The position numbers and the translations under genes were made by a program. Under the pieces are notes generated by a model. The model was not told the DNA's origin. It searched no databases and worked only from the letters and a program-made list of their open reading frames with translations. A stretch of 64,000 nt of DNA, from contig CM049307.1 of NCBI GenBank assembly GCA_026874595.1, positions 1,201,579-1,265,578 of the forward strand. Direction: 5' to 3'. This document shows positions 1 to 64,000 of the stretch, piece by piece (positions within the stretch are counted from its first letter, which is position 1; each line of letters starts with the position of its first letter). This DNA is from Sipunculus nudus. Taxonomy: Eukaryota > Annelida > Sipuncula > Golfingiida > Sipunculidae.

Positions 1-1710
1 AAAAATCTTCTCAGTAATTGTCCAGCCTAATTCTTTAATGTTTCACAGAAATAATCCCAGAAACAATCTCTCAAGTTTGTTCGAATAGTTCCAGTTTTGT
101 GATTATTACCAGGTTACAGAAAGCAATACTCAGTCATTTGGCCAAATAAGCAAACAAATTACAATCTCAGAAACAGCAGGAGCTATCATCACCAACTTAT
201 GCAAATATTGGTCACATTTTAATCATATTTGAAAAGGTTTTTGGGAAGCCATCTGCATCAACCTTTAGTGTACTGGGGTTATCGGTTATCGATTAATATC
301 TGAGGAACAATTGGACCAAGCATCACCTAATTGTATGTAAAAATCAGTTACATGTCAAATCTTGTGTGGCACCATCTGCATCAACCAAAATTTTACAGAT
401 AAAAAGCCCGAAAACCATAGAAATTTTCTCCCATATCATTCAGCGAAATTTTTATTATATTTTACAGAAATGATCCAAGAGATGAGGTCTCTCAAGTTTG
501 TTCAAATGATTTTGGTTCGATGACTTTGGCAGAGTTACAGGAATTTAAACATTTGGCCAAGTAGGCATACTAAAATAACAGAGTGTCAGGAGCTAGCCTA
601 CCAAATTTTATTTTAAATGTTGGTCACATGAGCTAGCCTACCAAATTTTATTTTAAATGTTGGTCACATGAAACATATTTGAAATTGAGTTTTTTTGTGG
701 CCCCTCCTGCATTGACCTGTTTTTTATAGGCAAAAAACTCATAATTTCAGTCACTTTAGGCACAACATTAAAATTTTTTTATGATGAAACTGTCAAGCCA
801 AATAGTTTAATATTTCACAAGCATTATCTTTGGGAAAGGTTCTCTCAATTGTACAAGAATAGATTGGGTTCATTGCTTTTTGCTTGAGTCATAGGAACTT
901 GAAGTTGGCCATGTGGCTAAGTATGCCTTAATCACAATCAGAGTTGCAAAGTTGTTGTTTTAGATTCAGTAACACTGAGCAAAAATTATTCTTAGATGGC
1001 CTTTGTTCCAGTTTACTCAAATGATTTTTGGCTGAATTATTAGACCTTTAACAATGTAATGACTGTAAGATACTTTGGTAAACAAAACTAGTAGATTTGT
1101 TGTGATCTTAAAGTGAATAGGGTTCTCTCCCTGCAGGGAGATGAGCAAAATGTAAAAGATGGAAGGTTGTGGTTGAAAGGTTGGCTTCAGATGTATCCAG
1201 ATTCATGTTAAAGAAGAGTCCTGTGACCTTGACCTTTGATTTAAAAATAAAGTGTTCTTTCATTATTGGTTTGTGACTCTACATGAAAGAATGCTTATCC
1301 TTTTCCTCAAATTTGAGACAAACTTTGTAGGAAAAGTTTATCCTTGTGACCTTGGCCTTGTTTACTGTCATTATATGCTTCAGAACAGTAGGGCCTATAT
1401 GAGAGGGGGTATGCCCAGTTTAGGAATACTATTGCATTTCCAAAGCAAGAAATTTCCAGTTTATAATATTTTATTACAATTTTCCCTTTTTGATTTAATA
1501 AAGTAATGATTTCATCCTTTCTTCTGATTTACTTATAAATGTTAATTTTATTACAGTGTCGACCATCTCTATGTCATCTTTGCAAAAAAAAAATGGTAAA
1601 AGAAAAATGGAGAATCTATATATTGAAGTATGTTCATCTAAGATGCTTGTTCTTTCCTCACTTCATTCACTAGTTATACATTTCATATTGTGTATATATC
1701 CTGTGTTGAT
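1..1710. other. Intronic region with degenerate dispersed repeat, no exon recognised
   Basis: No coding exon could be supported here. The first 1000 bases belong to an old dispersed repeat family. Phrases such as 'cacagaaatgatcc', 'caagtttgttcaaatgat' and 'gtggcaccatctgcatcaac' recur two to three times inside this stretch and again at about 48050-48330 and 53440-53960. Around 1222-1243 lies an inverted relative of the AGGTCA-rich repeat found at 57900-58685 (here 'gtgaccttgacctttg'). A short open frame after an AG at about 1555 contains an A-run and matches no part of the enzyme family that I recognise. The exon preceding 3187 must end one base into a codon; I could not find it here, so the window probably opens inside that intron. 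Confidence 0.6.
588..669. repeat. Direct tandem duplication, about 40 bp x 2
   Basis: A block beginning 'gagctagcctaccaaa' and ending 'atgttggtcacat' occurs twice in direct succession without a mismatch. It is a recent local duplication inside the older dispersed repeat. Confidence 0.9.
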
Positions 1711-3186
1711 ACCCTGTGTGGATACTCTCTGTAGATTTCCTCTGTATATACCCTGAGAAATTTATCTTAAGTAAAATTACTCAGTGAAGTTTTGATATTT
1801 TCTATTATTCATTGATCCATGTGTGGATACTCTCTGTAGATATCCTCTGTATATACCTTGAGAAATTTATCTTAAGTAAAATTACTCAGTGAAGTTTTGA
1901 TATTTTCTATTATTGATTGATCCATGTGTGGATACTCTCTGTAGATATCCTCTGTATATACCCTGAGAAATTTATCTTAAGTAAAATTACTCAGTGAAGT
2001 TTTGATATTTTCTATTATTCATTGATCCATGTGTGGATACTCTCTGTAGATATCCTCTGTATATACCCTGAGAAGTTTATCTTAAGTAAAATTACTCAGT
2101 GAAGTTTTGATATTTTCTATTATTCATTGATCCATGTGTGGATACTCTCTGTAGATATCCTCTGTATATACCCTGAGAAATTTATCTTAAGTAAAATTAC
2201 TCAGTGAAGTTTTGATATTTTCTATTATTCATTGATCCATGTGTGGATACTCTCTGTAGATATCCTCTGTATATACCCTGAGAAGTTTATCTTAAGTAAA
2301 ATTACTCAGTGAAGTTCTGATATTTTCTATTATTCATTGATCCATGTGTGGATACTCTCTGTAGATATCCACTGTATATACCCTGAGAAATTTATCTTAA
2401 GTAAAATTACTCAGTGAAGTTTTGATATTTTCAATTATTCATTGATCCATGTGTGGATACTCTCTGTAGATATCCTCTGTATATACCCTGAGAAGTTTAT
2501 CTTAAGTAAAATTACTCAGTGAAGTTTTGATATTTTCTATTATTGATTGATCCATGTGTGGATACTCTCTGTAGATATCCTCTGTATATACCCTGAGAAA
2601 TTTATCTTAAGTAAAATTACTCAGTGAAGTTTTGATATTTTCTATTATTCATTGATCCATGTGTGGATACTCTCTGTAGATATCCTCTGTATATACCCTG
2701 AGAAGTTTATCTTAAGTAAAATTACTCAGTGAAGTTTTGATATTTTCTATTATTCATTGATCCATGTGTGGATACTCTCTGTAGATATCCTCTGTATATA
2801 CCCTGAGAAATTTATCTTAAGTAAAATTACTCAGTGAAGTTTTGATATTTTCAATTATTCATTGATCCATGTGTGGATACTCTCTGTAGATATCCTCTGT
2901 ATATACCCTGAGAAGTTTATCTTAAGTAAAATTACTCAGTGAAGTTCTGATATTTTCAATTATTCATTGATCCATGTGTGGATACTCTCTGTAGATATCC
3001 TCTGTATATACCCTGAGAAGTTTATCTTAAGTAAAATTACTCAGTGAAGTTTTGATATTTTCAATTATTCATTGATCCATGTGTGGATACTCTCTGTAGA
3101 TATCCTCTGTATATACCCTGAGAAATTTATCTTAAGTAAAATTAATCAGTGAAGTTTTGATATTTTTCTATTATTCATTGATCCAG
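1711..3186 (+). repeat. 105-bp tandem array (14 units) ending at an exon acceptor
   Basis: The unit starts at 'tgtggatactctctgtag' and ends 'ctattattcattgatcca'. Unit starts fall at 1711, 1816, 1921 and so on to 3076, every 105 bases, 14 units in all. Variation is low: G/A at 'gagaaGttt', C/G in 'tatt(c/g)attg', and one inserted T in the last unit. The last unit runs straight into the exon at 3187, so its 3' end (T-rich tract, then 'gatccag') is the working splice acceptor. In every other unit the same place reads 'ccat', so the AG is lost. The array is purely intron-derived; no exon bases are included. Confidence 0.95.
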
Positions 3187-3410
3187 GAGTATTTCAAAAA
3201 CAAGGAACTGAGAAGAGCATCATTGACCTAAGAGGAGTTGAGGAACTTCAAGTTGTGGATAAGTCTGATGGCTTGACATTGGGTGCCAACCTGACCTTGA
3301 CCCAGTTGATTCAGATTTTCAAGGACATGTCAGATGATAATTCCAGCTTCAGATACCTGAGAAACATGACTGATTACATGGTTTCTGTGGGAAATGTAGC
3401 TGTCAGAAAT
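3187..3410 (+). CDS. Exon of xanthine dehydrogenase/aldehyde oxidase-like molybdo-flavoenzyme (FAD-binding domain, first part)
   Basis: This is a 224-bp internal exon bounded by 'gatccag|ga' and 'cagaaat|gtaagt', a strong donor. The first two bases complete a codon begun upstream (phase 1), followed by 74 codons without a stop, ending in phase 0. The protein segment starts VFQKQGTEKSIIDLRGVEEL, continues with a hydrophobic strand followed by LTLGANLTLTQLIQIF, and ends VSVGNVAVRN. This matches the FAD-binding domain of molybdenum hydroxylases (Pfam FAD_binding_5): 'IDL..V.EL', then the 'lGA..tl..l' motif, then '..vRNvas..GN', which is completed by the next exon at 38871. The family oxidises purines, aldehydes or N-heterocycles with Mo, Fe-S and FAD; this domain passes electrons to NAD+ or O2. 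Whether the enzyme is a xanthine dehydrogenase or an aldehyde-oxidase-type paralogue cannot be decided from 110 residues. Confidence 0.85.
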
Positions 3411-3664
3411 GTAAGTGTGGTTTTTGTCTTTTCATGAATAACACTTGATTTTCAAAGTTGATTATACAAATTTACTTTTGTGGATCATTATTGTTAATTT
3501 ATTATTCATTATTTCAGGATATTGATGAATCATGAACGTTGAAAGGAGCGGGAGCATGCACTACTCTGCTTCTGATATTTTAAATATTCTCCGGTTTTCT
3601 AATATAGCTGATATTGGGGGTCAAAATGTTCAGAAAATCTTACTTTTCTAGATGGGAAATTGAT

Positions 3665-5277
3665 TTTTAGCTCAGCTGACTATAAGTCATCTGAGCTATA
3701 GTCGTGGTCCATTGTCCGTCGTCCGTCCGTCGGGCTGTCTGTCTGTCCGTCGTGCCGTCCAGATGTCTGTCCGTAAGACAGGCACGCTTCAACACCATTG
3801 GACCTACGAATCTGAAATTGGGCATACAGTTAGATGTCCCCAAAATCTCCTACCATGCCGAAAATTGGGTCAATAGGACTTCACTCCTTCGAGATATTAA
3901 AGAAAAACCTCAATTTTTTATTAGAAATCTATTTTCACACTTCAGGACTGCCTAATATCTAAACCACTCATCTGGTTTTCTTCATATTTACCATAAATAT
4001 TCCTCTATATAGTTCCTATGTACATGCCAGAAATTAAGTCAGTATTATTTAAATTAAAAAAGTTATGGACTTTGTAAAAAAAATCAGGAAAGATATTTGG
4101 TCACTTAAGACCAAGTGTTAAAGGTAGGGACTTTTTTTCAGTAATACAACTTTAATTAATCAAAATTTAATTGTATACCAAAAATTAGATCAAAATCTGT
4201 TAAATTTTTTTTAAAAATTGGCAAAAATATAAAATTGGTACCTTAAATTTTGCCCAACTTTTGCCACGGTACGTTTTTTTCCTGTAAGTACTGTGGATTT
4301 AATTTTCACAGCATGTGCACATAAGGATTGAATCTGTTAAAATCTGAAAATAAAAGCTGCAAAATTAGGCTAGTAATTGAATTTATTTTGGAGGCTCTTG
4401 TTGTATTCCCTTACATTGTCAAGCAGTCCACTTTGGTGACTGTAGGTCATTCAGTGCAGCTCTCTCCACTGAGTTGAGCTTGATCAGGCTGTCTGCAGTT
4501 AATACCATACCACAGGGAGCCTTTTTCTCTGGCAACCCCCGCTCACCCCCCCCCCCCCCCCCCCCCCCATTCTGTTGACAGACCTGTACTATGAACTAGA
4601 TGAATCTTAAAATTAACATTTTTTTCAGCAACGAGCAGTAACAACGGAGACCCCCACCCACCCCTTCAATACACAGGACTATTAAACAAGATGAATCTTA
4701 TAATTTTAATGTTAAATAAATTCTTTTTGATGAGACTTGGACAATTTTGATTGTTTTAAAGAAAAAAAATTCAGGAATTTAATCCTAATATTCAAATGTG
4801 ATAAAATATTAGGATCTAATGTAAGTGCTAACTGACAAGATTTAAGAAGATATAAATACTTTGTAGCATTTCATTCATATCTCTTAAAGTTGGTAGGGCC
4901 TAGGTGTGAATAACACTATTAACTTAGTATTAAAATTAGGAATATTGGTCAAACTTTGTTGGATTAATTTTTAACTCATATGGCCATATATTTAACTTTT
5001 GAAAACTTAATTACCTCCACACATTATTTGTTTATGAAATGTTACTTGTATATAACACTTACCGTAGGCCTATTTGTTCCCTTGGTGCATCACTAAATGG
5101 TTTAGCTCATGTCCATTATTCTATAAATTACAGAGTTTCATTTTAGCAGGGCTATTTTCTAATAGCTTTTCTAATGATAATATACATGAAAAACCAAAGA
5201 AATAAAAATATTTTGCAGTTACTAATATTTTCCAAAATTCAGCTGAGCGATGTGATCGACCCATGGGTCCCTTGTTT
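3665..5277 (+). mobile_element. Hairpin-headed non-autonomous element, family A, copy 1
   Basis: The head at 3668-3698 is a hairpin: TAGCTCAG pairs with CTGAGCTA and TGACT with AGTCA around an ATA loop, with one C/T mismatch. It is followed by ATAGT and then a GTCCGTC-rich run (3715-3775). The tail carries 'cagctgagcg' and the 12-bp perfect palindrome GACCCATGGGTC (5258-5269), then 'ccttgttt'. 'GCTCAGCTGA' in the head recurs inverted in the tail. No transposase frame is present. Both ends sit in T-runs, so the exact insertion bases are ambiguous. Other copies are at 39838-43882, 48327-49212 (truncated) and 58831-62796. The class is uncertain; a Helentron-type (HINE/DINE-like) element is my best guess. 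Confidence 0.75.
4546..4568. repeat. Poly-C tract (23 C)
   Basis: A homopolymer run inside family A copy 1, just before 'attctgttgacag'. In the 4-kb copies of the same family the corresponding position holds a long CT microsatellite. Confidence 0.95.
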
Positions 5278-5335
5278 ATATTACATTCCCTGAATAAAAT
5301 AGATTTTTCTCACAAGAAATGGTTTCAAATTGATT

Positions 5336-6760
5336 TCCAATTCAGCTGACTGTAAGTAGGTGATGGTACTTTGTCATTGTCTGTCTGTCTGGTCATCTGT
5401 CCATTCACACGGCACATTTTAAAAACCATTTGACCTACAAATCTGAAATTCACTATACATTTACATGTTCCTAAGTCTTCCTAACAAACCCCAAACTGGA
5501 TCAGTGGGACTTCATTCCTTCGATAAATCACAGAAAAACCTCAAATTATTCATTGAAAACTAATTGTAACACTTCAGGACTATCTAATATCAAAACAGCC
5601 TGTTTTGTTTTATGTTCATATTTAGCAGTTAGATTCTTCTATATATTTCCTGTGGACGTGCTTGAAATTTGGTTAGTTAATCATGTTATATGCAGTAATT
5701 GTCTGAAACATTAGGTACCTTATCAATATATTTTCTCACTTAACATGGTAACTGGTGAGGCTAGAGACTCTTTATCAAGGATAAACTTATTTTAATTAGG
5801 ATTTTATATTATATCAGAAATTATATCATAATAAGATGATTTTGTTAATTAGTGCATTTATCTTAAATCTATAAAACTTGAAAATTAAAAAAATTGAATA
5901 TGAAAAATACTCTTCTTCAAATAAATCCATAATTCTCCTGCGAAAATTACATATGCTAGAAAAGATAGGGTTTAATATTATATAAACTTAAAATCATAAT
6001 TCCCTTGCCTCATCAGAAAGATAGATAAATTGATCCATTTATTCTGTTCACATGTCTGTCTGTCTGCATTACTTGATAATATATGAGCAAAATTATGGAT
6101 AAATAAAGGTGCAGTTTAGAATTATGAGTTCTGAATCATGTTATTTCAAATTCTTATTGCTTTGCAAATTGATCAAATATATTTTATAAAAAAAATAAAT
6201 ATATCTGTGTGCATAATTTAATATTATCTGACCAAATTAGCTGTAAGTCTTGATGCAGTTTAAAATTGTGAATCAACTTATATATTCATATGTAATATGT
6301 TATACTGTATATATGAAAAATTTATAAAGTTGAAAAAAAATTGATGTATAAAAAAATGCAGATTTAATGCCTCAGCTTTGTTTGTCTACCAGTCTGTCTG
6401 TCCATTATTAAATATTCAGTATTTGAGAATCAACTTTTTTCATGTTTCATATTCTGTATGTAATATACAGAGATGTTGTGACTCCCAACCCCCCCCCCCC
6501 CCCCCCCCCCCACCATCAAGTTCTTCCCCAATGGGGATATAATAATATTGCAATTGAATACATTTGATAAAATTTTAAAAAAATATGTATAATAAAAAAA
6601 TAGGATCTAATTGAGCAAATGTGTAAACTGCTGAACTGTCAACACTTATCATAGGGAACCAATGATCATGATTATAGTATAGATACACTAACTGCTCACA
6701 TGTAATCTTACATCTTGTCACAACTGTTCAGCTTGAGGGCCCTCTTTACTGTCTTTCAGG
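5336..6760 (+). mobile_element. Degenerate relative of family A
   Basis: The stretch opens with a decayed head ('attcagctgactgtaagt', then GTCTGTCTG runs). It follows the internal order of family A: 'ggcacattttaaaaaccatttgacc', 'gggacttcattccttcgataa', 'acttcaggactatctaatatcaaaac'. No hairpin partner or tail palindrome remains. The right limit is approximate. It holds a 23-C tract at 6489-6511 followed by 'caccatcaag', the same context as the poly-C tracts near 43030 and 61970. Confidence 0.55.
6489..6511. repeat. Poly-C tract (23 C)
   Basis: A homopolymer run flanked by 'gtgactcccaa' and 'accatcaag'. The equivalent tract occurs in the two 4-kb family A copies. Confidence 0.95.
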
Positions 6761-7368
6761 GAGAAAATACTCAGGTTCAGGCTGCTATGCTGACTTTTGT
6801 TGAGCATCATGGCTTGGGGCAAACTATGACTTTTCATCCAGCATTGAACTGATACACAGTTTAATGTTTGACCAACATTAAAATTGCACAAGCTCAAAGC
6901 TTTGTTTGTTTTCCCACATGCTGACCATAATAACAGCTGGAGTCAGACAGCATGTATGCCTGGTCCTACAGATAACTTGTGACAAGGATGGCTGTTTCCG
7001 GAATGAAGGGCATTTAAGCTGGAGGAAATATTTGGCTGCAGTGCGGTCCAGACTTATATATATATACCTTAATATTGTGTCCCCTTTTGGTTCAATATAT
7101 CATCACTTTACATTAGTTTAATACATTGCACTCTTGTTCAGTTTATGAGTTCAGAAAATGCTGTCCATGGCAAAACTTTCCAACGTACCGTGGCAAATCA
7201 AAAATGGTGCTGAATCAGTAGATGTTGATCTTACTTCCATCTGTGATTGGGTGGCTCTCTACTTTTGACCAGCTGTCTCTCCTGCCAGTTGCATGAATGT
7301 AATAAATGTCAATCAAACAGATGTGGACACCCCATGTGTAACTTATGAAGTGCAGTTCCCCCCAGTAA
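6761..7368. other. Intronic sequence, nothing recognised
   Basis: This is non-repetitive at the scale of the window. A 71-codon frame at 6906-7121 has no recognisable motif and no convincing splice context, so I do not call it a gene. Confidence 0.5.
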
Positions 7369-8296
7369 CTCTCAGCTCTTTGTATACATAATACACCAGT
7401 AACTCTCAGCTCTTTGTATACATAATACACCAGTAATTAACTCTCAGCTCTTTGTATACATAATACACCAGTAATTAACTCTCAGCTCTTTGTATACATA
7501 ATACACCAGTAACTCTCAGCATGTTGTATACATAATACACCAGTCAGCTCTTTGTATACATAATACACCAGTAACTCTCAGCTCTTTGTATACGTAATAC
7601 ACCAGTAACTCTCAGCTCTTTGTATACATAATACACCAGTAACTCTCAGCTCTTTGTATACATAATACACCAGTAATTAACTCTCAGCTCTTTGTATACA
7701 TAATACACCAGTAATTAACTCTCAGCTCTTTGTATACATAATACACCAGTAATTAACTCTCAGCTCTTTGTATACATAATACACCAGTTACTCTCAGCTC
7801 TTTGTATACATAATACACCAGTAACTCTCAGCTTTTTGTATACATAATACACCAGTTACCTCAGCTCTTTGTATACATAATACACCAGTAATTAACTCTC
7901 AGCTCTTTGTATACATAATACACCAGTAATTAACTCTCAGCTCTTTGTATACAATATACACCAGTAATTAACTCTCAGCTCTTTGTATACATAATACACC
8001 AGTAATTAACTCTCAGCTCTTTGTATACATAATACACCAGTAATTAACTCTCAGCTCTTTGTATACATAATACACCAGTTACTCTCAGCTCTTTGTATAC
8101 ATAATACACCAGTAATTAACTCTCAGCTCTTTGTATACATAATACACCAGTAATTAACTCTCAGCTCTTTGTATACATAATACACCAGTTACTCTCAGCT
8201 CTTTGTATACATAATACACCAGTAACTCTCAGCTCTTTGTATACATAATACACCAGTTACTCTCAGCTCTTTGTATACATAATACACGAGTTACTT
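7369..8296 (+). repeat. 34/38-bp tandem array, about 26 units
   Basis: The unit is 'ctctcagctctttgtatac' plus 'ataatacaccagtaa'. It occurs in a 34-bp form and a 38-bp form with an added 'ttaa'. Each unit contains the palindrome TGTATACA. The two lengths are intermixed in runs, for example 38-bp units around 7403-7478 and 7670-7790. The last unit decays into 'aatacacgagttactttc'. The antisense frames through it are by-products of the repeat. Confidence 0.93.
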
Positions 8297-8416
8297 TCAA
8301 GAAACCATTGATTTCCCTGAGCTCATAACAACTTTTCTTTAGGGGACAGAGTAGGTAACATTTTAATCCTTGTAATTTATGAATGCAGTATGTGTATATG
8401 CCACTTGTTTTCAATT

Positions 8417-8454
8417 ATAGATATATATATTTGTTTTATTATATATATATATAT
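8417..8454. repeat. Interrupted TA microsatellite
   Basis: Two TA runs are separated by 'ttgttttat'. They lie directly before the TGTTACGG boundary of the next element. Confidence 0.85.
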
Positions 8455-9169
8455 TGTTACGGTTCTCTTTCACACGCCAAATATGACTGGCCGAACTATA
8501 ATGCAAAACCTCAGACACATATTCTCATATTAACACAACAAGGGTTTAATTACAAAAATGGTGCTATATTAATATATATACAATATTTACAATAACAAGT
8601 AATCAAAGAATTTATATCTTTAGTAATGGCTGCAACTAAATAAATACTTAACTGAAGTCCATATGTTTAACGGAAGATGCTCTGGTCTATAGTAACACAA
8701 CACAGAAATAAAGGTCCTTCCTCTTCACAAATAAAAGTCCATGGTTTCTTGTGGGAGAGGACGACCCACAAATAAAGAAGCTCCGCTTCCCCAGGGTTGA
8801 CAAGTTAACATGAAAAGTTCATAATCGAGTCCTCACTAAAGAGTGGTAACGAGTCCTCTTATAGGATTCTTGAAAAGCGGAAAATGCGTCAAAGTGGTTT
8901 TATTTCAATGAGGCAGTGACTTTACTCAATAGATAGAATTGTTCTGAAGTCGGAATCCTCAATAGACTCCACAATAGAGCGAGTCCCGTGGCAGGGACTA
9001 AAATAAGTTTATTGTCAATAGGGCGAGTTTCGTGCCAGCGACACACATTGATTGTCCAGCGGATGACATTCAGTAGTGGGCTATCCAGAAGAACAGCACG
9101 ATGCGGCTGCAGAATTCACAACACCACGGCATCCAAGCAGGAGAGGAAAAGTCGTGCGATACATACATA
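8455..9169. mobile_element. Possible LTR-like retroelement remnant
   Basis: The block opens TGTTACGG, a typical start for gypsy-type LTRs. An inverted CCGTAACA occurs at 9405-9412, which would give a 958-bp solo LTR. That end, however, lies inside the pogo-like element at 9170-9882, and no 5-bp target duplication is visible. The interior has repeated 'gagtcc' and 'caatag' words and no coding frame. It could be an LTR broken by a later insertion, or the 8-bp match could be chance. Confidence 0.35.
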
Positions 9170-9882
9170 CAGTAGAACGCCTGTATAACAGTCAACAATG
9201 GGACTGGATGAAAGTGGCCTTAATACAGGAGTGGCCGTAATACAGGACTTGACTAGTATAGGGGGGTTTAAAATGTAACAAGAAACAAAGTTCAAATCTT
9301 TTAACAATCAACAAAATAAATGTATATACAGAGTATTAGTATAATAACTGTTATCAATAAAAAAAAATATTTACAATCACGTCAGAGTGATTGGGACAGA
9401 GTATCCGTAACATTTTATACATGTAACAATATTTATTTTGCATTCATAATTATTCATGTATGAGTAAATTGTACGATGTTTGCCACACTGTTTTCGTTTG
9501 ATGTACGTGTTCGCAAGGACATTAAAGACAGTTTAAAGATCCACAGTTAGCCTAACATTTTTCTGATGACATAATGATCGGGGACCCTGATAAAGATCCA
9601 GCTCGCACGACTGGTTCCCAAACATACACGCAGGTGGAAACACATGCCTTACTATTTTGCATACTGATAAGGCTGAGTGGGGTAGTACGACGCAGGCTAC
9701 GTGTCAAACAACTCAGTCCCGGTCGAGTGGTTACCTTTACCCAGGCACTCATTAACAGACAGGAATATGTGAGACTGGACACTTGTGTAATGATATTTAG
9801 GTCAGAAGTGGTTATGAAATATAACGGTTGAAAATTCGGGACCGGAAAATCTGACCGTTATAGACATATTGGCGTTCTACTG
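9170..9882. mobile_element. Non-autonomous Tc1/mariner (pogo/Tigger-like) element
   Basis: Perfect 12-bp terminal inverted repeats CAGTAGAACGCC (9170-9181) and GGCGTTCTACTG (9871-9882) are flanked on both sides by TA (9168-9169 and 9883-9884), the target duplication of the Tc1/mariner superfamily. TIRs starting CAGT are typical of pogo/Tigger relatives. Similarity continues inward, with 'tataacagtc' on the left matching inverted 'tataacggtc' on the right. At 713 bp it is too short for a transposase; the two overlapping frames near 9552-9831 show no DDE motif that I recognise. Confidence 0.85.
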
Positions 9883-10097
9883 TATAAATATATAAGTTTA
9901 CATTAACCCTTTACTGTTTACAGCCTCTGACTAAAGAGACATTTTATGAGAGCTTTATGGCCAAAATTTTGTTTTACTACAGTTAGAAATTGTCATTAGT
10001 TATCTGAATTGGTAACTTCATTCATAATTATATATGTTTATATGAATAAACATTTACTAGTTTTGTCCTTGTACACTGTCAGATTCTGTGTTTATTA

Positions 10098-11143
10098 GGG
10101 CCCCGCTTGAAAAGCGGGTGCCCTATAGTAATCGACCTGTCCGTCTGTCTGGCCGTCCGTCTGTCCGTCCGTCCGTCCTTCTGTCTGTCCATCCGTTCGT
10201 CCACATATTCTTTTCCGGATGATAACTCCAGTTAGGATTGACGGATTGTGTTCAAACCTGAAATGTATTAACCATCAGTTATGGAAGATCCCTCTCGATT
10301 TTGGGGTCTGGAGGTCAAAGATCAAAAAAGTTATTCACAGTTTGGTGTTAAATTTTAGGTCCCTCTTTCAGCAGGGCAGAAATCATATTTGTATATCAGT
10401 TGTATATCAGTTGCTGGTGTCTCCTTCAGCAGGCCAGAAATTAATCTTTTTCGAGTCACTCGTGTACAGCGGCATTACATTTTCACAGCATATTTTGTAC
10501 AGACAATATGAAGATTCCCCAGAAAAGGATACACTGGCCCAATGCACCACAGTGGCTCTCATTTAGACCATGTTTGGACAAATCATTCTCCACTTCCAAC
10601 ATCTCAAGGAATTTGGACCTATTATAGTGACCATCAACAAATTTACATTGATATTAAAATGTAGCCATTCTACACATCACAGCGCATCTGTAGACCCAAG
10701 CCCAAGAAGAGCTGAATCTCAGTTCAAGAGAATGACCATTTTATCACTACTAACCAGCAGTTGACTCTCTCTAATACTACAAGGTTCATGTACAGGCTCA
10801 AGCCTCACATTTAATAAGGCCAATTCAACATACAAATACTGAAAAATATTTGACACAGCCAAGCCAAGACTTCAACCAAGAATAATTGGCACAAGTAATA
10901 CAGAAATACAGAAACTAAAAATGCATGCAGTTCTTTTATATCATTATTTTGATAGCTTTGAACATTTTCACTTTACCATATCTTTTCTTCCAGTTTATAC
11001 ATGTCAGCTGTTCTTTACAGGTTCTTTAATTTTCAAATATCACTCTTTCAGCCCAAACTACCAAAGTATACAAAATTCACAATACTTCAATTTATAATGA
11101 CTGCATCTTTTGCGGGGCCCTTACTGACCTGTCAATTTTCTAG
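10098..11143 (+). mobile_element. Hairpin-headed element, family B, copy 1
   Basis: The head is GGGC-CCCGCTT, a GAA loop, then AAGCGGG-T-GCCC, preceded by TTA and followed by ATAGT and a GTCCGTC/TCTGTC run (10137-10200). Near the 3' end 'gcggggccc' (11112-11120) is the exact inverse of the first nine bases and is followed by TTA. That alone would suggest a TTA-flanked Harbinger-like element. Comparison with copy 2 (49216-52811) instead puts the end at CTAG (11140-11143) followed by 'ttattt' in both copies. No transposase is present. The right end abuts the first unit of the 103-bp array. Confidence 0.7.
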
Positions 11144-11164
11144 TTATTTCCTGTGTTTGTACAG

Positions 11165-11233
11165 GCTGCTAGTTGGGCTGGTAACTTGATGCTGAAGCAC
11201 ACTGATCCTGGATTCCCCTCAGACTTGTTCACT
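11165..11233 (+). pseudogene. Exon-like first unit at the left edge of the array
   Basis: This unit keeps the exon-type start 'tttgtacag|gctgctagttgggctgg' rather than the common 'gtatgtag|aggctctaaatga'. Read in the frame of the real exon it gives AASWAGNLMLKH..FPSDLFT, then continues into intron sequence and stops. It is a duplicate of the 38871 exon start and is probably among the oldest units, since it lies at the array edge. Confidence 0.85.
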
Positions 11234-13843
11234 TTATTCTGTGTTTATTATTTTCTGTGTATGTAGAGGCTCTAAATGAGCAGGTAACTTGATGCTGAAG
11301 CACACTGATCCTGGATTCCCCTCAGACTTGTTCACTTTATTCTGTGTTTATTATTTTCTGTGTATGTAGAGGCTCTAAATGAGCAGGTAACTTGATGCTG
11401 AAGCACACTGATCCTGGAATCCCCTCAGACTTGTTCACTTTATTCTGTGTTTATTATTTTCTGTGTATGTAGAGGCTCTAGATGAGCAGGTAACTTGATG
11501 CTGAAGCACACTGATCCTGGATTCCCCTCAGACTTGTTCACTTTATTCTGTGTTTATTATTTTCTGTGTATGTAGAGGCTCTAAATGAGCAGGTAACTTG
11601 ATGCTGAAGCACACTGATCCTGGATTCCCCTCAGACTTGTTCACTTTATTCCGTGTTTATTATTTTCTGTGTATGTAGAGGCTGTAGATGAGCAGGTAAC
11701 TTGATGCTGAAGCACACTGATCCTAGATTCCCCTCAGACTTGTTCACTTTATTCTGTGTTTATTATTTTCTGTGTATATAGAGGCTCTAGATGAGCAGGT
11801 AACTTGATGCTGAAGCACACTGATCCTGGATTCCCCTCAGACTTGTTCACTTTATTCTGTGTTTATTATTTTCTGTGTATGTAGAGGTTCTAAATGAGCA
11901 GGTAACTTGATGCTGAAGCACACTGATCCTGGATTCCCCTCAGACTTGTTCACTTTATTCTGTGTTTATTATTTTCTGTGTATGTAGAGGCTCTAGATGA
12001 GCAGGTAACTTGATGCTGAAGCACACTGATCCAGGATTCCCCTCAGACTTGTTCACTTTATTCTGTGTTTATTATTTTCTGTGTATGTAGAGGTTCTAAA
12101 TGAGCAGGTAACTTGATGCTGAAGCACACTGATCCTGGATTCCCCTCAGACTTGTTCACTTTATTCTGTGTTTATTATTTTCTGTGTATGTAGAGGCTTT
12201 AGATGAGCAGGTAACTTGATGCTGAAGCACACTGATCCTGGACTCCCCTCAGTCTTGTTCACTTTATTCCATGTTTATTATTTTCTGTGTATGTAGAGGT
12301 TCTAAATGAGCAGGTAACTTGATGCTGAAGCACACTGATCCTGGATTCCCCTCAGACTTGTTCACTTTATTCTGTGTTTATTATTTTCTGTGTATGTAGA
12401 GGTTCTAAATGAGCAGGTAACTTGATGCTGAAGCACACTGATCCTGGATTCCCCTCAGACTTGTTCACTTTATTCTGTGTTTATTATTTTCTGTGTATGT
12501 AGAGGTTCTAAATGAGCAGGTAACTTGATGCTGAAGCACACTGATCCTGGATTCCCCTCAGACTTGTTCACTTTATTCTGTGTTTATTATTTTCTGTGTA
12601 TGTAGAGGCTCTAAATGAGCAGGTAACTTGATGCTGAAGCACACTGATCCTGGATTCCCCTCAGACTTGTTCACTTTATTCTGTGTTTATTATTTTCTGT
12701 GTATGTAGAGGCTCTAGATGAGCAGGTAACTTGATGCTGAAGCACACTGATCCTGGATTCCCCTCAGACTTGTTCACTTTATTCTGTGTTTATTATTTTC
12801 TGTGTATGTAGAGGCTCTAGATGAGCAGGTAACTTGATGCTGAAGCACACTGATCCTGGATTCCCCTCAGACTTGTTCACTTTATTCTGTGTTTATTATT
12901 TTCTGTGTATGTAGAGGCTCTAAATGAGCAGGTAACTTGATGCTGAAGCACACTGATCCTGGATTCCCCTCAGACTTGTTCACTTTATTCTGTGTTTATT
13001 ATTTTCTGTGTATGTAGAGGCTCTAGATCAGCAGGTAACTTGATGCTGAAGCACACTGATCCTGGATTCCCCTCAGACTTGTTCACTTTATTCTGTGTTT
13101 ATTATTTTCTGTGTATGTAGAGGTTCTAAATGAGCAGGTAACTTGATGCTGAAGCACACTGATCCTGGATTCCCCTCAGACTTGTTCACTTTATTCTGTG
13201 TTTATTATTTTCTGTGTATGTAGAGGTTCTAAATGAGCAGGTAACTTGATGCTGAAGCACACTGATCCTGGATTCCCCTCAGACTTGTTCACTTTATTCT
13301 GTGTTTATTATTTTCTGTGTATGTAGAGGCTCTAGATGAGCAGGTAACTTGATGCTGAAGCACACTGATCCTGGATTCCCCTCAGACTTGTTCACTTTAT
13401 TCCGTGTTTATTATTTTCTGTGTATGTAAAGGCTCTAGATGAGCAGGTAACTTGATGCTGAAGCACACTGATCCTGGATTCCCCTCAGACTTGTTAACTT
13501 TATTCTGTGTTTATTATTTTCTGTGTATGTAGAGGTTCTAAATGAGCAGGTAACTTGATGCTGAAGCACACTGATCCTGGATTCCCCTCAGACTTGTTCA
13601 CTTTATTCTGTGTTTATTATTTTCTGTGTATGTAGAGGTTCTAAATGAGCAGGTAACTTGATGCTGAAGCACACTGATCCTGGATTCCCCTCAGACTTGT
13701 TCACTTTATTCTGTGTTTATTATTTTCTGTGTATGTAGAGGTTCTAAATGAGCAGGTAACTTGATGCTGAAGCACACTGATCCTGGATTCCCCTCAGACT
13801 TGTTCACTTTATTCTGTGTCTATTATTTTCTGTGTTTGTACAG

Positions 13844-13912
13844 GTTGCTAGTTGGGCAGGTAACTTGATGCTGAAGCACACTGATCCTGGATTCCCTACA
13901 GACTTGTCCACT
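13844..13912 (+). pseudogene. Exon-like unit inside the array (a)
   Basis: It is preceded by 'ctgtgtctattattttctg' and 'tgtttgtacag', as at the true exon, and reads VASWAGNLMLKH..FPTDLST before a TAG 33 codons in. It carries private changes, 'ccctacagac' and 'tgtccact', shared with the units at 21053 and 35987. The acceptor is intact, so if used it would be an exon with a premature stop. Confidence 0.85.
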
Positions 13913-16900
13913 TTATTCTGTGTTTATTATTTTCTGTGTATGTAGAGGCTCTAAATGAGCAGGTAACTTGATGCTGAAGCACATTGATCCTGGATTCCCC
14001 TCAGACTTGTTCACTTTATTCTGTGTTTATTATTTTCTGTGTATGTATAGGTTCTAAATGAGCAGGTAACTTGATGCTGAAGCACACTGATCCTGGATTC
14101 CCCTCAGACTTGTTCACTTTATTCTGTGTTTATTATTTTCTGTGTATGTAGAGGCTCTATATGAGCAGGTAACTTGATGCTGAAGCACACTGATCCTGGA
14201 TTCCCCTCGGACTTGTTCACTTTATTCTGTGTTTATTATTTTCTGTGTATGTAGAGGCTCTAGATGAGCAGGTAACTTGATGCTGAAGCACACTGATCCT
14301 GGATTCCCCTCAGACTTGTTCACTTTATTCTGTGTTTATTATTTTCTGTGTATGTAGAGGCTCTAGATGAGCAGGTAACTTGATGCTGAAGCACACTGAT
14401 CCTGGATTCCCCTCAGACTTGTTCACTTTATTCTGTGTTTATTATTTTCTGTGTATGTAGTGGCTCTATATGAGCAGGTAACTTGATGCTGAAGCACACT
14501 GATCCTGGATTCCCCTCAGACTTGTTCACTTTATTCTGTGTTTATTATTTTCTGTGTATGTAGAGGTTCTAAATGAGCAGGTTACTTGATGCTGAAGCAC
14601 ACTGATCCTGGATTCCCCTCAGACTTGTTCACTTTATTCTGTGTTTATTATTTTCTGTGTATGTAGTGGCTCTATATGAGCAGGTAACTTGATGCTGAAG
14701 CACACTGATCCTGGATTCCCCTCAGACTTGTTCACTTTATTCTGTGTTTATTTTTTTCTGTGTATGTAGAGGCTCTAAATGAGCAGGTAACTTGATGCTG
14801 AAGCACACTGATCCTGGATTCCCCTCAGACTTGTTCACTTTATTCTGTGTTTATTATTTTCTGTGTATGTAGAGGCTCTAGATGAGCAGGTAACTTGATG
14901 CTGAAGCACACTGATCCTGGATTCCCCTCAGACTTGTTCACTTTTTCTGTGTTTATTATTTTCTGTGTATGTAGAGGTTCTAAATGAGCAGGTTACTTGA
15001 TGCTGAAGCACACTGATCCTGGATTCCCCTCAGACTTGTTCACTTTATTCCGTGTTTATTATTTTCTGTGTATGTAGAGGCTCTATATGAGCAGGTAACT
15101 TGATGCTGAAGCACACTGATCCTGGATTCCCCTCAGACTTGTTCACTTTATTCTGTGTTTATTATTTTCTGTGTATGTAGAGGCTCTAAATGAGCAGGTA
15201 ACTTGATGCTGAAGCACACTGATCCTGGATTCCCCTCAGACTTGTTCACTTTATTCCGTGCTTATTATTTTCTGTGTATGTAGAGGTTCTAAATGAGCAG
15301 GTAACTTGATGCTGAAGCACACTGATCCTGGATTCCCCTCAGACTTGTTCACTTTATTCTGTGTTTATTATTTTCTGTGTATGTAGAGGTTCTAGATGAG
15401 CAGGTAACTTGATGCTGAAGCACACTGATCCTGGATTCCCCTCAGACTTGTTCACTTTATTCTGTGTTTATTATTTTCTGTGTATGTAGAGGTTCTAAAT
15501 GAGCAGGTAACTTGATGCTGAAGCACACTGATCCTGGATTCCCCTCAGACTTGTTCACTTTATTCTGTGTTTATTATTTTCTGTGTATGTAGAGGTTCTA
15601 AATGAGCAGGTAACTTGATGCTGAAGCACACTGATCCTGGATTCCCCTCAGACTTGTTCACTTTATTCTGTGTTTATTATTTTCTGTGTATGTAGAGGTT
15701 CTAAATGAGCAGGTAACTTGATGCTGAAGCACACTGATCCTGGATTCCCCTCAGACTTGTTCACTTTATTCTGTGTTTATTATTTTCTGTGTATGTAGAG
15801 GCTCTAAATGAGCAGGTAACTTGATGCTGAAGCACACTGATCCTGGATTCCCCTCAGACTTGTTCACTTTATTCTGTGTTTATTATTTTCTGTGTATGTA
15901 GAGGGTTCTAAATGAGCAGGTAACTTGATGCTGAAGCACACTGATCCTGGATTCCCCTCAGACTTGTTCACTTTATTCTGTGTTTATTATTTTCTGTGTA
16001 TGTAGAGGTTCTAAATGAGCAGGTAACTTGATGCTGAAGCACACTGATCCTGGATTCCCCTCAGACTTGTTCACTTTATTCTGTGTTTATTATTTTCTGT
16101 GTATGTAGAGGTTCTAAATGAGCAGGTAACTTGATGCTGAAGCACACTGATCCTGGATTCCCCTCAGACTTGTTCACTTTTTCTGTGTTTATTATTTTCT
16201 GTGTATGTAGAGGTTCTAAATGAGCAGGTAACTTGATGCTGAAGCACACTGATCCTGGATTCCCCTCAGACTTGTTCACTTTATTCTGTGTTTATTATTT
16301 TCTGTGTATGTAGAGGTTCTAAATGAGCAGGTAACTTGATGCTGAAGCACACTGATCCTGGATTCCCCTCAGACTTGTTCACTTTATTCTGTGTTTATTA
16401 TTTTCTGTGTATGTAGAGGCTCTAGATGAGCAGGTAACTTGATGCTGAAGCACACTTATCCTGGATTCCCCTCAGACTTGTTCACTTTATTCTGTGTTTA
16501 TTATTTTCTGTGTATGTAGAGGCTCTAAATGAGCAGGTAACTTGATGCTGAAGCACACTGATCCTGGATTCCCCTCAGACTTGTTCACTTTATTCCGTGT
16601 TTATTATTTTCTGTGTATGTAGAGGCTGTAGATGAGCAGGTAACTTGATGCTGAAGCACACTGATCCTGGATTCCCCTCAGACTTGTTCACTTTATTCTG
16701 TGTTTATTATTTTCTGTGTATGTAGAGGTTCTAAATGAGCAGGTAACTTGATGCTGAAGCACACTGATCCTGGATTCCCCTCAGACTTGTTCACTTTATT
16801 CTGTGTTTATTATTTTCTGTGTATGTAGAGGTTCTAAATGAGCAGGTTACTTGATGCTGAAGCACACTGATCCTGGATTCCCCTCAGACTTGTTCACTTT

Positions 16901-19900
16901 ATTCTGTGTTTATTATTTTCTGTGTATGTAGTGGCTCTATATGAGCAGGTAACTTGATGCTGAAGCACACTGATCCTGGATTCCCCTCAGACTTGTTCAC
17001 TTTATTCTGTGTTTATTTTTTTCTGTGTATGTAGAGGCTCTAAATGAGCAGGTAACTTGATGCTGAAGCACACTGATCCTGGATTCCCCTCAGACTTGTT
17101 CACTTTATTCTGTGTTTATTATTTTCTGTGTATGTAGAGGCTCTAGATGAGCAGGTAACTTGATGCTGAAGCACACTGATCCTGGATTCCCCTCAGACTT
17201 GTTCATTTTTTCTGTGTTTATTATTTTCTGTGTATGTAGAGGTTCTAAATGAGCAGGTTACTTGATGCTGAAGCACACTGATCCTGGATTCCCCTCAGAC
17301 TTGTTCACTTTATTCCGTGTTTATTATTTTCTGTGTATGTAGAGGCTCTATATGAGCAGGTAACTTGATGCTGAAGCACACTGATCCTGGATTCCCCTCA
17401 GACTTGTTCACTTTATTCTGTGTTTATTATTTTCTGTGTATGTAGAGGCTCTAAATGAGCAGGTAACTTGATGCTGAAGCACACTGATCCTGGATTCCCC
17501 TCAGACTTGTTCACTTTATTCCGTGTTTATTATTTTCTGTGTATGTAGAGGTTCTAAATTAGCAGGTAACTTGATGCTGAAGCACACTGATCCTGGATTC
17601 CCCTCAGACTTGTTCACTTTATTCTGTGTTTATTATTTTCTGTGTATGTAGAGGTTCTAGATGAGCAGGTAACCTGATGCTGAAGCACACTGATCCTGGA
17701 TTCCCCTCAGACTTGTTCACTTTATTCTGTGTTTATTATTTTCTGTGTATGTAGAGGTTCTAAATGAGCAGGTAACTTGATGCTGAAGCACACTGATCCT
17801 GGATTCCCCTCAGACTTGTTCACTTTATTCTGTGTTTATTATTTTCTGTGTATGTAGAGGTTCTAAATGAGCAGGTAACTTGATGCTGAAGCACACTGAT
17901 CCTGGATTCCCCTCAGACTTGTTCACTTTATTCTGTGTTTATTATTTTCTGTGTATGTAGAGGTTCTAAATGAGCAGGTAACTTGATGCTGAAGCACACT
18001 GATCCTGGATTCCCCTCAGACTTGTTCACTTTATTCTGTGTTTATTATTTTCTGTGTATGTAGAGGCTCTAAATGAGCAGGTAACTTGATGCTGAAGCAC
18101 ACTGATCCTGGATTCCCCTCAGACTTGTTCACTTTATTCTGTGTTTATTATTTTCTGTGTATGTAGAGGGTTCTAAATGAGCAGGTAACTTGATGCTGAA
18201 GCACACTGATCCTGGATTCCCCTCAGACTTGTTCACTTTATTCTGTGTTTATTATTTTCTGTGTATGTAGAGGTTCTAAATGAGCAGGTAACTTGATGCT
18301 GAAGCACACTGATCCTGGATTCCCCTCAGACTTGTTCACTTTATTCTGTGTTTATTATTTTCTGTGTATGTAGAGGTTCTAAATGAGCAGGTAACTTGAT
18401 GCTGAAGCACACTGATCCTGGATTCCCCTCAGACTTGTTCACTTTTTCTGTGTTTATTATTTTCTGTGTATGTAGAGGTTCTAAATGAGCAGGTAACTTG
18501 ATGCTGAAGCACACTGATCCTGGATTCCCCTCAGACTTGTTCACTTTATTCTGTGTTTATTATTTTCTGTGTATGTAGAGGTTCTAAATGAGCAGGTAAC
18601 TTGATGCTGAAGCACACTGATCCTGGATTCCCCTCAGACTTGTTCACTTTATTCTGTGTTTATTATTTTCTGTGTATGTAGAGGCTCTAGATGAGCAGGT
18701 AACTTGATGCTGAAGCACACTGATCCTGGATTCCCCTCAGACTTGTTCACTTTATTCTGTGTTTATTATTTTCTGTGTATGTAGAGGCTCTAAATGAGCA
18801 GGTAACTTGATGCTGAAGCACACTGATCCTGGATTCCCCTCAGACTTGTTCACTTTATTCCGTGTTTATTATTTTCTGTGTATGTAGAGGCTGTAGATGA
18901 GCAGGTAACTTGATGCTGAAGCACACTGATCCTGGATTCCCCTCAGACTTGTTCACTTTATTCTGTGTTTATTATTTTCTGTGTATGTAGAGGCTCTAGA
19001 TGAGCAGGTAACTTGATGCTGTAGCACACTGATCCTGGATTCCCCTCAGACTTGTTAACTTTATTCTGTGTTTATTATTTTCTGTGTATGTAGAGGTTCT
19101 AAATGAGCAGGTAACTTGATGCTGAAGCACACTGATCCTGGATTCCCCTCAGACTTGTTCACTTTATTCTGTGTTTATTATTTTCTGTGTATGTAGAGGC
19201 TCTAGATGAGCAGGTAACTTGATGCTGAAGCACACTGATCCTGGATTCCCCTCAGACTTGTTCACTTTATTCTGTGTTTATTATTTTCTGTGTATGTAGA
19301 GGTTCTAAATGAGCAGGTAACTTGATGCTGAAGCACACTGATCCTGGATTCCCCTCAGACTTGTTCACTTTATTCTGTGTTTATTATTTTCTGTGTATGT
19401 AGAGGCTTTAGATGAGCAGGTAACTTGATGCTGAAGCACACTGATCCTGGATTCCCCTCAGACTTGTTCACTTTATTCCGTGTTTATTTTTTTCTGTGTA
19501 TGTAGAGGTTCTAAATGAGCAGGTAACTTGATGCTGAAGCACACTGATCCTGGATTCCCCTCAGACTTGTTCACTTTATTCTGTGTTTATTATTTTCTGT
19601 GTATGTAGAGGTTCTAAATGAGCAGGTAACTTGATGCTGAAGCACACTGATCCTGGATTCCCCTCAGACTTGTTCACTTTATTCTGTGTTTATTATTTTC
19701 TGTGTATGTAGAGGTTCTAAATGAGCAGGTAACTTGATGCTGAAGCACACTGATCCTGGATTCCCCTCAGACTTGTTCACTTTATTCTGTGTTTATTATT
19801 TTCTGTGTATGTAGAGGTTCTAAATGAGCAGGTAACTTGATGCTGAAGCACACTGATCCTGGATTCCCCTCAGACTTGTTCACTTTATTCTGTGTTTATT

Positions 19901-21052
19901 ATTTTCTGTGTATGTAGAGGCTCTAAATGAGCAGGTAACTTGATGCTGAAGCACACTGATCCTGGATTCCCCTCAGACTTGTTCACTTTATTCTGTGTTT
20001 ATTATTTTCTGTGTATGTAGAGGCTCTAGATCAGCAGGTAACTTGATGCTGAAGCACACTGATCCTGGATTCCCCTCAGACTTGTTCACTTTATTCTGTG
20101 TTAATTATTTTCTGTGTATGTAGAGGTTCTAAATGAGCAGGTAACTTGATGCTGAAGCACACTGATCCTGGATTCCCCTCAGACTTGTTCACTTTATTCT
20201 GTGTTTATTATTTTCTGTGTATGTAGAGGTTCTAAATGAGCAGGTAACTTGATGCTGAAGCACACTGATCCTGGATTCCCCTCAGACTTGTTCACTTTAT
20301 TCTGTGTTTATTATTTTCTGTGTATGTAGAGGCTCTAGATGAGCAGGTAACTTGATGCTGAAGCACACTGATCCTGGATTCCCCTCAGACTTGTTCACTT
20401 TATTCCGTGTTTATTATTTTCTGTGTATGTAAAGGCTCTAGATGAGCAGGTAACTTGATGCTGAAGCACACTGATCCTGGATTCCCCTCAGACTTGTTAA
20501 CTTTATTCTGTGTTTATTATTTTCTGTGTATGTAGAGGTTCTAAATGAGCAGGTAACTTGATGCTTAAGCACACTGATCCTGGATTCCCCTCAGACTTGT
20601 TCACTTTATTCTGTGTTTATTATTTTCTGTGTATGTAGAGGCTCTAGATGAGCAGGTAACTTGATGCTGAAGCACACTGATCCTGGATTCCCCTCAGACT
20701 TGTTCACTTTATTCTGTGTTTATTATTTTATGTGTATGTAGAGGTTCTAAATGAGCAGGTAACTTGATGCTGAAGCACACTGATCCTGGATTCCCCTCAG
20801 ACTTGTTCACTTTATTCTGTGTTTATTATTTTCTGTGTATGTAGAGGTTTTAAATGAGCAGGTAACTTGATGCTGAAGCACACTGATCCTGGATTCCCCT
20901 CAGACTTGTTCACTTTATTCTGTGTTTATTATTTTCTGTGTATGTAGAGGTTCTAAATGAGCAGGTAACTTGATGCTGAAGCACACTGATCCTGGATTCC
21001 CCTCAGACTTGTTCACTTTATTCTGTGTCTATTATTTTCTGTGTTTGTACAG

Positions 21053-21121
21053 GGTGCTAGTTGGGCAGGTAACTTGATGCTGAAGCACACTGATCCTGGA
21101 TTCCCTACAGACTTGTCCACT
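21053..21121 (+). pseudogene. Exon-like unit inside the array (b)
   Basis: It has the same features as the unit at 13844, including 'ccctacagac' and 'tgtccact', but the first exon codon is GGT instead of GTT ('tacagggtgctag'). It lies 7209 bp (70 units) downstream of unit (a). Confidence 0.85.
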
Positions 21122-24100
21122 TTATTCTGTGTTTATTATTTTCTGTGTATGTAGAGGCTCTAAATGAGCAGGTAACTTGATGCTGAAGCACATTGATCCT
21201 GGATTCCCCTCAGACTTGTTCACTTTATTCTGTGTTTATTATTTTCTGTGTATGTAGAGGTTCCAAATGAGCAGGTAACTTGATGCTGAAGCACACTGAT
21301 CCTGGATTCCCCTCAGACTTGTTCACTTTATTCTGTGTTTATTATTTTCTGTGTATGTAGAGGCTCTATATGAGCAGGTAACTTGATGCTGAAGCACACT
21401 GATCCTGGATTCCCCTCGGACTTGTTCACTTTATTCTGTGTTTATTATTTTCTGTGTATGTAGAGGCTCTAGATGAGCAGGTAACTTGATGCTGAAGCAC
21501 ACTGATCCTGGATTCCCCTCAGACTTGTTCACTTTATTCTGTGTTTATTATTTTCTGTGTATGTAGAGGCTCTAGATGAGCAGGTAACTTGATGCTGAAG
21601 CACACTGATCCTGGATTCCCCTCAGACTTGTTCACTTTATTCTGTGTTTATTATTTTCTGTGTATGTAGTGGCTCTATATGAGCAGGTAACTTGATGCTG
21701 AAGCACACTGATCCTGGATTCCCCTCAGACTTGTTCACTTTATTCTGTGTTTATTATTTTCTGTGTATGTAGAGGTTCTAAATGAGCAGGTTACTTGATG
21801 CTGAAGCACACTGATCCTGGATTCCCCTCAGACTTGTTCACTTTATTCTGTGTTTATTATTTTCTGTGTATGTAGTGGCTCTATATGAGCAGGTAACTTG
21901 ATGCTGAAGCACACTGATCCTGGATTCCCCTCAGACTTGTTCACTTTATTCTGTGTTTATTTTTTTCTGTGTATGTAGAGGCTCTAAATGAGCAGGTAAC
22001 TTGATGCTGAAGCACACTGATCCTGGATTCCCCTCAGACTTGTTCACTTTATTCTGTGTTTATTATTTTCTGTGTATGTAGAGGCTCTAGATGAGCAGGT
22101 AACTTGATGCTGAAGCACACTGATCCTGGATTCCCCTCAGACTTGTTCACTTTATTCTGTGTTTATTATTTTCTGTGTATGTAGAGGCTCTAAATGAGCA
22201 GGTAACTTGATGCTGAAGCACACTGATCCTGGATTCCCCTCAGACTTGTTCACTTTATTCCGTGCTTATTATTTTCTGTGTATGTAGAGGTTCTAAATGA
22301 GCAGGTAACTTGATGCTGAAGCACACTGATCCTGGATTCCCCTCAGACTTGTTCACTTTATTCTGTGTTTATTATTTTCTGTGTATGTAGAGGTTCTAGA
22401 TGAGCAGGTAACTTGATGCTGAAGCACACTGATCCTGGATTCCCCTCAGACTTGTTCACTTTATTCTGTGTTTATTATTTTCTGTGTATGTAGAGGTTCT
22501 AAATGAGCAGGTAACTTGATGCTGAAGCACACTGATCCTGGATTCCCCTCAGACTTGTTCACTTTATTCTGTGTTTATTATTTTCTGTGTATGTAGAGGT
22601 TCTAAATGAGCAGGTAACTTGATGCTGAAGCACACTGATCCTGGATTCCCCTCAGACTTGTTCACTTTATTCTGTGTTTATTATTTTCTGTGTATGTAGA
22701 GGTTCTAAATGAGCAGGTAACTTGATGCTGAAGCACACTGATCCTGGATTCCCCTCAGACTTGTTCACTTTATTCTGTGTTTATTATTTTCTGTGTATGT
22801 AGTGGCTCTATATGAGCAGGTAACTTGATGCTGAAGCACACTGATCCTGGATTCCCCTCAGACTTGTTCACTTTATTCTGTGTTTATTATTTTCTGTGTA
22901 TGTAGAGGTTCTAAATGAGCAGGTTACTTGATGCTGAAGCACACTGATCCTGGATTCCCCTCAGACTTGTTCACTTTATTCTGTGTTTATTATTTTCTGT
23001 GTATGTAGTGGCTCTATATGAGCAGGTAACTTGATGCTGAAGCACACTGATCCTGGATTCCCCTCAGACTTGTTCACTTTATTCTGTGTTTATTTTTTTC
23101 TGTGTATGTAGAGGCTCTAAATGAGCAGGTAACTTGATGCTGAAGCACACTGATCCTGGATTCCCCTCAGACTTGTTCACTTTATTCTGTGTTTATTATT
23201 TTCTGTGTATGTAGAGGCTCTAGATGAGCAGGTAACTTGATGCTGAAGCACACTGATCCTGGATTCCCCTCAGACTTGTTCATTTTTTCTGTGTTTATTA
23301 TTTTCTGTGTATGTAGAGGTTCTAAATGAGCAGGTTACTTGATGCTGAAGCACACTGATCCTGGATTCCCCTCAGACTTGTTCACTTTATTCCGTGTTTA
23401 TTATTTTCTGTGTATGTAGAGGCTCTATATGAGCAGGTAACTTGATGCTGAAGCACACTGATCCTGGATTCCCCTCAGACTTGTTCACTTTATTCTGTGT
23501 TTATTATTTTCTGTGTATGTAGAGGCTCTAAATGAGCAGGTAACTTGATGCTGAAGCACACTGATCCTGGATTCCCCTCAGACTTGTTCACTTTATTCCG
23601 TGTTTATTATTTTCTGTGTATGTAGAGGTTCTAAATTAGCAGGTAACTTGATGCTGAAGCACACTGATCCTGGATTCCCCTCAGACTTGTTCACTTTATT
23701 CTGTGTTTATTATTTTCTGTGTATGTAGAGGTTCTAGATGAGCAGGTAACCTGATGCTGAAGCACACTGATCCTGGATTCCCCTCAGACTTGTTCACTTT
23801 ATTCTGTGTTTATTATTTTCTGTGTATGTAGAGGTTCTAAATGAGCAGGTAACTTGATGCTGAAGCACACTGATCCTGGATTCCCCTCAGACTTGTTCAC
23901 TTTATTCTGTGTTTATTATTTTCTGTGTATGTAGAGGTTCTAAATGAGCAGGTAACTTGATGCTGAAGCACACTGATCCTGGATTCCCCTCAGACTTGTT
24001 CACTTTATTCTGTGTTTATTATTTTCTGTGTATGTAGAGGTTCTAAATGAGCAGGTAACTTGATGCTGAAGCACACTGATCCTGGATTCCCCTCAGACTT

Positions 24101-27100
24101 GTTCACTTTATTCTGTGTTTATTATTTTCTGTGTATGTAGAGGCTCTAAATGAGCAGGTAACTTGATGCTGAAGCACACTGATCCTGGATTCCCCTCAGA
24201 CTTGTTCACTTTATTCTGTGTTTATTATTTTCTGTGTATGTAGAGGGTTCTAAATGAGCAGGTAACTTGATGCTGAAGCACACTGATCCTGGATTCCCCT
24301 CAGACTTGTTCACTTTATTCTGTGTTTATTATTTTCTGTGTATGTAGAGGTTCTAAATGAGCAGGTAACTTGATGCTGAAGCACACTGATCCTGGATTCC
24401 CCTCAGACTTGTTCACTTTATTCTGTGTTTATTATTTTCTGTGTATGTAGAGGTTCTAAATGAGCAGGTAACTTGATGCTGAAGCACACTGATCCTGGAT
24501 TCCCCTCAGACTTGTTCACTTTTTCTGTGTTTATTATTTTCTGTGTATGTAGAGGTTCTAAATGAGCAGGTAACTTGATGCTGAAGCACACTGATCCTGG
24601 ATTCCCCTCAGACTTGTTCACTTTATTCTGTGTTTATTATTTTCTGTGTATGTAGAGGTTCTAAATGAGCAGGTAACTTGATGCTGAAGCACACTGATCC
24701 TGGATTCCCCTCAGACTTGTTCACTTTATTCTGTGTTTATTATTTTCTGTGTATGTAGAGGCTCTAGATGAGCAGGTAACTTGATGCTGAAGCACACTGA
24801 TCCTGGATTCCCCTCAGACTTGTTCACTTTATTCTGTGTTTATTATTTTCTGTGTATGTAGAGGCTCTAAATGAGCAGGTAACTTGATGCTGAAGCACAC
24901 TGATCCTGGATTCCCCTCAGACTTGTTCACTTTATTCCGTGTTTATTATTTTCTGTGTATGTAGAGGCTGTAGATGAGCAGGTAACTTGATGCTGAAGCA
25001 CACTGATCCTGGATTCCCCTCAGACTTGTTCACTTTATTCTGTGTTTATTATTTTCTGTGTATGTAGAGGCTCTAGATGAGCAGGTAACTTGATGCTGTA
25101 GCACACTGATCCTGGATTCCCCTCAGACTTGTTAACTTTATTCTGTGTTTATTATTTTCTGTGTATGTAGAGGTTCTAAATGAGCAGGTAACTTGATGCT
25201 GAAGCACACTGATCCTGGATTCCCCTCAGACTTGTTCACTTTATTCTGTGTTTATTATTTTCTGTGTATGTAGAGGCTCTAGATGAGCAGGTAACTTGAT
25301 GCTGAAGCACACTGATCCTGGATTCCCCTCAGACTTGTTCACTTTATTCTGTGTTTATTATTTTCTGTGTCTGTAGAGGTTCTAAATGAGCAGGTAACTT
25401 GATGCTGAAGCACACTGATCCTGGATTCCCCTCAGACTTGTTCACTTTATTCTGTGTTTATTATTTTCTGTGTATGTAGAGGCTTTAGATGAGCAGGTAA
25501 CTTGATGCTGAAGCACACTGATCCTGGATTCCCCTCAGACTTGTTCACTTTATTCCGTGTTTATTTTTTTCTGTGTATGTAGAGGTTCTAAATGAGCAGG
25601 TAACTTGATGCTGAAGCACACTGATCCTGGATTCCCCTCAGACTTGTTCACTTTATTCTGTGTTTATTATTTTCTGTGTATGTAGAGGTTCTAAATGAGC
25701 AGGTAACTTGATGCTGAAGCACACTGATCCTGGATTCCCCTCAGACTTGTTCACTTTATTCTGTGTTTATTATTTTCTGTGTATGTAGAGGTTCTAAATG
25801 AGCAGGTAACTTGATGCTGAAGCACACTGATCCTGGATTCCCCTCAGACTTGTTCACTTTATTCTGTGTTTATTATTTTCTGTGTATGTAGAGGTTCTAA
25901 ATGAGCAGGTAACTTGATGCTGAAGCACACTGATCCTGGATTCCCCTAAGACTTGTTCACTTTATTCTGTGTTTATTATTTTCTGTGTATGTAGAGGTTC
26001 TAAATGAGCAGGTAACTTGATGCTGAAGCACACTGATCCTGGATTCCCCTCAGACTTGTTCACTTTATTCTGTGTTTATTATTTTCTGTGTATGTAGAGG
26101 CTCTAAATGAGCAGGTAACTTGATGCTGAAGCACACTGATCCTGGATTCCCCTCAGACTTGTTCACTTTATTCTGTGTTTATTATTTTCTGTGTATGTAG
26201 AGGCTCTAGATGAGCAGGTAACTTGATGCTGAAGCACACTGATCCTGGATTCCCCTCAGACTTGTTCACTTTATTCTGTGTTTATTATTTTCTGTGTATG
26301 TAGAGGCTCTAGATGAGCAGGTAACTTGATGCTGAAGCACACTGATCCTTGATTCCCCTCAGACTTGTTCACTTTATTCTGTGTTTATTATTTTCTGTGT
26401 ATGTAGAGGCTCTAAATGAGCAGGTAACTTGATGCTGAAGCACACTGATCCTGGATTCCCCTCAGACTTGTTCACTTTATTCTGTGTTTATTATTTTCTG
26501 TGTATGTAGAGGCTCTAGATCAGCAGGTAACTTGATGCTGAAGCACACTGATCCTGGATTCCCCTCAGACTTGTTCACTTTATTCTGTGTTTATTATTTT
26601 CTGTGTATGTAGAGGTTCTAAATGAGCAGGTAACTTGATGCTGAAGCACACTGATCCTGGATTCCCCTCAGACTTGTTCACTTTATTCTGTGTTTATTAT
26701 TTTCTGTGTATGTAGAGGTTCTAAATGAGCAGGTAACTTGATGCTGAAGCACACTGATCCTGGATTCCCCTCAGACTTGTTCACTTTATTCTGTGTTTAT
26801 TATTTTCTGTGTATGTAGAGGCTCTAGATGAGCAGGTAACTTGATGCTGAAGCACACTGATCCTGGATTCCCCTCAGACTTGTTCACTTTATTCCGTGTT
26901 TATTATTTTCTGTGTATGTAAAGGCTCTAGATGAGCAGGTAACTTGATGCTGAAGCACACTGATCCTGGATTCCCCTCAGACTTGTTAACTTTATTCTGT
27001 GTTTATTATTTTCTGTGTATGTAGAGGTTCTAAATGAGCAGGTAACTTGATGCTGAAGCACACTGATCCTGGATTCCCCTCAGACTTGTTCACTTTATTC

Positions 27101-30100
27101 TGTGTTTATTATTTTCTCTGTATGTAGAGGTTCTAAATGAGCAGGTAACTTGATGCTGAAGCACACTGATCCTGGATTCCCCTCAGACTTGTTCACTTTA
27201 TTCTTTGTTTATTATTTTCTGTGTATGTAGAGGTTCTAAATGAGCAGGTAACTTGATGCTGAAGCACACTGATCCTGGATTCCCCTCAGACTTGTTCACT
27301 TTATTCTGTGTTTATTATTTTCTGTGTATGTAGAGGCTCTAAATGAGCAGGTAACTTGATGCTGAAGCACACTGATCCTGGATTCCCCTCAGACTTGTTC
27401 ACTTTATTCTGTGTTTATTATTTTCTGTGTATGTAGAGGCTCTAGATGAGCAGGTAACTTGATGCTGAAGCACACTGATCCTGGATTCCCCTCAGACTTG
27501 TTCACTTTATTCTGTGTTTATTATTTTCTGTGTATGTAGAGGCTCTAGATGAGCAGGTAACTTGATGCTGAAGCACACTGATCCTGGATTCCCCTCAGAC
27601 TTGTTCACTTTATTCTGTGTTTATTATTTTCTGTGTATGTAGAGGCTCTAAATGAGCAGGTAACTTGATGCTGAAGCACACTGATCCTGGATTCCCCTCA
27701 GACTTGTTCACTTTATTCTGTGTTTATTATTTTCTGTGTATGTAGAGGCTCTAGATGAGCAGGTAACTTGATGCTGAAGCACACTGATCCTGGATTCCCC
27801 TCAGACTTGTTCACTTTATTCTGTGTTAATTATTTTCTGTGTATGTAGAGGTTCTAAATGAGCAGGTAACTTGATGCTGAAGCACACTGATCCTGGATTC
27901 CCCTCAGACTTGTTCACTTTATTCTGTGTTTATTATTTTCTGTGTATGTAGAGGTTCTAAATGAGCAGGTAACTTGATGCTGAAGCACACTGATCCTGGA
28001 TTCCCCTCAGACTTGTTCACTTTATTCTGTGTTTATTATTTTCTGTGTATGTAGAGGCTCTAGATGAGCAGGTAACTTGATGCTGAAGCACACTGATCCT
28101 GGATTCCCCTCAGACTTGTTCACTTTATTCCGTGTTTATTATTTTCTGTGTATGTAAAGGCTCTAGATGAGCAGGTAACTTGATGCTGAAGCACACTGAT
28201 CCTGGATTCCCCTCAGACTTGTTAACTTTATTCTGTGTTTATTATTTTCTGTGTATGTAGAGGTTCTAAATGAGCAGGTAACTTGATGCTGAAGCACACT
28301 GATCCTGGATTCCCCTCAGACTTGTTCACTTTATTCTGTGTTTATTATTTTCTGTGTATGTAGAGGCTCTAGATGAGCAGGTAACTTGATGCTGAAGCAC
28401 ACTGATCCTGGATTCCCCTCAGACTTGTTCACTTTATTCTGTGTTTATTATTTTATGTGTATGTAGAGGTTCTAAATGAGCAGGTAACTTGATGCTGAAG
28501 CACACTGATCCTGGATTCCCCTCAGACTTGTTCACTTTATTCTGTGTTTATTATTTTCTGTGTATGTAGTGGCTCTATATGAGCAGGTAACTTGATGCTG
28601 AAGCACACTGATCCTGGATTCCCCTCAGACTTGTTCACTTTATTCTGTGTTTATTATTTTCTGTGTATGTAGAGGTTCTAAATGAGCAGGTTACTTGATG
28701 CTGAAGCACACTGATCCTGGATTCCCCTCAGACTTGTTCACTTTATTCTGTGTTTATTATTTTCTGTGTATGTAGTGGCTCTATATGAGCAGGTAACTTG
28801 ATGCTGAAGCACACTGATCCTGGATTCCCCTCAGACTTGTTCACTTTATTCTGTGTTTATTTTTTTCTGTGTATGTAGAGGCTCTAAATGAGCAGGTAAC
28901 TTGATGCTGAAGCACACTGATCCTGGATTCCCCTCAGACTTGTTCACTTTATTCTGTGTTTATTATTTTCTGTGTATGTAGAGGCTCTAGATGAGCAGGT
29001 AACTTGATGCTGAAGCACACTGATCCTGGATTCCCCTCAGACTTGTTCATTTTTTCTGTGTTTATTATTTTCTGTGTATGTAGAGGTTCTAAATGAGCAG
29101 GTTACTTGATGCTGAAGCACACTGATCCTGGATTCCCCTCAGACTTGTTCACTTTATTCCGTGTTTATTATTTTCTGTGTATGTAGAGGCTCTATATGAG
29201 CAGGTAACTTGATGCTGAAGCACACTGATCCTGGATTCCCCTCAGACTTGTTCACTTTATTCTGTGTTTATTATTTTCTGTGTATGTAGAGGCTCTAAAT
29301 GAGCAGGTAACTTGATGCTGAAGCACACTGATCCTGGATTCCCCTCAGACTTGTTCACTTTATTCCGTGTTTATTATTTTCTGTGTATGTAGAGGTTCTA
29401 AATTAGCAGGTAACTTGATGCTGAAGCACACTGATCCTGGATTCCCCTCAGACTTGTTCACTTTATTCTGTGTTTATTATTTTCTGTGTATGTAGAGGTT
29501 CTAGATGAGCAGGTAACCTGATGCTGAAGCACACTGATCCTGGATTCCCCTCAGACTTGTTCACTTTATTCTGTGTTTATTATTTTCTGTGTATGTAGAG
29601 GTTCTAAATGAGCAGGTAACTTGATGCTGAAGCACACTGATCCTGGATTCCCCTCAGACTTGTTCACTTTATTCTGTGTTTATTATTTTCTGTGTATGTA
29701 GAGGTTCTAAATGAGCAGGTAACTTGATGCTGAAGCACACTGATCCTGGATTCCCCTCAGACTTGTTCACTTTATTCTGTGTTTATTATTTTCTGTGTAT
29801 GTAGAGGTTCTAAATGAGCAGGTAACTTGATGCTGAAGCACACTGATCCTGGATTCCCCTCAGACTTGTTCACTTTATTCTGTGTTTATTATTTTCTGTG
29901 TATGTAGAGGCTCTAAATGAGCAGGTAACTTGATGCTGAAGCACACTGATCCTGGATTCCCCTCAGACTTGTTCACTTTATTCTGTGTTTATTATTTTCT
30001 GTGTATGTAGAGGGTTCTAAATGAGCAGGTAACTTGATGCTGAAGCACACTGATCCTGGATTCCCCTCAGACTTGTTCACTTTATTCTGTGTTTATTATT

Positions 30101-33100
30101 TTCTGTGTATGTAGAGGTTCTAAATGAGCAGGTAACTTGATGCTGAAGCACACTGATCCTGGATTCCCCTCAGACTTGTTCACTTTATTCTGTGTTTATT
30201 ATTTTCTGTGTATGTAGAGGTTCTAAATGAGCAGGTAACTTGATGCTGAAGCACACTGATCCTGGATTCCCCTCAGACTTGTTCACTTTTTCTGTGTTTA
30301 TTATTTTCTGTGTATGTAGAGGTTCTAAATGAGCAGGTAACTTGATGCTGAAGCACACTGATCCTGGATTCCCCTCAGACTTGTTCACTTTATTCTGTGT
30401 TTATTATTTTCTGTGTATGTAGAGGTTCTAAATGAGCAGGTAACTTGATGCTGAAGCACACTGATCCTGGATTCCCCTCAGACTTGTTCACTTTATTCTG
30501 TGTTTATTATTTTCTGTGTATGTAGAGGCTCTAGATGAGCAGGTAACTTGATGCTGAAGCACACTGATCCTGGATTCCCCTCAGACTTGTTCACTTTATT
30601 CTGTGTTTATTATTTTCTGTGTATGTAGAGGCTCTAAATGGGCAGGTAACTTGATGCTGAAGCACACTGATCCTGGATTCCCCTCAGACTTGTTCACTTT
30701 ATTCCGTGTTTATTATTTTCTGTGTATGTAGAGGCTGTAGATGAGCAGGTAACTTGATGCTGAAGCACACTGATCCTGGATTCCCCTCAGACTTGTTCAC
30801 TTTATTCTGTGTTTATTATTTTCTGTGTATGTAGAGGCTCTAGATGAGCAGGTAACTTGATGCTGTAGCACACTGATCCTGGATTCCCCTCAGACTTGTT
30901 AACTTTATTCTGTGTTTATTATTTTCTGTGTATGTAGAGGTTCTAAATGAGCAGGTAACTTGATGCTGAAGCACACTGATCCTGGATTCCCCTCAGACTT
31001 GTTCACTTTATTCTGTGTTTATTATTTTCTGTGTATGTAGAGGCTCTAGATGAGCAGGTACCTTGATGCTGAAGCACACTGATCCTGGATTCCCCTCAGA
31101 CTTGTTCACTTTATTCTGTGTTTATTATTTTCTGTGTATGTAGAGGTTCTAAATGAGCAGGTAACTTGATGCTGAAGCACACTGATCCTGGATTCCCCTC
31201 AGACTTGTTCACTTTATTCTGTGTTTATTATTTTCTGTGTATGTAGAGGCTTTAGATGAGCAGGTAACTTGATGCTGAAGCACACTGATCCTGGATTCCC
31301 CTCAGACTTGTTCACTTTATTCCGTGTTTATTTTTTTCTGTGTATGTAGAGGTTCTAAATGAGCAGGTAACTTGATGCTGAAGCACACTGATCCTGGATT
31401 CCCCTCAGACTTGTTCACTTTATTCTGTGTTTATTATTTTCTGTGTATGTAGAGGTTCTAAATGAGCAGGTAACTTGATGCTGAAGCACACTGATCCTGG
31501 ATTCCCCTCAGACTTGTTCACTTTATTCTGTGTTTATTATTTTCTGTGTATGTAGAGGTTCTAAATGAGCAGGTAACTTGATGCTGAAGCACACTGATCC
31601 TGGATTCCCCTCAGACTTGTTCACTTTATTCTGTGTTTATTATTTTCTGTGTATGTAGAGGTTCTAAATGAGCAGGTAACTTGATGCTGAAGCACACTGA
31701 TCCTGGATTCCCCTAAGACTTGTTCACTTTATTCTGTGTTTATTATTTTCTGTGTATGTAGAGGTTCTAAATGAGCAGGTAACTTGATGCTGAAGCACAC
31801 TGATCCTGGATTCCCCTCAGACTTGTTCACTTTATTCTGTGTTTATTATTTTCTGTGTATGTAGAGGCTCTAAATGAGCAGGTAACTTGATGCTGAAGCA
31901 CACTGATCCTGGATTCCCCTCAGACTTGTTCACTTTATTCTGTGTTTATTATTTTCTGTGTATGTAGAGGCTCTAGATGAGCAGGTAACTTGATGCTGAA
32001 GCACACTGATCCTGGATTCCCCTCAGACTTGTTCACTTTATTCTGTGTTTATTATTTTCTGTGTATGTAGAGGCTCTAGATGAGCAGGTAACTTGATGCT
32101 GAAGCACACTGATCCTTGATTCCCCTCAGACTTGTTCACTTTATTCTGTGTTTATTATTTTCTGTGTATGTAGAGGCTCTAAATGAGCAGGTAACTTGAT
32201 GCTGAAGCACACTGATCCTGGATTCCCCTCAGACTTGTTCACTTTATTCTGTGTTTATTATTTTCTGTGTATGTAGAGGCTCTAGATCAGCAGGTAACTT
32301 GATGCTGAAGCACACTGATCCTGGATTCCCCTCAGACTTGTTCACTTTATTCTGTGTTTATTATTTTCTGTGTATGTAGAGGTTCTAAATGAGCAGGTAA
32401 CTTGATGCTGAAGCACACTGATCCTGGATTCCCCTCAGACTTGTTCACTTTATTCTGTGTTTATTATTTTCTGTGTATGTAGAGGTTCTAAATGAGCAGG
32501 TAACTTGATGCTGAAGCACACTGATCCTGGATTCCCCTCAGACTTGTTCACTTTATTCTGTGTTTATTATTTTCTGTGTATGTAGAGGCTCTAGATGAGC
32601 AGGTAACTTGATGCTGAAGCACACTGATCCTGGATTCCCCTCAGACTTGTTCACTTTATTCCGTGTTTATTATTTTCTGTGTATGTAAAGGCTCTAGATG
32701 AGCAGGTAACTTGATGCTGAAGCACACTGATCCTGGATTCCCCTCAGACTTGTTAACTTTATTCTGTGTTTATTATTTTCTGTGTATGTAGAGGTTCTAA
32801 ATGAGCAGGTAACTTGATGCTGAAGCACACTGATCCTGGATTCCCCTCAGACTTGTTCACTTTATTCTGTGTTTATTATTTTCTCTGTATGTAGAGGTTC
32901 TAAATGAGCAGGTAACTTGATGCTGAAGCACACTGATCCTGGATTCCCCTCAGACTTGTTCACTTTATTCTTTGTTTATTATTTTCTGTGTATGTAGAGG
33001 TTCTAAATGAGCAGGTAACTTGATGTTGAAGCACACTGATCCTGGATTCCCCTCAGACTTGTTCACTTTATTCTGTGTTTATTATTTTCTGTGTATGTAG

Positions 33101-35986
33101 AGGCTCTAAATGAGCAGGTAACTTGATGCTGAAGCACACTGATCCTGGATTCCCCTCAGACTTGTTCACTTTATTCTGTGTTTATTATTTTCTGTGTATG
33201 TAGAGGCTCTAGATGAGCAGGTAACTTGATGCTGAAGCACACTGATCCTGGATTCCCCTCAGACTTGTTCACTTTATTCTGTGTTTATTATTTTCTGTGT
33301 ATGTAGAGGCTCTAGATGAGCAGGTAACTTGATGCTGAAGCACACTGATCCTGGATTCCCCTCAGACTTGTTCACTTTATTCTGTGTTTATTATTTTCTG
33401 TGTATGTAGAGGTTCTAAATGAGCAGGTAACTTGATGCTGAAGCACACTGATCCTGGATTCCCCTCAGACTTGTTCACTTTATTCTTTGTTTATTATTTT
33501 CTGTGTATGTAGAGGTTCTAAATGAGCAGGTAACTTGATGTTGAAGCACACTGATCCTGGATTCCCCTCAGACTTGTTCACTTTATTCTGTGTTTATTAT
33601 TTTCTGTGTATGTAGAGGCTCTAAATGAGCAGGTAACTTGATGCTGAAGCACACTGATCCTGGATTCCCCTCAGACTTGTTCACTTTATTCTGTGTTTAT
33701 TATTTTCTGTGTATGTAGAGGCTCTAGATGAGCAGGTAACTTGATGCTGAAGCACACTGATCCTGGATTCCCCTCAGACTTGTTCACTTTATTCTGTGTT
33801 TATTATTTTCTGTGTATGTAGAGGTTCTAAATGAGCAGGTAACTTGATGCTGAAGCACACTGATCCTGGATTCCCCTCAGACTTGTTCACTTTATTCTGT
33901 GTTTATTATTTTCTGTGTATGTAGAGGTTCTAAATGAGCAGGTAACTTGATGCTGAAGCACACTGATCCTGGATTCCCCTCAGACTTGTTCACTTTATTC
34001 TGTGTTTATTATTTTCTGTGTATGTAGAGGCTCTAGATGAGCAGGTAACTTGATGCTGAAGCACACTGATCCTGGATTCCCCTCAGACTTGTTCACTTTA
34101 TTCCGTGTTTATTATTTTCTGTGTATGTAAAGGCTCTAGATGAGCAGGTAACTTGATGCTGAAGCACACTGATCCTGGATTCCCCTCAGACTTGTTAACT
34201 TTATTCTGTGTTTATTATTTTCTGTGTATGTAGAGGTTCTAAATGAGCAGGTAACTTGATGCTGAAGCACACTGATCCTGGATTCCCCTCAGACTTGTTC
34301 ACTTTATTCTGTGTTTATTATTTTCTCTGTATGTAGAGGTTCTAAATGAGCAGGTAACTTGATGCTGAAGCACACTGATCCTGGATTCCCCTCAGACTTG
34401 TTCACTTTATTCTTTGTTTATTATTTTCTGTGTATGTAGAGGTTCTAAATGAGCAGGTAACTTGATGTTGAAGCACACTGATCCTGGATTCCCCTCAGAC
34501 TTGTTCACTTTATTCTGTGTTTATTATTTTCTGTGTATGTAGAGGCTCTAAATGAGCAGGTAACTTGATGCTGAAGCACACTGATCCTGGATTCCCCTCA
34601 GACTTGTTCACTTTATTCTGTGTTTATTATTTTCTGTGTATGTAGAGGCTCTAGATGAGCAGGTAACTTGATGCTGAAGCACACTGATCCTGGATTCCCC
34701 TCAGACTTGTTCACTTTATTCTGTGTTTATTATTTTCTGTGTATGTAGAGGCTCTAGATGAGCAGGTAACTTGATGCTGAAGCACACTGATCCTGGATTC
34801 CCCTCAGACTTGTTCACTTTATTCTGTGTTTATTATTTTCTGTGTATGTAGAGGCTCTAAATGAGCAGGTAACTTGATGCTGAAGCACACTGATCCTGGA
34901 TTCCCCTCAGACTTGTTCACTTTATTCTGTGTTTATTATTTTCTGTGTATGTAGAGGCTCTAGATGAGCAGGTAACTTGATGCTGAAGCACACTGATCCT
35001 GGATTCCCCTCAGACTTGTTCACTTTATTCTGTGTTAATTATTTTCTGTGTATGTAGAGGTTCTAAATGAGCAGGTAACTTGATGCTGAAGCACACTGAT
35101 CCTGGATTCCCCTCAGACTTGTTCACTTTATTCTGTGTTTATTATTTTCTGTGTATGTAGAGGTTCTAAATGAGCAGGTAACTTGATGCTGAAGCACACT
35201 GATCCTGGATTCCCCTCAGACTTGTTCACTTTATTCTGTGTTTATTATTTTCTGTGTATGTAGAGGCTCTAGATGAGCAGGTAACTTGATGCTGAAGCAC
35301 ACTGATCCTGGATTCCCCTCAGACTTGTTCACTTTATTCCGTGTTTATTATTTTCTGTGTATGTAAAGGCTCTAGATGAGCAGGTAACTTGATGCTGAAG
35401 CACACTGATCCTGGATTCCCCTCAGACTTGTTAACTTTATTCTGTGTTTATTATTTTCTGTGTATGTAGAGGTTCTAAATGAGCAGGTAACTTGATGCTG
35501 AAGCACACTGATCCTGGATTCCCCTCAGACTTGTTCACTTTATTCTGTGTTTATTATTTTCTGTGTATGTAGAGGCTCTAGATGAGCAGGTAACTTGATG
35601 CTGAAGCACACTGATCCTGGATTCCCCTCAGACTTGTTCACTTTATTCTGTGTTTATTATTTTATGTGTATGTAGAGGTTCTAAATGAGCAGGTAACTTG
35701 ATGCTGAAGCACACTGATCCTGGATTCCCCTCAGACTTGTTCACTTTATTCTGTGTTTATTATTTTATGTGTATGTAGAGGTTTTAAATGAGCAGGTAAC
35801 TTGATGCTGAAGCACACTGATCCTGGATTCCCCTCAGACTTGTTCACTTTATTCTGTGTTTATTATTTTCTGTGTATGTAGAGGTTCTAAATGAGCAGGT
35901 AACTTGATGCTGAAGCACACTGATCCTGGATTCCCCTCAGACTTGTTCACTTTATTCTGTGTCTATTATTTTCTGTGTTTGTACAG

Positions 35987-36055
35987 GGTGCTAGTTGGGC
36001 AGGTAACTTGATGCTGAAGCACACTGATCCTGGATTCCCTACAGACTTGTCCACT
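35987..36055 (+). pseudogene. Exon-like unit inside the array (c)
   Basis: It shares the GGT first codon with the unit at 21053, 14,934 bp (145 units) upstream, so (b) and (c) come from one block duplication. The acceptor 'ctgtgtttgtacag' is intact. Confidence 0.85.
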
Positions 36056-38870
36056 TTATTCTGTGTTTATTATTTTCTGTGTATGTAGAGGCTCTAAATG
36101 AGCAGGTAACTTGATGCTGAAGCACATTGATCCTGGATTCCCCTCAGACTTGTTCACTTTATTCTGTGTTTATTATTTTCTGTGTATGTAGAGGTTCCAA
36201 ATGAGCAGGTAACTTGATGCTGAAGCACACTGATCCTGGATTCCCCTCAGACTTGTTCACTTTATTCTGTGTTTATTATTTTCTGTGTATGTAGAGGCTC
36301 TATATGAGCAGGTAACTTGATGCTGAAGCACACTGATCCTGGATTCCCCTCGGACTTGTTCACTTTATTCTGTGTTTATTATTTTCTGTGTATGTAGAGG
36401 CTCTAGATGAGCAGGTAACTTGATGCTGAAGCACACTGATCCTGGATTCCCCTCAGACTTGTTCACTTTATTCTGTGTTTATTATTTTCTGTGTATGTAG
36501 AGGCTCTAGATGAGCAGGTAACTTGATGCTGAAGCACACTGATCCTGGATTCCCCTCAGACTTGTTCACTTTATTCTGTGTTTATTATTTTCTGTGTATG
36601 TAGTGGCTCTATATGAGCAGGTAACTTGATGCTGAAGCACACTGATCCTGGATTCCCCTCAGACTTGTTCACTTTATTCTGTGTTTATTATTTTCTGTGT
36701 ATGTAGAGGTTCTAAATGAGCAGGTTACTTGATGCTGAAGCACACTGATCCTGGATTCCCCTCAGACTTGTTCACTTTATTCTGTGTTTATTATTTTCTG
36801 TGTATGTAGTGGCTCTATATGAGCAGGTAACTTGATGCTGAAGCACACTGATCCTGGATTCCCCTCAGACTTGTTCACTTTATTCTGTGTTTATTTTTTT
36901 CTGTGTATGTAGAGGCTCTAAATGAGCAGGTAACTTGATGCTGAAGCACACTGATCCTGGATTCCCCTCAGACTTGTTCACTTTATTCTGTGTTTATTAT
37001 TTTCTGTGTATGTAGAGGCTCTAGATGAGCAGGTAACTTGATGCTGAAGCACACTGATCCTGGATTCCCCTCAGACTTGTTCACTTTATTCTGTGTTTAT
37101 TATTTTCTGTGTATGTAGAGGTTCTAAATGAGCAGGTAACTTGATGCTGAAGCACACTGATCCTGGATTCCCCTCAGACTTGTTCACTTTATTCTGTGTT
37201 TATTATTTTCTGTGTATGTAGAGGTTCTAAATGAGCAGGTAACTTGATGCTGAAGCACACTGATCCTGGATTCCCCTCAGACTTGTTCACTTTTTCTGTG
37301 TTTATTATTTTCTGTGTATGTAGAGGTTCTAAATGAGCAGGTAACTTGATGCTGAAGCACACTGATCCTGGATTCCCCTCAGACTTGTTCACTTTATTCT
37401 GTGTTTATTATTTTCTGTGTATGTAGAGGTTCTAAATGAGCAGGTAACTTGATGCTGAAGCACACTGATCCTGGATTCCCCTCAGACTTGTTCACTTTAT
37501 TCTGTGTTTATTATTTTCTGTGTATGTAGAGGCTCTAGATGAGCAGGTAACTTGATGCTGAAGCACACTTATCCTGGATTCCCCTCAGACTTGTTCACTT
37601 TATTCTGTGTTTATTATTTTCTGTGTATGTAGAGGCTCTAAATGAGCAGGTAACTTGATGCTGAAGCACACTGATCCTGGATTCCCCTCAGACTTGTTCA
37701 CTTTATTCCGTGTTTATTATTTTCTGTGTATGTAGAGGCTGTAGATGAGCAGGTAACTTGATGCTGAAGCACACTGATCCTGGATTCCCCTCAGACTTGT
37801 TCACTTTATTCTGTGTTTATTATTTTCTGTGTATGTAGAGGTTCTAAATGAGCAGGTAACTTGATGCTGAAGCACACTGATCCTGGATTCCCCTCAGACT
37901 TGTTCACTTTATTCTGTGTTTATTATTTTCTGTGTATGTAGAGGCTCTAGATGAGCAGGTAACTTGATGCTGAAGCACACTGATCCTGGATTCCCCTCAG
38001 ACTTGTTCACTTTATTCTGTGTTTATTATTTTCTGTGTATGTAGAGGCTCTAGATGAGCAGGTAACTTGATGCTGAAGCACACTGATCCTGGATTCCCCT
38101 CAGACTTGTTCACTTTATTCTGTGTTTATTATTTTCTGTGTATGTAGAGGTTCTAAATGAGCAGGTAACTTGATGCTGAAGCACACTGATCCTGGATTCC
38201 CCTCAGACTTGTTCACTTTATTCTGTGTTTATTATTTTCTGTGTATGTAGAGGTTCTAAATGAGCAGGTAACTTGATGCTGAAGCACACTGATCCTGGAT
38301 TCCCCTCAGACTTGTTCACTTTATTCTGTGTTTATTATTTTCTGTGTATGTAGAGGCTCTAGATGAGCAGGTAACTTGATGCTGAAGCACACTGATCCTG
38401 GATTCCCCTCATACTTGTTCACTTTATTCTGTGTTTATTATTTTCTGTGTATGTAGAGGTTCTAAATGAGCAGGTAACTTGATGCTGAAGCACACTGATC
38501 CTGGATTCCCCTCAGACTTGTTCACTTTATTCTGTGTTTATTATTTTCTGTGTATGTAGAGGTTCTAAATGAGCAGGTAACTTGATGCTGAAGCACACTG
38601 ATCCTGGATTCCCCTCAGACTTGTTCACTTTATTCTGTGTTTATTATTTTCTGTGTATGTAGAGGCTCTAGATGAGCAGGTAACTTGATGCTGAAGCACA
38701 CTGATCTTGGATTCCCCTCAGACTTGTTCACTTTATTCTGTGTTTATTATTTTCTGTGTATGTAGAGGCTCTAAATGAGCAGGTAACTTGATGCTGAAGC
38801 ACACTGATCCTGGATTCCCCTCAGACTTGTTCACTTTATTCTGTGTCTATTATTTTCTGTGTTTGTACAG

Positions 38871-38976
38871 GTTGCTAGTTGGGCAGGTAACTTGATGCTG
38901 AAGCACACTGATCCTGGATTCCCCTCAGACTTGTTCACTATATTTGAGGCAGCAGGAGCAGAAATATCCATTGGTG
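38871..38976 (+). CDS. Exon of xanthine dehydrogenase/aldehyde oxidase-like molybdo-flavoenzyme (FAD-binding domain, continued)
   Basis: This is a 106-bp exon after 'ctgtgtttgtacag' with donor 'ggtg|gtaagg' at 38977. It starts in phase 0 and ends one base into a codon. It encodes VASWAGNLMLKH, then TDPGFPSDLFTIFEAAGAEI and SIG. With the preceding exon's ..VRN this builds 'VRNVASWAGNL', the conserved FAD-contacting 'RNvaS.gGN' stretch of xanthine dehydrogenases and aldehyde oxidases. The 'KH..FPSDLF..l.a.GA' pattern that follows fits AO/XDH-like animal proteins. This is the only copy in the window that continues past 'ttgttcact' into 'atatttgaggcagcagg' with an open frame and a donor, which distinguishes it from the 269 array units. 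'gcag|gtaact' inside the exon resembles a 5' splice site, so internal mis-splicing is conceivable. Confidence 0.87.
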
Positions 38977-39837
38977 GTAAGGGTATGATACATCTTTTAT
39001 AATTATTATTCCAATATTCATTACATACTGTGGTTAGCTTCATATTTGCAAGGCTTAGATTTTGCAATATTTTCATTTTGAAAGCTTTGCATGGGTTTCA
39101 TTTTTGCGATGGCACCGGAATCTATGAAATCAAAATCCAGCAGTATTTGCATTTATTATAAAATAAATAAATCCCACAATACCTTATGACATTTATCATT
39201 ACTTGTTTGCATGAGAAGGTTGCGATACCATCCACAGATTATTTTGTTGATTGACAGACCATGTTTCCAGAGGTATGATAACTAATCTGTTTGTGCAGAT
39301 GTATCATACCCTCTTGTCCATCCTAGATAAAAGGGCAGCTTATTCCAGAAGGATTAATATTCACCATTATTTCCCATTCGCAAATATTGTGAAATTAAAT
39401 CCCTCACGAACAAAAAGGCAACCACAGTATACAGATAACTTAGTTGGTAATGAGCACTGACTGGTAGCCTTTTAGTGAAACAATTCTGTTCATTTTGAAA
39501 AATTCCTGATTGAAGGGCAGATGAATTGTACAAGTAATTTTATACTTTATTAAGAGTAGTATAAATCAGATACTTTCATAATTTGAACACTATTAAAACA
39601 AACGTGATGTTAACATAAGTGATATTAAGAGAATGACAAAGGAAAATTTCATTATGTAAAGCCGTTTATTACTGAGTCTGTAATCAAGCTTTTGTCATCA
39701 TGAATACATATTAGGTGCAAAACAGCACTGTTCCTGAGGAACATTCATGAAAGATTATATATTTGGAATGTACTGTAGCTTTGCAAAATACAAATAATTG
39801 AGATTTTGAAATTGATAATAAGACTCAAAGGATAATG
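38977..39837 (+). other. Start of next intron, no exon recognised
   Basis: The intron opens GTAAGG. 'ttcattttgaaagctttgc' and 'ttcgcaaatattgtgaaatt' resemble fragments of small dispersed repeats. No open frame matches the next segment of the enzyme. Confidence 0.6.
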
Positions 39838-42350
39838 TTTTTTAGCTCAGCTGACTATAAGTCATCTGAGCTATAGTCTTGGTCCATTGTCCGTCGTCCG
39901 TCCGTCTGTCTGTCTGTCCGTCCGTCTGTCCGTCTGTCCGTCTGGATGTCCGTCCGTAAGACTGGCACGTTTCGATACCGTTCGACCTACAAATCTGAAA
40001 TTCGGCATACCGTTAGATGTCCCCAAAATCTCCTACCATGCCAAAAATTGGGTCAATATGAGATATTAAGGAAAAACCTCAATTTTTTATTAGAAATCTA
40101 TTTTCACACTTCAGGACTGCCTAATATCCATTTTTACCATAAATATTGCTCTATATGATTCCTATGTACAGGCCAGAAATTAATTCAGTATTATTTAATT
40201 TAAAAAAGTTATGGGCCCAAACATAATCGACTTTGTAAAAAAATGAAGAAAAATATTTTGTCACTTAAGACCAAAAGTGTTAAAGGTAGGAATTTTTTTT
40301 CAGTAATACTACTTTAAATAATCAAAATTGAATTGTATACCAAAAATTAGATCAAAATCTGTTAAATTTTTTTAAATATTGGCAAAAATATAAAATTGGT
40401 ATCTTAAATTTTGCCCAAGTTTGACCATGGCACGTTTTTTTCCTGTAACTGCTGTGGATTTAATTTTCAAAGCATGTTTTTGTTACCATTTCAACTGTTA
40501 AAACAAAAAATTTGAAACCAGTTGATCAAAAACTGTAGATTTTATTCAAGTTTTAAAGCACCATGTCATATATTGTTTACACCAAGCTAGTGTTATGCAG
40601 TTTACTAGAGCTCAGCTCCCCAGCTTCAGCTCTAAGTTCCTTAAATTTTGCATACAGTTAGATGTCCCCCAAATCCTCTACCATACTAAAAGTTTGGTCA
40701 CTAGGACTGCATTCCTTCAAGATATTAAGAAAAAACTTCATTTTTCCATTAAAACCCCATTGTTACACTTTAAGATTGCCTAATATCAAAACCACTGATC
40801 TGACTTTGATAATATATAATATACATATTTTTCTATACATTCGCTATGCATATGCCAGAAATGATGTCAGTATCATGTAATTGTTTTAAGTTCTAGGCCC
40901 AACCATAATGCACTTTGTAAAAAATCAAGAAATATATTTACTCTCTTAACATGAAAATTGCTGAAGGTAGACATTTTTTGCCAGGGATATAACATTATTT
41001 AATCAAGATTCAATTGTATTCCCACAATTAGTTCTGAATTTTTCAAATTTAATAAGTTATTAGCATAAATATAAAATCAGTACCTTAAATTTTGCCCAAC
41101 TTTGGCCATGGCATGTTTTTTCCCTGTAAGCACTGTTAGTTTAATTTTCATATCTTGCACTGGTAAGGATTTAAGCTTCTAAATTCTGAAGTTATAAAAG
41201 GAATTGGTCAAAAACTAGCTTTTATGAAAGTTTTTATGAGACCATATCACACCTTGGCTGTACTGAAGCCCCTCTTTTATGTCCCCACATTGACCTTTCA
41301 GGCCAATTATGCATGCTTGAAGCGAGGCACTCTGCAGCCAGCCAGCTCTTGGGTGGCTTCAACTGGATCTAACTGTCCAACCCCCTCCACTAGTATTTGT
41401 TTAGGCCATAAACATAACAATAAACTTTTTTTTTAATATTTGGTTTATGATAAGAACTTAAAAAAAAATAAATGGAAAAGGAATTTATAGTTAATGAGTT
41501 ACAGGGGATTACCTTGCAATTACTGATCATTTATGGATCTTCCATGGATGGCCAAAATTGTATTTCAAATAACACCATGCAGTCACCATTGGGCATTTTT
41601 CATTTCAACCATAAAAATGAAAAATAAATAATTAAAATAAATTGTTGTTTACTATTAGGGATTATATGAAGCAAGATAATGATAGACAAGGATGCAGTTG
41701 ATTATATTAAATTAATCTAAATTTCCAGGTCTTTTCCAGGTCTTTAACTTGTTGGTTTATATCTATTACAAAATTAATATAATAAATAAATATGTCAAAA
41801 ATTTAAAATATTACTCAGACAAGTGTTCATTAAAGATTTTAATTTGTTTGACTTATAACTCATGGTTGTATCAGTTGTTACATGAGACTGGCTAAATAAT
41901 CAAAATTTATATTGCTGGTCCTTTATTTTTAATTTAATAAAATTAAACATTCCCAACTCCAGTTTGCTCCTGGTATGATATATTGGGTGTTTTGATCCTT
42001 GGATTAATTTTAACACATGTATTAGTTTTATAGCTGAGAATACTTTTCTTTTTTTCCTGATACCATTTAAAAAAATATAAATATTCAAATTTTTCCTGTT
42101 AGTGCTGTGGATATAATTTTCACAGCATGTACACATTACCACATTTCATCTGTTAAAATCTGAAATTTGAAACCAATTGATCAAAAACTGTAGATTTTAT
42201 TCAAGTTTCCAGGTACCATGTCTTCATTGTTTGCATCAGATCAGTATAAATGCAGTGTACTGGGTAGTTACATAACACCTTCAGGTCTGACCTACTGCCA
42301 CTGTAAGTGTCTGGGTCAGGCTGGGTCAGGCAGTAATTACCAGAGAGCCT

Positions 42351-42431
42351 CTCTTTCTCTCTCTCTCTGGCAGTCTAGGTCTCTCTCTCTCTTTCTCTCC
42401 TCTGCTTTTTCTCTTTCTTTCTCCATCTTTC

Positions 42432-42508
<77 letters not shown>
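42351..42508. repeat. CT microsatellite region
   Basis: An impure CTTT/CTCT stretch leads to a pure (CT)n run from about 42443 to 42507, inside family A copy 2. The long Ser/Leu and Arg/Glu frames here are by-products of the dinucleotide repeat. Confidence 0.95.
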
Positions 42509-42510
<2 letters not shown>

Positions 42511-43027
42511 AATTGCCTCCCTTGCTCCCTCCATCCCATTCTGTTGACAGGTACTATAAAGTAGATACATTAGCTATAAATGTTGATGCAATTTAGAAAT
42601 GTGAATCAACTGAAATATTCACAATCACATGTATGTTATACTGTAAATTTATAGTAACATTCGGAAACTTGGATTAAAATTATGTAATGAAAAAAGGAAT
42701 AAATGCAAATATTGTTAATTTTTTCTTGGCTCAGTAGAATGGGGAAAAAAATTATTTGCTTTGTTTCTCCATCTTTCTTTCTGTTTTAAATATTTAATGT
42801 TCATGAATAAACTTTTTTTTATAAGCACTGTTGAATTAAATTTCATATCCTGTATGTATATGCAATGGTGTTGTAACTCTCACCATCCCCTTCTTCATCC
42901 CACTGAGGCTTTGCTCCTTGGCACTGTGAACAATAGTTCTATGGCTATAGCATAACATTTAATAATTAAAGAAAATATCTACAGAGAGACAGAGGCATTG
43001 TAACTCTTATCATAACACAACACCCCT

Positions 43028-43042
43028 CCCCCCCCCCCCCCC
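43028..43042. repeat. Poly-C tract (15 C)
   Basis: It lies between 'acacccct' and 'atcaagtcattg' in family A copy 2, homologous to the tracts at 61968-61988 and 6489-6511. Confidence 0.9.
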
Positions 43043-44012
43043 ATCAAGTCATTGCACCTGTGGAATGAGGACGTTATGGCAACTGTATACATATCATAAA
43101 ATTGATAAAAAAGGTTTACCAAATAAATTGGATCTCATCAGACAAATGTGTAAACTGTTGAACTGTCAACAGCTTATCAAAAAGGTAACCAATGGAAAGG
43201 CATGGTCAGGTCTCAAATATTATTTGCAACATTTTCTTCAATCATATAAACCAACCATGGCCCAGATTACCTCTTCCTCTCAAACATTATCTACATTTCA
43301 TCATATTTTTAAGATTTTAACCTTCCAGGTGGTTCAGTACTGTTGACCATTTGTCCATAGGTACCTATGTACATGCCAGAAATTATGTCAATATTGTGTA
43401 ATATGTAGACGTGAGGGGCATCAAAATAATGCACCTTGTCAAGACCGATCTTGTCAAGATATTATGTCATACAGTCACAAATTCATAAATCCCCTCATCA
43501 GTATAGTTAATCATAACCTTTTATCTGTCAAATTGAACTCTTGCAGTTTTCCATACACTATAGATCCTTCAACAAATAGCCTTATCATCATTATACCACT
43601 GCTTAGCATACTGTCATTGCATTCATATTTGCTCAAATAAATTGCTTTTTTCGACCCCTCCCAAATAAATAAAAAATAAACTACTATATTTTACTCCATA
43701 TTAATCCATCAGTCAGGTTATTTCATGTATCATTTACTCACATACTACATTATATTCCTTTATAAAAACCCAACATGACCATGATATTCTAAGCTTTATC
43801 TACTCAATATAGTATCACAATGGTGATACATTTATAGTCCAATCAGGATCAGCTGAGCGCCGTGACCCATGGGTCCCTTGTTCTTTTCTGATAGAGTGTG
43901 TTGATGGAGATTAAAATCTTGAGCCTTGAAAAGCCAGAATTCCTGTCCTGGATAATACAGGGTTGCCATCCATCTGGGAATTCAAGCAAACCTGGGAAAT
44001 GAGTTTCCATTT

Positions 44013-44206
44013 TACCAATCAGGGAAAAATCAGGGAAGTCAAGAAAAATGCCTTTTATCAGGGAAAAATCAGGGAATATAAGAAAATTGCCTTTTACCAG
44101 GGAAAAATTAGGGAATTCAAGAAAAGTGCCTTTTATCAGGGAAAAATTAGGGAATTCAAGAAAAATGCCTTTTACCAGGGAAAAATTTTGGAATATGATT
44201 AGCCTT
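44013..44206 (+). repeat. 39-bp tandem repeat, about 4-5 units
   Basis: The unit is 'ccttttaccagggaaaaatt' + 'agggaattcaagaaaaatg', with starts at 44051, 44090, 44129 and 44168. Because 39 is a multiple of 3, the repeat is open and would encode 13-residue repeats (KIREFKKSAFYQG). There is no start, splice or conservation evidence that it is translated. It is preceded by 'acagggttgccatcc', which resembles the end of a known type of dispersed DNA element. Confidence 0.85.
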
Positions 44207-44249
44207 ATTTTTTTTATTATATCTTGTCTTGTATGTTAAGACAATGTGT

Positions 44250-45560
44250 CTAGGTGATATTTGGATGCAGTGACTTTATAATTGTGTCATTGTATCAGCC
44301 AAAACAAAGTTTTGCAGATACTGTGTTTTTGACCAGGTTCTGCAGCCCCTGCCATCTCCCACGCTGTTGGGTTCGTTTCCTGAAGACCCTTACACCAATC
44401 TTTCCAAAACCCGGCATAGTAATTTACTCCAGCAGTCTTTATTGTGCAGTATGAATCTGGGTGTCTTTTTGATGAAATCAATATCTCCGGAGTGGCTCAA
44501 TTCATTGAACTGAAATTTTGCATGTCCAAAGTCCTTGGATCTCTCCGTCTCGTACTTCAGACTGGTTGCACAGCCTACAATGATTTTCCATCCATGCATT
44601 TGCCATCTGTTTGTCATAGTGATTGGTTCAACGTATTGGGCTGAAATTGTGCATGTCTATAGACCTTAAATACCTGCATCTCGTATTCAAGACTGGTGGC
44701 ACCATCTTCAATTGTTTTCATTTGGCATCCATCCGTATTTTTCGCTTAAGGTGAAAATTGCTCATATCTCAGGAGTGGTTCAATGTATGGGTCTGAAATT
44801 TAGCATGTACATCCATCTTGGAGAGTTTTCATAGAGACTAGACAGTGGCACCACCTACCTTACTGCTTTCCAAGTATAAATCAACGCCATTTCTCAGGAG
44901 TGATTTGCCATATTTCTTGAAATTGTACATGTCCATATATCTTGGATACCTCCATCTTGTATTCAAGACTGGTGGCACCATTTGCAATCATTTTCATGTG
45001 GTGTCCATCTGTATGTTTGCTTTAGGTGAAAATTGCTCATATCTCAGGAGTGGTTCAGTGTATTGGTTTGAAACTTGGGATGTCTATCCATTTTGGAGAG
45101 TTTACTTTTATAACAGACAGGTGGCGCCATTTATATAGAATACATTAATGCCCTTTTCTCAGGAGTGATTTTCCAAATTGTCCTGAACATGAGCATGTCA
45201 GTAGATCTTAGATACCTCCATCATATTTTCAAGACTGACGCTAATATCTGAGGAGGAGATGGATGCAATTTTGGCATGTTTATCTGTCTTGGATAGCTTT
45301 GTTGTAGACCAGACACGTGGCACCACCTGCTGTTCTGTTTTTGTAGAATACATTGATGCACTTTTTCTCAGTAGTTTATAGGTAACTCGCCCTGAAATCT
45401 TGCAAGGTGTATCCATCTATAGATCTGTTTTTGGTGAAAATTGCACATATATGAGGAGTTTAATTGGCATCACTGATTCAGCAAATTTGGAGTCATGCCA
45501 TGTCAGGACAATTCCTTTCCTTACTTTATTCTTACCACGTCAGTGTGGCCACCCATCAGA
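44250..45560 (+). repeat. Family C dispersed repeat with ~150-bp internal units
   Basis: It opens 'gtatcagccaaaacaaagtt' + 'ttgcagatactgtg', as does 55138 onward. Units contain 'ggtggcaccacctac', a 'tttgcatgtccatagatctt'-type segment and 'ctcatatctcaggagtggtt'. Spacing is irregular (about 125-170 bp) and divergence is high, so the copy is old. No coding region was recognised. Confidence 0.7.
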
Positions 45561-46823
45561 AGATTCCTACCACTGCCTACTGCAATGCCATCTCTATAAC
45601 TCTGCTAGAAATATATACTGACCAAATGATACCTCATTACAAGTTCTGCTCTTTGATGACTCAAATACAGATGACAATCAAACAAGGAAATATTTGAGGC
45701 AATAGCAAATTTTATTGAACATTCAAACAGGTTTTAACTTAAAAAAAAGACAATTTTTATAAACTCATCCCACATCCACCAAAACTCTCTCTCTCTTCTC
45801 TTCTAGCACCTTACGATCACCTAATCACTCGAATCCTGTTATAAACATAGTCATTATGTTGTCCACGCCTTTCTATACTTCAGATTCATCAACATGATAA
45901 AATTGCATCCCTCTTTCCGTCAGAAAATTATTATCTTGGAAATCAGGAGCAAGCTTCATAAGCTTTAAGTTGCTTGCACTCATCCATTGATACATGTTTA
46001 TCTGTATATGTAAACGTAGGATACCACATGAATGTATTTACTATATGTTGTATCAATAATTCATTCATAGTCCTTACTTACATCCATGCCTCTGTGATGT
46101 GGCAGATACACAGTCACTTGTTGACTACCCTTATTCTAATACCCCTAAAATTAACTCAAATTTATCTCTGTTAAATCTGTTAACAGGGCACGTTTTGAAA
46201 CCTGGACCTAAGAATCTGAAATGCGGCATATAATCTCCTTCCATACCGAAAATTGAGTCACTACAACTTCATTCTTTAGAGATATTAAGGAAAAACCAAT
46301 TTTCACACTTTAAGACTGCATAATATCAAAACCACTGACCTGATATTATTCATTGTATCCCCAGACAAAGTTGGGATACTATGCTTTCATGACGGTCCTT
46401 CTGCGGCCGTAGAAAAATCTTGTGAGTGGGATAACTCAAAATTATTTCACTGATCTTTATCAAACTTTACATTTGTATAGATATAGGTAAGAGAACAAAG
46501 CCTATTAAAAATAGGGTCATGACCTTTGCTAGGAGAGTGACCTTGTCCTTGAATAAGTCCATTTTTGCTGAAAATACCACAAATTCTTAAATATCACAAG
46601 AAAGCTTGCATGGATTGGTCCAAAAATCAAGGTGACCATAGATCTTGGATAGCCTTGTAATATGCCAGAAACTGGTGGCCCCACCTGCTGTCCTTTTTAG
46701 CGAAACTGTGAGCTTATGTGATGGTGCAGCGGCGTCCATCAAAAACCGCTGGAACTAGCATCATCATATTTTTTGCAAATAATCAGTCATCCAAAAAACT
46801 ATATCAGATTTTGTTTATTTTTT
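45561..46823. other. Intronic patchwork of repeat fragments
   Basis: 46183-46345 is a fragment of family A ('acagggcacgttttgaaacc', 'gatattaaggaaaaacc', 'actgcataatatcaaaacc'). 46350-46720 begins 'tgtatccccagacaaagttg' and contains 'gggtcatgacctttgctagg', related to the AGGTCA-rich repeat at 57900-58685. 45561-46180 shows no recognisable gene. Confidence 0.5.
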
Positions 46824-48036
46824 TATGCCCCCGCCACAAAGTGGCCTGGGCATATAGTTTTACCCATGTCCGTCATTCCGTCATTCCGAAATCAAACAGT
46901 TGTACGGACTTTTCTTCGCAATGCCTGCAGATATTGGCCTGATTTTTGGTGTGTGGGCAGATAATGACCATTTACAGATCGAGTTCGCGTTTCTTTGCAG
47001 TTGACCTACTTTTGAAAGTTTTATGGCTCCTAAACTTAGAAAATTTCATGAAAAATAGAAATTTTCATGACAAATACACATGTACAGACTTTTTTTCGCA
47101 ATGCCTGCAGATATTAGCCTGATTTTTGGTGTGTCGGCAGATAATGACCAGTTACAGATCGAGTTCGCGTTTCGTGGCAGTTGACCTAATTTTAACCGTT
47201 TTACGGGTCCTAAACTTAGAAAATTTCATGAAAAATAGAAATTTTCATGACAAATACACATGTACGGCTTTTTTTTGCAATGCCTGCAGATATTAGCCTG
47301 ATTTTTGGTGTGTGGGCAGATAATGACCAGTTACAGATCGAGTTCGCGTTTCGTGGCAGTTGACTTACTTTTAACCGTTTTACGGCTCCTAAACTTAGAA
47401 AATTTCATGAAAAATAGAAATTTTCATGACAAATACACATGTACGGACTTTTTTTTCGCAATGCCTGCAGATATTGGCTTGATTTTTGGTGTGTGGGCAG
47501 ATAATGACCAGTTACAGATCGAGTTCACGTTTCGTGGCAGTTGACCTACTTTTAACCATTTTACGGCTCCTAAACCTAGAAAATTTCATGAAAAATAGAA
47601 ATTTTCATGACAAATACACATGAACGGACTTTTTTTCGCAATGCCTGCAGATATTGGCCTGATTTTTGGTGTGTGGGCAGATAATGACCAGTTACAGATC
47701 GAGTTCCCGTTTCTTGCCAGTTGACCTACTTTTGACCATTTTACGGCTCCTATTTTTGACCATATGACAGATCCTGAACATAGAAAATTTCATGAAAGAC
47801 AGAAATTTTTATGTAAAATGCACATGTATGGACTTTTTTCACAATGCCTGCAGATAATGGCCTGATTTTGGTGTGTTGCTTGATAATGACCCTTTACAAA
47901 TCGAGTTTGCATTTTGCCCTTGTTGACCTACTTTTGACCATACGACATCTCCTGAACTTTAAAAATTTTACAAAATTTAACAAATGTTTCTAATTTGCCC
48001 CAGGCGTGTGCATTTGTGTCGTTCCGACACATCTAG
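46824..48036 (+). mobile_element. Family D element with Helitron-like 3' end
   Basis: The head hairpin is ATGCCC-CC-GCCAC, loop AAA, GTGGC-CT-GGGCAT (46825-46853), followed by ATAG and 'tgtccgtcattccgtc'. The 3' end is GTGTCG-TTC-CGACAC (48016-48030), a perfect 6-bp stem, then AT, then CTAG (48033-48036) and T. A stem-loop followed closely by CTRR is the hallmark 3' terminus of Helitrons. A canonical 5' TC was not found. The interior consists of about five 180-bp repeats. There are no protein-coding remains. Confidence 0.7.
46911..47810 (+). repeat. 180-bp tandem repeat inside family D element
   Basis: 'atgcctgcagatattggcc' recurs at 46921, 47101, 47280, 47461 and 47641, then at about 47843 after a longer last unit. 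Units also share 'cagataatgaccagttacag' and 'aaatttcatgaaaaatag'. Spacing is 179-181 bp. Confidence 0.92.
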
Positions 48037-48326
48037 TTTCCAACTGCATTTTCTTAGATTTTATAGGGAAAAAGCTGAAAAAGCTTTAAAAATCTTCTTC
48101 TCCAAAACTGTCCAGCCAAATAGTCCAATATTTCACAGAAATGATCCCTGGAACAATCTTTGAAGATTTTTGGCCGATTTACAGGAGGTTGAATTTTGTT
48201 AAAAAGGCATATTACAATTTAAATCTCAGAAACGGCTGGAGCTATCATCACCAAATTTTATGCCTAATGTTGGTCACATAGGTCATATCTCAAATTGAGG
48301 TATTGGTGGCGTCACCTGCATCGGCC
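48037..48326. repeat. Fragment of the dispersed repeat seen at 1-700
   Basis: It shares 'atatttcacagaaatgatcc', 'aacggctggagctatcatca' and 'tggtggcgtcacctgcatc' with the left end of the window. Confidence 0.7.
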
Positions 48327-49212
48327 TTTTTTTAGCTCAGCTGACTAGAAGTCATCTGAGCTATACTCCTGGTCCTTTGTCCGTCGTCCGGCTGTCCTTC
48401 CGTTAACAGGGCACATTTTAAAACTGCTCGATCTACGATTCCAAAATGTTGCATACCATTAGATGTCCCCACAATCTCCTACCATACCGAAAATTGGGTC
48501 ATTAGGACTATGTTCCTTTGAGATATTAAGGAAAAACCTCCATTTCCAAAAAAAAAGCCATTGTTACACCTCAAGGCTGCCAAATTTAAAAAAAACTGAT
48601 CTGTTTTTGATCATATTTAGTATTCATATTCTTCCATACATTTTCTATGAACATACAAAAAATTAGGTCAGTGTTGGGTATTATTTTGAAGTTATGGGCC
48701 AAAATATAATGCAATTTTTAAAAAATCAGGAAATATATTTACTCACCTAACATGAGAATTGCTGAAGCTAGAGACTTTTTTCAGGAATATAACTTTATTT
48801 AATCAAGATTCAATTGTTTACCTAAAATTAGATCTGAATTTTGCAAATTTTTCAAGTTATTAGCATTTATAAAAAATCAGTACCTTAAATTTTGCCCAAC
48901 TTTGGCAATGGCATGTTTTTTCCCTGTAAGCACTAATGATTTAATTTTCACAGCATATATACATAAGGATTTAATTTTTTAAAATCTGAAATTTCAAAGG
49001 AATTGATTGAAAAGAGTAGCTTTAATTCAAGTTTTCATACACCATGTTAAGTGTTGTTTACATCTAGCCCACCTAGTAGTACAGCCTTCACTTGCATTAT
49101 GTAACCCACCCCAGGCAGCTTGCCTTGGCTAAACTTGGCCACTACCAGCAGGCTTCCCCTCTGCCCTGCACTCCCCCCCCCCCCAGATGGTGCATAAACT
49201 AGATGAATGTTA
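48327..49212 (+). mobile_element. Family A, copy 3, 3'-truncated
   Basis: The head hairpin is intact (TAGCTCAG..CTGAGCTA with loop variant 'gactaga'), followed by a short GTCCGTC segment and the usual interior. The copy stops after a short C-run (49171-49182) and 'actagatgaatg', where family B copy 2 begins. The tail palindrome is absent, so copy 3 was cut by, or was the target of, the family B insertion. Confidence 0.75.
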
Positions 49213-49215
49213 TTA

Positions 49216-52200
49216 GGGCCCCGCTTGACAAGCGGTGCCCTATAGTGATCACCGTGTCAGTCCGTCCATCCGTCCTTCTGTCAGTGACGCTTTCTTTCAC
49301 ACGCGATAACTCAACAACAACATACTGCAGCTTTCCCAAATTAACAGGGATGATTGGTACCTATAAGGGCTGCAGACCAGTCGAATTACAGATTTGTCGG
49401 AGTTCAAATATGGCCGCCACAGCCCAATCGGTCATTTTATTTCGCGCGCGATAACTCAACAACATACTGCAGCTTTCCCAAATTAACAGGGCTGATTGGT
49501 ACCTATGAGGGCTCCAGACCGATCGAATTACAGACTTGGCAGATTTTCAATATGGCCGCCACAGCCCAATCACTGATTTTCTTTCGCGCGCAATAACTCA
49601 ACAACAACATACTGCAGCTTTCCCAAATTCACAGGGATGATTGGTACCTATGAATGCTCCAGACCAATCGAATTACAGACTTGTCGGAAATCCAATATGG
49701 CCGCCACAGCCCAATTGCTGATTTTCTTTCACGCATGATAACTCAACAACAATATACTGCAGCTTTCCCAAATTAAAAGGGTTGATTGGTACTTATGAGG
49801 GCTCCAGACCTATCAATTTACAGACTTGTCGGAGTTCCAATATGGCTGCCACAGCCTAATCCTTGAATTTCTTTCGTGCGTGATTTCTTAATAACAACAT
49901 ACTGCAGCTTTCCCAAATTCACAGGGATGATTGGTACCTATGAGGGCTCCAGACCTATCAAATTACAGACTTGTTGGATTTTCAATATGGCCACCACAGC
50001 CGAATCACTGATTTTCTTTCGCGCGCAATAACTCAACAACAACATACTGCAGCTTTCCCAAATTCACAAAGATGATTGGTACCTATGAGGGCTCCAGACC
50101 AATCCAATTACAGACTTGTCATTTTCCAATATGGCCGCCACAGCCCAATTGCTGATTTTCTTTCACGCATAATAACTCAACAACAATATACTGCAGCTTT
50201 CCCAAATTAAAAGGGTTGATTGGTACTTATGAGGGCTCCAGACCTATCAATTTACAGACTTGTCGGAGTTCCAATATAGCTGCCACAGCCTAATCCTTGA
50301 ATTTCTTTCGCGCGCGTGATTTCTCAATAACAACATACTGCAGCTTTCCCAAATTCACAGGGATGATTGGTACCTATGAGGGCTCTAGACCAATCGAATT
50401 ACAGACTTGTCATTTTCCAATATGGCCGCCACAGCCCAATTGCTGATTTTCTTTCACGCATAATAACTCAACAACAATATACTGCAGCTTTCCCAAATTA
50501 AAAGGGTTGATTGGTACTTATGAGGGCTCCAGACCTATCAATTTACAGACTTGTCGGAGTTCCAATATGGCTGCCACAGCCTAATTAATCCTTGAATTTG
50601 TTTCGCGCGTGATTTCTCAATAACAACATACTGCAGCTTTCCCAAATTCAAAGGGATGATTGGTACCTATGGGGGCTCTAGACCTATCAAATTACAGACT
50701 TGTTGGATTTTCAATATGGCCACCACAGCCGAATCACTGATTTTCTTTCGCACGCAATAACTCAACAACAACATACTGCAGCTTTCCCAAATTCTCAGGG
50801 ATGATTGGTACCTATGAGGGCTCCAGACCAATCGAATTACAGACTTGTCATTTTCCAATATGGCCGCCACAGCCCAATTGCTGATTTTCTTTCACGCATA
50901 ATAACTCAACAACAATATACTGCAGCTTTCCCAAATTAAAAGGGTTGATTGGTACTTATGAGGGCTCCAGACCTATCAATTTACAGACTTGTCGGAGTTC
51001 CAATATGGCTGCCACAGCCTAATCCTTGAATTTCTTTCGCGCGTGATTTCTTAATAACAACATACTGCAGCTTTCCCAAATTCACAGGGATGATTGGTAC
51101 CTATGAGGGCTCCAGACCAATCGAATTACAGACTTGTCATTTTCCAATATGGCCGCCACAGCCCAATTGCTGATTTTCTTTCACGCATAATAACTCAACA
51201 ACAATATACTGCAGCTTTCCCAAATTAAAAGGGTTGATTGGTACTTATGAGGGCTCAAGACCTATCAATTTACAGACTTGTCGGAGTTCCAATATGGCTG
51301 CCACAGCCTAATCCTTGAATTTCTTTCGCGCGTGATTTCTCAATAACAACATACTGCAGCTTTCCCAAATTCACAGGGATGATTGGTACCTATGAGGGCT
51401 CTAGACCTATCAAATTACAGACTTGTTGGATTTTCAATATGGCCACCACAGCCCAATCGCTGATTTTATTTCGCGCGCAATAACTCAACAACAACATACT
51501 GCAGCTTTCCCAAATTCACAAGGATGATTGGTACCTATAAGGGCTCCAGACCAATCGAATTACTGATTTGTCGAAATCCAATATGGCCGCCAAAGCCTAA
51601 TCATTGAATTTATTAACGCGTGATTTCTCAATAACAACATACTGCAGCTTTCCCAAATTCACAGGGATGATTGGTACTTATGAGGGCTCCAGACCTATCA
51701 ATTTACAGACTTGTCGGAGTTCCAATATGGCTTCCACAGCCTAATCCTTGAATTTCTTTCACGCGTGATTTCTCAATAACAACATACTGCAGCTTTCCCA
51801 AATTCACAGGGATGATTGGTACCTATCAGGGCTCCAGACCTAATGAATTACAGATCTGTAGGAATTCCAATATGGCCACCGCAGCCCAATCGCTGAATTT
51901 CTTTTGCGCGCGATAACTCAACAATAACATACTGCAGCTTTCCCAAATTCATAGGGATGATTTGTACCTATGAGGGCTCCAGACCTAATGAATTACAGAT
52001 CTGTAGGAATTCCAATATGGCAGCCAAAGCCCAATTGCTGATTTTCTTTCTGAGCAATAACTCAACAATGACATACTGCAGCTTACCCAAATTCACAGAG
52101 TTGATTGGTACCTATTAGGGCTTCAGACCTATCAATTTACAGATGTGTCTGAGTTCCAGTATGGCCGCCACAGCCTAATCGTTGAATTTCTCTGTGCATG

Positions 52201-52811
52201 ATAACTCAACAACAACATATTGCAGCTTTCCCAGATTCACAGGGATGATTGGTACCTATGAGGGCTCCAGACCTTTCGAATTACAGACTTGTTGGAATTC
52301 CAATATGGCCGCCACAGCCCAATCACTGATTTTCTTTTACGCTCGATAACTCAACAACAACCTACTGCAGCATTCCCAAATTCACAGGGATCATTGGTAC
52401 CTATCAAGGCTCCAGACCTATTGAATTACAGACCAGTTGGAATTCCAATATGGCCACCACAGCCTGATGGCTGATTTTCTTTTGTACACAATAACTTAAC
52501 AACAATCTACTGGAACTTTCCCTATTTCACAGGGATCATTGGTGCCTATGAGTGCTCCTGACCTATTGAGTTACAGACAAATATGGCTAACAGATTACAT
52601 TTGGTGATTTTCTATGGCACACATTATTTCAGACATATCTTCTTTAATATCATTTGATACAGTAGGATTTTTCCCTCATGCATATGGATAAAAACCTGTT
52701 TCTGTTTGTCATATTTTTCAAATTTAATTTAATTTTTCACTCATATGTAAACTATTCCAGCACTTGCAGAAACGTGGGACCCTCTGAGGACCATTGTACG
52801 ACCACATCTAG
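49216..52811 (+). mobile_element. Hairpin-headed element, family B, copy 2
   Basis: The head GGGC-c-CCGCTT, loop GAC, AAGCGG-t-GCCC is preceded by TTA and followed by ATAGT and GTCCGTCC. The interior is a long 145-bp array. The 3' end reads 'gtgggaccctctgaggacc' and then 'acatctag', followed by 'ttattttctg'. Copy 1 ends in the corresponding 'gcggggccc..ctag|ttattt'. The size difference (3.6 kb against 1.05 kb) is due mainly to the internal array. Confidence 0.75.
49265..52610 (+). repeat. 145-bp tandem repeat array, about 23 units
   Basis: Each unit contains 'actgcagctttcccaaatt', 'gattggtacctatgagggct', 'caatatggccgccacagccc' and a 'ttctttcgcgcgcgataac' segment. Starts of 'actgcagctttccc' fall every 143-147 bp from about 49323 to 52365. 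Two sub-types ('attcacagggatgattggtacc' and 'attaaaagggttgattggtact', the latter with 'cacgcataataac') alternate as dimers or trimers. CG dinucleotides are concentrated in the 'cgcgcg' segment. Confidence 0.93.
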
Positions 52812-54440
52812 TTATTTTCTGTATTTGATTCATTCTTATTCTAGGTTTATGCTACATTTTAGATTTTGTATTGTACAACCAGGGTTATAATGATTAAAGT
52901 GCACATTTAATTGTGTCCACAAAGTGGTGTATTGCTATGAAAGTGTGGATGTTCATCAGATAAGTAATTCCTTACTTCAGAAGAGTAAAAACTTCACCAG
53001 GTGTGAAATTGACTATTAATTCCAGTATTAAATTAAAGCTAAGATAGTAATTAGCACAATGATATTGTTTGTCCCTCATTCAACCAACAATGCATATACT
53101 TTATTTGAAAAGATGTTTTATTTTATCAAATTTACTGAATCTTTTCAGTGAATAAAATTAAGTATGTACTGAAATCTCCAATGTGCAAAACTTTTTAATA
53201 GTGATTCAAGGAATAATCTTGTAGATGCCATGTTGTGGCATTATTTTCTTTTAAATTCAGTTTAAATGTTTATGATTTAAAAATAATAAAATATATGTGT
53301 ATTCATAATATGACCCAATATGAGCTACACTCTGCATAAATAATGATTGCAACTTTTGCAACAATTCTAATATTATAATTGTACAGGGTCATCAGTGCCT
53401 GTATCACACTGAGGGCTACCTACAACCTCTTCTCTGAAATAGTATGGCCAAAATGTTTTATATCAAACAGAAATGATCCTAGGGTAATGCTTTCTGAAGT
53501 TTGTTCAAATGGTCTCAGTTCAGTGACTCTTGGCTAAGTTATGGGAAGCTGAATTTAGTCATATGCCATAAGAGCCCATTTTCAGTGGCTACAAAGATCT
53601 TCTTCTCAAAAACTAATAGGCCAAATTCATCAATCTCACACATTAATTATCCTCAGATGTTGATAATTCAAGTTTGTTCAATTGGTTTTGGTTCAGTGAT
53701 TTTTGGCTGAGTTACGGGAAGCTGAACTTAGCCAGTTTGCTGTATCTTCCTATATGAGTTATAAACCTGCAAAACGTTTTTCCACTGATGCCACTGAAGC
53801 CAGTTTGTTAAATATTTTACAAGAATAACCCCTACAATAATTCTTATAATAATTGTCATTAATGGTTCCACATGAATGATTTTGGCTGAATTATGGAGAT
53901 TGAATTGAGTCATTTTACCATATATGTTATGCTGTTACATCTAGCCTGGCACCAGTTTATCAGCATCTATTACAACATGCAACTAGACATTTAGATTTCA
54001 GGTTATCTTTGGTTTATATTGACAAGAAAGTTTTTTTAAAAGCTATTAAAAAATTTAGATTTTCTGATTTAAGTTATTCATCATACTAGGCAATGTTACA
54101 ATCATAGATATTCATCTCTCTGTGGCTATATAAAGACAACTGTACGTGGATTATAAATTATTGGTATCCCTACTCAACTTAATTCAAGAATTTGCCATCA
54201 ATGAGATATATCTGTATTTTAATTTTGCATTCAGTATGCATCAGTAATAATTTTACATGATTTCTTTTTTATAAAAAGTCAGCTGAAAAGCATTTTGTAT
54301 TGGGAAAATAAATTTCAAAGTTATTTCAAGTAGGGACCCCTTTTGTGTACAGATAGCAGCACTTGGTTTACCATAAGCAGATTGCCAGTGCCTTGATGTT
54401 GGCCATTAGTCAAGATGATGTCAGCTCTATAAACAGTTTT
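52812..54440. other. Intronic sequence, mostly unassigned
   Basis: 53440-53960 is a decayed copy of the dispersed repeat at 1-700 ('tggtttcggttcagtgatttttggctgagttacgggaag'-type phrases, imperfect). The remainder is AT-rich and unique. No exon of the enzyme was recognised. Confidence 0.5.
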
Positions 54441-54735
54441 GGCACAGTGCTAGGATTTGAAGAAGTGCAGCCAGGTATAGGTCAAGAGTTCATTCAGTGC
54501 AGTAGCTGCATTCTATATATAGCTTTGGCAGACTGCTCATTGCATCATATTTGGCACCAAAGTTCAGCCTGAATCTATTTATAGCTTTGGCAGACTGCCA
54601 ACTGTGTAAAATTATGCAACAGGTCAAGAGTTCACTCAGTGCAGCCAGGTACAGGTCAAAAGTTCTCTCAGTCTAGCCAGGTGCAGGTCAAGAGTTCACT
54701 CAGTGCAGTAGCTTGAGGCAGCAATTTGTCACAGG
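54441..54735 (+). repeat. Short imperfect tandem repeats around 'cagccaggtacaggtcaaga'
   Basis: 'ggtcaagagttcactcagtg' and 'cagccaggtacaggtcaa' recur three to four times at irregular spacing of about 40 bp or more, together with two copies of 'atagctttggcagactgc'. The frame at 54363-54572 that overlaps this block is not supported as a gene. Confidence 0.65.
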
Positions 54736-54779
54736 TCACTCGGGGGCAACTGCCTTACTCACCTAAGCCTTGTCAGCCC

Positions 54780-56520
54780 AGTGCATCAAACTCTGGGGAA
54801 GTTTGATGTATTGGACTGATATTTTGACCTGTCTATGCTTCTTTGATGGTATTCACATTTACAAGACAGGTGGTGCCACCTACATTTACTTTTGCAGTGT
54901 ATGCGCCTGCTTATTTCTACAGAGGAATTTGATACATCAGCCTAAAATTGGGCATGTTTATATATATATCCGGTAGCTTTATAGTGTACAAGATTGGTGG
55001 CACCACCTACAATAATTTTTGCACAGTGTTTGTCCCTGCTTATTTCACAGGAGGGGTTTGACATATCAGTCTGACATTGGGCATATTTATATATCTCTTT
55101 GTTGTATATAAGACTGGTGGTGCCAGCTACAATTATTGTATCAGCCAAAACAGAGTTTTGCGGATACTATGTTTTCAGTCAGACGCCGATGCTGCTGCCA
55201 TCGCTGCATAGGTTTCTGGAGAACTCCTCCATAACCACTGGGCAGAATTTTTAAAAATTCAGAATTATGATCGGTCACATGTGAACTGCTGCGTCCTCAT
55301 TTTTGGTTGACCTATGACCTTTCCTCTCTGCCCAGCGTCCATTTGTGCGTCTGTTTCCACACAAAAACCCACATATCTCCGGAACTGTTTGACCGATAAG
55401 CTTCCATCTGTTCATCTACCTTGGGATAAAAACACTCATATCTCTGCATTGGTTGGACTTATCAATCTGAAATTTTGCATGTGTATACATCCTGGACAGC
55501 TTTCTTGATTTTATGACAGGTGACGCCACCTACATTCACGTTTAAGCTGCAGACAACCAAGCTCATATCTCGGGAACCGTTTGACCGATAAGGCTAAAGA
55601 TTTTGCACAAATGTAGCCTTTGGAAAGCTTTATAACTTACACTTAAAACGGTGGCGCCACCTGCAACCATTTTTGCAGAGCGTCCATCTGTTCATCTGCC
55701 TTGGGATAAAAACACTCATATATCTGCATTGGTTGGACTTATCAATCTGAAATTTTGCATGTGTATACATCCTGGAAAGCTTGATTGATTTTATGACAGG
55801 TGGCACCACCTGCATTCACGTTTAAGCTGCAGACAACCAAGCTCATATCTCGGGAACCGTTTGACCTGTTGGGCCTAAATTTTGCATGTGTATAGATCTC
55901 CCATAGCTCTTTATCATACGCAAAACTGGTGGTGCCACCTGCAACTATTTTTGCACAGCATCCATCTGTTCATCTGCCTTGTTAGACAACCAAGCTCATA
56001 TCTTGGGAACCGTTTGACCAGTTGGGCCAAAATTTTGCATGTGTATAGATCTCACATAGCTCTTTATCATACGTAAAAGTGGTGGCGCCACCTGCAATCA
56101 TTTTTGCACAGCATCCGTCTGTTTGTTTGCCATGGGATAAAATCACTCATATCTCAGCAGTGGTTTGACACATCTGCCTAAAATTTTGCAGGTTTATACA
56201 TCTTGGATAGCTTTCTGGATTTTGTGGCAGGTGGCACCACCTACATTTATGTATATGCTGCAGACATTCAGGCTTATATCTCAGGACTGGTTTGATAAAT
56301 CCCCCTGCAATTTTGCATGTTTATAGATCTCAAATATCTCTTAATCATACACAAAATTGGTGGCGTCACCTGCTACCATTTTTGCACAGTGTCTGTCTGT
56401 TTGTCTGCCACGGGCTAAAATCACTCATATCTCAGTAGTGGTGTGACTTATCTGCCTAAAATTTTGCATGTTTATACATCTTGGATAGCTTTTTCGATTT
56501 TGTGGTAGGGGGCGCAACCT
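54780..56520 (+). repeat. Family C repeat with palindromic GGTGGCGCCACC cores
   Basis: About eleven units at 120-150 bp spacing (with one larger gap), each with a variant of GGTGGCGCCACC; perfect palindromes are at 55650-55661 and 56081-56092. Around it recur 'aaattttgcatgtgtataga', 'gctcatatctcgggaaccgt' and 'catctgttcatctgcc'. 55440-55560 and 55735-55855 are near-identical, so parts were duplicated recently. Confidence 0.8.
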
Positions 56521-57900
56521 ACCGTATTTATGCATGTATAAGACGACCCCCCCCCAATGTTGAGCCTCAAATTTTGGTTCAAATTATTTTTCAGCATCTT
56601 AAGTTGGAGCTGCTAGCTACTGAGGATCACTTTGTTTGCATAATGATCACTTTAACACTGATGGTTAAAATGAGATTTTATAATTTTTTATTCTTAAAAT
56701 CGTGAGTGGTATATTTTTTATGATGCTACAAGTGGAAATAGGAAAGTAATATAGAAAGGTATTATGCTTCAATTCAAATTAATTTCATAAGAGACATCAA
56801 AGGGTCAATTTTAGGGCCCAAATATGGGTAATAAATTATTATCCAGGAGATGGCACCCACTAAGAATTAACATGTCAAGAGAATGTGCATTACAGGGCAT
56901 TGACACCTTCCTCTTTAAAAAAGATAAATTTATTTCAAAGAAATGTCAGTCTTCTGCATAATTTGAATGAGATCACCCCAAACACCCACTGCATATCAGC
57001 GTCCACATCCACAAGTGGCTTAAGATAGACAAGTGACAGGGCACAAAACCAAGGCTTCCTCATTTATTATTCCGTGTTTTAATCTTAAACTATCGAAATT
57101 ACATTTTCCTGGCCTGTCCACAACCATGTCACAGTCACCAAGTTTTCCCACAAAATATATCACGTTTGCATAAACGACGTCGGTCAGGTTCAAATTTATT
57201 CCGTTGTACCAGTGAGGAAGGAAAAACTTAATCAGGTAATGACCCAGTAGGACTTTCGTGAACTACGTTGTTTTACGACATTTAACTGTGTGCAAGTTCA
57301 ATGCTACCTTGTAGATACCAGGGTTTCCATTTGAGTACTATTTAATAGATCATTTCCCAAGAGGTTATACGCACCAAATCCCGGGTTTCATTATAAAATT
57401 GTGAAATTCATCATATTTATATCCCGCGGAAACTCGGGTCCTTTTCTTGAACTTGGTTGACCAGTTATAATACATTCATTTCTTGACATAGTCCAATAAT
57501 ACAAGCTTGATAAACATTGAATTTCGCGTCACCTGAGGAAAGGCCGCTTCATATTTATACACATACACATTTCGGCTGCAGACATCCAGGCTATTATGCA
57601 ACACACCTCACTCTATTTCCCCTTGCCACTGAATCCATGCCTCACTTCACCTGTCCACACTGATTTTGGAGGATACACATAGTCGCTTGTTGACTACCCA
57701 TATTCAAGTTTTTGTGTTGTGTGCATCCATGCCAGAATTGCAGCTGTGATGTTTGTTTAATTGTTTCTTGTTCTACGTGTTAAGTACTTGCATTGTTCAT
57801 ATACATGTTACACATGTTCTTGAAAAGTAATGGTCCAGCATTGAAGCATTATACCTGGTGTAATCTCATTGCACAAGTTCGCATTAGGCCTGTAGGCCTT
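56521..57900. other. Intronic sequence, no gene recognised
   Basis: 56520-56560 ('accgtatttatgcatgtata' then 'agacgacccccccccc') resembles the end of a widespread type of DNA transposon, but I see no matching second end. The remainder is unique sequence without a supported frame. Confidence 0.45.
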
Positions 57901-58685
57901 GTCTTGTTTTAAAGCCTTTTAATACCCCCATAATTGCCACTTGACAGTACTGTGAGCATTATAAGTAAAAAACTAATGGACAGATTTCTTTCATATTATG
58001 AACATGTAGAGAGATGGGTTATGGGATGAGGTCAATTTAAATTTGGGTCATGACCTTTACCATGAGAGTGGCCTTGACCTTTAATATTCCATATTTGGTG
58101 AAAATCACACACCTCTTATGATATCTCCAGTGTTGATAGCCATATGGATTTCAAACTTGACTTATGTATGGCCCAATACTAAAGTAAGAACCATATAGGT
58201 TCTAGGGTCACGAGGTCATAGGTCAAGGTCACTGGACTCCCATCTTTAAAGATATTGTGGATGCATTTTAAGCCAAACTTTTCATCCCAGAACTTCCATC
58301 TTGAACATATAGCTCACTTGCCAATAGTGTATGATCAATATCAATTTTGGGGTCACAAGGTCAAAGGTGAAGGTCACAGGAGCCATCTGTCCAAAAATTT
58401 ATTTCCTGATGATAACTCCAGCTTGGAATGATTTATGGGTTTCAAACTTGACTTATATATGGCCCATTAAAAAGCAAGATTCCTATTGATTTTGTGGTCA
58501 TGAGGTCAAAGGTCAAGGTCACAGGACACAAATCTTTGAAAAGATTGTGGATGCATTTTCAGCCAAACTTTCCAACTCAGACCTTTTATCATGCACATAT
58601 AGTTCACCTGCCTATAGAGGACACAGGAGCCTATTATATGTCTGGGGATACTAAGGCATCTCCAATGCCAGAAATTTCTTGTTTT
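57901..58685 (+). repeat. AGGTCA-rich dispersed repeat with ~150-bp internal units
   Basis: Three internal units share 'ggtttcaaacttgacttat', 'tatggccca' and 'aggtcaaggtcac', at about 58150-58260, 58300-58400 and 58430-58560. Each carries a cluster of AGGTCA half-sites (58213-58231, 58358-58376, 58503-58521). An inverted relative lies near 1222-1243. Confidence 0.75.
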
Positions 58686-58830
58686 TAATATATCCAACCC
58701 TCTATATATATCCTATGTACATACCAGCAATTTGTTCAATAATTTGTAAATTTGTGAAGTTACTGGCCCAAACATAATGCACTTTGTAAAAAATCAGGAA
58801 ATATATTTACTCCATTAACTTGAGAGTTGC
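58686..58830 (+). mobile_element. Left part of an older family A copy interrupted by copy 4
   Basis: The sequence 'aaacataatgcactttgtaa' to 'cttgagagttgc' belongs to the interior of family A. It breaks off where the head of copy 4 starts; the interior resumes at about 62797. Confidence 0.7.
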
Positions 58831-61274
58831 TTTTAGCTCAGCTGACTAAAAGTCATCTGAGCTATAGTCGTGGTCCATTGTCCGTCGTCCGTCTTGCCGT
58901 CTGGATGTCTGTCCGTAAGACTGGCACGTTTCGACACCATTGGACCTACGAATCTGAAATTCGGCATACAGTTATATGTCCCCAAAATCTCCTACCGTGC
59001 CAAAAATTGGGTCAATATGACTTCGTTCCTTCGAGATATTAAGGAAAAACCTCAATTTTTTATTAGAAATCTATTTTCACACTTCAGGACTGCCTAATAT
59101 CAAAACCACTCATCTGGTTTTCTTCATTTTTACCATACATATTTCTCTATATGATTCCTATGTACAGGCCAGAAATTAATTCAGTATTATTCAATTTAAA
59201 AAAGTTATGGGCCCAAACATAATCGACTTTGTAAAAAAATGAGGAAAAATATTTTGTCACTTAAGACCAAAAGTGTTAAAGGTAGGAATTTTTTTTCAGT
59301 AATACTACTTTAAATAATCAAAATTTAATTGTATACCAAAAATTAGATCAAAATCTGTTAAATTTTTTTAAATATTGGCAAAAATATAAAATTGGTACCT
59401 TAAATTTTGCCCAAGTTTGACCATGGCACGTTTTTTTCCTGTAACTGCTGTGGATTTAATTTTCAAAGCATGTTTTTGTTACCATTTCAACTGTTAAAAA
59501 CAAAAAATTTGAAACCAGTTGATCAAAAACTGTAGATTTTATTCAAGTTTTCAAGCACCATGTCACATATTGATTACATCAAGCTAGTGTTATGCAGTTT
59601 ACTAGAGCTCAGCTCCCCAGCTTCAGCTCTAAGTTCCTTAAATTTTGCATACAGTTAGATGTCCCCCAAATCCTCTACCATACTAAAAGTTTGGTCACTA
59701 GGACTGCATTCCTTCGAGATATTAAGAAAAAACTTCATTTTTCCATTAAAAACCCATTGTTACACTTTTAAGATTGCCTAATATCAAAGCCACTGATCTG
59801 ACTTTGATCATATATAATATACATATTTTTCTATACATTCACTATGCATATGCCAGAAATGATGTCAGTATTGTGTAATTGTTTTAAGTTCTAGGCCCAA
59901 ACATAATGCACTTTGTAAAAAATCAAGAAATATATTTACTCTCTTAACATGAAAATTGCTGAAGGTAGACATTTTTTGCCAGGGATATAACATTATTTAA
60001 TCAAGATTCAATTGTATTCCCACAATTAGTTCTGAATTTTTCAAATTTTATAAGTTATTAGCATAAATATAAAATCAGTACCTTAAATTTTGCCCAATTT
60101 GGCCATGGCATGTTTTTTCCCTGTAAGCACTGTTGATTTAATTTTTATATCTTGCACACGTAAGGATTTTAGCTTCTAAATTCTGAAGTTATAAAAGGAA
60201 TTGGTCAAAAACTAGCTTTTATGAAAGTTTTTATGAGACCATATCACACCTTGGCTGTACTGAAGCCCCTCTTTTATGTCCCCACATTGACCTTTCAGGC
60301 CAATTATGCATGCTTGAAGTGAGGCACTCTTGAGCCAGCCAGCTCTTGGGTGGCTTCAACTGGATCTAACTGTCCAACCCCCTCCACTAGTATTTGTTTA
60401 GGCCATAAGCATAACAGTAAACTTTTTTTTAATTCTTGGTTTATGATAAGAACTTAAAAAAATAAATGGAAAAGGAATTCATAGTTAATGAGTTACAGGG
60501 GATTACCTTGCAATTACTGATCATTTATGGATCTTCCATGGATGGCCAAAATTGTATTTCAAATGACACCATGCAGTCACCATTGGGTATTTTTCATTTC
60601 AACCATAAAAATGAAAAATAAATAATTAAAATAAATTGTTGTTTACTATTAGGGATTATATGAAGCAAGATAATGATAGACTATATTTATTACAAAATTA
60701 AAATAATAAATAAATATGTCAAAAATTTAAAATATTACTCAGACAAGTGATCATTAAAGATTTTAATTTGTTTGACTTATAACTCATGGTTGTATCAGTT
60801 GTTACATGATACTGGTTGTATAATCAAAATTTATATTGCTGGTCCTTTATTTCAGTTCATAAAATTAAACATTCCCAACTCCAGTTTGCTCCTGGTATGA
60901 TATATTGGGTGTTTTGATCCTTGAATTAATTTTAACACATGTATTAGTTTTATAGCTGAGAATACTTTTCTTTTTTTCCTGATACCATTTAAAAATATAT
61001 GAATATTCAAATTTTTTCTGTTAGTGCTGTGGATTTAATTTTCACAGCATGTACACATTAACATTTCATCTGTTAAAATCTGAAATTTGAAACCAATTGC
61101 TCAAAAACTGTAGATTTTATTCCAGTTTCCAGGTACCATGTCTTCATTGTTTACATCAGATCAGTATAAATGCAGTGTACTGGGCAGTTACATAACACCT
61201 TCAGGTCTGACCTACTGCCACTGTGAGTGTCTTGGGCAGGCTGGGTCAGGCAGTAATTACCAGAGAGCCTCTCT

Positions 61275-61299
61275 TTCTCTCTCTCTCTGGCAGTCTAGG

Positions 61300-61331
<32 letters not shown>

Positions 61332-61377
61332 CTCTGCTTTTTCTCTTTCTTTCTCCATCTTTCTTTCTCTCTTTCTT

Positions 61378-61446
<69 letters not shown>
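61275..61446. repeat. CT microsatellite region
   Basis: Homologous to 42351-42508 but longer and with different interruptions (a 'ctatct' unit near 61395). Confidence 0.95.
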
Positions 61447-61448
<2 letters not shown>

Positions 61449-61967
61449 AATTGCCTCCATTGCTCCCTCCATCCCATTCTGTTGACAGGTACTTTAAACT
61501 AGATACATTAGCTATAAATGTTGATGCAATTTAGAAATGTGAATCAACTAAAATATTCACAATCACATGTATGTTATACTGTAAATTTATAGTAACATTC
61601 GGAAACTTGGATTAAAATTATGTAATGAAAAAAAGGAATAAATGCAAAGATTGTTAATTTTTTCTTGGCTCAGTAGAATGGGGAAAAAATTATTTGCTTT
61701 GTTTCTCCATCTTTCTGTCTGTTTAAATATTTAATGTTCACGAATAAACTTTTTTTTATAAGCACTGTTGAATTAAATTTCATATCCTGTATGTATATGC
61801 AAGGGTGTTGTAACTCTCACCATCCCATTTTTTATCCCACTGAGGCTTTGCTCCTTGGCACTGTGAACAATAGTTCTATGGCTATAGCATAAAATTTAAT
61901 AATTAAAGAAAATATCTACAGAGAGACAGAGGCATTGTAACTCTGATCATAACACAACACAACACCA

Positions 61968-61988
61968 CCCCCCCCCCCCCACCCCCCC
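61968..61988. repeat. Poly-C tract with one A
   Basis: Thirteen C, one A at 61981, then seven C, before 'atcaagtcattg'. Equivalent to the tract at 43028-43042. Confidence 0.9.
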
Positions 61989-62796
61989 ATCAAGTCATTG
62001 CATCTGTGGAATGGGAACGTTATGGCAACTGTATACATATCATAAAATTGATAAAAAAGGTTTACCAAATAAATTGGATCTCATCAGCTTATCAAAAAGG
62101 TAACCAATGGAAAGGCATGGTCAGGTCTCAAATATTATTTGCAACATTTTCTTCAATCATATAAACCAACCATGGCCCAGATTACCTCTTCCTCTCAAAC
62201 ATTATCTACATTTCATCATATTTTTAAGATTTTAACCTTCCAGGTGGTTCAGTACTGTTGACCATTTGTCCATAGGTACCTATGTACATGCCAGAAATTA
62301 TGTCAATATTGTGTAATATGTAGATGTGAGGGGCATCAAAATAATGCACCTTGTCAAGACAGATCTTGTCAAGATATTATGTCATACAGTCACAAATTCA
62401 TAAATCCCCTCATCAGCATAGTTAATCATAACCTTGTATCTGTCAAATTGAACTCTTGCAGTTTTCCATACACTATAGATCCTTCAACAAATAGCCTTAT
62501 CATCATTATACCACTGCTTAGCATACTGTCATTGCATTCATATTTGCTCAAATAAATTGCTTTTATCGACCCCTCCCAAATAAATAAAAAATAAATCACT
62601 ATATTTTATTCTGTATTAATGCATCAGTTAGGTTATTTCATATATCATTTACTCACATATTACATTATATTCCTTTATAAAAACCCAACATGACCATGAT
62701 ATTCTAAGCTTTATCTACTCAATATAGTATCACAATGGTGATACATTTATAGTCCAGTCATGATCGGCTGAGCGCCGTGACCCATGGGTCCCTTGT

Positions 62797-64000
62797 TTTC
62801 AGAGGTATCGCATTATTTAATCAAGATTCAATTGTATACCCAAAAGTAGATCTGAAGTTATTAGCATAAATATAAAATCAGTACCTTAAATTTTGCCCAG
62901 ATTTGAACATGGCATATTTTTTCCTGGAACTGCTGTGGATGTAATTTTCACAGCATGTTTTTATAAGCATTTAATCTGTTAACATCTGAAATTTGAAACA
63001 TGTAGATGAAAAACTGTAGATTTTATTCAAGTTTTCAAGCACCATGTCAAGTATTGTTTATATCAAGCTAGTGTTATGCAGTTTGCAAGAGCTCAGCTCT
63101 CAAGCTTCCCAGGCCAGCTCTCAGCTCCAAAAATTTGGCATACAGTTAGATGCCTGCCAAATCCCCTACCATACCAAATATTTGGTCAATAGGACTTAAT
63201 TCCTTTGAGATATTAAGGAAAACTTCAATTTTCAATAAAAAACCCATTGTTACACTTCAAGACTGCCTAAAATCAAAACCACTGATCTGTTTTTGATCAT
63301 ATGTAATATACATATTCTTCTATAAATTCATCATGCACGTGCCAAAAGTTATATCAGTATTGCGTAATTGTTGTATGTCTTGGGCCTGAACATAATGCAC
63401 TTTGTAAAAAATCAAGAAATATTTTTACTCCCTTAACATGAGAATTGCTGAAGCTAGAGATTTTTTGTCAGGGATATAACATTATTCAATCAAGATTCAA
63501 TTGTAAACCCAAAAATAAAAATTTTTATTGGTTTATAATAACAACTTCAAGAAAAATCATTAGAAAAGGAATTTTGTAGTTGAATTACCTTGCAAAAAAT
63601 GTTGTAGAGATCTTGTATATATGAGTCCGAATGTATTCCAAATAACACCATGCAGTCACCTATGGTATTTTTAATTTCAATTTTAATAATGAAATGAAAT
63701 TGAATTATATTTTTTTTTCTATTAGGGATTATTTGAAGGAAATTAATGATAGACAAAGATGCAGTTTATAATATTTATCTAAATTTCTAGGTCTTTTCTA
63801 AGTGTTTCAGCTTGTTAATTTATATTTATTGCATAATTAAAAAAAATAAAAATAAAAGATGTAAACATTTTAAAATTTTACTTAGACAAGTACTGATTAA
63901 AGATGTCAATATGTTTCACTTATGACATTAAGACTTGTGGCTGTATCAGATGTCACAAGACTATGTAAATGATCAGAACTTACTGGTTCCTTTATTTCAG
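62797..64000 (+). mobile_element. Right part of the older, interrupted family A copy
   Basis: The interior resumes with 'cgcattatttaatcaagatt', passes through the second module ('caagctagtgttatgcagtt', 'acagttagatgcctgccaaa') and runs off the window at the position equivalent to about 41900 of copy 2. It is clearly more diverged from copies 2 and 4 than they are from each other. Confidence 0.7.

Follow-up and report, generated by a model that had tools for sequence, protein, structure and literature searches.

A 27.7-kb intronic tandem array made of intron-end and exon-start sequence in an AOX/XDH-like gene of Sipunculus nudus

Introduction

The stretch of Sipunculus nudus DNA analysed here (64,000 nucleotides, hereafter the window) raises the question of where a satellite that runs directly into a coding exon of its host gene comes from. 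The satellite, a 103-bp tandem array here called array C, precedes exon C of a gene that was traced by tblastn with paralogue exons and by domain-family searches, and which is assigned by sequence similarity to the aldehyde-oxidase/xanthine-dehydrogenase (AOX/XDH) family. Exons B and C joined match PF00941 (E=2e-14), and by inspection the reading frame runs on from exon A through exon B into exon C; a MoCoBD_1 exon of the host gene was not found among 31 genome matches to that domain, so the gene may be incomplete. The intron between exons B and C measures 35,460 bp, as against 572 bp (by inspection) for the homologous intron in a paralogue, and is thus 62 times longer. The features discussed are collected in Table 1.

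Table 1. Exons, arrays and individual repeat units; positions refer to the window.
Feature	Position	Strand	Unit and copies	Remarks
Array B	1706..3185	+	105-bp x 14.1	TRF; abuts exon B and ends on the A of the acceptor AG
Exon B, AOX/XDH-like gene, FAD-binding domain	3187..3410	+		tblastn to paralogue exon 6e-16; open frame; donor GTAAGT at 3411
Array C	11144..38944	+	103-bp x 269.9	TRF bounds
First, truncated unit of array C	11144..11233	+		acceptor TGTACAG|G, ancestral-like exon start
Interior relic unit	13809..13912	+		acceptor TGTACAG|G and exon start
Interior relic unit	21018..21121	+		acceptor TGTACAG|G and exon start; copy of the block holding 13809
Interior relic unit	35952..36055	+		acceptor TGTACAG|G and exon start; copy of the block holding 13809
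Last unit of array C	38836..38939	+		intron end, true acceptor (AG 38869-38870), first 69 nt of exon C
Exon C (VASWAGNLMLKHTDPGFPSDLFTIFEAAGAEISIG)	38871..38976	+		tblastn to paralogue exon, 53% identity, E=6e-11; donor GTAAGG at 38977
Array at exon A			54-bp x 72	spans acceptor
Array at exon D			34-bp x 36	spans acceptor
Array at Fer2_2 exon of host gene			71-bp x 10	spans acceptor
Kinesin boundary array			61-bp x 13	
Myosin boundary arrays			82-bp x 6; 31-bp x 10	
AOX paralogue arrays			89-bp x 20.4, 5.4 and 4.6	

Anatomy of array C

Array C has a TRF score of 52,497, with 97% matches at period 103, and wrap-around alignment gives it a length of 27,801 bp, made of 269 full units and one truncated first unit, a copy number that is the one in a single assembly (GCA_026874595.1). 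The part lying upstream of exon C (11144-38870) takes up 27,727 of the 35,460 intron bases (78%). Each unit joins about 34 nt of the 3' end of the intron to the first 68–69 nt of exon C; in the consensus this exon portion comes to 68 nt, one G fewer than in the true exon, and from GCAGGTAAC to TTCACT the alignment of consensus and exon C is identical at 57 of 57 bp. Units meet at the junction TTCACT|TTATTCTG, run head to tail and unbroken into exon C, and are 98.4% identical to their consensus.

Pattern searches of the genome, made with 35- and 33-base patterns at up to 3 mismatches, returned 261 forward and 0 reverse matches to an internal motif of array C in 1.43 Gb, hence the units share one orientation. 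The same motif is matched 261 times in the window, and the intact-acceptor motif occurs at five places genome-wide, all of them inside array C. At this sensitivity the unit is confined to one locus, which is the outcome of the genome search that the preliminary description had proposed. That description had reported the identity, period, orientation and contiguity of the array, about 269 units directly upstream of the exon, a 57-bp coding identity and a derivation from the gene's own intron/exon boundary; TRF, alignment and pattern counts bear out each of these points, the last through units that combine intron end with exon start and end in the true exon.

Variation among units

The full units sort into 51 unit types. 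Over the 270 units the trinucleotide at the acceptor is GAG in 246, GTG in 11, AAG in 7, CAG in 5 and TAG in 1, and the five CAG units are those at either end of the array plus the three interior relics, the same units whose exon start resembles that of the true exon C. The preliminary description took no account of this heterogeneity, in which most interior units are without a canonical acceptor. In the changed sequence (TGTAG|AG) another AG stands 2 nt ahead of the old one, and the decoy acceptors, judged by this sequence, may be weakened rather than dead.

The first and last units both depart from the consensus at positions 28, 33, 42, 43 and 46 and by a G inserted after 38. Five of these differences are nearly fixed, only 4 or 5 of the 269 full units having the ancestral state, and fall within 19 of the 103 positions (P=0.004, assuming uniform placement, in a post hoc test); the sixth, at site 42, is unfixed, and the ancestral G is kept in 85 of 269. 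The interior of the array is homogenised and the edge units stand outside that homogenisation, with the exception of the three relics and the variable site 42. At a larger scale the same order of unit types recurs, for example in runs of 24 units (offset 59), 20 and 17 units (offset 56), 12 units (offset 70) and 19 units (offset 115). One of the three relics differs from the other two, and singleton types sit inside blocks that otherwise match.

Over the final 57 bp of the unit the codon positions carry 15, 27 and 11 changes, which gives no indication that the copies are under coding constraint. The units shift the frame, 103 not being a multiple of 3, and of the 150 scored matches to the exon C peptide only 6 are free of stops.

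Boundary arrays at other exons

An array is present at the 3' splice site in five of the seven tested exons of the host gene, each with a different unit; the arrays at four more host-gene exons, and those in other genes, had been missed in the preliminary description. Boundary arrays vary in the sequence and length of their units and in the state of the acceptor, and no shared motif other than the splice site was seen by inspection. In array B the unit consists, by inspection, of intron sequence alone, without exon, and the acceptor AG is found in 0 of 14 units. Against the 5/7 host-gene exons, boundary arrays were found in 3 of 71 sampled kinesin and myosin exons (p=5e-5), and the rate stays high when exon C is left out (4/6 vs 3/71, p=4e-4); a myosin array in L074, which was reached by tracing an array to an exon absent from the family table, is excluded from these rates. 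The AOX paralogues on C3 and C8 have the 89-bp array in common, which may have persisted, and the acceptor is intact in 8 of 20 units of the C8 array, a rough figure owing to alignment gaps at the acceptor. Several of the boundary arrays at other exons are 87-90% identical to their own consensus and are therefore probably old.

Among 63 exons (57 kinesin/myosin and 6 AOX-paralogue), acceptor-side copies were seen in 4 and donor-side copies in 0, the reverse-complement control giving 2 and 0. Among the four acceptor-side cases L006 is an AT repeat that also appears among the control matches, the arrays of L040 and L063 span the acceptor, and L051 has a degenerate array that stops about 20 nt upstream and leaves the acceptor outside. 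The short repeats (2.1-2.6 copies) that TRF finds close to exons in L043, L052 and L053 are uncounted. A further 14 kinesin/myosin exons, screened by TRF only, had no acceptor array (0/14), with short or more distant arrays in L163, L168 and L169. The array of L164 lies about 30 bp beyond the exon core, L173 has a donor-side array of CAG|GTAAAAT units, and an AOX paralogue carries a donor-side 123-bp x 2.2 repeat. An acceptor-only bias of boundary arrays was considered and dropped.

Origin of array C

Array C is very probably a mirage, i.e., a tandem array that arose from a duplication reaching across its host exon's 3' splice site and then expanded, for the most part as units with a changed acceptor. 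The process would have started with a tandem duplication across the acceptor of exon C, as the preliminary description had proposed and as units of intron end plus exon start, continued up to the true exon, support. Such a duplication could be tolerated with the 3'-most copy still joined to the complete exon C and its donor; normal mRNA would still be possible because the acceptor of that copy leads into the full exon and donor, and the last acceptor is probably the only one spliced. Growth would have proceeded by unequal exchange, a route already suggested for this array and favoured by the recurring runs of identical unit order (up to 24 units), together with duplication of multi-kilobase blocks. 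The CAG form is likely to be the ancestral one, and units in which CAG|G had become GAG|G, and in which the first 12 nt of the exon had been altered further, would have come to fill nearly the whole array, the ends and the three interior relics retaining ancestral-like sequence. A weakening of the decoy acceptors may itself have aided the expansion.

This last idea can be generalised, tentatively and with rather low expectation: splice-site-spanning tandem duplication would be a frequent and ongoing mutational class here, with the strength of the copied acceptor braking the growth of arrays. An array whose acceptors work would stay small through competition with the true site, until a unit with a crippled acceptor arose, was free to spread and turned the array into a satellite; array C, 27.7 kb long and with 5 ancestral-like units in about 270, would then be the record of such a switch. 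Across ten acceptor-spanning arrays the fraction of intact YAG shows no significant relation to copy number (Spearman -0.55, p=0.10), and AG is kept in 35 of 36 units of one 36-unit array and lost in 9 of 10 units of a 10-unit array.

A function of array C in regulating splicing or expression, for instance through intron length or through decoy or poison exons, is improbable. The excess of arrays in the host gene over kinesin and myosin genes, with or without exon C, would fit it, as would the possible persistence of the 89-bp array in the C3 and C8 paralogues and the special expression programme that fly spermatocytes need for satellite-filled introns, according to the consulted part of PMC6508621. 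Against it stand the variation in sequence, length and acceptor status between arrays with nothing in common beyond the splice site, and the frameshifts and stops of the array C units; in lancelets, the available sections of PMC3087553 and PMC3902484 indicate that regular splicing seems unaffected by mirages. Array C probably has no function of its own.

Inflation of a short array by the assembler is very unlikely. Assemblers have difficulty with long tandem arrays, and blocks of identical unit order are repeated in array C, but the 51 unit types, the singleton types within otherwise matching blocks, the one relic unlike the other two and the like arrays at other exons, several of them probably old, speak against it. 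An abundant satellite family inserted beside exon C and resembling it by chance has only the high copy number in its favour and practically no probability left: it is contradicted by the 57/57 identity to exon C and, at the sensitivity of the patterns used, by the equal genome and window counts and the restriction of the ancestral motif to array C.

Relation to known systems

Repeats at exon-intron boundaries are known from other animals. The human CBS gene has a polymorphic 31-bp repeat across the boundary of exon 13 and intron 13, which lies on the donor side in 16-21 copies, unlike the acceptor-side array C. Array C had been thought unlike usual intronic minisatellites, a view that is not supported: mirages, tandem duplications of intron 3' end and exon 5' end, are described from cephalochordates in the portions of PMC3087553 and PMC3902484 that were consulted, namely in lancelet globin and Adh genes, with repeats over splice sites also in troponin C and PGBD5. 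As portrayed there, the lancelet cases (Adh3, BflGb6/BflGb9, troponin C, PGBD5) share with array C the tandem duplication of intron end and exon start (or of exon end and donor), minisatellite-sized units, many repeats with splice signals retained, and also a homogenised interior with the edges left out. A difference is that most units of array C are without a canonical acceptor. A lancelet globin-gene mirage has 3 and 6 units in two haplotypes, as compared with about 270 in array C, in a different animal group, and what those accounts report is unlike the situation here, where arrays occur at five of the seven host-gene exons tested, each with a unit of its own.

Human segmental-duplication genes contain variable internal tandem repeats at exon-intron boundaries, minisatellites which on average have 30-bp units x 4 and a total of 160 bp and are discussed as a source of new introns (PMC2812944, in part). 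In the gigantic introns of Drosophila kl-3 and kl-5 satellite fills most of the intron, as it does here, but the satellites are simple and extend over megabases, and the text of PMC6508621 available to us does not describe them as derived from a host exon. The literature search, judged by title and abstract and mostly without subscription papers, found no account of such boundary arrays in molluscs; the intron repeats reported in the consulted part of PMC3862624 are simple repeats only.

The mirage as a kind is known; new here are its size (27.7 kb, or 78% of the intron), its recurrence and its anatomy. Boundary arrays probably extend beyond lancelets, whose genomes are near 0.5 Gb and which the genome analysed here, at 1.43 Gb, does not resemble. 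Array C is satellite DNA that can be traced back to a splice site of the gene it lies in, and units of ancestral-like sequence persist at its two ends and in its interior; it also suggests a route to very long introns, the 62-fold excess over the paralogue intron being reached mostly via one array. It raises the testable question of how the spliceosome deals with tens to hundreds of decoy acceptors, and of whether selection on decoys limits growth. For annotation, boundary arrays could give rise to false exons.

Additional observations

In the PF00005 base-rate sample the matches lay on contigs C61-C138, which are bacterial-looking, and the 19 loci were excluded from all counts. A permease frame near one PF00005 locus had its best prokaryote-genome matches in Osedax symbionts (79%), a hint of a marine host. 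In one myosin comparison the best 8 of 60 matches are squid and scallop myosins, whereas in a second one this holds for the top match alone, with human myosins close behind. The 1.43-Gb genome also contains, in the manner of the FMRFamide precursors that mark molluscs and their kin, a 427-aa open frame with 23 copies of F(M/L)RFG(K/R).

Host gene

When exons B and C of the AOX/XDH-family host gene are joined, they match PF00941 (2e-14), the FAD-binding domain of molybdopterin dehydrogenases. A paralogue at C2:15.58 Mb (C-numbers denote contigs of the Sipunculus nudus assembly) has exons matching these two as well as exon A, upstream of the window, and exon D, downstream of it. By reading, the open frame carries on from A through B to C; the exons were placed via sequence similarity. 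If the Fer2_2 and Ald_Xan_dh_C exons belong to one gene, its length is at least 176 kb. MoCoBD_1, with 31 genome matches in the domain search, has none in the host-gene stretch, so the exons located may be only part of the gene. The 103-bp tandem array before exon C (array C) occupies 27,727 of the 35,460 bases of the B–C intron; the homologous intron of the paralogue has 572 bp (by reading).

Locations and properties of exons and arrays
Feature	Location	Strand	Repeat	Remarks
Exon B	3187-3410	+		PF00941 match with exon C
103-bp array (array C)	11144-38944	+		TRF
Exon C	38871-38976	+		3' end of array C falls inside
Two Fer2_2 exons	C2:1,169,205 and 1,177,664	same as gene		domain search
Ald_Xan_dh_C exon	C2:1,345,297	same as gene		domain search
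Fer2_2 exon array, host gene			71 bp x 10	acceptor CAA in 9/10 units
Exon A array			54 bp x 72 (in stretch examined)	AG in 43/72 units
Exon B array			105 bp x 14	abuts exon only
Exon D array			34 bp x 36	AG in 35/36 units
89-bp array loci L158, L159, L160	C8:17.25 Mb, C3:66.93 Mb, C8:17.315 Mb

The intron that follows exon C holds a duplicated segment of ~4 kb (39920-43882 and 58880-62797, 94-95% identical) and a 145-bp unit repeated 22.7 times at 49291-52578, which adjoins no exon found (TRF). Pieces related to the ~4-kb segment lie at 3655-4350 and 48330-49068. A 180-bp tandem unit with an internal 19-bp repeat, present at 46901-47752 and, ~50 kb apart, at locus L011 (6313-7399), may be a dispersed element bearing a tandem array.

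Structure and variation of array C

As assembled, array C spans 27,801 bp with 98.4% identity to its own consensus (unit-by-unit alignment). It comprises a truncated first unit and 269 full units of 51 types in all, in agreement with the preliminary description, which had about 269 units running into the real exon; the array indeed ends within it. The exon part of the unit is the first 69 nt of exon C, and the 57-bp identity claimed between array consensus and exon was recovered as 57 consecutive bases alike in the alignment. By pattern counts over the assembly, the unit is confined to a single locus and is not a genome-wide satellite: at ≤3 mismatches the internal motif has 261 matches in the 1.43-Gb assembly, none on the opposite strand, and 261 within the window. 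The ancestral acceptor (3' splice site) motif occurs at five genomic places, all in array C.

Besides the true exon, the first unit and interior units 13809, 21018 and 35952 match TGTTTGTACAGGNTGCTAGTTGGGCNGG; TGTGTATGTAGAGGCTCTAAATGAGCAGG is the consensus of the remaining units. Five differences, at sites 28, 33, 43 and 46 plus a missing G, are close to fixed, the putative ancestral state being kept in 4 or 5 of the 269 full units; they cluster in 19 of 103 positions (P=0.004 under uniform placement, a post hoc test). Site 42, a sixth difference, is still variable, with the ancestral G in 85/269. Acceptor trinucleotides in 270 units are GAG (246), GTG (11), AAG (7), CAG (5) and TAG (1). Since an AG remains two bases upstream, the acceptor is changed, not certainly dead.

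Across 265 interior units, departures from the consensus amount to 0.0091 per site within the intron part and 0.0035 over the final 57 bp; the intervening 12 bp reach 0.079, dominated by sites 37 and 42. Within those final 57 bp, codon positions 1/2/3 carry 15/27/11 changes, counts that give no sign of coding constraint on the unit copies. The same unit order recurs in runs of 24 units (offset 59), 20 and 17 units (both at offset 56), 19 units (offset 115) and 12 units (offset 70), and the three relic units (13809, 21018, 35952) lie within copies of one block. These long-offset runs and the relics in block copies fit the expansion by unequal exchange proposed earlier; the unit patterns agree with such exchange plus block duplication of an array that presumably started with intact acceptors.

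Boundary arrays at other exons

Tandem repeats at an exon-intron border (boundary arrays) were found at five of seven tested host-gene exons, L156 and L157 having none. For comparison, 71 exons (57 + 14) were tested out of the 126 kinesin and 75 myosin matches given by profile searches. Acceptor-spanning arrays occur at two of the 71 (L040, L063); one exon (L051) has an array ending about 20 nt short of it, and one, myosin exon L173 (C9:48.06 Mb), has a donor-side array (~30 bp x 8) whose units read CAG|GTAAAA. With comparison exons drawn from two gene families, mainly their strongest matches, the host gene is enriched (5/7 vs 3/71, p=5e-5, Fisher), also when exon C is left out (4/6 vs 3/71, p=4e-4) and, exon C again left out, for acceptor-spanning arrays alone (3/6 vs 2/71, p=0.003). 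Several matches to overlapping myosin head parts (profile positions ~90-204) within 6 kb at C2:44,848,559-44,854,198 look like alternative exons.

In AOX paralogues, six homologues of exon B lack a boundary array, save an AT repeat in L006. A Fer2_2 exon carries the same 89-bp boundary array in three AOX paralogues, which lie on C3 and C8; these arrays yield no rate, because they were spotted via partial exon copies in the match table. The shared unit suggests that boundary arrays can persist beyond gene duplication. One copy of the array has a 356-bp higher-order period.

Formation and growth

A duplication across the acceptor would leave the last copy joined to the complete exon and, because this copy keeps the full exon, can be nearly harmless; the repeat, once formed, would enlarge by recombination. 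Such an origin and growth are well supported. Decoy acceptors would carry some cost, so weakening of its acceptor could let a unit expand further, which is a testable idea. Among ten acceptor-spanning arrays, the largest has the lowest CAG/TAG fraction (6/270 units), but the trend is not significant (Spearman -0.55, p=0.10) and the 36-unit exon D array retains its AG.

Array C has the anatomy of the mirage, a tandem duplication of intron end and exon start described in lancelet genes (PMC3087553). Its host does not look like a lancelet: the 1.43-Gb assembly contains an open frame of 427 aa holding 23 FMRFamide-type copies, a feature that points to molluscs or their close kin, and the myosin matches agree with this, if weakly. 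PGBD5 and troponin C are among further lancelet cases (PMC3902484), and repeats at exon-intron boundaries are already known from human genes (PMC2812944).

Several contigs among C61-C138 of the assembly carry bacterial-looking genes. On nine contigs there are ABC transporter frames of 363 aa whose scores are the same or nearly so, and a permease neighbouring one of these frames is closest to marine gammaproteobacteria.
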